A stretch of 64,000 nt of DNA from positions 96,497,357 to 96,561,356 of the forward strand of contig OZ020599.1 in the NCBI GenBank assembly GCA_963971535.1, given 5' to 3'. Each line of letters starts with the position of its first letter. Position 1 is the first letter of the stretch. The notes under the pieces were generated by a model. The model saw only the letters and a list, made by a program, of their open reading frames with translations, was not told the DNA's origin and did not search any database. This document shows, in pieces, positions 1 to 64,000 of the stretch. The DNA is from Notolepis coatsorum (lineage: Eukaryota; Chordata; Actinopteri; Aulopiformes; Paralepididae). A program made the translations under genes and the position numbers.

Positions 1-27
1 CTGTGACAGAATCGCTTGATATTTAGT

Positions 28-216
28 AATTTAGTCGTTATCAACATATCCATTTGTTAAATTATTGTCCGGCATCTTGTGGTCCGGCGGAGTGATGTGA
101 TGTGATTCGGTTGTGGGCGGGTCCTGGGCCAGCAGCGTGGAATTGTGAAGAATAAACACGTGTAAAATGACTGTTTCAGCCAATCAGAATCGAGAAATTT
201 GCATGCCGTTGTATAA
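28..216. repeat. Dispersed repeat fragment, family shared with 12413-12563
   Basis: This stretch and 12413-12563 share long runs of sequence: the block from 'ttagtcgttat' through 'catatccatttgttaa', the 'gatccggcggagtgatgtg' type block, and 'cagccaatcagaatcgag' followed by 'gcatgccgttgtataa'. The two copies differ by small indels. That makes it an interspersed repeat, probably a non-autonomous DNA transposon fragment. I see no terminal inverted repeat or target duplication in the window, so the class is open. Confidence 0.6.
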
Positions 217-349
217 TGTTACTGAACACACACACACAAACACACACGCACCCTGCACTGCACCTTAACATGCACATTGTGAGGGCTGGGTAGGAACTGC
301 ATGCTTCCCAACGAGGGGGCGTGCTGAACATTCAGCTCACGCACCTGAG

Positions 350-1019
350 AGTGATTGGCATTTAGCTCGTCGGGAGACTACAAAGACTGCCGACTGCCTT
401 CCACTCATTGCCAGGTCATTCTGTATGTTACCATCAACCGCCGCGCTCCTGGTGAGACATCGTCTTCGCTCTCTATAATCCCACGGGAGGATTTCCTATG
501 TTCTCACTGGGAGACGTCGTGCCATCCGTTGCTACCATCTACCGCCGCGTCTCTGGGGTGAGACATCGTGCCATCTACTGCCCTACTCTCTCTCCGTGGG
601 CCTCGTTCCTGGTGTGAGACATCGTCATCGCTCAATGTTTCCACGAGAGGATTCCTATGATCTCACTCCTTTTCCGTGGGTCCCGTTTGCTGAGTTGCAC
701 GTCGGCAGTGTTCTGTGGTGTGAGGCATCGTTATTGCTCTCTAGGCTTCCACGGGAGGATGCCTATGTTTCTCACTCCGTTTTCATGGACCCCGTTTGCT
801 GTGTTGCCCGTCGGCAAGTGTTCTGGTGAGTCTGAACAGGACCAGACTCAGAACTTTCATTTCATTCATGGACTCTAGAAGATTCACCTGTGTATTTTGA
901 GTTCTCCCTTAAAGGGACAGTGCCGCTTTTTTGTGTATAATAAATCATGCCCTTGTTTTGGCTAACTCTGATTACCTGTCTGTGTCGTGCAATTGGGGTC
1001 GCATTACAAAACCCTAACA
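350..1019 (+). mobile_element. LTR-like element 3' end (same family as 54773-57618)
   Basis: The right end carries the sequence 'cccttaaagggacagtgcc', an AATAAA signal at 939-944, then 'attggggtcgcattacaaa' and a terminal ACA at 1019. The reverse complement of the first 130 bp of the insertion at 54773 has the same order: cccttaaagggacagtgcc, AATAAA, ggggtcggttacaaa, ACA. Both have imperfect tandem repeats upstream; here, from about 420 to 830, repeats carry 'gagacatcgt' and 'cacgggaggat'. I infer an LTR or solo LTR of that family on the plus strand. Its 5' end is not recognised, so the start is approximate. Confidence 0.55.
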
Positions 1020-2436
1020 CACATACCATACACTATACACATGACGCTTTCTGGAAATAATTGACTATTTTATTTTATTTTATCTTACTACTTATTGTTA
1101 CCATTCTTGTATTCATTGTTGTTTCTTAATTGTGCACTGTTGAGGCTGAGCTCGAAACACAAATGTCATTACCTGCAATGCCTCTGTATTGTTGTGTATT
1201 TGGCAAATAACAGAACTTGAACTGCCTATCTCATCACAAAATAATATCCACAAATATGTTTTGGTCTGTAATAAAGCACTAGATTTGAAGAGGCACAACT
1301 GCGTTCATTTGCAAAACCAGGACAATAACGTGGGGGAACAAATGTACAAATGTGACGATTAAATAAATAAATATAATAATTAAATAGACAAAAAGAATCC
1401 TGTGACTAGTCGCCGGGGAGTTTGTTTGGTCGCGGCGGTTTGCGCAACGCCTAGACATAATTCCTCGTTTACACTCGGCAATAAACCCCTCCGATTCCCG
1501 CGATCCTCCGTCAACTGAGCTGGAGAAGAAGGGAGGTGGGGATCTGCTGAAGGGAAGACAGGATGAATGGGCAGAGAGGAGTGATGATGAGCAGAGAGAG
1601 GAGAGGAGAGGAGAGGAGAGGCCAGGCGGAGAGAAGAGAGATGGCTGCACGCAGGGTGTCAGGTGCCATGGTAACAGCAGCATGCTTCACATCACAGCGA
1701 GGAGAGCACAGGAGCCAGAGGCTGCTTTCTACTGCTGCTGGTATGCTGGCTAGTGGTCATGTGATCCTTGGCTCTGAAAGAGACACATACAATACACACA
1801 CTCCTCCAGCGCCACACACACACACACACACACACATACATACATACATACATACATACACATACACACACACACGCATACACATGGAGACCGTCTCCTA
1901 CTGTCATGGTGGGTGCTCATGCTCACAAGTGGTCATGTGGTCCTTGGCTCTGAAAGAGACACATACACACACTTCTCCAGTGCCACACACGCGCGCACAC
2001 ACGCACACGCACACATACACATGGAGACCATCTCCTACTGTCTCTTTCTCAGGCTCACACTCAGGCCCAGCAACAACCCCAAGGGATCCTGGGAACGAGT
2101 CACACACGCTCTCAGCGAGGAGGCAAGAGAGGGAAGAAGAAGAAACACCCAGCTGCTTCAGCATTCAAGCACCCCCCCCCCCCCCCCCCCCCCGGATCCC
2201 TAACCCATCCTCAGCCTCAGTCACACCAGTTACCGTATGCGTTTCAAAATGTGATTGTAAAAGTGAGTTACAATTATGAGGTCAAATACTCTATGCATTG
2301 CAACAACATCATTATGTATCAACATCAATTCAGTTAGATGTTAAATTAGGTTGTGTATGAACAAATTAAATGTGTGGGTATATAGTTGTGTACAATTAGG
2401 TATTCTTAGCTATTTGATATAGTTGATTATTGTATA
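1020..2436. other. No gene recognised; simple-repeat-rich spacer
   Basis: AT-rich sequence to about 1400 is followed by a GA-rich stretch (1560-1625) and two imperfect copies of a roughly 150-bp segment at 1745-1890 and 1913-2040. Both copies contain 'gtcatgtg.tccttggctctgaaagagacaca', then an AC-rich tract, then 'cacatggaga'. A C16-type run lies at 2170-2193. Open frames here read through repeats and show no codon bias or domain. I see no gene. Confidence 0.6.
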
Positions 2437-2898
2437 TTGGATTATTGTATATTGGAGCTTGCGTGTGTGTGTATGTGTGTGTCTAGTGCAGCGATGTACA
2501 AACATGCCAGAGTGAAACCAGAGTGGTTTGGCCTTACCAACGATGTCTTTGCTAACATACCAAATACACCGGACGTTGTTTTTGTTGACACCAGCCACAG
2601 GGAGGTGCTGGTCATAGAAGTAGGCTGTACCTTTGATCTGTACATGGACCAGGCCTTCCGGGACAAGTATATCAAATACCAACCACTGCTCAGTGTGATG
2701 GCTGACCTTGGGTATAGGTGTAGATATAGTGTACTTGTATTCGGAAGTCTTGGCCATGTATACAAATGCACCATGACCGGTCTGAGAATTGCTGCAATGT
2801 CTAAAAGAAAAGCCAAACAAATTGCCAAATATTGCTCTGTCTCAGCTATTATTGGCAGCTTAGCCATGTGGAGAAGGAGGTGCTATGTGTACCCTTAA
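2437..2898 (+). pseudogene. C-terminal restriction-like endonuclease (RLE) domain of a non-LTR retrotransposon
   Basis: The frame from about residue 20 reads as the C-terminal domain of RLE-type non-LTR elements (R2/R4/NeSL/Hero group). It has KPEWFGLT, then PDVVFVD (45-51), VIEVGCTFD with E61, RDKYIKYQPL with K77 and K80, FGSLGHV, KAKQIAKYCSVSAIIGS, and a terminal WRRRCYVYP. The PD...E...K arrangement fits the PD-(D/E)XK-like nuclease that nicks the target for priming. The first 20 residues come from a TG-rich tract, so homology starts near 2490. The reverse transcriptase is missing, as expected of a 5'-truncated copy. The tail to about 2985 has an AATAAA at 2964. Clade assignment is inference. 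Confidence 0.7.
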
Positions 2899-3269
2899 GT
2901 GTTCAGTGCTGCTTGGCCCCGATACATTTGATTCCCTGTTTATGTAATATAATTTGTGGAACCAAATAAAGTATTAAAATGTGTGTGTGCGTGTGTGTAG
3001 TCCTTTGTCCTGTTTACTATATAATGTAATGTTATGATGTAAGTACAGTATTATGTTTCACGGTCACAATGTATGTTTTTTTGTGGACTCCAGGAAGAAT
3101 AGCTACTGCTAATGCTGTATCTAATTGGGGATCCTAATGAACTGAACTAATTTGAGTTTAGGTGTGACAGGTGTGAAGGAGAAGACCCTGTGACGACAAA
3201 GGAACAGAAAGGAACTCCCTTGTGAAGATCTGTGTACCGAAGCGTTGCGAAATAAATACGTTTTAACCA
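2899..3269. other. LINE 3' tail and spacer
   Basis: The RLE-LINE 3' UTR runs to about 2985 with an 'accaaataaagta' polyadenylation-type signal and ends in a short (TG)n. The rest is AT-rich spacer with nothing recognised. Confidence 0.5.
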
Positions 3270-3432
3270 CAAGTTAACCCTTTTACTACCACTCTACCAA
3301 AGGGTTAACCCTTTTACTGCGACAATACAGAAGGTTAACCCTTTCACTGTCACACTGCAAAGGGTTAACCCTTTCACAACCCCACTACAGAAGGTTAACC
3401 CACCTTCTGTAGTGTGGTAGTGAAAGGGTTAA
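3270..3432. repeat. TTAA-punctuated tandem repeat with terminal inverted copy (piggyBac-like ends)
   Basis: Four direct units of about 35-40 bp each begin with a variant of 'gttaaccctttcactg' followed by 'cacactacagaagg'. The last is followed by an inverted copy ending '...gtgaaagggttaag'. Each unit is bounded by TTAA, the target site of piggyBac-type transposons, and reads CCCTTT-YACTGCCAC-like after TTAA. The same structure occurs at 13285-13441 and a single unit at 28009-28045. I infer a MITE or satellite derived from piggyBac-like termini. Confidence 0.65.
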
Positions 3433-3589
3433 GAGGACAGTTGTGTCGGTGCTTTCTGTTCCTCTCTTATCTGAGGAACAGCGATTCGGGGCGCGACCGG
3501 TCGGACATGACACGTAACGATTCAGGAAGCAGATTATGTGAATGCTCATCAGATTCCAAAACAGTTATGCTGTGTTGCAAGGATGGAGC

Positions 3590-3657
3590 ACACGGGTGGA
3601 GGCCAGGGGTGGAGGGCCAGGGGTGGAGGCCAGGGGTGGAGGCCAGGGGTGGTGGAG
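3590..3657. repeat. 15-bp G-rich minisatellite
   Basis: About four to five copies of a GGTGGAGGCCAGGG-type unit lie in a row. No coding role is supported. A T-rich, low-complexity stretch follows at 3710-3750. Confidence 0.7.
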
Positions 3658-4127
3658 CCTGTTTGGATATTGTCATGGCCGCCTAGTTATAGTTGAAAGT
3701 GGGGGTGCAAGATTTTTTTTTTTGATTTTTTTTGATTTATTTTTTTTTTTGCAAGGGGTGGTTTGGAGGGTGTCCGGCACGACCCCCTCCACGTCAGATT
3801 TTTTTACATTTAATGAACACCTGTATGTGCAATTTCCTGCAATATAGAGCCTTCAATCTTGACCAAAATAAAGCTGCTCTTTTCACTATAAAACTCAGTT
3901 TATATTGCAGTATGATAGCTATAATAATAATAACTTCACTGCGAGGGCTCTTTTAGCTAACACTAGCTAGGCACGTATGATAGCCAATTACTATTATAAT
4001 AATAATAATAACTTTCCCATCCTCCCAAAGCCCCTCCGGCCCCGTTCTCATCCGCAGCGGCAGTACCAACAACAACAACAACAACTAATTGACGCTATCA
4101 ATAGCCCCAGTGAGCGCGGCGGCTGAA

Positions 4128-4256
4128 TGAATGAATGAATGAAAACTTTATTTAATAGATTGCAGAATGGGTACAATACAGTACGGCTCAATACACACAA
4201 TTGTTAAGGGGATGCAGACCAGAGAAAGACGTTTGTCTTGTTTACATCAGGGTCCA
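4128..4256 (-). mobile_element. LINE family A, 3' end fragment
   Basis: The minus strand reads 'gggtccctgatgtaaacaag'-type 3' UTR, 'ctggtctgcatccccttaac', 'gagccgtactgtattgtacc', 'cattctgcaatct', an AATAAAGTTTTCA signal, and a tetranucleotide tail, here (CATT)n. This is the 3' end shared with copies at 8190, 11890, 13470, 16291, 20828, 44241 and 62985. Only about 130 bp remain, a severe 5' truncation. Confidence 0.75.
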
Positions 4257-4286
4257 TACTAGCCCCTTTCGTGACTGTGCTCAGCA

Positions 4287-4580
4287 CCGAGTGAATCCAC
4301 AGTCACTTGCTCCTCAATGGGAAACCAACCTAGATTTACCATGAAGGGACTGGTTCTGGCCGAACCGTTTGTTATACAAGTATCACAGAGACATTACAAA
4401 AGGTGCTCACAGTTGCACGAGGGGTTCGCACAGAGATACGGGATGGTTTGAAAGCTCGGCGTTGCTAATAAATATTTTTAATATTTTTTTATAAACTGCT
4501 CAAAGCGGCATTATTTCCGCCGTTGGGTGATCACAGCGCCTGCGCACCATCCCGTATCTCTGGATTCACTCGGTGCAGCG
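4287..4580. repeat. Inverted repeat with one arm split by about 130 bp
   Basis: The right arm is continuous at about 4545-4578: 'ccatcccgtatctct' followed directly by 'ggattcactcggtgc'. The left arm is in two pieces: 'gcaccgagtgaatcc' at about 4288-4303 and 'agagatacgggatgg' at about 4432-4446. The extra sequence between the left pieces looks like a later insertion in a hairpin or MITE arm. No target duplication was identified. Confidence 0.55.
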
Positions 4581-5087
4581 CCGAGGCTCACCATACGATA
4601 AATATTCAGTTTCAATCTGTTTGCGCATTTAGTATACAGTCACAGTGTTCGACTTACGTGATGATTTGCTCCATTTTGATGTAAACGCAGAAGAATAATC
4701 CTCACAATGTTATCCAATATCCAGCCTGAATTTTTCAAGGGCTTTCGAAAAAGCCGCCTCCCCCAACATGTCGTATACGTCATGCCGACGAACCGTGGCC
4801 CGTGGGCACTGGATCAAACCATTAAAGTGGGGGGTCACACAATCTTTGGAAACTTAAAAACGTGTTATTAAGTGTCATTGCGTATTATTAATTTGATTGA
4901 AATTACGTAGTTATGGTTAGATTTATATATTGGGGGGGGGTATATCATATTTTTCATATGATCAAAAAGTGGTGGAGCAAGATCATACCCTTGCTCCCCC
5001 AAGTTCAATAGTGGGAGAGCAGCTGCTCCGCGTGCTCTTAAGGCCAGGCGCCTATGGATATTGTAGTGTACTGTGGTGACATGCCGG
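4581..5087. other. No gene recognised
   Basis: AT-rich spacer with a G run at 4933-4940. It holds no domain-bearing frame and no terminal repeat that I can pair. Confidence 0.5.
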
Positions 5088-6341
5088 TTAAGAGTCTACA
5101 TCAGCTTTGCCTGGGAATACTTCAATATCTCCCCCAGCATCCAAATCTACACACAGGATGCTCTCTATAGCTCCTGAGTAGAAGGACTGGAGTATCTTCC
5201 CCGATACTCTGAACTTCCTTAACTGTCTCAGGTGGTAGAGGCGCTGTTTCGCCTTCTTTACTACTGTGTCTATGTGTGTTGACCATGTCAGGTCCTCTGA
5301 GATGTGGACCCCCAGGTACTTAAAGCTGCTCACCCTGTCCACGGTAGCCCCGTTAATCATCAGTGGTGTGTGCGTCTCCTGCTGTCCTCTCCTATAATCC
5401 ACGATCAGCTCCTTGGTTTTACCAATGTTCAGGAGCAGGCTGTTGTCCTGGCACCAGCGTTCCAGTACCTCAACCTCCTCCCGGTAGGCCTTCTCGTCGT
5501 TGTCCGAGATCAGCCCCACCACCACCGTGTCGTCTGCGAACTTCACTATGGAGTTGGAGCTGAACTTGGCCACACAATCGTGTGTGTAGAGTGAGTACAG
5601 CAGGGGGCTCAGAACACAGCCCTGGGGGGACCCGATGCTCAGGGTGATGGTGTTGGAGGTCTGACCCCCCACCCTGACCGCCTGGGGTCTTTCGCTCAGA
5701 AAGTCCAGTACCCAGGCGCTCAGGGCGGAGCTCAGACCTAGCTCGATCAGCTTGTCCACCAGTCTGGTGGGGACTATGGTGTTGAACGCTGAGCTGTAGT
5801 CAATGAACAACAGTCTCACATAGCCCCCCTTCTGACGGTCAAGGTGCGAGAGGGTGCTGTGCAGTACCTGGGAGACCGCGTCGTCGGTGGACCTGTTTGT
5901 CCTGTATGCAAATTGCATAGGGTCCATATCACTGGGGAGGGAGGCACAAATGTGGTCCTTGACCAGCCTCTCGAAACATTTCATGACCACAGAGGTGAGT
6001 GCCACCGGTCTGTAGTCATTTGGACATGTTGGGGAGGGTTTCTTCGGTACAGGGATGATGGTAGACATCTTGAAGCAGGCAGGGACCACTGACTCCGCCA
6101 GGGATTGATTAAATATGGCGGTGAACACTGGGGCCAGCTGGTTGACACAGGACTTGAGTATGCGTTCTGTTATGCCATCTGGGCCAGCAGCCTTCCTGGT
6201 GTTCACCTGCATAAATGCTCTTCTCACACTGTGTTCCGACAACGAGAGAGCGTCCCCGCCCCCCACGGTTGCCCCCCCCCCCCCCCTCCACAACAGCCGG
6301 CGCGCCAGTGACATCACTAGCCGGAGAGCCAGCAGCGCCAC
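5088..6341 (-). pseudogene. CR1/L2-type (jockey-group) non-LTR retrotransposon reverse transcriptase, truncated
   Basis: From about residue 30 the protein is a canonical LINE reverse transcriptase: TRKAAGPDGIT, PVPKK (97-101), NDYRPVALT, FIDYSSAFNTIV (179-190), SIGSPQGCVLSPLLYSLYTHD (235-255), the catalytic KFADD (267-271), IGKTKELIVDYRR, FKYLGVHIS. The first 30 residues come from a frame shift at the C run near 6277-6290. The upstream part continues in another frame at 6290-6545 (NDTRGLWQGLKTITDYK). At the C-terminus, homology stops after FYSGAIESILC near 5155, so both ends are lost. It is a dead insertion next to a (GA)n tract. Confidence 0.85.
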
Positions 6342-6545
6342 TGTCTACACCAAACCGAGCGTAGAAGATGTTGAGCTTGTCCGCGAGGGAGGCGTCGTCG
6401 CTCCCCATTGAGGGGGCGCTGACTTTATAGTCAGTTATTGTCTTCAGTCCCTGCCATAATCCTCTTGTGTCGTTTTGTGCCATTTGTGTCTCCAGTTTGT
6501 CAGCATATGTCCTCTTAGCAAGTTTAACAGCCTTGCGTAGACTAT
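6290..6545 (-). pseudogene. Upstream, frameshifted part of the CR1/L2-type LINE
   Basis: The minus strand encodes AKRTYADKLETQ-like sequence and then NDTRGLWQGLKTITDYK and DKLNIFYARF. This is the linker that precedes the reverse transcriptase in this LINE type. It is out of frame with 5088-6341 because of a homopolymer C run at about 6273-6290. Confidence 0.7.
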
Positions 6546-6580
6546 AGACTGAAGACTTATACTCCTATGAGAGTATAAGA

Positions 6581-6592
6581 GAGAGAGAGAGA

Positions 6593-6680
<88 letters not shown>

Positions 6681-6699
6681 TAGAGAGGGGTAGGGAGGG

Positions 6700-6775
<76 letters not shown>

Positions 6776-6777
6776 GG
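6581..6777. repeat. (GA)n microsatellite
   Basis: Nearly pure GA dinucleotides over about 195 bp, interrupted by a GGGGTAGAGAG block at 6675-6705. Serine/leucine-repeat frames on the minus strand are artefacts of it. Confidence 0.95.
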
Positions 6778-6839
6778 TAGAGGCAGTAGAACTACATGAG
6801 TCACACAAGGATATACAACACTCACTATATTTTACAAAC

Positions 6840-6889
6840 ACGTACACACGTGCGTGTACACACACACAAACATACACGCACACACACAA

Positions 6890-6927
<38 letters not shown>
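6840..6927. repeat. (AC)n microsatellite, interrupted
   Basis: An AC-rich tract with ATACAC and GTACAC interruptions. Frames with repeated Cys/Val come from it. Confidence 0.9.
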
Positions 6928-6929
<2 letters not shown>

Positions 6930-7271
6930 ATCCATGCTTATAAGGGACTTTTTCCTGGGCACCCTCCCCTCAACAGATTCATAATTCAAAGCAATAATAT
7001 CTATGTGACCTTCAAATCCATCACGCTCACTGGCTCTCAAGTAAGCACAGTATGTATGTATTTGATTGATTGATTGATTGAAGCCTTTATTTATTCTCAA
7101 GAGAGAGGACATTGAGGTTTTACCCTCATTTGCAATACTGTCAAGATTACAAACACAAACAGGTCAGAGTACATATAAAAGGGATAAAAGACATGATGAG
7201 ATGCAACGATTGCTGCGTTCAATCGTAACTAAACACGTGGTTATTTTGCTGCCCTGGTGGTGGTTTGCCGT

Positions 7272-7395
7272 TTTCACCCTGCTTGCCCACTCTGCCCCGC
7301 CCCAATCTGTGATGTCACAGTACCTCTTTGGAGGCACTGTCGAAATCTGTCTGGGGGTGTGGGGGCGGGGCGGAGTGTGTGCAGCAGGGTGAACA
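7272..7395. repeat. GC-rich inverted repeat
   Basis: The left arm contains 'caccctgcttgcccactctg' then 'ccccgcccc'; the right arm contains 'ggggcggggcggagtg' then 'gcagcagggtg'. The arms are about 32 bp, separated by about 60 bp. It fits a small foldback or MITE core. No target duplication is evident. Confidence 0.55.
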
Positions 7396-7539
7396 TATCA
7401 ACCACTGTGCCAAATTTTTTTTTAACTTTTTACAGGGACAGTTGGAAGGGATAACGTGCACACGTGACAGCGTGAGTTTGAACCCCAACTCATAATATAC
7501 CATAACTGTTTACTTTCACTCTTACTCATATTATATATT

Positions 7540-7905
7540 CAGATTCAAATTCTTTATTGCCTATATTTATTGTAACATATAATATATAACCGATAGACCC
7601 TCATCTGCACCTTTGTTTTTACACTGTTTATTTCCCCCATATTTTTATATTCAGAGTTAATTATATTGTTTACACTGTTCATTTATTCTCGTATTTGTGT
7701 ATTCAGATCTAATTATATTGTTTACACTGTTCATTTCATCTCGTATTTGTATATTCAGATCAAATTTTATTGCCTATATTTATGTCTTTCTCCTATTACC
7801 TTGCCCATACCTGTACCTCCCCTCCCTCTCCCTCATGCTGCTATGACACCTGAATTTCCCCCAAGGGGATCAATAAAGGAATATCTTATCTTATCTTATA
7901 ATATT
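7540..7905 (+). mobile_element. LINE 3' end, (ATCTT)n-tailed family B
   Basis: The stretch ends with 'gaatttcccccaaggggatc', AATAAA and an (ATCTT)n tail, a typical teleost LINE 3' end. Related copies lie at about 10060-10260 and 17230-17485 with the same 'gaccctcatctgcacctttg' block. Within it, a roughly 60-bp unit containing 'cagatctaattatattgttt' is repeated about three times. No coding part remains. Confidence 0.65.
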
Positions 7906-8189
7906 ATTCCCAGTATTCCCATGACGTGTCATCATGCCTGTCCTACCCACATGTAGGCACTGCCATCAACACAGCTCATTGGCCACAGTTACTCTACTGT
8001 CTGCAAGGATGATGTAACAGAATACTACCAATACTACATCTCAACTCTATACCTCATTGATGTGTCTTTTCACCAAATACAAGGCCTATCTCACCAGCTC
8101 TCCACAAAACAAACAAACCCAAAAAGAAATGGTAGGTAATGCATTGCATAGCACTGTTTTACAACATCCCTGTCGATACAAAAGAGAAG
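7906..8189. other. No gene recognised
   Basis: Spacer between two LINE tails; nothing recognised. Confidence 0.4.
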
Positions 8190-8660
8190 AGCGGGCTCCA
8201 GCTCCAGTAAAAGAATGTGAATCCCTACCATCCTTCAAAACCGCCCTCAAAGAGCACCTATGGGAGGCTGCAATTCAAAACTGGCCCCCGTAAATGTCCA
8301 AACACACCTCCCCACCCAACCCCCTCCTAATATACAGTGTCCTCCCCCTCGAATGTATATAGTTTCTGTTAGGATCTCTGTTAAACAGTACTGTATATTT
8401 AATTTGTATGTCATGAATGTAACAGTACTGTATATCTGGATGTCATGTATGTCATAAATGTCATGCTACATATCTGTATATCTGTATGTTGTCGTGTATG
8501 TCATAAATGTCATTATGAATTGAAAATGGGGGACCCTGATGTAAACAAGACGAAAGTCTTTCTCTGGTCTGCATCCCCTTAACAATTGTCTGTATTGAGC
8601 CGTACTGTATTGTACCCCTTCTGCAAACTTAATAAAGTTTTCAATCAATCAATCCTCCAC
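8190..8660 (+). mobile_element. LINE family A, C-terminal codons and 3' UTR
   Basis: The 5' part encodes VKECESLPSFKTALKEHLW and EAAIQNWPP, the C-terminal end of family A (compare 44391-44483). It is followed by a 3' UTR with 'tgaaaatgggggaccctgat', AATAAAGTTTTCA and a (CAAT)n tail. It is 5'-truncated. Confidence 0.8.
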
Positions 8661-9449
8661 GAGCCTGGCGTTGAGGAGGAGCCTCCGTCAGATGATTCAT
8701 TGGCACTGGCCTCCTGAGCGTGGTTTTCTGTGGTGGTCTCATCGTGACCGGGGGGGAGGCGGTGATGTGACTCAGAGCTCCAGGGAAGGACTACGGAGTC
8801 ATGCTGTATGACCATGTGGTAACACTCCCTAACGCAGGCACGCTCACTGTTCCTTGGAATGGCTGCATATACTGTAGGCTGTCAGGGTTTTTGGCCTCTA
8901 TGTCTGGGTTTTTGCGTATAAACATATTTTGGGTTTTATCTGAACCTTGGGAACAGATTGTTCCCTGACCAATATATTGCACATTCCTGCACAAACTGTA
9001 TAGCTTTTTCACTTTAAGGGGGGGGGGGGGGGGAGATATATTGCAAATTTCTTCATATATTTCTATTATTTATTCTTGTAAATATATATTTTTATTTTAT
9101 TTTATTTTATTTTATTATAGTATATTATTTCCATTTTATATTTTCTGGACTGTAGTACTTGTTTGACCTGCAGTACTTGTTTACAATTCTACGTTCTTAC
9201 TTTTTCTTTATGTATATTGTATGCCAACACTGTTTAGTCAAGTACATTTACACCTGATTTTCTTTTAATGTATTTCTCATGAAGATTCTGAGAAACTGTA
9301 ATAAAGAGTCGCCGTCTTTGTAGCCCTGTTGTTTATTCTGTGTAAGGAGGACATTATGGTCGACAATATGGTGGATGAGAATTGTGATGACTTGCATTAT
9401 CATCTATGTTAATGAAGCCCTGTGACCTATCCATTAGTTTGCCTCTTAA
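8661..9449. other. No gene recognised
   Basis: The stretch has a G13-type run at 9018-9033, AT-rich sequence with (TTTTA)n near 9090-9115, and an AATAAA near 9300. No open frame with recognisable domains. Confidence 0.5.
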
Positions 9450-9821
9450 ACGGGCACTTCACTAAAAAAACAATGCTGATTTATTTTGCACATAATCTCA
9501 CACACATCGAAAAACTCGTTTTGCACACATGAATTTAATTTGAGTTATTGAGAGTAAATGAGTTTGAATATGGGGACTTGAATCATTGTGTTGTCTTAAT
9601 TACAGCTCAATAAAGCAATAGTCTGCCTTATAGGGACTGCTACCTTATCATCTTATTGATCTGTAGCCTACTTGATGACATCACTGGTGGCCATATTCAA
9701 ACGAATTTACTCTCAATAACTGTCAAACTAAATGAATGTGTGTGAAACTGTTTAGAGTTTTTGGATGTGTGTGAGATTATGTACAAAATAAATAAGCATT
9801 GTTTTTTGGCGAAGTGCCCCT
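9450..9821. mobile_element. Long-TIR MITE with TTAA target duplication
   Basis: The element is flanked by TTAA at 9446-9449 and 9822-9825. The left end A-CGGGCACTTCACTA pairs with the reverse complement of the right end A-GGGGCACTTCGCCA. Homology extends for about 130 bp per arm ('aatgctgatttattttgcac', 'ataatctcacacacatc', 'gttattgagagtaaat', 'gaatatgg'). A 4-bp TTAA duplication is characteristic of piggyBac and some Kolobok elements. No transposase is present. Confidence 0.8.
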
Positions 9822-10059
9822 TTAACCAGGTTGGCGACACCATGACATAGACAGACAGACAAACATCTACTACAGTTGGCCTGAGCCCACGTTACTATAA
9901 CACTAACGTTAGGTGATCCAATGTGGGCCTTGGATCAAAACAAGTACTGGTATCATTATTAATGATAATGGTACATTTAATAATGATAATCTTTATTATG
10001 GGATAGATTCGATTTTTTTTATATTGTATATTTATGATTCTTATATATTTTACTCTTAC

Positions 10060-10262
10060 TCGTAGTATATATTCAGATAAAAAAAAAGTATACTGCCGGT
10101 ATTTATTGTAATGTATAATATAACCGATAGGGCATACAGACCCTCATCTGCACCTTTGTTTACACTGCTTATTTTTCTCATCTTATATTCAGAGTTAATT
10201 ATATTGTTTACACTGTTTATTTCCCCCCCAAAGGAATATCTTACCTTATCTTATACCTTCAT
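10060..10262 (+). mobile_element. LINE family B 3' end fragment
   Basis: It has 'ttattgtaatgtataatata' with 'accgatagggcatacagacc', 'ctcatctgcacctttgttta', and ends with 'aggaatatcttaccttatct'. It is colinear with 7540-7905 and 17230-17485, with an internal deletion. No coding capacity. Confidence 0.6.
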
Positions 10263-10349
10263 TCAAATACTAAATATTTGCATTACTCAGATATTTTCCA
10301 CACAATCATTTAACTCTTCTCAGTTCGGCCACTAAGCATCTGCATTTAA

Positions 10350-10466
10350 GCATTACATCACGCGCAGGAGTGGTTTGTGAACAATAAACCATGCCTAGGG
10401 GTGGTCGTTAGACCCCCCTAGGCATGGTTTATTGTTCACAAATCACGACTGCAAGTGGTGTAATGC
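10350..10466. repeat. 57-bp-arm hairpin (foldback/MITE)
   Basis: The arms start 'gcattacatcac' and end 'gtggtgtaatgc'. The inner 33 bp ('gtgaacaataaaccatgc', 'ctagggg') are almost perfectly self-complementary around a GTTA loop near 10413. The outer parts have several mismatches. The DNA can extrude as a cruciform. Confidence 0.75.
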
Positions 10467-10521
10467 TTTTATACAACTGCCACATTCATCCAACCTTATT
10501 GCTATACAATAAACACACATT

Positions 10522-11587
10522 AAGGGGAGACACTGCAGGTGAATAGGGTAAAAGAATTAACTAATAGATATCACAATGAAACTTCCCCAGTTGATTACTT
10601 ATATTAAGACAAGACTTTTTTGTATTACAAGTTTTCTGAAATTGTATGTTTAAATATGCAAATGAGGCATGATCTACTTAAATATGCACTCATTTGCATA
10701 TAATTCCAGGACAGAAATCTGAACATTGGATAAAGCCATTTTCAAAATTATAGTTTCATTTTGTTGACATATTAGAGCCAAAGGTTATTACAGAGGGGAT
10801 TTTGGATATCTCTTTTTATCACTCCATAAATCAGAAAATACTCCATTCAGTCCATTTTTATGGTAAAATTCCATATTTCGCCATGTTTTTAGGAATAAAA
10901 TGTGATATAAATCAGGGTATGAATGCGATATCAACAAACCCTTCTGTAAATACCTTCAGAACATAGATATGAATAGAACTGGAAGGTTTGGTGTATGTGT
11001 GTGCTACTGAAGTGGAGATTTCTGGCTCAGAGTATGAGGAAAAACTCTTAAAACTCATTTTTGGGAAAACGCCTTCAAAGTTCTGTATTGTAAAATGCCA
11101 TACTTTTTTTTTTAAACAGATATTTACAAACACAATACCTAATCAAACCATTAGTAATAGACAACCTAAACACATGCCTGATAACTGAATAATAATAATA
11201 ATAATGATGTTATTGAACTGAACAGAACTACACACAGGCTACAAACAGTGTAGTACAGTGTAGTACCCCCTAATAGGCAAAAAATATTTGAATAGATATC
11301 ACTATGAAACTTTCCCAATTTGTTGTGTACATATAAACTAAGAAAAAATATATTGCAAGTTTTCTGAAATTTATGTTTATATATGCAAATGAGGCACTTC
11401 CCCATTAAATATGTGCACATTTATGGATGCAATAAGGCAAAATGATGTAAAATAAACAACTAAATGTGTGTTATTGACGTTTTATTGTCACTAGTTTCAT
11501 AGAAGACATGTTTAGGAAGCAAAATATAACAAAATCTCAAAATCAACAAAAAAAGTATATTTGACTATTCACCTGCAGTGTCTCGCC
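10522..11587. mobile_element. Non-autonomous TIR element with an internal direct repeat
   Basis: The left end 'aggggagacactgcaggtga' then 'atag' pairs with the reverse complement of the right end ('aggcgagacactgcaggtga' then 'atag'). The interior is AT-rich and contains a duplicated module of about 110 bp at 10563-10672 and 11290-11400 ('tagatatcac.atgaaactt' ... 'gcaagttttctgaaatt' ... 'tatgcaaatgaggca'). I could not find a clean target duplication and see no transposase. Superfamily undetermined. Confidence 0.6.
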
Positions 11588-11654
11588 TCGAAGATTTATT
11601 GAAAAAACCATCCGCCAGAAAAAGTAGTTCCCACAACTACAAAAAAGACAATTT

Positions 11655-11893
11655 GCCTCCATGTGGAAGCAGCTCGGAAGTGCATCCAACCAACTAACAC
11701 ATCCAACTGTGTGTTATTGGAATGATTGAGAGAAGTTGCCTCATGTGGAAGCAGCTCGGAAGTGCATCCAACCAACTAACACATCCAACTGTGTGTTATT
11801 GGAATGATTGAGAGAAGTTGCCTCATGTGGAAGCAGCTCGGAAGTGCATCCAACCAACTAACACATCCAACTGTGTGTTATTGGAATGATTGA
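11655..11893. repeat. Three tandem copies of an approximately 80-bp unit
   Basis: The unit carries 'gttgcctcatgtggaagcag', 'ctcggaagtgcatccaacca' and 'gtgtgttattggaatgattg'. Copies begin near 11656, 11737 and 11817. The third runs straight into a LINE family A tail whose (TGAT)n start matches the unit's last bases. Confidence 0.85.
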
Positions 11894-11972
11894 TTGAACA
11901 TTTTATTACCAGATGCAGAATGGGTACAATACAGTACGGCTCAATACACACAATTGTTAAGGGTATGCAGAC
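11887..11972 (-). mobile_element. LINE family A, short 3' end
   Basis: The reverse complement has 'ctgcatacccttaacaattg', 'gagccgtactgtattgtacc', 'cattctgcat' and a tail near CAATCA. It is an 85-bp remnant placed directly at the end of the 80-bp tandem array. Confidence 0.7.
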
Positions 11973-12229
11973 CTACTTTCTATAGAACTTCATTCTTAGA
12001 TGCTTCTATAGAAAGTAGGTAAAACAAATTAAAACGTTTTCTTTGCCCTATAGGAAAAAAAAAGTTTTCCTAAAGTTTTAGCCTAAACTTAACCATTTGG
12101 AAACCAGGCGTACAGTAATAAAATTAGCAATCAACCAATCAATCAATTCAATAGACCATGCTCACTTAAAACAGCGCAGCACTCAGCTGCTTCTCTCTCA
12201 GTCTGACTTTCCCCCGCTGTTGCAGACAG

Positions 12230-12230
<1 letters not shown>
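11973..12230. other. No gene recognised
   Basis: A short inverted repeat, 'acctactttctatagaa' and 'ttctatagaaagtaggt', spans 11971-12020. The rest shows nothing. Confidence 0.5.
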
Positions 12231-12322
<92 letters not shown>

Positions 12323-12339
12323 AATGTGTACGTGTGTGT

Positions 12340-12413
<74 letters not shown>
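12231..12413. repeat. (TG)n microsatellite
   Basis: About 180 bp of TG, interrupted at 12316-12342 by ATGTGAATGTGTACG-type variants. Alternating purine-pyrimidine DNA of this length can adopt Z-form. Confidence 0.97.
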
Positions 12414-12415
<2 letters not shown>

Positions 12416-12563
12416 GTCGTTATGACGCTATCAACATATCCATTTGTTAAAGATTATTGTCCGCCATCTTGTGATCCGGCGGAGTGATGTGATGTGATAT
12501 ACATACGTGTAAATGAACTGTTTCAGCCAATCAGAATCGAGAAATTTGCATGCCGTTGTATAA
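12413..12563. repeat. Dispersed repeat fragment, second copy of 28-216 family
   Basis: It is colinear with 28-216, from 'ttagtcgttat' to 'gcatgccgttgtataa', with a 6-bp insertion and internal deletions. In this copy the left edge abuts the (TG)n tract. Confidence 0.6.
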
Positions 12564-12826
12564 CTTTCAATAGGTCACATTAGTTCAAACTTCAATTGCC
12601 AGGGTTGACAAGGGAATGTGTTGTACTCTGGCCCCCTCGTCTGGTGGAATGGGATGTGCATGACAACACACACTGAAATCAATGCACTTTGCGTTGGAGT
12701 TGTGCACTCAAAAGAGCTGCCAAATCCTCATGTTTCTCATCGAACCGACGGCGTTACTATAATCTATATGCTACACTAAAATGATATGCTATATAGACCA
12801 CCACAACACTTCCGGTAGTTTGAGCT
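12564..12826. other. No gene recognised
   Basis: Unique-looking spacer; no repeat partner or frame recognised. Confidence 0.4.
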
Positions 12827-12993
12827 TGAGCTCATGGGAGAGAGCGGGGGAGGGGGAAGGGAGCGCGGGGGGATACAATGCATGAATGTTGATTAGAGCC
12901 TCATTGAGTAAGTGGTTGCTACCTACAACCACTTACGTCAAGGCTCTAATCAACATTCATTCACGCGCTCCCTTCCCACCCGCTACGAGCTCC
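12827..12993. repeat. Imperfect inverted repeat, about 80-bp arms
   Basis: The centre is near 12912. Inner arms are 'gaatgttgattagagcc' and 'ggctctaatcaacattc', with 'taagtggttg' and 'caaccactta'. Outer arms include 'gaagggagcgcg' and 'cgcgctcccttc', and 'gagctc' at both ends. Indels of 10-15 bp break the arms. It is a foldback element candidate. Confidence 0.65.
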
Positions 12994-13046
12994 ATGTAAC
13001 ATGGAAGTGCAGTCGTCGCCCCGTCTCTTGGATCTGTGCCCTGATG

Positions 13047-13117
13047 GGCAGCGGCAGCTCCACGCGCGCGCCAGAGCTCGTGAACACCAAGCGACGGGGC
13101 GCGTGGAGCTGCCGCTT
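13047..13117. repeat. GC-rich inverted repeat, 17-bp arms
   Basis: 'agcggcagctccacgcgc' at about 13050 pairs with 'gcgcgtggagctgccgct' at about 13100, around a roughly 32-bp loop. It lies immediately to the right of the inverted repeat at 12827-12993. Confidence 0.7.
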
Positions 13118-13284
13118 TGTAGCCTATATAGCAGCCTTTGTGACCTTTGTGTGGCAGAAGGACACGCTTCGACGGGATAGGGCGTTACGTCATTATTTAT
13201 TGTAAACACTAACACGAATGCCAAGTATCCATATGTTGAAAATGTGTTGCAAATGTGAACATTTTCTTTTTAAATTCCAAATAC

Positions 13285-13441
13285 ATTAACCCTTTCACCG
13301 ACACACTACCAAAACGGTTAACCCTTTCATTGCGACAATACACAGAAGGTTAACCCTTTCATTGCCACACGACAGAAGGTTAACCCTTTACTATCATAGT
13401 AAAGGGTTAACCTTCTGTCGTGTGGCAGTGAAAGGGTTAAG
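13285..13441. repeat. TTAA-punctuated tandem repeat, second locus
   Basis: Three direct units begin with 'ttaaccctttcaytgc' variants, followed by 'acacgacagaagg'. An inverted unit ends 'gcagtgaaagggttaag'. Centre of symmetry near 13393 ('tttactatcatagtaaa'). Same family as 3270-3432. Confidence 0.7.
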
Positions 13442-13469
13442 ACCAATGCCCACACAGCCATCATACACC

Positions 13470-13681
13470 ATAAATGTCATGTATGTTGTGTATGTCATAA
13501 ATGTCTATATGAATTGAAAATGGGGGACCCTGATGGAAACAAGACAAACGTCTTTCTCTGGTCTGCATCCCCTTAACAATTGTGTGTATTGAGCCGTACT
13601 GTATTGTACCCATTCTGCAATCTGTTAAATAAAGTTTTCATTCATTCATTCATTCATTCATTCATTCATTCATTCATTCAT
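13470..13681 (+). mobile_element. LINE family A 3' end with (CATT)n tail
   Basis: It has 'gtcataaatgtc', 'tgaaaatgggggaccctgat', 'ctggtctgcatccccttaac', AATAAAGTTTTCA, then about ten CATT repeats. Other plus-strand copies end in CAAT repeats, so the tail unit differs by one base. Confidence 0.8.
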
Positions 13682-14164
13682 CATGGCGGCGCAGGTAAAA
13701 GGCTAACCCACACTGAGAATGATGTGAAACAGACTTACCCATTGTAGAACCTTTATAAATCCCAAAGGCTGTTTGATTATGGTGAACTGCCCTTGGGCCA
13801 CCAACTGGCAAAAGGAAAAGAAAAAATATCAGCACAGGATTTTTCAAAAATTATTAATATGTTGGCCTCTGCATGTAAAATCATAATTTCAGCTATATGC
13901 GGAACGAGAGTTGCTGAGAGCCTCTCAGAGGAGAACATGGTTTGATTATTAAAACCATGATGGAGATTGTAGCCTATACTATAACTCGCTGGCAGCTATA
14001 TTAGTATAGGCCCAATGTCTCCATCTATAACTCAGCAAAACACTGGAACGTGGTGATTCAACAACCCCCCCCCCCCCCCTAACGTTTCTTTGTATTAAAC
14101 GTTTGAAACCCTACATTCATTCTGTTCTTGGCCTCAGGCGCTTGGTGAGCGCTGTGACATAGGG
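13682..14164. other. No gene recognised
   Basis: The stretch includes a C13 run near 14065-14079 and AT-rich spacer. An ATG-GCG-GCG-CAG-GTAAAA string at 13684 resembles a tiny exon with donor but is unsupported (see rejected items). Confidence 0.4.
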
Positions 14165-14520
<356 letters not shown>

Positions 14521-15043
14521 CGCGCATGTTGACAGCATTAGATTTAGACAAAGCTGCTTATCCCACTGTTTTCTGTGTATCCGTCCAGTTGAACGCGTTG
14601 ATAAACTCTCGTAATATGTATTTATAAGAGAACCCCCCTGTGAGTCACCTGTGCAATTAATTAATCTAAGAGGAAAACGAAGCCGTGCATGCGCAGGTGA
14701 ATGCGACACCGCAAAAGGGAGGCGGTGGGTCCGTCTGTGCATCAATAAATGGCTGCACTGGCATCAGAGGCACGACTCCTCTCATCCTGATGCCACTGTA
14801 TATATAATATAGACTATATATAGGCGACTGGGAACACACGCCTGGACACTGATTCATGTTTCATTAACGAATGTTCAACGAAAGTAGTAATAAACTGGTG
14901 ACGCACGAGTCACGACTGTAATGATGTCGAAATATAGCACCTGGTTTCTACACCTGATTTATAAAAAAAATTAAAATAAATAAAAAAATGCCTCTCTCTA
15001 TAGCCTCGTTGGCTATAATAATAAACCGTGGATCTGTGAGATT
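14521..15043. other. Putative syp intron 1 sequence, nothing recognised
   Basis: Unique-looking AT-rich sequence with no repeat partner in the window and no recognisable exon on either strand. Confidence 0.4.
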
Positions 15044-15198
15044 ACAACCGCAGTATATGCGCTGGCTTCTGCCACAAAACAGAACCATTTTCGGAATATA
15101 ATATGAGCGCATTTAATGCGCCCTATAGCAATTCCGAAGATGATTCTGTTGTGTGATTCAAGCCAGCGATTGTATATGCGGGCCTATACTGCGGTTGT
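15044..15198. mobile_element. MITE-like inverted repeat
   Basis: The ends 'acaaccgcagtata' and 'tatactgcggttgt' are exact inverted copies. Homology continues inward through 'cgctggctt', 'cagaaccattttcgga' and their complements, with an 11-bp gap. Total 155 bp with a short middle. No clean target duplication seen. Confidence 0.65.
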
Positions 15199-15725
15199 CC
15201 GAAAACACCAATATAGGCCCTAGAAATTAATTAAATTCACGTTTTGCTATATATAATTGGCAACAGCAGGCTAATTGAAGTGAGAGCAAAGCAAATAGAA
15301 TCAGTCGGGATAATAGGCTATATAGATGCTCTCTCCTTCAACAGAGAAATGTCATTGCACCAGCAATCTTTGGACAACCTACACATTTTTGGACTGTATG
15401 GCAACCGGGCCGCGCCGTTATATCGACTGCATCAGCACCAATGATGCACATTTGCCCAAACAGCCTGCGGTCTGTCGCGCCTTTACCTATATTCTGCAGT
15501 GTTTTGATAAACGTCTAATTGCAATTAGATTGGAATCACTGCATTTCGATCTAAAAGTCGGCGGTTTTATAATAAGAGTTATCCTCTATAAAAAAAAAGC
15601 GTCTTTGTTATAAATAATACACATGCACCACACGACTGCAATAAAAACACAAACTACATACCGAAAAAGAAAACGGCATAGATATAGATGCATTTCTCTC
15701 CCCCCCCCCCACCCCAAAGCCTTAC
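15199..15725. other. Putative first part of syp intron 1 on the minus strand
   Basis: This stretch follows the splice donor at 15721-15725 in transcript direction. It starts with a polypyrimidine/C run (15697-15712). No second exon of synaptophysin is visible in it. Apart from short A-rich and C-rich runs it holds no repeat partner. Confidence 0.4.
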
Positions 15726-15743
15726 CTGGTTTACAACATCCAT
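15726..15743 (-). CDS. syp: Synaptophysin first coding exon (M-D-V-V-N-Q)
   Basis: On the minus strand the sequence reads gccaag-ATG-GAT-GTT-GTA-AAC-CAG followed by GTAAG at 15725-15721, a near-consensus splice donor in phase 0. An in-frame TAA sits three codons upstream, so this ATG is the first available start, and its context (AAGATGG) is a strong Kozak site. MDVVNQ is the N-terminus of vertebrate synaptophysin, the four-transmembrane synaptic vesicle protein. In mammals it is preceded by a few extra residues and followed, after an intron, by the LVAGGQF segment. Exon 2 and the membrane segments are not in the window; they would lie left of position 1. With only six residues the assignment is strong but not proven. 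Confidence 0.7.
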
Positions 15744-16025
15744 CTTGGCCGCTTACTTGTCGATAAGAGGATCAGAGGGGCGGCGGGAGGGAAGCGTTTC
15801 ACCCGGAACAGCACGGGACGGGAGGGAGGGAGACAGCGAGGAGCTGGGAAGAGCTGTGTTGCGTCACGAGCTCGTTGAGGGCCTGAAAAAGCGTTGGGAC
15901 GTGGAGTAATGACGAGTTGAGCCGTCTGTCCAATCACGAGGCTGGTTTATTCTACGGAGATTGCCGGGGGTTATAATAAAGAAACGAATGCACGGAGGAG
16001 ACTGAACACTTTCGACCATGGCACC
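15744..16025 (-). promoter_or_regulatory. CpG-rich 5' UTR/promoter region of the syp exon
   Basis: This stretch is clearly richer in CpG than its surroundings. It contains 'ggcggcgggagg', 'cggaacagcacgggacggga', 'gcgtcacgagctcg', 'ccgggggttat', and a CCAAT motif in the plus strand near 15930. It lies directly upstream of the minus-strand ATG. No TATA box is placed with confidence. I infer a CpG-island type promoter; the transcription start is not determinable. Confidence 0.5.
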
Positions 16026-16290
16026 AGGCAACGCGAGTTGTCATGGAGATAAAACAATTTCTAAGTGATGAATAGAGGAATTGAAACCCAAATGTTCCCC
16101 ATCTGTCAGCACACTAATGGCTTATTATGCAAAGCACACTTCATGCACGTTTGTTCTTCAAGACAAAATTAAGAACCTCTGTTATCATACATATATCTAC
16201 TATATAGGATAGGATGTCTTGTCATTTTTGGATTTGAATGCTGTGAAATAGAGCATGGAATGTTTGTGTAGTCCTTTTTCTTCCAACATG
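16026..16290. other. No gene recognised
   Basis: Spacer upstream of the putative syp promoter; nothing recognised. Confidence 0.4.
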
Positions 16291-16350
<60 letters not shown>

Positions 16351-16717
16351 CTGATTGATTGAAAATCAATGGGTGGGGGAAACTGTACATTAGAGAGGGT
16401 TGGGTTTGGACATTTACAGGGGTCAGTTTCGAATTGCAGTCTCCCGTAGGTGCTCGTTGAGAGTGGTTTTGAAACATATAAGGCGTTCCACATTGATGTG
16501 GCATAATTGCAAAACGTGTTTAGTCCCTTGTTTGAGCCGAATCTGGGTTTAACATGATTTGTGGAGCTCCCTCTGGTGTTGTGGTTGTGGTATTCACTGA
16601 CCTTTGGGAAGTATTTTGACATGTACATGGGTACCTTAGTGGTGTATAGTGTATCTTGTAGACCAGGCCCATTGCAAGTTGCTGTACTCTGTCGTCTACT
16701 CTAAGCCATCCTAGGTT
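16291..16717 (-). mobile_element. LINE family A, C-terminal part and 3' end with (GATT)n
   Basis: The minus strand encodes WLRVDDRVQQLAMGLVYK-like residues near 16710-16650, then PMYMSKYFPKVSEY and NTRGSSTNHVKPRFGSNKGL, and then loses frame after NALYVSK. The 3' UTR is short and ends in about 15 copies of CAAT (GATT on the plus strand, 16291-16366). This copy shows the uninterrupted sequence across the site that the LTR element hits at 40434 and so gives a reference for that insertion. Confidence 0.8.
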
Positions 16718-17029
16718 GTTCTGCCTTTAGGGTAACCACTTTTGAAAGTGGATTCCTCATTTCTGTCCAGTGGTAGAATAATAATAATAATAATAATTTA
16801 GGACCTGCTCCGAGGTCACCATTTGGCACACATGCGAACCATGCATACAATGCGTATCTGCGATTAACCCATCCCGTCGTCCTTCCCCCCCAAGGGCAGC
16901 CGGGAGCAGACAGGCGCCACGTGAGCCGCGCCAGGGGACCAATCCAAGTGCTCCTGTCCGTCTTCGTCAAGGACGCCACAGCGTTAGCGATCTTGTTGTT
17001 GTGCATGTTTTTCCATTGGGTTTATCTTA
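16718..17029. other. No gene recognised; possibly SINE/LINE body
   Basis: It contains (AAT)n at 16776-16798 and moderately GC-rich sequence to 16985. It may belong to the element whose tRNA-like head follows at 17208, but I cannot pair it. Confidence 0.35.
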
Positions 17030-17208
17030 TCGGGGGGGGAAACCCTTGCGAGCACGGGGAGAACATGCAAACTCCACACAGAAAGGCCTGGGAGATACCC
17101 CACCTGGGTAACTGGCATCATGGAAACCTGGTCCCCAAGCGGGATTCGAACCCTGGACCTTCTTGCTGTGAGGCGACAGTGTTAACCACTACACCACCGT
17201 GCCGAATA
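17030..17208 (-). mobile_element. tRNA-derived SINE
   Basis: On the minus strand the head reads 'cggcacggtggtgtagtgg' (A box), 'gtcgcctcacagcaagaagg', and 'gggttcgaatcccgc' (B box GGTTCGAANCC). It is followed by 'gtgtggagtttgcatgttct' and 'ccccgtgctcgcaagggttt', the body typical of a very common teleost SINE. The RNA polymerase III promoter boxes are intact. Confidence 0.8.
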
Positions 17209-17229
17209 GATAAAACATTGGACATGTAA

Positions 17230-17487
17230 CAGATTAAAATTCTTTATTGCCTTTATTGTCATGTATAATATAACCGATAGGGCATACAGATCCGCATCTG
17301 CACCTTTGTTTACACTGTTTAATTCTCCTCATATTTCTATATTCAGATCTAATTGTATTGCCTATATTTATGTCCTTCTACTATTACCTGCCCATACGTA
17401 CCTCACCTCCCCCCTCCCCCCTGCCCCATGCTGCTATGACGCCCCGAATTTCCTCAAGGGGATCAATAAAATAATATATTATCTTGT
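17230..17487 (+). mobile_element. LINE family B 3' end fragment
   Basis: It has 'accgatagggcatacagatc', 'catctgcacctttgtttaca', 'catgctgctatgacgcc', 'gaatttcctcaaggggatc' and AATAAAATAATAT at the end. It is colinear with 7540-7905. Confidence 0.65.
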
Positions 17488-17879
17488 GATAATACAGTTC
17501 CACTGTAACTTGTAAATATTCAGAAATAAGACATCAAATTATTAGATTAAAAAAATATATATATCTCATTATATATCTCAACACACAGCAACCATTGTTT
17601 TGCACATAGCTACCTTTGTTTCTTCTAACATGGAGGACAAATGGGCATTCAAAAACATTCCATGCAATGCCTCAATTAAGTAAGTTGACCACAGGAAAAA
17701 AGGTACAAAATGTATGTTACGTTATATATATATACAAGTAATATATTTACATTTCATATCGGCAAAAGTCCAAAACAAAAAGCATGACTTGGAGTCAAAC
17801 AATGCTTGTGGTGGGGGGTGAGTGGACTCACCACTAGACCAAGACACCCACCCTGATACAGACACAGCAATACTATGAT
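17488..17879. other. No gene recognised
   Basis: AT-rich spacer with short (AT)n tracts near 17560 and 17730; nothing recognised. Confidence 0.45.
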
Positions 17880-18186
17880 GATAGAAAGTTAGGGTTAATG
17901 TTAGGGTTATGGTTACTCTAAGGTAACAGTGTGGTTATGGTTAGGGTCATTGGTTAGTCTAAGGGAACAGTGTGGTTAAGGTTAGGGTCATTGGTTAGTC
18001 TAAGGGAACAGTGTGGTTATGGTTAGGGTCATTGGTTAGTCTAAGGGAACAGTGTGGTTAAGGTTAGGGTTATGGTTAGTCTACTCTAAGGTAACAGTGT
18101 GGTTAAGATTATGGTTATGGTTAGTCTAAGGTAACAGTCTGGTTAAAGTTAGGGCTAAGGTTAGGGTTTGGGTTGAGGTTATGTGT
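17880..18186. repeat. 41-bp minisatellite rich in GGTTAG/TTAGGG-like motifs
   Basis: The unit contains 'ggttagtctaagggaacagt' and 'gtggttaaggttagggtcat'. Starts at 17952, 17993 and 18034 give a 41-bp period, with degenerate units on both sides. It superficially resembles telomeric DNA, but the TTAGGG hexamers are not in tandem. Confidence 0.85.
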
Positions 18187-19037
18187 AGTGACTTTCCTAA
18201 CAAAAACTAAATGAGTCACTGAGGGGTTGCTCTGTCGGCCGATAGACTGATTGACGCGTAGCTTGTCACTGTAGCAAACAAACACAAACATGGTCCAGGC
18301 TTTGATATACTTCAGCCCATGCTTAGCATATTTATTGCTCACCACGCAATTACAATGTCAGAGGGTTAACAGGTAATCATACAATAATCCATACAACAAT
18401 ATAGTAATAGAATCACAGAGGGATTTCAGGGAAAAAGGCCTTCTATAAGAAGTGAGGAGCATTTGTGGGTAAAAGTTGGGAACCAGACTATTTTACATAA
18501 TCCAAGGGTGCTGAATCCAAAGAAACTGGTTCCCAAGCTAAATTCTTTGTTTGCATATTAAAATGGCTGCCAAATTGCCAATTTTGAGCCTCAACAATTT
18601 CTTCAATAACAAGCCAATTTGACAAATTAAATGTCTATATCTATGTTCTGATGGCCAGGCAATGTGATTAAGTCATTTTAAAATAAATCAGTGCGGTGGT
18701 AAGTCTATTGTGAAATATGCTAATTAGCAGCCAACATTTCAGAGAACTGTTTAGTATGGCATTGGGACCTCCACACGCACCGCCCCTTATTTTTGTATTT
18801 GTGGCATCTTAAAATACAGATATCCAAAATACAGATCTTGAGGATATTATAATAAAAATATATTTTGCAAAATACATTTAAGTCTATGAAGCGCCATTCT
18901 CCATAGACTATCATGGGGACTTCTGCCTCCTTTACCTCACCCTCAGAACTAGTCACAACTAGTTGAATACTGTTTCCCAGGACCCTGGTCTCTTTTTCTC
19001 CTGGAACCCCACCTCCCACACCTCAACCCTGTGCATT
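18187..19037. other. No gene recognised
   Basis: About 850 bp of AT-rich sequence without a repeat partner in the window, except the last 70 bp. There 'ctcctggaaccccacctccc' begins the array that continues beyond the (TTC)n tract. Confidence 0.45.
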
Positions 19038-19330
19038 CTTCTTCTTCTTCTTCTTCTTCTTCTTCTTCTTCTTCTTCTTCTTCTTCTTCTTCTTCTTCTT
19101 CTTCTTCTTCTTCTTCTTCTTCTTCTTCTTCTTCTTCTTCTTCTTCTTCTTCTTCTTCTTCTTCTTCTTCTTCTTCTTCTTCTTCTTCTTCTTCTTCTTC
19201 TTCTCCTTCTTCTTCTCCTTCTTCTTCTTCTTCTTCTTCTTCTTCTTCTTCTTCTTCTTCTTCTTCTTCTTCTTCTTCTTCTTCTTCTTCTTCTTCTTCT
19301 TCTTCTTCTTCTTCTTCTTCTTCTTCTTCT

Positions 19331-19355
<25 letters not shown>
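19038..19355. repeat. (TTC)n microsatellite, about 106 units
   Basis: Almost perfect TTC triplets over about 318 bp with two TCC interruptions near 19203-19220. It is an all-pyrimidine strand able to form triplex DNA. Poly-Ser, poly-Leu, poly-Glu, poly-Arg and poly-Lys frames through it are artefacts. Confidence 0.97.
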
Positions 19356-19363
<8 letters not shown>

Positions 19364-19560
19364 CCTGGAACCCCCCCTCCCACACCTCCTCAACACTGAG
19401 CACTCCTCCTCTTCTTCTCCTGGAACCCCCCCTCCCACACCTCCTCAACCCTGAGTACTCCTCCTCTTCTTCTCCTGGAACCCCCCCTCCCACACCTTCT
19501 CAACCCTGTGCACTCCTCCTCTTCTTCTCCTATAACCCCACCTCCCACTCCTCCTCGCAC
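19356..19560. repeat. 55-bp minisatellite flanking the (TTC)n
   Basis: Units contain 'cttcttctcctggaacccc', 'ccctcccacacct' and 'ctcaaccctga.cactcctc'. There are four copies right of the TTC tract and one partial copy left of it at 18995-19037. The TTC expansion therefore probably arose inside one unit of this array. Confidence 0.85.
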
Positions 19561-20560
19561 TCCACATCCGCCTGGATGACGACCAACCACCTCAAACTGA
19601 ACCTAAGCAAAACAGAATTGCTCCACCTGCCAGCCAAATCCTCCCCCCTGACCAACCTTTCCATCACAGACGAGAATGCAGCTGTGACCGCGTCCCCGAC
19701 CGCCAAGAACCTTGGTGTTGTCCTCGACGACCTGCAGTTGAACTTCTCTGCTCACATCGCAGCGACAACCAGAACCTGCAGATTCCTCCTGAGCAACGTC
19801 AGAAGAATCCTCCCCTTCCTGACAAAAGAAGCCACCCAACTCCTCGTCCAATCAACAGTCATCTCCCGCCTCGACTACTGCAACACACTGCTTGCTGGCC
19901 TCCCGGCCACTGCCACCAAGCCTCTTCAACTCATTCAGAACACAGCGGCCCGCCTGATCTCAAACCTACCGAAGTCGGCCCATGTCACCCCACTTCTTAG
20001 GGACCTGCACTGGCTCCCCATTGCTGCATGAATCCGCTTCAAGGCCCTCGACCTGGCATACCGTGCGGCAAAGGGAACCACTCCCGCCTACCTCCGGTCA
20101 ATGGTCTCTAACTACACACCCTCAAGACCCCTACGCTCTGCATCTTCTGGCCGCCTCAGACCTACTCCTATCCAAGCTCTGGGAGTGTCATCAAAGAGAA
20201 GTCGCCTATTCTCAGTCCTTTCCCCACAATGGTGGAAATGAACTACCCACCCCAGTTAGGACAGCCAAAACCCGTCCAATCTTTCGCCGTCGACTAAAGA
20301 CGCACTTCTTCAACCATTATCTGAAAAAAAAAAATATATATATATAAAATAATAATCTAACCCTAACTAACCTTACTGTCATGCACTTGTCCTAATAAAC
20401 TAACCTACACTGTAGCACGCAACACTTTGATGAACATTGACTCAACTCTATCAGCTGATAGAGTTGTGCCCTTCCTGATGACTTGTCGTACAGAACTTGT
20501 AAGTCGCTTTGGATAAAAGCGTCAGATAAATTACTAAATGTAAATGTAAATGTAAATGGA
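19561..20560 (+). pseudogene. L2-type LINE: C-terminal reverse transcriptase part and 3' UTR
   Basis: The frame reads LKLNLSKTELL, KNLGVVLDD, then VISRLDYCNTLLAGLP and LIQNTAARLI, PLLRDLHWLPI. An in-frame TGA at 20029-20031 follows 'PIAA', then IRFKALDLAYRA and LRSMVSNYTPSRPLRSAS continue in the same frame. The end 'agtcgctttggataaaagcg' with (AAATGT)n at 20535-20560 is the conserved L2 tail recognised by its reverse transcriptase. It is a 5'-truncated, decayed copy placed next to the minisatellite. Confidence 0.85.
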
Positions 20561-20827
20561 CACTTAACACACTGTCACTATGTTGTTCACGTTCACTCGT
20601 GTCACTGTTGTGTTTCTGTCTAGTGTTATCGTGTGTTATTGTCTTCCCCTGTGCTGTGTTTTGCTTCCTCTAGTGTCTCCTTCCTGTGTCCTTCCCTGTC
20701 CCATAGTCCTCCCAGCCTTAGTTCTCTCTCTGCGTTCCTAGTTCCTGTCGGGTTCCCCCCTTCCTGGTTCCAAGCCCTCCCTGGCTCCTTAGCCCTTCCT
20801 GGTTCCAAGCCCTCCCTGGCTCCTGGT
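20561..20827 (+). mobile_element. LTR-like repeat with short tandem units (left part)
   Basis: 'tcccagccttagttctctct', 'gcgttcctagttcctgtcgg' and 'ccttcctggttccaagccct' match the reverse complement of 35640-35770. The unit 'ccctccctggctccttag' with 'ttccaagccctccctggct' repeats here, at 21496-21545 and at 35600-35715. It is one dispersed repeat interrupted by the LINE fragment at 20828-21495. Its class (LTR or other) is inference. Confidence 0.6.
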
Positions 20828-21420
20828 TTTGATAGTTCATCAGTGAGCTGTATGCAATCCTATAGAGGGGAGAGAACAGATGGTGGAGGTGAACAGTACA
20901 CTGCCTCCCCCCCCCCCCTCCCAGTGAGCTGTGGTGTTCCACAAGGAAGCATACTAGGACCTTTACTGTTCCTAGTTTATGCAAATGGTATGTCATCAGC
21001 TTGTGACTGCAACTTGTTCCTGTTCATGGACGACTTGCAAGCATAGGGAGGGGGGGTTTGAACATTTACGGGGGCCAGTTTCGAATTGCAGCCTCCCGTA
21101 GGTGCTCTTTGAGAGCGGTTTGTGGGTAGGGATTCACTTTTTTACGGCTGTGGGTAGGGCGTTCCACATTGATGGCCCCCGTAAATGTCCAAATCCCCCC
21201 TTCCCCTTCGGATGTATATATTTTCTCTTGATATGATCTCTTTTTCTTACACAGTACTGTATATTTGTATGTCTTGTATGTCATAAATGTCTTGATGAAT
21301 TGAAAATGGAGGACCCTGATGTAAACAAGACGAAGGCCTTTTTCTGGTCTGCATCCTCTTAGCAGTTGTTTGTATTGAGCCGTACTGTATTGTACCCATT
21401 CTGCAATCTGTTAATAAAGT

Positions 21421-21495
<75 letters not shown>
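20828..21495 (+). mobile_element. Rearranged LINE family A copy with an internal inversion
   Basis: The order is: (1) plus-strand reverse transcriptase core at 20828-21045, matching 39619-39830 (SCGVPQGSILGPLLFLVYA, then LFLFMDDLQ with the catalytic A of ADD changed to M); (2) inverted C-terminal codons at 21055-21177 (reverse complement encodes LKEHLREAAIRNWPP); (3) plus-strand 3' UTR at 21178-21430; (4) a (CAAT)n tail to 21495. The element sits inside an LTR-like repeat. Confidence 0.8.
21423..21495. repeat. (CAAT)n microsatellite, LINE tail
   Basis: About 18 units of CAAT extend the poly-tetranucleotide tail of the LINE copy. Confidence 0.95.
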
Positions 21496-21742
21496 CTTAG
21501 CCCTCCCTGGTTCCAAGCCCTCCCTGGCTCCTTAGCCCCCTCGGGTGTTGTCTTGTGTATTTCCTTCTATGGCTTCCTCTTGTGGCTTTGTCTGCACCTG
21601 CTGTCCTATAGTCTGAGTTTGCATACTGTTGTCTCTCTGTTCCTCGTTCCTTAATTGGTTTCCTCTCAAATTTAAGCCCTCGTGTTTCTCTGTGTTTGTG
21701 GAGTTATTTTGTGTTCCCCTTTTTTATATTTTTTATATATGT
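21496..21742 (+). mobile_element. LTR-like repeat (right part)
   Basis: It has 'cttagccctccctggttcca', 'ggtgttgtcttgtgtatttc', 'tgtctgcacctgctgtccta' and 'tgtttgtggagttattttgt'. The whole stretch matches the reverse complement of 35400-35600 in order. It completes the repeat opened at 20561. Confidence 0.65.
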
Positions 21743-22091
21743 TGGGGTGTAAAGGTACACGTATCTGTACCGAACCTAACCGATTCAGTGTGTACCGTAC
21801 CGTACCGAACGGATACAACGGTATGTTAACCACTAACGCCCGCCCACCGGGGGCTGTTTTTTCACAATCTAATATAATAATAAAAAAAAATGTACAAGTC
21901 GATTATTAATTTCAATATAGAATATACGTTGACAGCCCTACAAGTACAATTAGTTGCTGCACACTACATCACCCCTGAGTGGAACATGGAAAGCCAAACC
22001 TTCCCCCACTGTACCGAAAACCCGTACCGAACCTTGACTTCAAACGCGAGGTACGTACCGTACCGTGGTTTTTGTATACCGTTACACCCCT
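21743..22091. mobile_element. hAT-like MITE
   Basis: Ends 'tggggtgtaaaggtacac' and 'ccgttacacccctag' are inverted copies. 'gtaccgaacc' and 'cggtacg' motifs recur inward on both sides. The terminal sequence GGGGTGTAAYGGTA is characteristic of hAT-like teleost elements. Flanking bases resemble one another (ttatatatgtt and tctatatgtt), but there is no exact 8-bp duplication. No transposase. Confidence 0.55.
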
Positions 22092-22149
22092 AGTTCTATA
22101 TGTTCCCTCATTCTCCTATCTCCATATGTCTCCATTTGCCCAGATAACC

Positions 22150-22985
22150 CCTTCCGTGCCAGCGCTTTAGTTAATGGGAGGTCAGGGATATTTGCAAACG
22201 CTTAAACTATATCTTAAATTATGGCTATGGGTCTAAAACACCCCTCGCTTATTTTTTCATTGGTACATTTCCGTTTTATACCGTTTTGAATACGAGTATA
22301 GTTTCGGAGAGTTCTAGTAATTTCAGAGAAATTCCGCGATAATAGCCCTTTAGTGGAATACACAAAACACGTTGTAATTTTTTGGCTAATTTATTAATCG
22401 TTTTCAAATAAACGCTAGATTATCGATAGTATATGTGTACTTATGCACGCTAGAGAAGCGGGCTGAAAAATCTATTATCCGAATCTATGACCTGGTCAGC
22501 GCTAACGTCATACACGCACACACACACACACAGACACGTTGTGATCACTATGAAAAAAACATCTGATTAACCCAATACTGGTCAAATAGAGTCCTTACCT
22601 CACATCAGATGTTCTGCAAAAAGATTCATCCAATTCCTGATCGCCATTTCAAATATTGATCGCGTTTATTGATCCAACGTTATAGTCCGAAACACATAAT
22701 CGACGCTGCTCTAAGGGTCCTCAGTCAATCTGTTAACACGATACTGCATGCCAGAGATGGGAAAACCCTGGACCGGACTTTTTTTCGGATGCACATGGCC
22801 ACCCAATCCAATCCAATGATGTGCATTACCATCCGGGAGACGATAGGCGGCGGTATTTGCCCTTTTCGAGCTCAGACCCATTCACAATGATAACGTCAGG
22901 CTGAATGGATGAAAAATGAATAACGATTAAAAAGCGAGAAAACTCGTCATTGGCACTCAATGCATGGCGAGTTAGCACGACTAAT
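22150..22985 (-). mobile_element. piggyBac-like non-autonomous element, older relative of 31229-32167
   Basis: In reverse orientation the block 'catctgatg.gaggtaaggac' followed by 'tctat' near 22600 matches 31650-31680, and 'ctatgggtctaa' with 'tagccataatt' motifs match near 32060. The right end reads (reverse complement) 'ttgagtgccaatgacgag' then 'ttttctcg', matching the left end of 31229 ('ttcagtgccactcacgag' 'atttctcg'). Many substitutions separate the copies. The exact ends are uncertain. Confidence 0.5.
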
Positions 22986-23035
22986 CTTGTCATTGGCACT
23001 CAAAATGGAGTTTTTTTATTAAAAATTTTTTTTTG

Positions 23036-23520
23036 CCGGGGCGGTTAGGTGGCCGAGCGGAGATTGCGTTCGTCACCAACCCCGGAGCTGTGAGCTGGAT
23101 TCGCCTGTTCGAATCCAGCTCACAGCTCCGGGGTTGTCACCAGCTTGGCTGGCCGTCTGCACTAATACAATTGGCTGTATTAGAGGGTGGGAGAAGCTGG
23201 CGGGGTGGGTCCGGGTCGTTGTAAACAGCGACTCCTACAGTTCGGTCGGGGCGCCTGCTAAGCGCGGATAGGACTTGAGGGGGATAGTGTGGTCCTCCCA
23301 CACGCTACGCCCTCTCGATGAGAATCCGCGCTGCCAGGTGAAAAGAAGCGGTGATTGGCTGGACGTGTGTCGGAGGAAGCACGTGGTAGCCTCCACTCTC
23401 CCAGATGATCTGACTGTGGGGGGTAAGTGCGCAGCGACCAGGAAGGGACTGGGAATTGGCATACGACTAACATTGGGATGGGAGAAAATTGGAGGAAAAA
23501 TGGAGGGGGAAAAAGATCAA
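23036..23520 (+). mobile_element. tRNA-headed SINE with an inverted B-box hairpin
   Basis: The head 'gcggttaggtggccgagcgg' is an A-box-like tRNA start and 'tgttcgaatccagc' a B box. The body includes 'ttggctggacgtgtgtcgga', 'ggaagcacgtg' and the end 'gggaattggcatacgacta' with 'gagaaaattggaggaaaaa', a body widespread in teleost SINEs, before a poly-A-like stretch. Positions 23078-23103 and 23110-23135 form a perfect 26-bp inverted repeat around the B box with a 6-nt loop; normal copies (24581) lack this. Confidence 0.75.
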
Positions 23521-24580
23521 CAAAAAAAAAAAAAAAGAAATAAACATTTTTTTGCCAAGAGTAAAGACCATAACCCTATCAAAACAGCAGTCAAAGTGTA
23601 TATTTAAATTTTTACCGATGTTTTGTAAGATTTACAGAAAATAAGAATTTATCGGAAAAATGCTAATTATATCTCTTTTATCGTAAAACCGTGAGGAAAT
23701 GACTAAATCCAGATTTAACCCTGCCATTGGAAAGAGGAGCCTTTCCCTATCCACAGATGTATGATTTGGCCATAATAAGGTCAAGGTCAAGTTCAAGGTC
23801 AAATATGAATTTATAATTAAAATCGATTATTATTTATTACTGTATCTACAAATCCTTCTGTTTAATCATCTTCCCTTTATTCATTTGCTTAGATTTTTTG
23901 TACACTTGATCTCAATAAGGTGGTGAATGAGCTCAGTGAGCAAGCTCGGTTTGCGCACAATTGTCACATAGTGTTATTCACCGGCACAGATGCAAAAAAA
24001 TATCATCATTTATATTCTCCTTTTTTTCATTACAATTTACTCAAGCCTAGTAACAGACACAATATTTCCGACACTGGGAATACATACCTCCAGGTCCCTA
24101 GATGTTCCTAAATAACAAGCACATGCAAATTGACCTTGTAGAAGTGGAGCAATCTTCCATTTACTTAGGCATGTACCTTGAGGCGAAAATTCTGAAAATA
24201 GGGCTACAGCTTAACAATAACATTCTACATCAGTAACAATAACCAAAAACAGAGGAAAAAAATTGTGAAATTGTGCAATCCCTTTGCTAGAACATAACAA
24301 TACATGTACAATATGAAAGTGTTTGCCTAATTAAGTATAATCTTATTACAATAATATACTATAGCTAAAATATCTAAAGTAACTAAGTAATTTAACTCAA
24401 CTTATATAAGAAGAATTTCAACTTACTTGTACTTTTACTCCACTTACATTTCAAAGGAAATATTGTACTTTTTACTCCATGCACTACATTCATCTGAACC
24501 CATCTACTAGTTAGTTACTTTGAAGAAAAAGATTTTGCACAGAAAATATGGCAGAAATCTATGAATATTATAAACTTTGG
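23521..24580. other. No gene recognised
   Basis: About 1 kb of AT-rich sequence with poly-A at 23521-23535. It holds 'aaggtcaaggtcaagttcaa' short repeats near 23775 and nothing else that I recognise. Confidence 0.45.
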
Positions 24581-24720
24581 CGGCTGGGTGGTGCAGCGGA
24601 CATTGCGCTCGTCACCAATGCAAGAGACACCGGGTTCGAATCCGGCTGTCAGCGTTGCCTCCAGCTTGGGCCGGCCGTCATACTAACTCAATTGGCAGAG
24701 TTAGCGGGGTGGGAAGAATA
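24581..24720 (+). mobile_element. tRNA-derived SINE head fragment
   Basis: The A box 'ggctgggtggtgcagcgg' and B box 'gggttcgaatccggc' are both well conserved. They are followed by 'cgttgcctccagcttgggcc' and 'actcaattggcagagttagc', colinear with 23138-23190. Truncated relative to the SINE at 23036. Confidence 0.75.
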
Positions 24721-25771
24721 TGGATTATGAACAGTAACACTGGGCCATATTCTTTCATCCAGTGCTTCCCTGTGGGGCTAGTTGGCGGTACCAGCAGGGG
24801 GCGCGGTGGCAGGCAGAGAGCGTACGAGAGAGACGGGAAAGGAAGCAAGCCAATGGAGACGGAAGGGGGAAGAACGAGCCTCTTTGAGTTTGGACTTGGA
24901 TGTGATCGGTCATGTCTCGACAGAGCCCCCGTTGTGGACCACACGGGCGAACATATTGAACTTGAGTATATGACGGGTTATCCCAGAAGTACCCGTGATA
25001 GTGCGTGAGTAAGAGAAACTGAACCCAAGGACTAACGTCCATAGATAGCGTGTTATAGTAGCAGTGTGTGCGGTATATTTAGCATGCTGCTAATGGCTAT
25101 ATTGACTCCAGTATACACCGAGCGCGATGCGCTGAAGAGACCGGTGGTGTAGCCAGCCACGTTGCGCAACAGTATAACCGTGTAGCAGGTGGGCTGTTTG
25201 GGACCCAGACAGTAGCTTCAGTTTAGGGTAGGGCCAGAGTATTGCTGCGCGTCAACCCAGCGCCGGCCGTCAACAACTAGTCTTCGCCAGCGTCAACGTC
25301 TGCTCTGCACCGGCTGTCTTCAGGCCAGCACGGGAGTTCGTCCCGACCAGCAGAGGTCGCCATCATCCAGCACGCGCCCTCAGCCCGCTACTGCCCCTCT
25401 GCTCCAGCCCCGCTTGCTAGCGCCCGTGACGAGAGTGTTCAACGCCATCTTGCTACCTGGACGGTGGTGGTGCGGCGAGGCCGCCATTTTGGTTGAGTAC
25501 AATAGAGCTTCGATGCTCCGGATCTATTACACAGTACACAGTGTGATGCGGCCTACGGGTGAAGCTAACGTTGCTAAATCCAGTTCATAGGGGTACCCCA
25601 TATACATTATATGCCGGCATTAGTATAGGACTTTTGTTTTGGTACAGTGGGCCCACATTTTTTATTTCCTTTGAGTGTGATAACGTGTGGTTCTTGAATA
25701 ATAATTTCCCATTCAATTAACCCTTTCCCTGTGGGGAGGTTCTAGACCTGTGACTTCATAAGTAAAGCCTT
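24721..25771. other. Unexplained CpG-rich stretch left of the tandem duplication
   Basis: From 24780 to 25500 the sequence is much richer in CG than its surroundings and shows no stop-free domain-bearing frame or repeat partner in the window. A small hairpin, 'gaatatgg' and 'ccatattc', is at 24716-24755. It could be an LTR/leader of a retroelement or a 5' exon region. I cannot decide. Unit 1 of the duplication starts at 25772. Confidence 0.4.
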
Positions 25772-26430
25772 AGAGAGGTATTGTACATGGAACTGACCCA
25801 GACGTGGGTGATGAGTCAAACACATTTGAAGTATATTATCCCTGGTACTAACCCAGAGGTGGGTGTATAATATAGGTGGCTATAAGGTGTTGAGTTACAA
25901 TCTGAATAATAGTAGGAATTCATTCTCGTTGACTATCCCTATTAAATCTTTGTAACTGAACCGTACCAATTAACATAAAACATTGAATGGGGTTCTGTGT
26001 GCGTGTCCCTTCCTGTGCCCAGTCTTAACCATTTTGGTGTGGGTAACGTTACTGCAATTAACCCCTTCCTATTCAACCTTCCCTTTCTTACTGTAAGGTT
26101 TCTAGTGTCACTGAGGGAGGGTACTGCTTGCGGGGGGAACCAAGTTATTTATTTACAATTCAGTCACTAGGTGTGGAAGGGTTAAAGGAGTAATTGGGGG
26201 AAGTGAGAGCGTGTGGGGAGTACTGCTGACCGCCCTGGAAGGGAGAGGAAGACCAGAGTACCAGACCAGGTTGGTAAATCCCGGGCCCCATCCACTCCCA
26301 CTGCCAGCCTCCAGCTGATGCTCCAGACCCAAAGACGGAGGTGCAGTTAGCCAGAGATCTACTGTGTCTCGCTACCCAGTGACTGTGCACACCCGTTCCC
26401 ACGAAGCAGGGATAATCCACCCTGCTACAT
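25772..26430. other. Unit 1 left block, no gene recognised
   Basis: This block is non-coding and matches 46076-46732 with about two substitutions (near 25968 and 26178). It holds 'cccagacgtgggtgatgagt' and 'cccagaggtgggtgtataat' short direct repeats. Confidence 0.6.
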
Positions 26431-27563
26431 AGAGAAGGAGGAGAGAGATGAGTCTGTTTGTATGTATAGAAGGAGGCGAGAGATGAGTCTGTTTGTATGT
26501 AGAGAAGGAGGCGAGAGATGAGTCTGTTTGTATGTAGAGAAGGAGGAGAGAGATGAGTCTGTTTGTATGTAGAGAAGGAGGAGAGATGAGTCTGTTTGTA
26601 TGTAGAGAAGGAGGAGAGAGATGAGTCTGTTTGTATGTATAGAAGGAGGCGAGAGATGAGTCTGTTTGTATGTAGAGAAGGAGGAGAGAGATGAGTCTGT
26701 TTGTATGTAGAGAAGGAGGAGAGATGAGTCTGTTTGTATGTAGAGAGGAGGAGAGAGATGAGTCTGTTTGTATGTAGAGAAGGAGGAGAGATGAGTCTGT
26801 TTGTATGTAGAGAAGGATCAGAGATGAGTCTGTTTGTATGTAGAGAAGGAGGAGAGATGAGTCTGTTTGTATGTAGAGAAGGATCAGAGATGAGTCTGTT
26901 TGTATGTAGAGAAGGAGGAGAGAGATGAGTCTGTTTGTATGTATAGAAGGAGGAGAGAGATGAGTCTGTTTGTATGTAGAGAAGGAGGAGAGAGATGAGT
27001 CTGTTTGTATGTAGAGAAGGAGGAGAGATGAGTCTGTTTGTATGTAGAGAAGGAGGAGAGAGATGAGTCTGTTTGTATGTAGAGAAGGAGGAGAGAGATG
27101 AGTCTGTTTGTATGTAGAGAAGGATCAGAGATGAGTCTGTTTGTATGTAGAGAAGGAGGAGAGATGAGTCTGTTTGTATGTAGAGAAGGATCAGAGAGAT
27201 GAGTCTGTTTGTATGTAGAGAAGGAGGAGAGATGAGTCTGTTTGTATGTAGAGAAGGAGGAGAGATGAGTCTGTTTGTATGTAGAGAAGGATCAGAGATG
27301 AGTCTGTTTGTATGTAGAGAAGGAGGAGAGAGATGAGTCTGTTTGTATGTAGAGAAGGAGGAGAGATGAGTCTGTTTGTATGTAGAGAAGGAGGAGAGAG
27401 ATGAGTCTGTTTGTATGTAGAGAAGGAGGAGAGAGATGAGTCTGTTTGTATGTAGAGAAGGATCAGAGATGAGTCTGTTTGTATGTAGAGAAGGAGGAGA
27501 GATGAGTCTGTTTGTATGTAGAGAAGGATCAGAGATGAGTCTGTTTGTATGTAGAGAAGGAGG
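26431..27563. repeat. 33-35-bp minisatellite, main array of unit 1
   Basis: The consensus is 'gagaaggaggagagagatga' plus 'gtctgtttgtatgta'. About 33 copies are present in three versions: 35 bp (GGAGGAGAGAG), 33 bp (GGAGGAGAG) and 33 bp with GATCAGAG. The versions are interspersed and not blocked, consistent with unequal exchange. A 468-residue minus-strand frame (LHTNRLIS repeats) is an artefact. Confidence 0.95.
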
Positions 27564-28251
27564 CATAGGCGGAGTTTGAACTTGACTGCTTGGCGAACGA
27601 TACCCGATTTTTTTGACCTTTATTTTATTATTTTAGCGTTTTTACAATGCCCTAACCCCTAATTTTTTATTTTATTTAGGTAGTACAGCAGCACACACAC
27701 ACACTCACACACACAGCACTACGGGGGATCATTTTTAACTGACTTGAAAAATGGAGGCTCTAATTATTATTATTCATAGAGACTCTCGAGCAATAATAAT
27801 TATTACAGCCTCCATTTTTCGTGGACGAAAAATATACCAGACTATAGATATCAATTTTCCCGAAATAACGCTACCTGCCTCGACAAAATCCGTGCATTGG
27901 TTATCCAGATACATTAATTATCATCTCAGAATAAGTGGCTTTGTACAAGCGTTACTATCGCGGGGGCATTCTGCTGCTGCTGCTGCGAATGGTGGTGCTT
28001 GGCCGCGCGTTAACCCTTTCACTGCCACACTACAGAAGGTTCGCCTTATAATGTGACATGATTACTACTATAAAATGAATGTATTGTAAAACAAAACATA
28101 ATAGAATTCAGATTTGTTTCTCACAATTATTATAATTTTATTAAAATAAAAATAATCTTGATTTTTTTTTTTTTTTTTTTTTAAAGCAATTTCACCCCCG
28201 GCCACCAGGGGGTGCAATGCACCCCCTGCACCCCCATAAACTCCGCCCATG
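27564..28251. mobile_element. TIR element with 8-bp target duplication inside the minisatellite (unit 1 only)
   Basis: The ends 'cataggcggagttt' and the reverse complement of the right end, 'catgggcggagttt', are inverted copies. The flanks GAAGGAGG at 27556-27563 and 28252-28259 form an 8-bp target duplication, as in hAT or P-type elements. Inside are a hairpin at 27748-27822 ('aaaaatggaggct' against 'agcctccattttt'), one TTAACCCTTTCACTGCCAC unit at 28013 and a T18-type run near 28160. There is no transposase. The array of unit 2 lacks it. Confidence 0.85.
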
Positions 28252-28413
28252 GAAGGAGGAGAGATGAGTCTGTTTGTATGTAGAGAAGGAGGAGAGAGAT
28301 GAGTCTGTTTGTATGTAGAGAAGGAGGAGAGAGATGAGTCTGTTTGTATGTAGAGAAGGATCAGAGATGAGTCTGTTTGTATGTAGAGAAGGAGGAGAGA
28401 GATGAGTCTGTTT
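28252..28413. repeat. 33-35-bp minisatellite, right remnant
   Basis: Five further copies continue the array beyond the inserted element and stop abruptly at 'cagtggcggctgctgacc'. Confidence 0.95.
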
Positions 28414-28965
28414 CAGTGGCGGCTGCTGACCAAATTTCTTGGTGAAGCACAAATTATTATATTATATATTAAATTATATTTTGAAAACATCCCCAAGGCT
28501 GCAACACCCCCATTCCTCCCAGGTGTCAGGCTCCTCATTCGCTTCCATTCATTTTGGGGACCATGTTTAAATATCATACTTCTGAAGTATAAACAAACTA
28601 TACTGCTGTGACGATTTCAATAAAACAGACCATTCTGAGTCAATGGTACATGCTTGTACAACTGTACAAGCAAAACTGTACATTGGAATATGTAACATGT
28701 ATTTACCACCTTCCTCTGCACGAGACTACAGATTTGATTTGATTTGATAGGCTATTGATAGGCTATTGGTAGGGACAACACACGTCAATGAACATCAAGT
28801 ACAGAATACAAAATGTAGACATGCAGGGTTGTAGCAAGAGCTAATTTACACCCGTAGTCCCTAAACAGGAGACATAAAAAACTCTTTCAATAAATAAATA
28901 GCCTGCTTAAGGTAAAAGCATTGTGACAATCAATGATAAAAACAACAATAAAACAAGTTACATTA
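28414..28965. other. hAT-like left terminus and LINE 3' UTR
   Basis: 'cagtggcggctgctgacc' at 28414 resembles a hAT-type terminus. The sequence from about 28730 on is probably the 3' UTR of the minus-strand LINE, with GATTTGATTT repeats at 28733-28748 as tail candidate. Copy in unit 2: 47077-47628. Confidence 0.45.
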
Positions 28966-30228
28966 CTAAATTAGATTAAAAATGATCACAGTTCTGGTTT
29001 GCCTTGAGATGCAGTTTAAGATGGGTCTTGAACATGTGGGGCACTCTCTAATCGCAACTGGTAGGTTATTCCAGTAGTTACCACCTTTAACAGAGAACAC
29101 AGTTTTTGCAAAGGTAGTATACCGAAAAGGCACCTTACAGTCCCCTCTACTGATGGCCCTGGTGGTAATGCCAGTGTCTCCTTTTTGTTGGATGAACTCA
29201 TTCAATGGGGGAGGGGCAAGTCCATGCAGAACCTTGTACATGAAGCAAGTATATTTAAAAACTTGGAAATTTGCAAAACTTAGCATGTTGTGTTTTTCTA
29301 AGATATTACAGTGATGAAATGAATTTGGTTTCCTATCAAATACTTTTATGGCTTTTTTGTAGAGTAATTTTATTGGTGTAAGAGTAGTGACATATGAAAG
29401 AGACCAGTTAATAAAACAGTACTCAATGTGTGATAGAATCATTGAATGCATAAACATCCTTGCAGCATTAACTGGTAGGCAGGGCCTGATCTGCCTGAAG
29501 TTTTCGATGTTAAACTTGACTGTGTTTGTTACTTTCTTTACGTGACTTTTGAAGGTCAATGTAGAGTCCAATGTGACCCCAAGATACATGAACTCCTTTA
29601 CAATGTCCAGCAGCTCCGCCTCTCCCAGAAACACATTAGAGTGAGTGACCTCTACTGGTGAATTTGTGAACATCATACACACTGTTTTCTTGGTGTTAAG
29701 TGAAAGACATGATTTTGTTAGCCAGTTTTGAACATGGGTCATTGCAGATGTCAGAGTTGCAGAGGCATCTTGTATTGATTTTGCAGATGTAAAGATTACA
29801 CAGTCGTCAGCATACATTTGGACATTGGTGTTATGGCATGCATCGGGTAGGTCATTGATAAATAATGAGAACAGTATTGGCCCAAGACTTGAACCCTGTG
29901 GAAGGCCTGTATAACAGTCAAGGTAGGGAGATTTGACACCATCAACACAAACACATTGCTTTCTACTGGATATATATGATTTCATCCACAATAGAGCTCT
30001 TTCAGATAAATTAAAATGTCTAAGTTTGGACAATAGAACCTGGTGGTTGACAGTATCAAATGCCCACTTCAGATCAATGAAGACGGCACCAACACAGTAA
30101 TGTGTGTCCAGTGGGTATTTCACTTTTTCTAAGAACATACAGTTAGCTGATTCTGTTGAGTGATGGGTGCGGAACCCGAATTGCATGGGGTGCAATAGGG
30201 TACAGCTTTTATTTAGATGTTCATTCAA
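28966..30228 (-). pseudogene. Non-LTR retrotransposon reverse transcriptase, C-terminal part (unit 1)
   Basis: The 420-residue frame contains QFGFRTHHST, FIDLKWAFDTVNH (50-62), GLPQGSSLGPILFSLFIND (108-126), the catalytic MYADD (138-142), LNTKKTVCMMF, EFMYLGVTLD, LSHIEYCFINW, and a C-terminal GNYWNNLPVAIRE region. This is a CR1/L2/Rex-type LINE with all catalytic aspartates present in this part. A hAT-like element at 30245-30759 separates it from its N-terminal motifs, so no functional protein is made. The frame is intact to the end, which suggests a fairly young copy. It is identical at protein level to 47629-48891. Confidence 0.85.
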
Positions 30229-30244
30229 TAGCTTTACTACCCAC

Positions 30245-30759
30245 TAGGGCTGACCCCTATTAATCGATTAGTCGACTAATCGGTCGAAAGGGGCCGTAGT
30301 CGACTGGCCAACCTCTTAGTCGAATATAATTAATTTTTTTTTTTTTTTTTTTTATAATTTTTTTCAAAAGAAAAGAGGCATAGAAGCGTGGCTAACGCTA
30401 ATGGCACGCATACCAGAGGCTACGAAAACTGCCTACGAAAACAGGCACAGAGGCACTGAAAGAGGATTTCACCCATCTAATGAACACACTATACTAGACA
30501 AATATCAAGATGTATCCATCAGTGGACCAATTGCATGCTTTTTCAGAGGACAAGAAGCCTTCAGTCGACTCCTTCAGACATTAAGCACCCCCCACAGCCC
30601 AAATGGAATGATAAACAAATAAATAAATAAAAATAAAAAAATAAAAAATATTATACTTTTTTTTCTTTTCTTTTTTTTTAAGTCGACCAATAGTCGACTA
30701 ACGGCAAATTTTGGCCAATCCTAGTCGACCATCCAAATCCTTAGTCGGGGACAGCCCTA
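30245..30759. mobile_element. hAT-like non-autonomous element (unit 1)
   Basis: Left end TAGGGCTGACCCC and right end GGGGACAGCCCTA are inverted; subterminal 'agtcgac' motifs occur near both ends. CTACCCAC at 30237-30244 and 30760-30767 is an exact 8-bp target duplication, the hAT signature. The LINE codons AEKWVV continue across it once the element and one CTACCCAC are set aside. It carries a 73-codon frame at 30401-30622 (begins MARIPEATKTAY) with no known domain; it might be cargo or chance. Copy: 48908-49422. Confidence 0.9.
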
Positions 30760-30767
30760 CTACCCAC

Positions 30768-31228
30768 TTCTCAGCTACTTTAAATATGACCGGGAGAATA
30801 CTGATTGGCCGGTAGTTAGCAATGTAATTTTTTTGTCCAGATTGAAAGATTGGGGCAACCGTGGCCACCTTCAATGCTGAAGGAACAGTTGATTCCCTGA
30901 AGGACAGATTGACCAGATGTGTGATTGGGGGGACCAAAGATTCTATATGTGTTTTCAAGAAATTGGTATCAAGCCCATAGGCGTCCTTAGCTATAATATT
31001 GGTTACCTCCAGCTCTGTTATTTCCTCTAAATTAAAAATAGGTTGTGCATGATTAATAGTGCTATGGATGGCATCAGATGGGGTAAACACTGTGTTATCT
31101 CCTGGACAGAATCCAAAAAGAAACAGTTGAATTGGGTGGCTAGAGTTAGTGGGGTTTTCACTAATTCATTATAAATTTTGAGTTCTAATTTTTTGTTGTT
31201 ATGTTTGTTTTGTCTACCAATTAGTTTA
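30768..31228 (-). pseudogene. N-terminal reverse transcriptase part of the split LINE (unit 1)
   Basis: The minus strand encodes LEEITELEVTNIIAK, DAYGLDTNFLK, PPITHLVNLSF, VATVAPIFQSG and YRPISILPVIFKVAEKWVV. These are reverse transcriptase motifs 0-2, which precede 28966-30228 in the same LINE. The part upstream of 31090 continues with degraded frame to 31228, where a piggyBac-like element begins. Endonuclease and ORF1 are absent. Confidence 0.8.
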
Positions 31229-32167
31229 CACTTTCAGTGCCACTCACGAGATTTCTCGTTTTTTTTTATAGGTGGTTGCATGCCACTCACGAGATTTCTC
31301 GGAATTATTATTATTATTATTTTTTTTGCGATCTGAAAAATTATTGCATCACCCGAGCCTACCCGAGTATAGCCGAGGGGCGCCAGCGATCACTGTGGAA
31401 AAAAGCGCCCCCTGTCGTCTCCCAGATGACATAAGTGATTTTGGAATGGACTCAATGAAAATGAATGGGGGAAAAAAACCGGTACTCCACATTTTCCAGT
31501 TCACTGATCCAGCCGGGGTTACTAGAGTTCATTCTGGAGCCTCAGATCCCCGCGGATCATGGAGTTCTACTGTATCGCGTTGGATCCATACACGTATCGA
31601 TTTTTCCGAATGGAGATCAGGAATTGGAATATACCAGTTGGATACCATCTGATGTCAGGTAAGGACTCTATGTTATCAGTGGTAGGATAATCAGAGTAAG
31701 TTTGATGAAGTTATAAGCTGTTTTGTGAAATGTCTTCTTTCGGTTTCACTGTAAAAGTCCGTGAGGAAATCAACGGAGCGATTATCAGTGCGCGGCCGTA
31801 ATGTGCGTGCGTGCACGTATAATATTGATCATCTAGCGTTTATTTTAAAACGATTCATAAAAAGGCCGACGAATATCAACTTTGTGGAATATTCCACTAA
31901 AAGACGATTTTCATAGAATGCTCCAGAATGAGCTGTTTTTTATATCAAAACGGGGGCTTTTCTAACTGCTCTGAAACGGCAACGACGCGATAAAAAAACA
32001 ATCTGCCTTCACAGCACTGACTGGAAAATAGTCTTTGATAATGCGATGGGCAGATTAGACACATAGCCATAATTGAAAACATAGATTAGGCGATATTAAC
32101 GTTAACATTGGCGCCGATGGTGGCATTCAAGCGGTAAAACGGAAAACCAGGCGTGGCGCTGAAAGTG
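31229..32167. mobile_element. piggyBac-like non-autonomous element (unit 1)
   Basis: The left end CACTTTCAGTGCCACTCA and the reverse complement of the right end, CACTTTCAGCGCCACGCC, are inverted. The flanks TTTA at 31225-31228 and 32168-32171 form a 4-bp duplication one base off the TTAA used by piggyBac. The left part holds a 20-bp direct repeat (GCCACTCACGAGATTTCTCG, about 31240 and 31284) around a T9 run. No transposase frame of length. Copy: 49892-50830. Confidence 0.65.
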
Positions 32168-32799
32168 TTTATGTTGCCAAATAAGCATTAAACAAAATGG
32201 CCCAGTCATCTATTCACCTTTGTTTAATACACACAGCGTTGTCTCTAATGTTATCTAACTACTGATAGCTCGCGATATCATCAGTTTTGGTGCTGGCTAA
32301 GTAGCGTGAGCTAACGTTAGCTTCTAGCCACAATGCTATATTGTTATAATGGCATACTCCATTGACGTTAGCATGCAGCTAACAATGCTACCGATCTTTT
32401 TTTAGACTAAACTATCCGCTCTTGGTGGTCTTGTGTTGATGTTAGTTTTGTTTCATCAACAAATGACAGGCAGAACACACAGTGAATGTATCCGTTTTGT
32501 TTATTGCACTTTTATTAGGCTTTGCTGAAAAAGAATTGCTGCATTGGGTAACTAGGCAAAAGATGGTGGCTGCCTTGTTGACATTTGCTTTGCAGGCACA
32601 TTCAAGTTCTGATTGGTTGAAATTGCCTTCATGTTTGCCACCTACTGCCACCTACTGCTTTGGCAGTGTACTACATCAGTGTGCTCGGGTGACAAAAACG
32701 GAAAAAAAACGAAAGTGTGACTCGAGGCGCACGACGTCGCGGCGATACGCATATGACGACGATACGAAATGATACGAAAGGTGTAACCGACGGGAGTAT
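32168..32799. other. No gene recognised (unit 1)
   Basis: AT-rich sequence with 'gctaacgttagctt' type motifs near 32310 and 32365. From 32690 the sequence becomes GC-rich ('cgaggcgcacgacgtcgcgg'). Nothing coding. Copy: 50831-51462. Confidence 0.45.
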
Positions 32800-33795
32800 C
32801 GGGGGGGGGGAGGCCATGGTTTCGGCGGATCGACCCGGGAGACGGGGGCCTTGTGTGTTGCGGGGTCGGTGGTGGGGTCTTGTGTGTTATGGGGTCGATG
32901 TGCGGGGGGTGGGGTTATTTGTGACATGGGAGGTAACAGGCTTGGCTGGGTGGGGGGGAGCCCCCTGCACTCTCCTCTACTGGGCCTGGCCCAATCAATT
33001 CAAGGGACCCATGTCGCAGGTGCCCGGCTCCGTGTATAGCGGTCCTGGGATATGGGGGAGCCCTATTATTGGTCCTGGGATATGGGGGTGTTCTGATTCT
33101 CGGGGAGGATGGCAGGAAGGAGGGGTTCCTATTAAGGTGGTCAGAGCGGCTGAGCTTTGCCCAGGGGGGTCTTGTGTGTTGTGGGGTCGGTGTGCGTGGG
33201 GTGGGGTTCTTTGTGACATGGGAGGTAGCGTGCTTGGCTCGGTGGGGGGGAGTCCCCTGTCCTCTCCTCTACGGAGCCTGACCCAATCAATTCAAGGAGC
33301 CCATGTCGCTGAGGGCTCAGCTCCGCGCGTAACGGACCTGGGATATAGGGGAGTCCCAAACGGGCTTAGCTCAGTGGGGGGGAATGTCGGGGGGGGGGGG
33401 CATCGTTTCGGCGGTTCGGCCCGGGAGAGTGGGGTCTTGTGTGTTGTGGGGTCGATGTGCTGGGGGTGGGGTTCTTTGGGACATGGGAGGTAACAGGCTT
33501 GGCTCGGTGGGGGGGGGGAGTCCCCTGCCCTCTCCTCTACTGGGCCTGGCCCAATCAATTCAAGGGACCCGTGTCGCTGGTGCCCGGCTCCGTGTATAGC
33601 GGTCCTGGGATATGGGGGAGTTCTATTTCTCTGGGTGGATGGCGGGAGAGGGGGGTCCCTCTTATGTGGGTCTGGGCTGCTGAACACAGCCTTAGCATAG
33701 GGATTCAAGGGACCCATGTCATTGTACTGTTATATGTTTGATGTCGTTTAAAGTGTTGTCTAAGTGTTGTATGTCTATAAGTGTCAATAAAAATG
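32800..33795 (+). repeat. G-rich tandem repeat (three units of about 240 bp) ending in AATAAA
   Basis: Three imperfect units contain 'gtcttgtgtgttgtggggtc', 'gacatgggaggtaacaggct', 'cctctcctctactgggcctg', 'cccaatcaattcaagggacc' and 'ggtcctgggatatgggggag'. G runs of 7-11 recur. It ends with 'gtgtcaataaaaatgtaagt' and A-rich DNA, which suggests the 3' end of a LINE-like transcript; the class is inference. Gly-rich frames of 258-293 codons are by-products. Unit 2 copy 51463-52457 differs by one G in a homopolymer and one C-to-T near 33410. Confidence 0.7.
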
Positions 33796-34123
33796 TAAGT
33801 AAAAAAATAAAATAAAATTAGGTTGCCTCTAAATATAAGAATGTATTAAATAAGAATGGTTTGCTTCACTTAAAAAATTATAAATAATAAATTTAATAAA
33901 GAAACGTTTCCTTTCTGTTGTTGTTTTTCTTTGCTCATAGAATTTGGTGTTTGCTATATTTTAGTTTCTGGTATATATTTGTTTTCAACATGCTACATTA
34001 TCAAGTCCTTACTCTGGAGGTCAAAGTTGACTGGCATTCCCAAGCTCACCTCTATGATGTCACTTCCTGCCCTCATGGTATATAGCTCCCATTTTTACAA
34101 GCTATCACTGCTAGCCTATTACA
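33796..34123. other. No gene recognised (unit 1)
   Basis: AT-rich spacer leading into the element with the hammerhead-like motif at 34124; copy at 52458-52785. Confidence 0.4.
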
Positions 34124-34148
34124 CTGAAGAAGGAACACGTTCCGAAAC
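34124..34148 (+). other. Hammerhead-like core motif (unit 1)
   Basis: The sequence has CTGAAGA, then a GGAAC/GTTCC stem pair, then GAAAC. CUGANGA...GAAA is the conserved hammerhead ribozyme core found in retrotransposon termini such as Penelope-like elements. An extra A between core and stem, and unresolved stems I and III, argue for caution. Downstream 'gagagtgctggtccggcc' with 'ttcgcctttttcttc' looks like a repeat family tail. Copy: 52786-52810. Confidence 0.3.
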
Positions 34149-34374
34149 ATGTCTGTATTATAGGCTGCCATTAAATAAAAAAAATTTAAATCTGAGAGTG
34201 CTGGTCCGGCCTTCGCCTTTTTCTTCATAATGTTTGGGATTTCAGCACCCAGTGTTAGATACTGAGAGCGCGGTCTATACTTGACTTCGACTCAGACATG
34301 AAAATGGAATGTGGAGACTGGCACGACTATTTGAAAATTCGAACTCATCCCTAGTTCAGAGACAAAAAAGACGT

Positions 34375-34735
34375 TGCAGAAGATCCAGACATTCATTAAC
34401 AGCGGTCTGAGGCGCATCTTCAGAATCAGGTGGCCGGATAAAATAAGGAGCTGTGGCAGAGAGGGAGCCAGGACCCAGTAGAGAGCCAGATCCAGAGACG
34501 GAGGTGGGGATGGATTGGCCACACCTTGTGTAAACCAGCAGCTACCATCACACGCCAGGCCCTGACGTGGAACCCCCAGGGGAAGCGGAAGAGAGGAAGG
34601 CCCAAAAAACAGCTGGAGGCGGGACACCGAGGCAGAGCTGAAGAGACGTGGTAGCAGCTGGGGAGAGGCGGAGAAGACCCATAGCCATGCTGGATGGAGA
34701 AGAGTCGTTGATGGCCTATGCTCCGCTTGGAGAAC
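34375..34735 (+). pseudogene. RTE-like LINE C-terminal fragment (unit 1)
   Basis: Translated in pieces, the plus strand gives [48 protein letters not shown] and, after a stop, WPMLRLENKNK. The order IGHTLRK...TRQAL.WNPQGKRRRGRP is the C-terminal signature of a widespread RTE-like LINE group. Several stops and a frameshift make it non-functional. Copy: 53037-53397. Confidence 0.7.
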
Positions 34736-35309
34736 AAGAACAAGATGTTGAAGAAGGAAAAAGCAAAAACAGTTGATGTAACTTTTTTATTTTGTTGATT
34801 TGTTTCCCCGACACTGTTACTACAGTAACCCATCGACATTATAGTAGCCTGAATAATCCCCTTAGAAACACAGCAGTGCAGACAGTCGCAGCAGAGTAGA
34901 CCCCACAAACAAGCCTGCCAACTAAATATCTGAATATAATCAGTGCAAAATTACCAAATATCATATGATTAGTTACATAATGTTAGTTAGCTTTAGTTAT
35001 ATAGCTAACTATGTAATAACCACTCATAGCTTACTAGCAGCTTTGCACAAGTGAATTGATGGCCTGTTGGCCTCTACCTAATTCTCAAGTGAACACAAAA
35101 AAAAACGTGGGAGAAACAAAACCTAAACACACTACTGGTAAAACATAAAGAGACTAAAACACTATGGGAAGAAATACTAACCAAACACTCTAAAGAAGGA
35201 TGGGCACACAAAAAGCAAGCTACAAACACCAAAATAAATATACAGAAACTAGGGAGTAAACAAGGACTCACAAGTAACAGGGAGACACATAGAGACAGGA
35301 GAACGAGGG
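34736..35309. other. No gene recognised (unit 1)
   Basis: AT-rich spacer containing 'agttagctttagttatatag' with 'ctaactat', a weak inverted repeat near 34984-35010. Copy: 53398-53971. Confidence 0.4.
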
Positions 35310-35385
35310 AACATTTGTTTTTGTTTTCAGCGACTTTGGGTCTTTGAAAAGCGCTATACAAAATAAATTATTATTAACATATAGA
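35310..35385 (+). mobile_element. LINE 3' tail with (ATT)n (unit 1)
   Basis: 'cagcgactttgggtctttga' and 'aaagcgctatacaaaataaa' followed by (TTA)n is a well-known teleost LINE 3' end. Only about 75 bp remain. Copy: 53972-54047. Confidence 0.65.
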
Positions 35386-35389
35386 ACTC

Positions 35390-35772
35390 AGGAAATAAAA
35401 GATTACTGGAGGAAACAAATACAGGGGAACACAAAATAACTCCACAAACACACAGAGGGCTTTAATATAAGAGGAAAACAATTAAGGAACGAGGAATAGC
35501 GAGACAACAGTATGCAAACTCAGACTAGGGACAGCAGGTGCAGACAAAATCCACAAGAGGAAGCCATAGAAGGAAATACACAAGACAACACCAGAGGGGG
35601 CTAAGGAGCCAGGGAGGGCTAAGGAGCCAGGGAGGACTTGGAACCAGGGAGGGCTAAGGAGCCAGGGAGGACTTGGAACCAGGGAGGGCTAAGGAGCCAG
35701 GGAGGACTTGGAACCAGGAAGGAGGGAACCCGACAGGAACTAGGGACGCAGATAGAGAACTAAGGCTGGGAG
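35390..35772 (-). mobile_element. LTR-like repeat with 'agccagggaggactt' tandem units (unit 1)
   Basis: It is the reverse complement match of 20561-20827 and 21496-21742. The internal unit 'ggagccagggaggacttgga' with 'accagggagggctaa' occurs about three and a half times (35615-35720). The copy at 54052-54434 is identical in the unit count. Confidence 0.65.
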
Positions 35773-36076
35773 CAGTGGCGGCCGCTGGCGCTGGTGCCTT
35801 GTGGGTCGCAGTTCACGTTAATAGGTCGAGTTGAAAATGTAATGCTCTGAGATGCTCTGGAGCAATCTCTCTCTGTCTCTCGGATCAATCAAATCAAATA
35901 ATTAACACATGTATGTTGTCATTTTAAACAACTCACCATTCATTCATTATGCATCAGCAGCAGCTAAATGAATGTTATAGTTCAGCGTTTTGAATCGCTA
36001 GCCTATTAATTATCGTCTCAGCAAGCACAGTCAATACTTTTTTCCGTAGCCGCATTTCGCGGAGACAGCTGTGTAT

Positions 36077-36141
<65 letters not shown>

Positions 36142-37052
36142 CACTGTTTAGTTGAAACGTCCAGGGCAGGAGAGCTTGATAAACGTGTATAATCCACTGT
36201 TGATGTATTCCAGACCACTGTCCACTGTCTCCAGACTGCATCCGCCATATAGCTTGTTAGCCAAGTGTTAGCTTGTTAGCACAACACAAGTACATTTCTT
36301 TGTCCATTTTTCCGCGTCGAACAGACTGCAAACTACCTGGCGTTCTATCGCCATGCTCTAAGACAAACTCTAACCTTAACCAACTTTGAAAGAGTGCCTA
36401 AGCTTAACCGTCTAAAGAACTTGCAGTCACGGCACGCTCTGCTGCCTGCATCTCACAACAACACAACAACACAACTATCTCTCACCAACGGACCAACCTA
36501 GGAAGCTAGAATTGGAACATTAGAAATTGGATTCGGCCAATCAGAGATCGTCTCTGTGAAATTCTGCTACGGAAAAAAATACTGGCGTCGGCCAATCAGA
36601 GAGTGTCTCCGCGAAATGCGGCTACAGAAATTCTTGACGCTACTGGCTAGACCGCTTCAAATCGCGCCCGGATTCCAACATAATAGTCATATTTCAACGC
36701 ACAACGCATTATGCACTGATTGGCTGTGACGGATACAGCGATCAAACTGTGACGCGCACTCAGAGCGCTATCGCGTCTAGCCCGGGCCGAGAAATACGAA
36801 AAAATAAAAAAAATAAAAAAAACGTCACTTCCTGCTCAGGAAAACGAGTGTTTTTTATTTTAGATAATAACGTTATATTGTGCATTGGAAATACAAACAT
36901 ACTTAAAATTAGTAAATATTATTCATTTTAAACATGTTTATATTATTTATAGGGCTATAAAACAAAAAACGAAAAAGTTTTATTTTCTTCTTCTCTGATT
37001 AAACAGCAGGTGGGTCGGCGCCCTTGCGCCCCTAGTGGCAGAGCCGCCACTG
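35773..37052. mobile_element. hAT-like termini enclosing an unpaired interior (unit 1)
   Basis: The left end 'cagtggcggccgctggcg' and reverse complement of the right end 'cagtggcggctctgccact' share CAGTGGCGGC. The right end has the 'ggcgcccttgcgcccctagt' subterminal block usual for teleost hAT-like elements. No 8-bp target duplication is present, so the ends may belong to different insertions. Inside are a (GA)n tract and a 24-bp inverted repeat (36044-36067 and 36604-36627). Unit 2: 54435-58571, enlarged by the LTR-like insertion. Confidence 0.5.
36080..36139. repeat. (GA)n microsatellite (unit 1), empty site of the unit 2 LTR-like insertion
   Basis: An uninterrupted GA tract of about 60 bp. 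In unit 2 the same tract is split into 54741-54772 and 57619-57658 by the 2.85-kb insertion. Confidence 0.95.
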
Positions 37053-37514
37053 ATCAAGAGTCCCATTATCCAGATTCAATTAACCCGATGTTTGAAGCCG
37101 GGATTTTCCTGTTCCTCGAAGGTGGATTCAGTCTCGTTAACTCGAACCAGACTTGAGACCCAGGATAATTGCGCGCGCCCGCCTCAGCTGAAAAGCCAGC
37201 AAGTATCGATAGCAGAAATCCTGATTTTCTAACGGCATTGATTGATTAATTGATTTAAAACTTTATTAACAGATTGCAGTACGGCTCAATAGCCTCGCCG
37301 ACAAGTTAAATGCATAATCTATAGGCAAATTTTAAGTCCCTCATTACCCCAATCAATCAGATTATATTTCTTTAAACTTGCCTGCTGGCAGTAGGTTTAT
37401 GGAATGGATAATCAAATGAGATCTTGCTAGCGAAAATAATTAGTTCAACTGTTTCAGAATAAGGATACGGCTCTCTTACCCATTGATTGATGTATGGTGG
37501 ATGTTTTACTTATC
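37053..37514. other. No gene recognised; LINE family A 3' remnant at 37240-37293
   Basis: 'tgattgattaattgatttaa' with 'aactttattaacagattgca' and 'gtacggctcaatagcctcgc' is a 50-bp minus-strand family A end. The rest is spacer. Copy: 58572-59033. Confidence 0.55.
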
Positions 37515-37580
37515 TGCACTGTGGTGTGACGGTTGGTCATTTTGACTTTCACGCAGACGACCCGTGTTCGAATCCCACTT
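37515..37580 (+). mobile_element. tRNA-like SINE head, plus strand (unit 1)
   Basis: A-box-like 'tggtgtgacggttggtca' and B box 'gtgttcgaatcccac' are about 45 bp apart, as in tRNA-derived SINEs. A T-rich stretch follows. Copy: 59034-59099, with one substitution in the A-box region. Confidence 0.55.
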
Positions 37581-37693
37581 CTTCTAGTCTTTTTCTTCTT
37601 TTTGCAATGTAGGAATAATTAAATTTGGTGCACGTTGAGAGCTATATAAAGAATGACATCCTCAATGCATGTAGATTTATAATATTTTAACTT

Positions 37694-37762
37694 AAAACTA
37701 GGCTACTTTTGCGTATAATCATTAATAATATTAATGATTATACGCAAAAGTAGCCTAGTTTT
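37694..37762. repeat. Perfect 69-bp palindrome (unit 1)
   Basis: Two 34-bp arms ('aaaactaggctacttttgcg' onward, ending 'attaata') are exact reverse complements around a single A at 37728. It lies between a plus-strand tRNA-like head (37515) and a minus-strand tRNA-like head (37799). Copy: 59213-59281, still perfect. Confidence 0.95.
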
Positions 37763-37798
37763 ACAATACAATACTGTATTCCAAAAAAATTATATTGG

Positions 37799-37872
37799 AA
37801 ACGCGGGGTCTCGAACTCGGGTCGCCCGCTTGCCAGGAGCGCACACTGGCCGTTGCACCACTGTGCCAGACG
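37799..37872 (-). mobile_element. tRNA-like SINE head, minus strand (unit 1)
   Basis: On the minus strand: 'tggcacagtggtgcaacgg' (A box), 'gctcctggcaagcgggcgac', 'gagttcgagaccccg' (B box). It could also be a decayed tRNA pseudogene. Copy: 59318-59391, one substitution. Confidence 0.6.
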
Positions 37873-38836
37873 GGATATATCCATTGTGTATCCATCAATG
37901 GACAAGAGACCCGTGTTTCGAATATTTTTCTTTTGAATGAAGTTTTATCTCTTTATTCTCAAATGCATTAATGTGACGTCAACGGCTCATTCAATTTCTC
38001 AAATCCGTCAAACAGCGCATCTCATCAGACATTTTAATCCCAGTTACAATATCACAATAACGTGTGAGTGATGATACAATTCAACAATCCTCAGAGTCCT
38101 CGTAATTCATAATCCACAAAAACCACAATCCACGCATAGACACTTCAATTTTATGCTTGAATGAAACACAATCCGGGCGCTCCGTTAAGCAAATCTACAG
38201 CGGAGAATAATATGAAACTAATCAGAGCCAAACGGCCGATAGGTTTCATTCATTAAAAATATCCCTGCGTGATTCACATTTGCAATGCGCCGTTATTAAA
38301 ATAACCACATGCAGCGTGTATCGCACTCCGAGCGCCGTATATGACGTGCATTATTTTATTTAGGACAAAGTAAATCTATAGGCTGAATATGATTTATTAT
38401 CAGCATTTAGTTCTATTATTATACATTTCAAAAGCCCCCTCTAGGAAAACGAAGCACAGAAACATAATTCAGAATGGTATAATGCAGATCTAGATTGTGA
38501 GAATCATTTCAGGAAGCGAGCTGGCATTTCTTTGCGGGGGCGTGGCCATGGTTCATCCAGCTAACTGAACTTAACCCTGCTCTCGACCAGGCTCAAACTT
38601 TTTGATCTGTTGTCATGGTGATTTAGACAATCGAGCGTCGGGGAACAGAAAGGTCCGGCTTAAGTCAGGCTATTCTGGAAATTATCCGGCTAACTCAGTT
38701 AGCCAGGTACGGGGAACGGGGCCCAGGCGGGTCAATTCAGAACAAATTCTTATTTCATGACGGCCTGGCTAGAGAGGACAAAAATACCTCTCGAAGGGTA
38801 ACAGGGAAACAGGGCAGATGATACATATACATCAAA
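37873..38836. other. No gene recognised (unit 1)
   Basis: Non-coding sequence shared with 59392-60355 but with at least eight substitutions in about 960 bp. Nothing coding. The LINE insertion begins at its right edge. Confidence 0.5.
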
Positions 38837-39068
38837 AAATAAACCATGTGAACTTTGGAAATTACTCAACAATCAACTAGGCTGCAGTAAAAAACTCAAA
38901 ACCAGGTTCTCAAACATAAACATAAAGACGGACAACACGCTCATCACAGACAAGCTGGATGTAGCCAATTACTTAAACACTTTCTTCACAAACATAGCCA
39001 CAACACTGGTAAACAAACTACCCTCCCACTCAGGGCAGTATGGGGTAGAACACATAGTAGCATACTAC

Positions 39069-40434
39069 ATGAACCTAGGCGTCCACAAAGACGACTTCAA
39101 ACTGGAAATAGTAACTACAGATGAGGTACTCAAAAAACTGAGCGCCCTCCAACCAAACAAGGCCACTGGCCATGACAACATCCCCTCCAAATTCCTCAGA
39201 GACTCAGCAGCAGCCATCACCCCAGTCATCACACACATAATAAACCTCTCCATAAAACAGGGACACGTCCCCAAGGACTTCAAAATTGCGAGAGTAACAC
39301 CCCTGCACAAAAAGGGCAGCAAATTAGACCCGGGTAACTACCGCCCTGTTTCTATCCTTACATCCATCTCGAAAGTTATGGAAAAAATAGTATACGAACA
39401 GATCGAAAAGTACCTCGCGGAAAAAAATCTAATCTACGAATTCCAATCTGGCTTCAGAACATCCCACTCCACTGACACATGCCTTCTCTACTTGAACGAC
39501 CACATCAAACAAGAGGTGGACGCGGGCAAATACTGCGGCATGGTCATGCTGGACCTACAAAAGGCCTTCGACACTGTCAATCACACCATTCTGATTGACA
39601 AGCTAAAAGCAATTGGTTTTGATAGTTTATCAGTGAGCTGGATACAATCCTACCTGGAGGGGAGGGAACAGATGGTGGAAGTAAACGGTACCCTATCCCC
39701 CCCCCTCACAGTGAGCTGTGGTGTTCCACAAGGAAGCATACTAGGACCGCTACTATTCCTAATTTATGCAAATGACATGTCGTCAGCTTGTGACTGCAAC
39801 TTGTTCCTGTTTGCGGACGACTCAGCCCTGCTGGTCTCTGACAAGAACAAGTTACAGGTTGAAAAAGCCCTCAGCTCGGAACTAGGCAAAATCTGCATAT
39901 GGCTCGCCGACAACAAACTATCATTACACATGGGCAAAACAGAGTCCATTCTCTTCGGTTCAAATAACAAACTCAGCAAGACCGACGGCTTCTCGGTTAC
40001 AGTGGGTGACAATATTATCACAAGGAAAGATGAAATTACCTACCTGGGTTCCATCCTAGAGGCTAATCTTTCCTGTGACAAAATGGCATCCAATGTAATA
40101 AAAAAAGTCAACCAACGAACGCGATTCTTGTACCGGATCTCCTCTCTGGTAAACAAGAATACCCTGAAGACTCTAGCAGGAGCACTCATTCAAGGGTACT
40201 ACGACTATGCTTGCACCTCATGGTACCAAAGCACCTCAAAGGCACTAAAAAACAAATTACAAACATCTCAAAACAAGCTAGTCAGACTACTACTTGACCT
40301 GACTCCTAGAACCCACCTCACCCCTGCCCACTTTGACAACCTAGGATGGCTTAGAGTAGACGACAGAGTACAGCAACTTGCAATGGGCCTGGTCTACAAG
40401 ATACACTACGCGACCAAGGTACCCATGTACATGT
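39069..40434 (+). pseudogene. LINE family A reverse transcriptase, interrupted by the LTR element
   Basis: The frame is open from about 38838. It contains LQPNKATGHDNIPSKFL, YRPVSILTS (91-99), EFQSGFRTSHST, MLDLQKAFDTVNH (160-172), SCGVPQGSILGPLLFLIYA (216-234), the catalytic LFADD (247-251), MGKTESILF, ITYLGSILE, RISSLVNKNTLKTLAG, and VPMYM, where the LTR element enters. Coding resumes at 44241. It is a CR1/L2-type element; exact clade not determined. Both catalytic aspartates are present and no stop or frameshift is seen, so this copy was young when it was hit. Confidence 0.88.
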
Positions 40435-41339
40435 TGTAAGATTCTGATCAAACTGGCCAGTATCACGTCTTCGTCTGTTTGGCTCTCCATCCAATTCCTC
40501 TGCGTTGTGTACTTTTAATGGTCCTGACGTCTCCGATACTGGTAGATAAGATCCTTATCTTCCCCCGTTAGTGCAATCCATAAACCATAATACTTCTCCA
40601 CTTCCGTAAGAATTCGACACTTCGACACTGTGAGATACCTTATGAGGAGAAGCGTTGTTTTATTGCTATAAACAGAACCTCATAATCAGATGTTATCAGA
40701 TGTTATCAAATTGTATCGTCCTTGAAGAGTCTATTCTAATGATCTCTCGGTGTGTTCAGAATTGTCCTTTTGTTATTCAGTCCAATAGTGGTCAGGCCTA
40801 GTCGTTAGCCTGAACCCTCCTCGTGTTAGCCGAAGCTAATGATGTCGTGGCATTCTTCCTCCTTCCCCCCCCCCCCCCTCTCTCGTGATAAGAGGAGAGA
40901 GAGTCCTCTGTGTGATCTCAGTCCTACTCGCTCTCGGTCAGATTATCGTCTGAGTCAGATTCTAGTCTGCTCAACACCCGGAAACACCGTTCGACTTATA
41001 GATGTTCGTCGTCGCAACGACGGCCCCGCCTTCTGGTTGTCATGCGACGTGTTGTCATGACAACTGCATAACCTTTAACACTAATAAACTCACGTTTCAT
41101 TAAGATGAACCTCTCTCCCTCCTGTCCTGGGAGACAGTACACTCTAATCTCAGATGTTCTTCTAAGGAATTCATAACAAAACCCTTGCTGACGCGGCCTG
41201 TGCCTGTGAAACCACTGGTTCCACCACCGTTCTATCACCGTCTCCTGCTTCCATGCACATTTCGATCTACCATTTTAGCTGTGGTCATCTCTCCCCAATC
41301 TATACATCACATACATTGAAAAAGCATCGTTTTCTCTCA
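40435..41339 (-). repeat. LTR of the nested element (left)
   Basis: 905 bp, beginning TGTAAGATTCTGATC and ending TTTTCTCTCA on the plus strand. It differs from the right LTR only by one GA step at about 40898 in all blocks I compared. In element orientation this is the 3' LTR. Confidence 0.92.
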
Positions 41340-43329
41340 ATCCCCCCTTGATTCTTATCACCCCTCAGAATCATAAGACTACTTGGTTTTTCAATTAATT
41401 ATACACAAAAATAGACTCATAACAATTAGGGCCCCGCCGACTGCTGTTTTTCCTTTTGTTTTCCATTACCCGCATCACACCCAAACCAGAAAGGATAAAC
41501 AACGGTCATGGAGGAGAGAGAGAGAGAGACAGAGAAAAACACAGATTGCAACTTTTCAAACGACACACCTAAACCCTTCGGCCCCCCTATCAGGTACCCC
41601 ACGTCCAAATCAGAGCGCTCCCTTCCCTCTCTTACAGTACACCTCCCATCTTGGGCCGGTTCCGTCTTCTAGGGCAAGGGCCCCTTTCAGTGACGGCTCC
41701 TTTCCTGAGCTGGTCCCCCTCCCAGGGCGCGGTCCCCTAGGCAAAAATGTCCCCCCTGGTCTGCTACTGCTCAGTGTCTCTGGCTGTCCTCTCCACATCT
41801 GCTCCTCCACCGCCGCCGTCTCCTCTCTCTCGTCGCGGATGATCTGTGTACCAGGCTGCGGTGACTGGCCCCTGCGGCTTCCTCCTCCTCCAGTCTGTCC
41901 TCCTGGTCATCTCCATCGCTGTCGGTGTCATTCCCCCCTTGAAAGCAGAAACACAACACCGGCAGTCGTCTGTCCATTCGACTTCCCTTGTTTTGCTATT
42001 AGTCTACCATGGCTTTGGGCCTGCAGCTCGTTCTATTAGTCCCCCACCTTCTCAACACCCATATCTAATCCTACAGGGCTGTTCCCTGTTTTGTTGTCTT
42101 CCGGCGTGACACCAGCAGCTAAACGATACCCACTCGGCGCTCTACGTTTGTCCCACGGGTGACCCCCAGCGCGCGCCAGTTCTTTCTGGTGACGTGTCCC
42201 CTCAAGACTCTGCCTATTTATTAGGTGTGAGAAGGCCCCACTGGAATTCAAACTCCCTCTTTAATTCCATAATTAACCCATTCTAATAACTGCACCATCT
42301 TTCTGTGCAATTCTTATTTAATCCATTGTATAATTAAACTCCATATCTAATCTTATTATTATAATAATAATCCACTCAAATAACTCATTAGATTGACTAT
42401 TGAATCACTCCCCCACTCCGCCACTAGATGGTAGTACAGGCCTATATCTAAATATTCCCCTATGGGTAATGAAAACTCCCCAGCACTACCCCCCCCTCCG
42501 CCACTAGGTGGCGACTTACTCCTCCTCCATGGTGTTTTAGTTGACGTGTCACTTCCTGGTTCTTTATCTGTTGTTATCTCCTCGTGGTGCTCACGGCCAT
42601 TTTGACTCGCTCATAATGGCTACTCTCTCAAACAAACAAACGCTGCCCTTCCTTCCAAGGCCTAAAAACACCGCTGTTTTTCCTCTCTTTCCTATCCATT
42701 ATCAGGGGACGCTTTCTCAGACTAATACTCTTGCCTGATCGGACATAATACACACTGGTACAATCTCCTTTCGACTTTCCTTCTGTTATGAAAACAGTCC
42801 CGCCATAACAATTTATCGATCTGATTCAAGCGCCCCCCCCCCCCCTTTCCTCATCTCACATTTACCCTCCTTAAACCAAAACTGTGCAGCCTGCCTCGTT
42901 TGCTTTTCATTCTCTGTAGATAACACCCTCGATTTCCACCATGGCTCTCTGCTCATATTATCACAGCTGGCATTCTCTGTGTCGAACTAGAAATGTTTAC
43001 GTTTACGGATTCACTATCTGTTCGTTTTTATTTGGCTTAAGATCAAAACAACCGTGTGCACAGTGAACTCACATTTTTGATCGGAGCGCTGTTTCCCCTA
43101 CAGCGCTGGTTTGCCTCCTGACCGCTCGACTCGCCGCTCTCTCCCAGGGCTGGCCGGCCTTGCTTCGATCATGATTCTCCCACACATTGATGACTGTTGT
43201 CCACTGTCGCCCCATTATTAAGAAAGTCTTTATCCGTTGTTCTTATCTCTTGCAAATCCGGCTGTCATCAACAACCAACTGTTCCCGTTGTTTTAATCTC
43301 TTGCAAATCCGGGTCCCAACGGCATCAAC
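41340..43329 (-). other. Interior of the nested LTR element, no intact gene
   Basis: The longest frames (218 codons plus strand at 41383; 60-71 codons minus strand) have no recognisable domain. A C/T-rich plus strand with 'cccctcc' blocks recurs, and a Glu/Asp-rich minus-strand frame lies at 41771-41977. Whether these are remnants of gag is not decidable. The strip next to the right LTR ('gttgatgccgttgggacccg' in element sense) is where the primer-binding site should be; I could not match it to a tRNA end. Confidence 0.6.
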
Positions 43330-44236
43330 TGTAAGATTCTGATCAAACTGGCCAGTATCACGTCTTCGTCTGTTTGGCTCTCCATCCAATTCCTCTGCGT
43401 TGTGTACTTTTAATGGTCCTGACGTCTCCGATACTGGTAGATAAGATCCTTATCTTCCCCCGTTAGTGCAATCCATAAACCATAATACTTCTCCACTTCC
43501 GTAAGAATTCGACACTTCGACACTGTGAGATACCTTATGAGGAGAAGCGTTGTTTTATTGCTATAAACAGAACCTCATAATCAGATGTTATCAGATGTTA
43601 TCAAATTGTATCGTCCTTGAAGAGTCTATTCTAATGATCTCTCGGTGTGTTCAGAATTGTCCTTTTGTTATTCAGTCCAATAGTGGTCAGGCCTAGTCGT
43701 TAGCCTGAACCCTCCTCGTGTTAGCCGAAGCTAATGATGTCGTGGCATTCTTCCTCCTTCCCCCCCCCCCCCCTCTCTCGTGATAAGAGGAGAGAGAGAG
43801 TCCTCTGTGTGATCTCAGTCCTACTCGCTCTCGGTCAGATTATCGTCTGAGTCAGATTCTAGTCTGCTCAACACCCGGAAACACCGTTCGACTTATAGAT
43901 GTTCGTCGTCGCAACGACGGCCCCGCCTTCTGGTTGTCATGCGACGTGTTGTCATGACAACTGCATAACCTTTAACACTAATAAACTCACGTTTCATTAA
44001 GATGAACCTCTCTCCCTCCTGTCCTGGGAGACAGTACACTCTAATCTCAGATGTTCTTCTAAGGAATTCATAACAAAACCCTTGCTGACGCGGCCTGTGC
44101 CTGTGAAACCACTGGTTCCACCACCGTTCTATCACCGTCTCCTGCTTCCATGCACATTTCGATCTACCATTTTAGCTGTGGTCATCTCTCCCCAATCTAT
44201 ACATCACATACATTGAAAAAGCATCGTTTTCTCTCA
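43330..44236 (-). repeat. LTR of the nested element (right)
   Basis: 907 bp. It differs from the left LTR by an extra GA in the 'gagagagaga' tract near 43795. In element orientation this is the 5' LTR. Confidence 0.92.
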
Positions 44237-44240
44237 ATGT

Positions 44241-44485
44241 CAAAATACTTCCCAAAGGTCAGTGAATACCACGATCACAACACCAGAGGGAGCTCCACAA
44301 ATCATGTAAAACCCAGATTCGGCTCAAACAAGGGACTAAACACGTTTCGCAATTATGCCACATCAATGTGGAACGCCCTGCCTAAAGCTGTAAAGGAATG
44401 TGAATCACTACCCACCTTCAAAAACACTCTCAAAAAACACCTACGTGAGACTGCAATTCGAAACTGGCCCCTACAAATGTCCTAA
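44241..44485 (+). pseudogene. LINE family A, C-terminal coding part after the LTR insertion
   Basis: It encodes SKYFPKVSEYHDHNTRGSS, NHVKPRFGSNKGLNTFRNYA, SMWNALPKAVKECESLPTF and ends LRETAIRNWPLQMS before a stop. The 3' UTR follows with the family-specific blocks to 44936. Confidence 0.85.
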
Positions 44486-44936
44486 CCTAGTTGTACAGTA
44501 AATGACCAAGTAAGGCTTTGTCAATATTCCAATGTACAGTGTAAAATGTGTGTGTGTCCCATACCCAACCCCCCCCCCCCCCTCCCCACCTCCAATGTAC
44601 AGCCCTCACCCAACCCACCCAACCCCACCCCACCAACCTCCTCCAATGTACAGTTTCTACGCCAAATGTATATACACTCCTTTTCTGGACACTTTTGTAT
44701 CACAAACAGTACTGTATTTGCAAATCTGATATGTCATAAATGTATAGATGTAGCAGTACTGTCTATCTGTATGTCATGTATGTCATATATGTTATGATGA
44801 ATTGAAAATGGGGGACCCTGATGTAAACAAGACGAAAGTCTTTCTCTGGTCTGCATCCCCTTAACAATTGTATTGAGATGTACTGTACTGTACCCATTCT
44901 GCAATCTGTTAATAAACTTTTCAATCAATCAATCAA

Positions 44937-46075
44937 GAGGTACGGGAAATAATTCTAACACACATCAAATAAACAACCAAATAAAATGACACGGTATGTA
45001 ATACATGAAGCAGAACAGACCCATTACAGTTAAAGGCTGAGTTACAGTTGGTGTCTGTAAACAAGTAACTATTCTGCTTCATGTGGTTGGCTATTAAAGT
45101 CTTTTCATTCTCTTCTCAAAACTCACCCCTTGTGAAAAATCGCTTTTTCATAGTCATTTTATTTAGTTTTTTAGTATTTTTTGTAATTGTTTCTGCTCAT
45201 ATTGCTCTCTTCCCCTCTGCTCTTATTTTATGGTGTTATTTGTTTAGTGCTTTTTATTTTATTCTCTCACAATGTTTTTTTGTGTGTCGTTTTAATTCCA
45301 TTCTGTGTAGCACTTTGTTTGAACCCTGTTTCAAAAAGTGTATTATTATTATTATTTTATACATATTATTTCCCCCCAGACATTGCTAACATATAGATAG
45401 GCCTGTTACTGCCCTATACTCATTATATTATATTATATTATAATAGTATACTGCAGCAAGTGCATTTTAAAGTTCATGTCTGTTTGTTTGTTTGTTTGTT
45501 TGTTTGTTGTCTGCTGTTGTGTCTTGTATTGGGAACTCAATCAGTAAATTATCTCTCATTTCATTTCAATTTGTGTTGTTTGAATGTCTGTGTTGGTTGG
45601 GCTGCTATTGGTTGGATGTGGACCACTGGACTGGATTATAATGGCAGAGATATAAATGATGTACGGACTGTATCTGCATATCTACTTATTTTCTAAATGT
45701 GTATTGTTATTCATTTGTTAATAACACATGTACCTTGTATGCCTTTTTTGTTTGATTTCCTAAAAGAGGCAACAAATAAGGGGGTCAAAACTTTTATATA
45801 TCCTTCTTACCTGTAGCAATAGAATCAATAGAATACATATTTGAAAGCAATACAGAATGCCTGAGAGCCTTACTGCAGTATATTCAATTTGTGTCAGTGG
45901 GTACCTGAATATTGCCCTTGCTTCTATATGGGACAGTCCCATCAGAGGTTGAATAGGTTCATTGGTGGTCTCATTTCGTGGTTAACTCTGGGCCTGCTGC
46001 ATGTACACAGTTTCACCTCTAGGGGGAGTGCCGAGTTGTTATTAAAAAGAGGCAGAGTATGTGTGAGCGACGGCG
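44937..46075. other. Right block of unit 1, no gene recognised
   Basis: AT-rich with (ATT)n near 45341, (TATTA)n near 45425-45440 and (TTTG)n at 45480-45507, each longer than in unit 2. It ends in 'gtgtgagcgacggcg', which in unit 2 leads into the CpG-rich flank with a candidate 5' exon. Confidence 0.5.
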
Positions 46076-46732
46076 AGAGAGGTATTGTACATGGAACTGA
46101 CCCAGACGTGGGTGATGAGTCAAACACATTTGAAGTATATTATCCCTGGTACTAACCCAGAGGTGGGTGTATAATATAGGTGGCTATAAGGTGTTGAGTT
46201 ACAATCTGAATAATAGTAGGAATTCATTCTCGTTGACTATCCCTATTAAATCTTTGTAACTGAACCGTACTAATTAACATAAAACATTGAATGGGGTTCT
46301 GTGTGCGTGTCCCTTCCTGTGCCCAGTCTTAACCATTTTGGTGTGGGTAACGTTACTGCAATTAACCCCTTCCTATTCAACCTTCCCTTTCTTACTGTAA
46401 GGTTTCTAGTGTCACTGAGGGAGGGTACTGCTTGCGGGGGGAACCAAGTTATTTATTTACAATTCAGTCACTAGGTGTGGGAGGGTTAAAGGAGTAATTG
46501 GGGGAAGTGAGAGCGTGTGGGGAGTACTGCTGACCGCCCTGGAAGGGAGAGGAAGACCAGAGTACCAGACCAGGTTGGTAAATCCCGGGCCCCATCCACT
46601 CCCACTGCCAGCCTCCAGCTGATGCTCCAGACCCAAAGACGGAGGTGCAGTTAGCCAGAGATCTACTGTGTCTCGCTACCCAGTGACTGTGCACACCCGT
46701 TCCCACGAAGCAGGGATAATCCACCCTGCTAC
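46076..46732. other. Unit 2 left block, no gene recognised
   Basis: Matches 25772-26430 with about two substitutions; non-coding. Confidence 0.6.
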
Positions 46733-47076
46733 ATAGAGAAGGAGGAGAGAGATGAGTCTGTTTGTATGTATAGAAGGAGGCGAGAGATGAGTCTGTTTGT
46801 ATGTAGAGAAGGAGGAGAGAGATGAGTCTGTTTGTATGTAGAGAAGGAGGAGAGAGATGAGTCTGTTTGTATGTAGAGAAGGAGGAGAGAGATGAGTCTG
46901 TTTGTATGTAGAGAAGGAGGAGAGAGATGAGTCTGTTTGTATGTAGAGAAGGAGGAGAGAGATGAGTCTGTTTGTATGTAGAGAAGGAGGAGAGAGATGA
47001 GTCTGTTTGTATGTAGAGAAGGATCAGAGATGAGTCTGTTTGTATGTAGAGAAGGAGGAGAGAGATGAGTCTGTTT
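46733..47076. repeat. 33-35-bp minisatellite, unit 2 array
   Basis: About ten copies of the same unit as 26431-27563, mostly the 35-bp form. It is much shorter than in unit 1 and without an inserted element. Confidence 0.95.
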
Positions 47077-47628
47077 CAGTGGCGGCTGCTGACCAAATTT
47101 CTTGGTGAAGCACAAATTATTATATTATATATTAAATTATATTTTGAAAACATCCCCAAGGCTGCAACACCCCCATTCCTCCCAGGTGTCAGGCTCCTCA
47201 TTCGCTTCCATTCATTTTGGGGACCATGTTTAAATATCATACTTCTGAAGTATAAACAAACTATACTGCTGTGACGATTTCAATAAAACAGACCATTCTG
47301 AGTCAATGGTACATGCTTGTACAACTGTACAAGCAAAACTGTACATTGGAATATGTAACATGTATTTACCACCTTCCTCTGCACGAGACTACAGATTTGA
47401 TTTGATTTGATAGGCTATTGATAGGCTATTGGTAGGGACAACACACGTCAATGAACATCAAGTACAGAATACAAAATGTAGACATGCAGGGTTGTAGCAA
47501 GAGCTAATTTACACCCGTAGTCCCTAAACAGGAGACATAAAAAACTCTTTCAATAAATAAATAGCCTGCTTAAGGTAAAAGCATTGTGACAATCAATGAT
47601 AAAAACAACAATAAAACAAGTTACATTA

Positions 47629-48891
47629 CTAAATTAGATTAAAAATGATCACAGTTCTGGTTTGCCTTGAGATGCAGTTTAAGATGGGTCTTGAACATGT
47701 GGGGCACTCTCTAATCGCAACTGGTAGGTTATTCCAGTAGTTACCACCTTTAACAGAGAACACAGTTTTTGCAAAGGTAGTATACCGAAAAGGCACCTTA
47801 CAGTCCCCTCTACTGATGGCCCTGGTGGTAATGCCAGTGTCTCCTTTTTGTTGGATGAACTCATTCAATGGGGGAGGGGCAAGTCCATGCAGAACCTTGT
47901 ACATGAAGCAAGTATATTTAAAAACTTGGAAATTTGCAAAACTTAGCATGTTGTGTTTTTCTAAGATATTACAGTGATGAAATGAATTTGGTTTCCTATC
48001 AAATACTTTTATGGCTTTTTTGTAGAGTAATTTTATTGGTGTAAGAGTAGTGACATATGAAAGAGACCAGTTAATAAAACAGTACTCAATGTGTGATAGA
48101 ATCATTGAATGCATAAACATCCTTGCAGCATTAACTGGTAGGCAGGGCCTGATCTGCCTGAAGTTTTCGATGTTAAACTTGACTGTGTTTGTTACTTTCT
48201 TTACGTGACTTTTGAAGGTCAATGTAGAGTCCAATGTGACCCCAAGATACATGAACTCCTTTACAATGTCCAGCAGCTCCGCCTCTCCCAGAAACACATT
48301 AGAGTGAGTGACCTCTACTGGTGAATTTGTGAACATCATACACACTGTTTTCTTGGTGTTAAGTGAAAGACATGATTTTGTTAGCCAGTTTTGAACATGG
48401 GTCATTGCAGATGTCAGAGTTGCAGAGGCATCTTGTATTGATTTTGCAGATGTAAAGATTACACAGTCGTCAGCATACATTTGGACATTGGTGTTATGGC
48501 ATGCATCGGGTAGGTCATTGATAAATAATGAGAACAGTATTGGCCCAAGACTTGAACCCTGTGGAAGGCCTGTATAACAGTCAAGGTAGGGAGATTTGAC
48601 ACCATCAACACAAACACATTGCTTTCTACTGGATATATATGATTTCATCCACAATAGAGCTCTTTCAGATAAATTAAAATGTCTAAGTTTGGACAATAGA
48701 ACCTGGTGGTTGACAGTATCAAATGCCCACTTCAGATCAATGAAGACGGCACCAACACAGTAATGTGTGTCCAGTGGGTATTTCACTTTTTCTAAGAACA
48801 TACAGTTAGCTGATTCTGTTGAGTGATGGGTGCGGAACCCGAATTGCATGGGGTGCAATAGGGTACAGCTTTTATTTAGATGTTCATTCAA
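47629..48891 (-). pseudogene. Non-LTR retrotransposon reverse transcriptase, C-terminal part (unit 2)
   Basis: Protein-identical copy of 28966-30228 with the same LPQG and YADD motifs and the same hAT-like interruption. No additional mutation is visible, which dates the shared state of this block to very recently. Confidence 0.85.
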
Positions 48892-48907
48892 TAGCTTTAC
48901 TACCCAC

Positions 48908-49422
48908 TAGGGCTGACCCCTATTAATCGATTAGTCGACTAATCGGTCGAAAGGGGCCGTAGTCGACTGGCCAACCTCTTAGTCGAATATAATTAATTTT
49001 TTTTTTTTTTTTTTTTATAATTTTTTTCAAAAGAAAAGAGGCATAGAAGCGTGGCTAACGCTAATGGCACGCATACCAGAGGCTACGAAAACTGCCTACG
49101 AAAACAGGCACAGAGGCACTGAAAGAGGATTTCACCCATCTAATGAACACACTATACTAGACAAATATCAAGATGTATCCATCAGTGGACCAATTGCATG
49201 CTTTTTCAGAGGACAAGAAGCCTTCAGTCGACTCCTTCAGACATTAAGCACCCCCCACAGCCCAAATGGAATGATAAACAAATAAATAAATAAAAATAAA
49301 AAAATAAAAAATATTATACTTTTTTTTCTTTTCTTTTTTTTTAAGTCGACCAATAGTCGACTAACGGCAAATTTTGGCCAATCCTAGTCGACCATCCAAA
49401 TCCTTAGTCGGGGACAGCCCTA
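48908..49422. mobile_element. hAT-like non-autonomous element (unit 2)
   Basis: Copy of 30245-30759 with the same CTACCCAC target duplication at 48900-48907 and 49423-49430. The insertion predates the duplication. The 73-codon frame is at 49064-49285. Confidence 0.9.
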
Positions 49423-49430
49423 CTACCCAC

Positions 49431-49891
49431 TTCTCAGCTACTTTAAATATGACCGGGAGAATACTGATTGGCCGGTAGTTAGCAATGTAATTTTTTTGTC
49501 CAGATTGAAAGATTGGGGCAACCGTGGCCACCTTCAATGCTGAAGGAACAGTTGATTCCCTGAAGGACAGATTGACCAGATGTGTGATTGGGGGGACCAA
49601 AGATTCTATATGTGTTTTCAAGAAATTGGTATCAAGCCCATAGGCGTCCTTAGCTATAATATTGGTTACCTCCAGCTCTGTTATTTCCTCTAAATTAAAA
49701 ATAGGTTGTGCATGATTAATAGTGCTATGGATGGCATCAGATGGGGTAAACACTGTGTTATCTCCTGGACAGAATCCAAAAAGAAACAGTTGAATTGGGT
49801 GGCTAGAGTTAGTGGGGTTTTCACTAATTCATTATAAATTTTGAGTTCTAATTTTTTGTTGTTATGTTTGTTTTGTCTACCAATTAGTTTA
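49431..49891 (-). pseudogene. N-terminal reverse transcriptase part of the split LINE (unit 2)
   Basis: Copy of 30768-31228; identical translation (YRPISILPVIFKVAEKWVV at the end). Confidence 0.8.
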
Positions 49892-50830
49892 CACTTTCAG
49901 TGCCACTCACGAGATTTCTCGTTTTTTTTTATAGGTGGTTGCATGCCACTCACGAGATTTCTCGGAATTATTATTATTATTATTTTTTTTGCGATCTGAA
50001 AAATTATTGCATCACCCGAGCCTACCCGAGTATAGCCGAGGGGCGCCAGCGATCACTGTGGAAAAAAGCGCCCCCTGTCGTCTCCCAGATGACATAAGTG
50101 ATTTTGGAATGGACTCAATGAAAATGAATGGGGGAAAAAAACCGGTACTCCACATTTTCCAGTTCACTGATCCAGCCGGGGTTACTAGAGTTCATTCTGG
50201 AGCCTCAGATCCCCGCGGATCATGGAGTTCTACTGTATCGCGTTGGATCCATACACGTATCGATTTTTCCGAATGGAGATCAGGAATTGGAATATACCAG
50301 TTGGATACCATCTGATGTCAGGTAAGGACTCTATGTTATCAGTGGTAGGATAATCAGAGTAAGTTTGATGAAGTTATAAGCTGTTTTGTGAAATGTCTTC
50401 TTTCGGTTTCACTGTAAAAGTCCGTGAGGAAATCAACGGAGCGATTATCAGTGCGCGGCCGTAATGTGCGTGCGTGCACGTATAATATTGATCATCTAGC
50501 GTTTATTTTAAAACGATTCATAAAAAGGCCGACGAATATCAACTTTGTGGAATATTCCACTAAAAGACGATTTTCATAGAATGCTCCAGAATGAGCTGTT
50601 TTTTATATCAAAACGGGGGCTTTTCTAACTGCTCTGAAACGGCAACGACGCGATAAAAAAACAATCTGCCTTCACAGCACTGACTGGAAAATAGTCTTTG
50701 ATAATGCGATGGGCAGATTAGACACATAGCCATAATTGAAAACATAGATTAGGCGATATTAACGTTAACATTGGCGCCGATGGTGGCATTCAAGCGGTAA
50801 AACGGAAAACCAGGCGTGGCGCTGAAAGTG
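49892..50830. mobile_element. piggyBac-like non-autonomous element (unit 2)
   Basis: Copy of 31229-32167 with the same TTTA flanks and CACTTTCAG termini. Confidence 0.65.
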
Positions 50831-51462
50831 TTTATGTTGCCAAATAAGCATTAAACAAAATGGCCCAGTCATCTATTCACCTTTGTTTAATACACACAGC
50901 GTTGTCTCTAATGTTATCTAACTACTGATAGCTCGCGATATCATCAGTTTTGGTGCTGGCTAAGTAGCGTGAGCTAACGTTAGCTTCTAGCCACAATGCT
51001 ATATTGTTATAATGGCATACTCCATTGACGTTAGCATGCAGCTAACAATGCTACCGATCTTTTTTTAGACTAAACTATCCGCTCTTGGTGGTCTTGTGTT
51101 GATGTTAGTTTTGTTTCATCAACAAATGACAGGCAGAACACACAGTGAATGTATCCGTTTTGTTTATTGCACTTTTATTAGGCTTTGCTGAAAAAGAATT
51201 GCTGCATTGGGTAACTAGGCAAAAGATGGTGGCTGCCTTGTTGACATTTGCTTTGCAGGCACATTCAAGTTCTGATTGGTTGAAATTGCCTTCATGTTTG
51301 CCACCTACTGCCACCTACTGCTTTGGCAGTGTACTACATCAGTGTGCTCGGGTGACAAAAACGGAAAAAAAACGAAAGTGTGACTCGAGGCGCACGACGT
51401 CGCGGCGATACGCATATGACGACGATACGAAATGATACGAAAGGTGTAACCGACGGGAGTAT
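50831..51462. other. No gene recognised (unit 2)
   Basis: Copy of 32168-32799; non-coding. Confidence 0.45.
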
Positions 51463-52457
51463 CGGGGGGGGGGAGGCCATGGTTTCGGCGGATCGACCCG
51501 GGAGACGGGGGCCTTGTGTGTTGCGGGGTCGGTGGTGGGGTCTTGTGTGTTATGGGGTCGATGTGCGGGGGGTGGGGTTATTTGTGACATGGGAGGTAAC
51601 AGGCTTGGCTGGGTGGGGGGGAGCCCCCTGCACTCTCCTCTACTGGGCCTGGCCCAATCAATTCAAGGGACCCATGTCGCAGGTGCCCGGCTCCGTGTAT
51701 AGCGGTCCTGGGATATGGGGGAGCCCTATTATTGGTCCTGGGATATGGGGGTGTTCTGATTCTCGGGGAGGATGGCAGGAAGGAGGGGTTCCTATTAAGG
51801 TGGTCAGAGCGGCTGAGCTTTGCCCAGGGGGGTCTTGTGTGTTGTGGGGTCGGTGTGCGTGGGGTGGGGTTCTTTGTGACATGGGAGGTAGCGTGCTTGG
51901 CTCGGTGGGGGGGAGTCCCCTGTCCTCTCCTCTACGGAGCCTGACCCAATCAATTCAAGGAGCCCATGTCGCTGAGGGCTCAGCTCCGCGCGTAACGGAC
52001 CTGGGATATAGGGGAGTCCCAAACGGGCTTAGCTCAGTGGGGGGGAATGTCGGGGGGGGGGGCATCGTTTTGGCGGTTCGGCCCGGGAGAGTGGGGTCTT
52101 GTGTGTTGTGGGGTCGATGTGCTGGGGGTGGGGTTCTTTGGGACATGGGAGGTAACAGGCTTGGCTCGGTGGGGGGGGGGAGTCCCCTGCCCTCTCCTCT
52201 ACTGGGCCTGGCCCAATCAATTCAAGGGACCCGTGTCGCTGGTGCCCGGCTCCGTGTATAGCGGTCCTGGGATATGGGGGAGTTCTATTTCTCTGGGTGG
52301 ATGGCGGGAGAGGGGGGTCCCTCTTATGTGGGTCTGGGCTGCTGAACACAGCCTTAGCATAGGGATTCAAGGGACCCATGTCATTGTACTGTTATATGTT
52401 TGATGTCGTTTAAAGTGTTGTCTAAGTGTTGTATGTCTATAAGTGTCAATAAAAATG
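51463..52457 (+). repeat. G-rich tandem repeat (unit 2)
   Basis: Copy of 32800-33795. One G fewer in the run near 52055 and T for C near 52071 change the open frames between units, which confirms they are not maintained as genes. Confidence 0.7.
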
Positions 52458-52785
52458 TAAGTAAAAAAATAAAATAAAATTAGGTTGCCTCTAAATATAA
52501 GAATGTATTAAATAAGAATGGTTTGCTTCACTTAAAAAATTATAAATAATAAATTTAATAAAGAAACGTTTCCTTTCTGTTGTTGTTTTTCTTTGCTCAT
52601 AGAATTTGGTGTTTGCTATATTTTAGTTTCTGGTATATATTTGTTTTCAACATGCTACATTATCAAGTCCTTACTCTGGAGGTCAAAGTTGACTGGCATT
52701 CCCAAGCTCACCTCTATGATGTCACTTCCTGCCCTCATGGTATATAGCTCCCATTTTTACAAGCTATCACTGCTAGCCTATTACA

Positions 52786-52810
52786 CTGAAGAAGGAACAC
52801 GTTCCGAAAC
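52786..52810 (+). other. Hammerhead-like core motif (unit 2)
   Basis: Copy of 34124-34148, identical. Confidence 0.3.
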
Positions 52811-53036
52811 ATGTCTGTATTATAGGCTGCCATTAAATAAAAAAAATTTAAATCTGAGAGTGCTGGTCCGGCCTTCGCCTTTTTCTTCATAATGTTTGGG
52901 ATTTCAGCACCCAGTGTTAGATACTGAGAGCGCGGTCTATACTTGACTTCGACTCAGACATGAAAATGGAATGTGGAGACTGGCACGACTATTTGAAAAT
53001 TCGAACTCATCCCTAGTTCAGAGACAAAAAAGACGT

Positions 53037-53397
53037 TGCAGAAGATCCAGACATTCATTAACAGCGGTCTGAGGCGCATCTTCAGAATCAGGTGGCCGGA
53101 TAAAATAAGGAGCTGTGGCAGAGAGGGAGCCAGGACCCAGTAGAGAGCCAGATCCAGAGACGGAGGTGGGGATGGATTGGCCACACCTTGTGTAAACCAG
53201 CAGCTACCATCACACGCCAGGCCCTGACGTGGAACCCCCAGGGGAAGCGGAAGAGAGGAAGGCCCAAAAAACAGCTGGAGGCGGGACACCGAGGCAGAGC
53301 TGAAGAGACGTGGTAGCAGCTGGGGAGAGGCGGAGAAGACCCATAGCCATGCTGGATGGAGAAGAGTCGTTGATGGCCTATGCTCCGCTTGGAGAAC
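53037..53397 (+). pseudogene. RTE-like LINE C-terminal fragment (unit 2)
   Basis: Copy of 34375-34735 with the same stops. Confidence 0.7.
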
Positions 53398-54434
53398 AAG
53401 AACAAGATGTTGAAGAAGGAAAAAGCAAAAACAGTTGATGTAACTTTTTTATTTTGTTGATTTGTTTCCCCGACACTGTTACTACAGTAACCCATCGACA
53501 TTATAGTAGCCTGAATAATCCCCTTAGAAACACAGCAGTGCAGACAGTCGCAGCAGAGTAGACCCCACAAACAAGCCTGCCAACTAAATATCTGAATATA
53601 ATCAGTGCAAAATTACCAAATATCATATGATTAGTTACATAATGTTAGTTAGCTTTAGTTATATAGCTAACTATGTAATAACCACTCATAGCTTACTAGC
53701 AGCTTTGCACAAGTGAATTGATGGCCTGTTGGCCTCTACCTAATTCTCAAGTGAACACAAAAAAAAACGTGGGAGAAACAAAACCTAAACACACTACTGG
53801 TAAAACATAAAGAGACTAAAACACTATGGGAAGAAATACTAACCAAACACTCTAAAGAAGGATGGGCACACAAAAAGCAAGCTACAAACACCAAAATAAA
53901 TATACAGAAACTAGGGAGTAAACAAGGACTCACAAGTAACAGGGAGACACATAGAGACAGGAGAACGAGGGAACATTTGTTTTTGTTTTCAGCGACTTTG
54001 GGTCTTTGAAAAGCGCTATACAAAATAAATTATTATTAACATATAGAACTCAGGAAATAAAAGATTACTGGAGGAAACAAATACAGGGGAACACAAAATA
54101 ACTCCACAAACACACAGAGGGCTTTAATATAAGAGGAAAACAATTAAGGAACGAGGAATAGCGAGACAACAGTATGCAAACTCAGACTAGGGACAGCAGG
54201 TGCAGACAAAATCCACAAGAGGAAGCCATAGAAGGAAATACACAAGACAACACCAGAGGGGGCTAAGGAGCCAGGGAGGGCTAAGGAGCCAGGGAGGACT
54301 TGGAACCAGGGAGGGCTAAGGAGCCAGGGAGGACTTGGAACCAGGGAGGGCTAAGGAGCCAGGGAGGACTTGGAACCAGGAAGGAGGGAACCCGACAGGA
54401 ACTAGGGACGCAGATAGAGAACTAAGGCTGGGAG
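53398..54434. other. Spacer, LINE 3' tail (53972-54047) and LTR-like repeat (54052-54434), unit 2
   Basis: Colinear and apparently identical copy of 34736-35772, including the number of 'ggagccagggaggactt' units. Confidence 0.6.
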
Positions 54435-54738
54435 CAGTGGCGGCCGCTGGCGCTGGTGCCTTGTGGGTCGCAGTTCACGTTAATAGGTCGAGTTGAAAAT
54501 GTAATGCTCTGAGATGCTCTGGAGCAATCTCTCTCTGTCTCTCGGATCAATCAAATCAAATAATTAACACATGTATGTTGTCATTTTAAACAACTCACCA
54601 TTCATTCATTATGCATCAGCAGCAGCTAAATGAATGTTATAGTTCAGCGTTTTGAATCGCTAGCCTATTAATTATCGTCTCAGCAAGCACAGTCAATACT
54701 TTTTTCCGTAGCCGCATTTCGCGGAGACAGCTGTGTAT

Positions 54739-54774
<36 letters not shown>

Positions 54775-55029
54775 TTATGGTTTGTAACCGACCCCAATCG
54801 CACAACACAAGACAGGTATGATGGTTTGCCAAGAAACAGATATTTATTGAACAACAGGGAAATACAGGGAAAAGGGCACTGTCCCTTTAAGGGAGAATCA
54901 CAAATACATGAATATAGTATGAGGGGAAGGAAGGGTGCCTTTAAGAGGCGGGCAGGAAAAGGGAACACTATGGGAAAGTTAGGGAACGCCTAAGGGAAGG
55001 TTAAGGGAACGCCTTGGGACAGAGGAACT

Positions 55030-55345
55030 AGAGACTAGGTAAACCAGGGACAAGGAGAACTAGGGAGAGAGGACTAGGAACTAGGAGAGCTAGGGAACAG
55101 GAGAAACGGGGACAAGGGGAACTAGGGACAAGGAACTAGGTGGAACTAGAAGGGGAGAACTTGGGACCAGGAACTAGGTGGAACTAGAAAGGGGAGAACA
55201 AGGGAACAGGAACTAGGTGGAACTAGAAGGGGAGAACTTGGGACCAGGAACTAGGTGGAACTAGAAAGGGGAGAACTAGGGAACAGGAACTAGGAGGAAC
55301 TAGAAAGGGGAGAACTAGGGAACAGAGGGGACTGAGGCCCGCGGA
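55030..55345. repeat. Tandem repeat block 1 of the LTR-like insertion
   Basis: Units of roughly 50-60 bp carry 'ggaactaggtggaactagaa' and 'ggggagaacttgggaccag' or 'gggaacagg'. About six imperfect copies. Confidence 0.85.
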
Positions 55346-55554
55346 GGCGGGCTGGGAAACAGGGAGGAACTGGGAGGACTGGTGGAAATCATCTGGGCCG
55401 CTCTGCAGGACAGAGGAGAGAGTTAATGCACAAAAGGAAAAAACAGAGCAGGTGCAGAACAGTCCAAATAACAAAGTGAACAAAGTAATAATATCTTCGT
55501 GTGACAAACACACAGGGGGAGATGTAAAGTCCAAAAATACTATTCTAAGTGAGA

Positions 55555-55700
55555 ACCAAAAACAGAGGCATTACGCTGGGAGATGAAATGTCCAAACTAA
55601 CTAACAGAGGCAATACGCTGGGAGATGAAATGTCCAAACTAACTAACAGAGGCAATACGCTGGGAGATGAAATGTCCAAACTAACTAACAGAGGCAATAC
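55555..55700. repeat. Tandem repeat block 2 of the LTR-like insertion
   Basis: Unit of about 43 bp: 'cagaggcaatacgctgggag' 'atgaaatgtccaaactaact'. Three and a half copies. Confidence 0.9.
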
Positions 55701-56215
55701 GCTGGGAGAGTGACATCACAATCAAAACTCACCCAGGCGTATGCGTAAAGGTACAGGAACAGCAGCGGGAACGGGGGCAAGGACACTACGCTGGGTGAGT
55801 GACATCACAATCAAAACTCACCCAGGCGTGTGCGTAATGGTACGGGGACAGCAACGGGAACGGGGGCAAGGACACTACGCTGGGTGAGTGACATCACAAT
55901 CAAAACTCACCCAGGCGTGTGCGTAATGGTACGGGGACAGCAACGGGAACGGGGGCAAGGACACTACGCTGAGTGAGTGACATCACAATCAAACTCACCC
56001 AGCGTATGCGTAAAGGTACAGGGACAGCAACGGGAACGGGGGCAAGGGCACTACGCTGAGTGAGTGACATCACAATCAAAACTCACCCAGCGTATGCGTA
56101 AAGGTACAGGGACAGCAACGGGAACGGGGGCAAGGGCACTACGCTGAGTGAGTGACATCACAATCAAAACTCACCCAGCGTATGCGTAAAGGTACAGGGA
56201 CAGCAACGGGGCGAG
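55700..56215. repeat. Tandem repeat block 3 of the LTR-like insertion
   Basis: Unit of about 85-88 bp containing 'gagtgacatcacaatcaaaa', 'ctcacccaggcgtatgcgta' and 'cagcaacgggaacgggggca'. Six copies in two variants (cccaggcgtgtgcg and cccagcgtatgcg). Each unit contains a TGACATCA site, close to the TGACGTCA CRE/AP-1 core. Confidence 0.9.
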
Positions 56216-56249
56216 GGCATCGCCACCGGTTGGCTGGCTGTCCGAGCCG

Positions 56250-56690
56250 AGGGACAGAGTGCTGGAACAGTGGCGGTGACGAGGGAGTCGTCCACCGGGT
56301 AGCCGCTGTCGGAGCCGAGGAACAGGGTGCTGGAACAGCGGCGGTGGTGAGGATGTCGTCCACCGGGTAGCCGCTGTCGGAGCCGAGGAACAGAGTGCGC
56401 GCCACACCTTGGTGTGCGCGTCGGAACAGGGAGCTGGAAACAGTGGCGGTGGCGAGGATGTCGTCCACCGGGTAGCCACTGTCGGAGCGAGGAACAGAGT
56501 GCGCGCCACACCTTGGTGTGCGCGTCGGAACAGTGGCGGTGGCGAGAGCGTCGTCCACCGGGTAGCCGCTGTCGGAGCCGAGGAACAGAGTGCGCGCCAC
56601 ACCTTGGTGTGCGCGTCGGGACAGTGGCGGTGGCGAGAGCGTCGTCCACCGGGTAGCCGCTGTCGGAACCGAGAGACGCCTCGGGGTGCG
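56250..56690. repeat. Tandem repeat block 4 of the LTR-like insertion
   Basis: Units of about 70-110 bp contain 'gtcgtccaccgggtagccgc', 'tgtcggagccgaggaacaga' and 'gtgcgcgccacaccttggtg'. Five to six copies with internal length changes. Frames of 150-200 codons on the minus strand (GSDSGYPVDD repeats) shift between units, so no constrained protein is indicated. Confidence 0.85.
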
Positions 56691-56699
56691 TCTGCGAGG

Positions 56700-57118
56700 A
56701 GGAGTGTGCCAAGCTCGAAGGTCTGGAAGATGCGCGTCAGTGCGCTGGTACGGAGGAGCGTGCCAAGCTCGAAGGTCTGGAAGATGCGCATCTGTGCGCT
56801 GGAACGGAGGAGCGTGCCAAGCTCGAGGGTCCGGGAGATGCGCGTCAGTGCGCTGGAACGGAGGAGCGTGCCAAGCTCGAGGGTCCGGGAGATGCGCGTC
56901 AGTGCGCTGGAACGGAGGAGCGTGCCAAGCTCGAGGGTCCGGGAGATGCGCGTCAGTGCGCTGGAACGGAGGAGCGTGCCAAGCTCGAGGGTCCGGGAGA
57001 TGCGCGTCAGTGCGCTGGAACGGAGGAGCGTGCCAAGCTCGAGGGTCCGGGAGATGCGCGTCAGTGCGCTGGAACGGAGGAGCGTGCCAAGCTCGAGGGT
57101 CCGGGAGATGCGCGTTGG
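56700..57118. repeat. Tandem repeat block 5 of the LTR-like insertion
   Basis: 54-bp unit, about eight copies: 'cggaggagcgtgccaagctc', 'gagggtccgggagatgcgcg', 'tcagtgcgctggaa'. Because 54 is divisible by three, the plus strand gives a repeated 18-residue frame (RRSVPSSRVREMRVSALE). A coding role is not excluded but nothing else supports it. Confidence 0.9.
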
Positions 57119-57614
57119 TCTAGATGTGCGTCAGGACAAACAGCTGCGCTGGGGTCTGCAGTGGAACGCTGAGGTGCCTCCCGTGGAAGTTACAGGGAGC
57201 GCAGAACAGTCTCCTCCACAGGCTACGGCGACAGCAGACGAAGGCTGGAGCAAACATCTCAAGGCTGGAGAGGTCCATCTTACAGCATTGGTAGACCAGA
57301 GGATCTCCCGAAAAGAGTCTAGATGTTAGGAATATGACTCGGCATGAATACAACACGACCCCACGCCAAAACGAGGGGAAGCGCCCTGGTATTTAAAGCC
57401 CACAGGGGGACTAATTAGCCTGCCACCACAGGTGCGAGAGATAATAGAATATCAAACAGGTGTGGCCACTAAGGGTAAGGAACGAGAGGGTGGGGGCTAG
57501 AGAGAGTGAGTAGGGAATTCCTAACAGTAGGCTTAAAGAAGACAGAGAATAGGGAATTCCTAACAGTAGGCTTAAAGAAGACAGAGAAAAGGTAGTGAGC
57601 AGCGGGCAAAACCT

Positions 57615-57618
<4 letters not shown>

Positions 57619-57652
<34 letters not shown>

Positions 57653-58571
57653 GAGAGACTCACTGTTTAGTTGAAACGTCCAGGGCAGGAGAGCTTGATA
57701 AACGTGTATAATCCACTGTTGATGTATTCCAGACCACTGTCCACTGTCTCCAGACTGCATCCGCCATATAGCTTGTTAGCCAAGTGTTAGCTTGTTAGCA
57801 CAACACAAGTACATTTCTTTGTCCATTTTTCCGCGTCGAACAGACTGCAAACTACCTGGCGTTCTATCGCCATGCTCTAAGACAAACTCTAACCTTAACC
57901 AACTTTGAAAGAGTGCCTAAGCTTAACCGTCTAAAGAACTTGCAGTCACGGCACGCTCTGCTGCCTGCATCTCACAACAACACAACAACACAACTATCTC
58001 TCACCAACGGACCAACCTAGGAAGCTAGAATTGGAACATTAGAAATTGGATTCGGCCAATCAGAGATCGTCTCTGTGAAATTCTGCTACGGAAAAAAATA
58101 CTGGCGTCGGCCAATCAGAGAGTGTCTCCGCGAAATGCGGCTACAGAAATTCTTGACGCTACTGGCTAGACCGCTTCAAATCGCGCCCGGATTCCAACAT
58201 AATAGTCATATTTCAACGCACAACGCGTTATGCACTGATTGGCTGTGACGGATACAGCGATCAAACTGTGACGCGCACTCAGAGCGCTATCGCGTCTAGC
58301 CCGGGCCGAGAAATACGAAAAAATTTAAAAAATTAAAAAACGTCACTTCCTGCTCAGGAAAACGAGTGTTTTTTTATTTTAGATAATAACGTTATATTGT
58401 GCATTGGAAATACAAACATACTTAAAATGAGTAAATATTATTCATTTTAAACATGTTTATATTATTTATAGGGCTATAAAACAAAAAACAAAAAAGTTTT
58501 ATTTTCTTCTTCTCTGATTAAACAGCAGGTGGGTCGGCGCCCTTGCGCCCCTAGTGGCAGAGCCGCCACTG
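57619..58571. other. Unit 2 continuation after the LTR-like insertion, no gene recognised
   Basis: (GA)n to 57658 then the copy of 36140-37052, ending in the hAT-like right terminus at 58571. At least four substitutions and several A/T-tract changes distinguish it from unit 1. The outer arm of the 24-bp inverted repeat is at 58123-58146; its partner is at 54706-54729, so the insertion has separated them. Confidence 0.5.
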
Positions 58572-59212
58572 ATCAAGAGTCCCATTATCCAGATTCAATT
58601 AACCCGATGTTTGAAGCCGGGATTTTCCTGTTCCTCGAAGGTGGATTCAGTCTCGTTAACTCGAACCAGACTTGAGACCCAGGATAATTGTGCGCGCCCG
58701 CCTCAGCTGAAAAGCCAGCAAGTATCGATAGCAGAAATCCTGATTTTCTAACGGCATTGATTGATTAATTGATTTAAAACTTTATTAACAGATTGCAGTA
58801 CGGCTCAATAGCCTCGCCGACAAGTTAAATGCATAATCTATAGGCAAATTTTAAGTCCCTCATTACCCCAATCAATCAGATTATATTTCTTTAAACTTGC
58901 CTGCTGGCAGTAGGTTTATGGAATGGATAATCAAATGAGATCTTGCTAGCGAAAATAATTAGTTCAACTGTTTCAGAATAAGGATACGGCTCTCTTACCC
59001 ATTGATTGATGTATGGTGGATGTTTTACTTATCTGCACTGTGGTGTGACAGTTGGTCATTTTGACTTTCACGCAGACGACCCGTGTTCGAATCCCACTTC
59101 TTCTAGTCTTTTTCTTCTTTTTGCAATGTAGGAATAATTAAATTTGGTGCACGTTGAGAGCTATATAAAGAATGACATCCTCAATGCATGTAGATTTATA
59201 ATATTTTAACAT
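58572..59212. other. Unit 2 spacer with LINE family A remnant and plus-strand tRNA-like head (59034-59099)
   Basis: Copy of 37053-37693 with three substitutions noted, one in the A-box region of the tRNA-like head. Confidence 0.5.
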
Positions 59213-59281
59213 AAAACTAGGCTACTTTTGCGTATAATCATTAATAATATTAATGATTATACGCAAAAGTAGCCTAGTTTT
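59213..59281. repeat. Perfect 69-bp palindrome (unit 2)
   Basis: Same 34-bp arms and single-base centre as 37694-37762. Both flanks carry nearby substitutions between units, but the palindrome is identical in both. Confidence 0.95.
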
Positions 59282-59317
59282 ACAATACAATACTGTATTC
59301 CAAAAAAATTATATTGG

Positions 59318-59391
59318 AAACGCGGGGTCTCGAACTCGGGTCGCCCGCTTGCCAGGAGCGAACACTGGCCGTTGCACCACTGTGCCAGACG
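59318..59391 (-). mobile_element. tRNA-like SINE head, minus strand (unit 2)
   Basis: Copy of 37799-37872; differs by one base (gagcgaacac against gagcgcacac). Confidence 0.6.
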
Positions 59392-61478
59392 GGATATATC
59401 CATTGTGTATCCATCAATGGACAAGAGACCCGTGTTTCGAATATTTTTCTTTTGAATGAAGTTTTATCTCTTTATTCTCAAATGCATTAATGTGACGTCA
59501 ACGGCTCATTCAATTTCTCAAATCCGTCAAACAGCGCATCTCATCAGACATTTTAATCTCAGTTACAATATCACAATAACGTGTGAGTGATGATACAATT
59601 CAACAATCCTCAGAGTCCTCGTAATTCATAATCCACAAAAACCACAATCCACGCATAGACACTTCAATTTTATGCTTGAATGAAACACAATCCGGGCGCT
59701 CCGTTAAGCAAATATACAGCGGAGAATAATATGAAACTAATCAGAGCCAAACGGCCGATAGGTTTCATTCATTAAAAATATCCCTGCGTGATTCACATTT
59801 GCAATGCGTCGTTATTAAAATAACCACATGCAGCGTGTATCGCACTCCGAGCGCCGTATATGACGTGCATTATTTTATTTAGGACAAAGTAAATCTATAG
59901 GCTGAATATGATTTATTATCAGCATTTAGTTCTATTATTATACATTTCAAAAGCCCCCTCTAGGAAAACGAAGCACAGAAACATAATTCAGAATGGTATA
60001 ATGCAGATCTAGACTGTGAGAATCATTTCAGGAAGCGAGCTGGCATTTCTTTGCGGGGGCGTGGCCATGGTTCATCCAGCTAACTGAACTTAACCCTGCT
60101 CTCGACCAGGCTCAAACTTTTTGATCTGTTGTCATGGTGATTTAGACAATCGAGCGTCGGGGAACAGAAAGGTCCGGCTTAAGTCAGGCTATGCTGGAAA
60201 TTATCCGGCTAACTCAGTTAGCCAGGTAGGGGGAACGGGGCCCAGGCGGGTCAATTCAGAACAAATTCTTATTTCATGACGGCCTGGCTAGAGAAGACAA
60301 AAATACCTCTCGAAGGGTAACAGGGAAACAGGGCAGATGATACATATACATCAAAGAGGTACGGGAAATAATTCTAACACACATCAAATAAACAACCAAA
60401 TAAAATGACACGGTATGTAATACATGAAGCAGAACAGACCCATTACAGTTAAAGGCTGAGTGACAGTTGGTGTCTGTAAACAAGTAACTATTCTGCTTCA
60501 TGTGGTTGGCTATTAAAGTCTTTTCATTCTCTTCTCAAAACTCACCCCTTGTGAAAAATCGCTTTTTCATAGTCATTTTATTTAGTTTTTTAGTATTTTT
60601 TGTAATTGTTTCTGCTCATATTGCTCTCTTCCCCTCTGCTCTTATTTTATGGTGTTATTTGTTTAGTGCTTTTTATTTTATTCTCTCACAATGTTTTTTT
60701 GTGTGTCGTTTTAATTCCATTCTGTGTAGTACTTTGTTTGAACCCTGTTTCAAAAAGTGTATTATTATTATTTTATACATATTATTTCCCCCCAGACATT
60801 GCTAACATATAGATAGGCCTGTTACTGCCCTATAATCATTATATTATATTATAATAGTATACTGCAGCAAGTGCATTTTAAAGTTCATGTCTGTTTGTTT
60901 GTTTGTTTGTTGTCTGCTGTTGTGTCTTGTATTGGGAACTCAATCAGTAAATTATCTCTCATTTCATTTCAATTTGTGTTGTTTGAATGTCTGTGTTGGT
61001 TGGGCTGCTATTGGTTGGATGTGGACCACTGGACTGGATTATAATGGCAGAGATATAAATGATGTACGGACTGTATCTGCATATCTACTTATTTTCTAAA
61101 TGTGTATTGTTATTCATTTGTTAATAACACATGTACCTTGTATGCCTTTTTTGTTTGATTTCCTAAAAGAGGCAACAAATAAGGGGGTCAAAACTTTTAT
61201 ATATCCTTCTTACCTGTAGCAATAGAATCAATAGAATACATATTTGAAAGCAATACAGAATGCCTGAGAGCCTTACTGCAGTATATTCAATTTGTGTCAG
61301 TGGGTACCTGAATATTGCCCTTGCTTCTATATGGGACAGTCCCATCAGAGGTTGAATAGGTTCATTGGTGGTCTCATTTCGTGGTTAACTCTGGGCCTGC
61401 TGCATGTACACAGTTTCACCTCTAGGGGGAGTGCCGAGTTGTTATTAAAAAGAGGCAGAGTATGTGTGAGCGACGGCG
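59392..61478. other. Right part of unit 2, no gene recognised; LINE empty site at 60355/60356
   Basis: The stretch corresponds to 37873-38836 joined directly to 44937-46075. It keeps the uninterrupted target of the unit 1 LINE insertion. Microsatellite lengths (ATT, TTTG) are shorter than in unit 1. Confidence 0.55.
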
Positions 61479-61760
61479 CGCCTGAGAGCCGAGAAAAGAG
61501 AGCGGGTCAGGGGGAGAGGCAAGGAGGAGTGGAGTGAGACTAGAGCGAGAGAGAGAGAGAGGGGGGAAACGACAGGAGAGCCACAGGGGTGACCAATTCA
61601 CCGGATCATCATTTCATACTAATTGGTCCGTCGGACCGTACCGTCACCCTCCTGACCACTCCGAACGTCAACAACACGAAAGACCCATCTCTCCCAGGAT
61701 TGGATGGATTGTCTCCTGCGGTCTCGTTGGGAGAGATGATGAACATGGTGAGTCGCTCTC
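61479..61760 (+). promoter_or_regulatory. CpG-rich flank with candidate 5' exon (ATG-ATG-AAC-ATG then GTGAGT)
   Basis: Immediately right of the duplication the sequence becomes CG- and purine-rich, as in a 5' UTR. At 61736-61747 two ATGs and AAC-ATG are followed by GTGAGT (61748-61753), a consensus splice donor. An upstream frame is open from 61589. No protein family can be named from M-M-N-M. If real, its promoter would straddle the right duplication edge, and unit 1's end at 46075 would carry a headless copy of that promoter region. Confidence 0.3.
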
Positions 61761-62178
<418 letters not shown>

Positions 62179-62379
62179 TGAGGCTACAGCAAGAGCGACT
62201 GCTGCCATGTAGCCCTGTGCACTGTTTAGTATAGGTCCCATGATGGTCCAAGATTCAGCATCATTTCGTTTTTATGACATAACTTTTCACTTAAAAGAAA
62301 ATCTAAATTTACATTTGGCACTGTGCCCTATATTATGTGGGCTGTTTATAAATAGGGGACGTTTGCATTACGCCATTGC

Positions 62380-62512
<133 letters not shown>

Positions 62513-62533
62513 CTTTGGAATGTAGACGTTAGA

Positions 62534-62741
62534 TACATGTATTTGTGTTTTTTATGTATATGTGTGTTACTGAAGAGCTCCATATACGGCCTATTCCTAT
62601 GCCAAGGCTGAAGGACATTAAACAAACAGAATCCTAAGATTCTGTTTATTTAATGTCCTTCAACCGTGACATATATGAATAGGCCGTATAGGGAGCTCTT
62701 CAGTAACACACACGGCTCTGTGGTAAATAAACACAAATACA
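62534..62741. repeat. Long imperfect hairpin, about 100-bp arms
   Basis: The arms pair around CTAA at about 62636. The inner 20 bp ('ggacattaaacaaacagaat' against 'attctgtttatttaatgtcc') are nearly perfect. Then comes a bulged stretch, then 'tactgaagagctcc' with 'ggagctcttcagta', and outer 'tacatgtatttgtgtttt' with its complement. It fits an inverted repeat element or a double-stranded RNA source if transcribed. Confidence 0.75.
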
Positions 62742-62984
62742 TGCTGTATTGTAACCGCACGCTGAGAGCAACACAAATGCTATTATGGTCCCTGGCTGCT
62801 ATGGTTGTCACATAGGCCATGCTGTTATGTAACGAGTAGCCTGAGCTATTTGAATGCGGGCAATTAGCTCCTCTCACTGTGGCCATTGTATCAGAAGGTA
62901 GATAGTGACGATACATATTTTAGAATGTATTATCTTTGACTGTATTCTTATTTTTGAACTATACCTAAACCATTGTGAGCGATC
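62742..62984. other. No gene recognised
   Basis: Spacer; nothing recognised. Confidence 0.4.
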
Positions 62985-63240
62985 TGGACACTTCTTGTAT
63001 CACAAACAGTACTGTATTTGCAAATCTGGTATGTCATAAATGTATAGATGTAGAGCAGTACTGTCTATCTTGTGTCATATATGTTATGATGAATTGAAAA
63101 TGGGGGACCCTGATGTAAACAAGACGAAAGTCTTTCTCTGGTCTGCATCCCCCAATTGTATGTATTGAGCTGTACTGTATACTGTACCCATTCTGCAATC
63201 TGTTAATAAAGTTTTCAATCAATCAATCAATCAATCAATA
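62985..63240 (+). mobile_element. LINE family A 3' end
   Basis: It has 'cttgtatcacaaacagtact', 'gcaaatctggtatgtcataa', 'tgaaaatgggggaccctgat', AATAAAGTTTTCA and a (CAAT)n tail. Closest in the window to the 3' UTR at 44690-44936, with a few substitutions and small indels. Confidence 0.8.
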
Positions 63241-63300
63241 TGTGGCGCTGAATTTCCCTCTGGATTAATAAAGTACTATTTCTATTCGATTCTATATCAC
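63241..63300 (+). mobile_element. Short LINE-type 3' end fragment
   Basis: 'gctgaatttccctctggatt' followed by 'aataaagta' and 'tctattcgattcta' resembles the ends of family B. The piece directly follows a family A tail. Confidence 0.5.
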
Positions 63301-63539
63301 AAACAACGGATACATGATCATCAATATGTCGCCACACCATGTTTTCGTGTGTCATTTACCCCTATATAATTTCTTATCTGTGTTCACGTTTGGAGGATGG
63401 TGATGATAATGGACCAAAAAAGCGTTATAATCATCCCTTATAGCCTATACAGCTACGGGACGATATGGTTGATTAAAACTATAGCCCATAATGAAAGTCT
63501 TATGTTCACTGTGTTTTGCGACCGACTGTTACGCCAGAG
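63301..63539. other. No gene recognised
   Basis: Unique-looking spacer; nothing recognised. Confidence 0.4.
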
Positions 63540-64000
63540 TGCTGCCGTCCCGTTGCAAATAATGTCTCCTAGGAATAGCCCGCGCGCACACACACACACA
63601 CAAACACGCACGCACACACACACATACACACACACACACTTCCCCTCTTCAACATCATTCCAAGCGCCAGCGAGGAAACCGCTGTGCAGATCCCAGATCG
63701 GTGCAAACCGCACAATGCAAACGGACAGAAACGAGTGGCAACACCGCGACGTACATCATGCAATGGGGACATCATCTGTCGACCTTGTGCACCGGGAGTG
63801 AGGGGCGCGAGCAGGCGCAAGATAGCCACCGCGGGGAGTCGGGGACCTTCTATCTATCTATGTTCGCCTCAACAACACAGCATGCTTTCCGACATGACGA
63901 GCGGCTGCTCGCGTTCCCGGTAAAAAAAAACGTAACGTTACGTTAATATTTCGTTCTTCTTCTGTTGTGGCTCCGGTCATCTCGAGGCTTGGTGAAATCA
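63540..64000. other. CpG-rich end of window, possible promoter/5' exon
   Basis: CpG frequency rises from 63540, with an (AC)n tract at 63586-63638 in the middle. Plus-strand frames of about 80 codons cross 63684-63946. A possible donor (CCCG-GTAAAA) is at 63920. Nothing homologous to a known protein is readable. The identity would be settled by sequence right of the window. Confidence 0.3.

Follow-up and report, generated by a model that had tools for sequence, protein, structure and literature searches.

Does this region of the Notolepis coatsorum assembly hold a tandem duplication that is real, or did assembly set both haplotypes of one locus one after the other? The question arises from the window, a stretch of 64,000 nt (C44:96497357-96561356) in a genome of 3.42 Gb in 4,787 contigs, for which an earlier note had claimed the presence of the same segment twice, head to tail. 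A BLAST comparison of the window against itself and a direct reading of the edges revealed two collinear and adjacent copies in the same strand, that is, a direct tandem duplication, so that the claim was borne out to the base:

25772..46075, strand +: unit 1, the left copy, 20,304 bp (self-BLAST and edge comparison)
46076..61478, strand +: unit 2, the right copy, 15,403 bp (self-BLAST and edge comparison)
46075..46076: junction where the units meet, free of N and with 0 bp of homology to either outside flank

Self-BLAST found four collinear direct blocks, far above chance expectation, which paired 25772-26769 with 46076-47076 (99.0% identity), 28252-36110 with 46913-54772 (99.95% over 7,861 columns), 36099-38836 with 57618-60355 (99.27%) and 44932-46075 with 60350-61478 (98.25%). 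Both units begin with AGAGAGGTATTG and end with GAGCGACGGCG, exactly where the earlier note had placed their edges, and the outside flanks, correctly described there as not shared, diverge immediately and have 0 bases in common with the sequence at the junction on either side. Likewise, the size of 15–20 kb that had been proposed agrees with the measured 20.3 and 15.4 kb, and the clean, gapless junction at 46075/46076 is confirmed, with no N at this point or elsewhere in the window. The overlap of at most a few bases that had been allowed for at the junction is compatible with our results, although its actual value is zero.

The left breakpoint, at 25772, cuts a dispersed repeat of around 1.7 kb, of which unit 2 retains the last ~658 bp (46076-46733):

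24716..26430, strand +: dispersed repeat of ~1,715 bp, whole at unit 1; four of six other copies span 24716 to 26429/26431

These six copies are loci outside the window (L003 to L008), from among the matches listed and leaving out the rows wholly inside the minisatellite. Loci L003, L004 and L008 align from 24716 to ~26430 in one piece and L006 does so in two pieces, while L005 and L007 are partial; the right end of the repeat is at 26429-26431 in all six. Since the repeat is whole at unit 1 and is cut at 46076 in unit 2, the left end of unit 2 is the derived one. The right edge of the unit is low-copy DNA: a 501-base probe spanning it matched in full only at its own position and, over the 350 bases that are shared, at the end of unit 1, and the other 38 of its best 40 places matched only a short repeat of ~120–180 bp.

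Sequence variation between the units was examined by blocks, and the substitution counts left out the minisatellite tract, the GA tract and the insertions specific to either unit:

28414..36079, strand +: core block B; differs from 47077-54741 by 1 substitution (7,665 bases aligned)
36140..38836, strand +: block C; differs from 57659-60355 by 17 substitutions (2,696 bases aligned)
44932..46075, strand +: low-copy block D at the right end; differs from 60350-61478 by 3 substitutions (1,128 bases aligned) and by indels in microsatellites

Additionally, a piecewise alignment of block A, at the left end, contained 2 substitutions in 658 aligned bases, and the short indels between units were few and mostly in microsatellites and homopolymers. 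Variation was clearly higher in blocks A, C and D taken together (22 of 4,482 bases, 0.49%) than in block B (1 of 7,665, 0.013%), with a Fisher P of 4.3e-9, or of 7.5e-8 when three substitutions of one poly-A stretch were not considered. The identity of block B starts, on the left, in or near the minisatellite and ends, on the right, between the GA tract and position 36708, which is the first substitution of block C. Using six other genomic copies to polarise the differences in block A, the letter at 25967 is derived in unit 2 and that at 26177 is derived in unit 1, and therefore both units have changed. Going by the sequence, the divergence outside the core and the insertions are of allelic scale and look like the differences between alleles. 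This patchy divergence points either to haplotype-divergent copies with one near-identical stretch or to an older duplication that was partly gene-converted. The real duplication considered in the earlier note was a recent one, which suits the nearly identical core but neither the other blocks, which are ~0.5% apart, nor the four insertions.

The difference in size between the units results mostly from insertions of mobile elements. Together with the minisatellite arrays, these are:

26430..27563, strand +: 35-bp minisatellite, unit 1, 33.3 copies (TRF)
27564..28251, strand +: MITE-like DNA transposon, unit 1 only, 688 bp, with inverted ends of ~14 bp and flanked by GAAGGAGG
28254-28413: 35-bp minisatellite, unit 1, beyond the MITE, 4.6 copies (TRF)
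46734-47076: 35-bp minisatellite, unit 2, 9.9 copies (TRF)
38837..44931, strand +: 5′-truncated LINE, unit 1 only; reverse transcriptase present, tail of (ATCA)n
40435..44238, strand +: LTR element nested in the unit-1 LINE, with LTRs at 40435-41341 and 43330-44238
54773..57618, strand +: insertion in the GA tract, unit 2 only, 2.85 kb, with TG...CA ends and rich in minisatellites

The MITE-like element sits within the 35-bp minisatellite of unit 1, and we take it to be hAT-like solely through its 8-bp flanking repeat; this 8-mer also occurs in the minisatellite array and is therefore weak evidence. Its best-scored 40 places in the genome, itself included, all reach the right end of the element, 21 of them spanning the 688 bases and 19 beginning at base 20–44. 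As for the LINE, its empty site is found in unit 2 near 60350-60355. The LTRs of the element nested in it differ by one gap and no substitutions in an alignment of 909 columns, and the best 40 genomic places for this LTR comprise 28 in 14 pairs 2.6–3.9 kb apart, counting its own pair, and 12 single ones.

Ends of the type TG...CA mark LTRs. With a 700-base piece of the insertion specific to unit 2, 31 of the best 40 places formed 14 pairs and one triple, with members 3.55–4.07 kb apart, and the remaining nine were single, among them 54773-57618 itself. Because its relatives are mostly paired elsewhere and here it is single, the insertion is probably a solo LTR. This LTR consists largely of minisatellites with periods of 39, 42, 89, 68, 91 and 54 bp, among others, and its family includes one locus, at C1:172.88 Mb, with three copies at a spacing of ~3.9 kb, as if arranged LTR-interior-LTR-interior-LTR.

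The order of some of these events can be read from their nesting. In unit 1, the LINE inserted earlier than the LTR element that it contains, and in unit 2, if the insertion is indeed a solo LTR, its arrival was followed by the loss of one LTR plus the interior. So many steps of insertion and loss are a poor fit to the age given by block B alone. Gene conversion or crossing over would thus have homogenised block B, unless the block is identical by descent in two haplotypes.

Copy number in the whole assembly was estimated with three probes from shared blocks, namely the 501-base one across the right edge and one each from blocks D and B. The block-D probe (781 bases) had two full-length matches, both in the window, and the other 38 of its best 40 scored places were partial matches of 75–91% identity. 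Likewise, the block-B probe (801 bases) had two full matches, both in the window, with the other 38 of the best 40 places covering only its first 470–500 bases, which are a dispersed repeat (97–99%). Among the best-scoring candidates for these three probes in the 3.42-Gb assembly we found no third copy and no separate haplotig of the stretches probed. A further probe, from block C, is almost entirely dispersed repeat and found 38 further places, of the best 40, at 98–99%.

We also searched 264 kb around the window for tandem duplications and runs of N. The junction between the units is enclosed in a stretch of 107 kb free of N (from -5580 to +101919 relative to the window), and is thus no scaffold join with a retained gap. 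The neighbourhood contains two runs of exactly 200 N only 35 kb apart, and the assembly is therefore fragmented nearby. One of them (window -41175 to -40976) lies 67 kb to the left of the left breakpoint and has on either side the same 562 bp, at 100% identity (C44, window-relative -41738..-41177 and -40975..-40414). This pair is very probably an overlap between contig ends that was left unmerged, and hence a duplication that the assembly created falsely. At the other three N runs, a search within 20 kb revealed no pair reaching 300 bp and 95% identity across the run. In a published assembly for which YaHS was used for scaffolding, 939 gaps add up to 187.8 kb, or 200 bases each (PMC13173280), and 200 N are therefore a plausible mark of a scaffold gap.

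Other features were seen in this neighbourhood. There are runs of exactly 2,500 N (C44, +101920..104419) and 5,000 N (+126920..131919), whose starts are 25,000 bases apart and which are possibly something other than assembly gaps. Shortly beyond the first of these, a unit of 1.53 kb occurs twice in tandem at 99.3% identity (C44, +104865..106399 and +106395..107939), and the letters of its minisatellite resemble, in the opposite strand, those of the LTR specific to unit 2. A direct pair on the other side (C44, -66989..-65976 and -57464..-56444; 1,021 columns, 98.8%, 9.5 kb apart) could be a pair of LTRs.

We lean, with a confidence just beyond the even, towards a real direct tandem duplication, joined without homology, of a transposon-dense stretch, and we infer that the animal itself carries the junction; how it was joined and why block B is so nearly identical are proposed on the same footing. 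The right end of the segment (46075) would have been joined, with no homology, to position 25772 at its left end, which falls inside the dispersed repeat, much as happens in non-homologous end joining or template-switching repair. The units are not identical, newly made copies: either two different haplotypes would have been joined in cis by unequal exchange between homologues, or the duplication would be old enough to have received the insertions, with ~8 kb (block B) being homogenised later by gene conversion. Counting for a real duplication are the lack of a third copy with the three probes and the contrast between block B and blocks A, C and D (P 4.3e-9); counting against it are the differences between the units, which are what two haplotypes would show, the fragmented assembly nearby, with 35 kb between two 200-N gaps, and the published gapless false duplications and low share of blunt joins described below.

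The strongest competitor, which we judge plausible and clearly less probable, is an artefact of the assembly, with the units being the two haplotypes of one locus set in series within a contig, the insertions being presence/absence polymorphisms and block B a nearly homozygous stretch. The pattern seen, with 0.49% divergence outside block B, one block that is nearly identical and insertions carried by each unit, is typical of alleles, and unmerged contig-end sequence is very probably present in the same assembly. The failure of the three probes to reveal another contig with a single unit is also as expected if both alleles were used here. Additionally, heterotype false duplications make up 0.3–2.2% of the three VGP assemblies examined in PMC9516828. 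Conversely, the junction has neither a gap nor a common base, hence no overlap accounts for the join, and it falls within the 107-kb stretch free of N. The homology of 0 bp, together with alignments of the breakpoints that are no better than shuffled sequences, reveals neither an overlap of contig ends nor a pair of homologous repeats. Also, the nearby pair that is very probably an artefact is marked by a 200-N gap and the junction of the units has none, which leans the evidence to a real junction.

Published cases bear on both readings. False duplications without a gap do exist. According to PMC9516828, false duplications are most often separated by gaps and are sometimes joined by sequence unsupported by reads, such joins arising when gaps are filled incorrectly or from errors of other kinds; PMC9668749 lists gapless chimeras among within-contig errors. 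Of 30,449 human deletions without long homology, 9.2% were blunt and 83.1% had 1–15 bp of microhomology, as stated in PMC12350158. These are figures for deletions, not duplications, and from them a blunt join would be uncommon but not rare among real variants. The earlier note had opposed a real duplication to haplotypes in series: both readings stand, with the genome-wide evidence leaning to a real junction. It had also argued that insertions resembling presence/absence polymorphisms fit either reading, which holds.

A more tentative proposal, which we rate as possible but doubtful, is that end joining between homologous chromosomes brought two diverged haplotypes of one locus together in cis. 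The joining of two haplotypes in cis would neatly explain a near-identical core amid divergence of allelic scale. If this were true, one chromosome would carry both alleles head to tail, each with its own transposon insertions, and the tandem duplication would have been divergent from birth instead of diverging later.

Unequal crossing over between homologous repeats flanking the segment is very improbable: repeats are dense and the left breakpoint lies within a dispersed one, but the junction has 0 bp of homology, sequence around the two breakpoints aligns no better than in 500 shuffles and, within 200 bp of them, no word longer than 8 bases is shared in either orientation. We rejected this explanation, as the edges lack a pair of homologous repeats. 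That the units are copies in tandem of a single large mobile element, with the unit edges as its ends, is hardly conceivable, since the 38 dispersed matches that mostly start at or beside 46076 owe this start to a query that began inside unit 1, the dispersed copies continue leftward (four of six to 24716) and place the unit edge inside the repeat, none of the places scored reveals a long dispersed repeat running across the right end, and the block B and block D probes have only two full-length matches; 46076 as an element end is thus refuted by the copy numbers and by the copies passing the left edge.

We recognised no host genes in the window among bacterial-style open frames, ten of which were picked, a listing from which intron-bearing genes could escape; the listing of open frames and ARAGORN both used the bacterial code. 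In these ten frames, Pfam (E 0.01) detected RVT_1 in three, one of which matched ALKBH8_N as well, with no other match, and nothing was found in Rfam and tRNA scans of the window. The frame with both domains, a LINE open frame at 5091-6344 (-), has the RVT_1 match followed by that to ALKBH8_N, a pairing often present in annotated LINE proteins of fish. A TTC/GAA triplet tract at 19036-19363 has 109 copies (98%).

With its head-to-tail copies, clean junction and blocks of 98–100% identity, the locus is like a direct tandem (segmental) duplication formed without homology, and, if real, it is probably another example of this well-known kind, an ordinary tandem duplication. It differs from usual non-homologous joins in having 0 bp at the junction, as opposed to the commoner 1–15 bp in human deletions without long homology (in the extract of PMC12350158), and from a plain tandem duplication in that the units are structurally quite divergent and share one nearly identical stretch; such a mixture of a nearly identical 8-kb core with divergence of allelic scale around it is mildly unusual. 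The allele-like differences between two copies on one scaffold recall the heterotype false duplications of PMC9516828, although here no assembly gap separates the copies. The same paper mentions a real allele-specific tandem duplication inside one contig, which our locus resembles in having both copies in one stretch free of N.

Because no gene was recognised in either unit, the duplication has little importance on its own. It is, nevertheless, a compact example of allele-like differences and a near-identical core in one tandem pair, in which the identity between copies (differences of 0.013% in the core vs. 0.49% elsewhere) does not date the duplication uniformly. If the junction is real, the locus would be a clean one in which to examine whether tandem duplications can arise between homologues.
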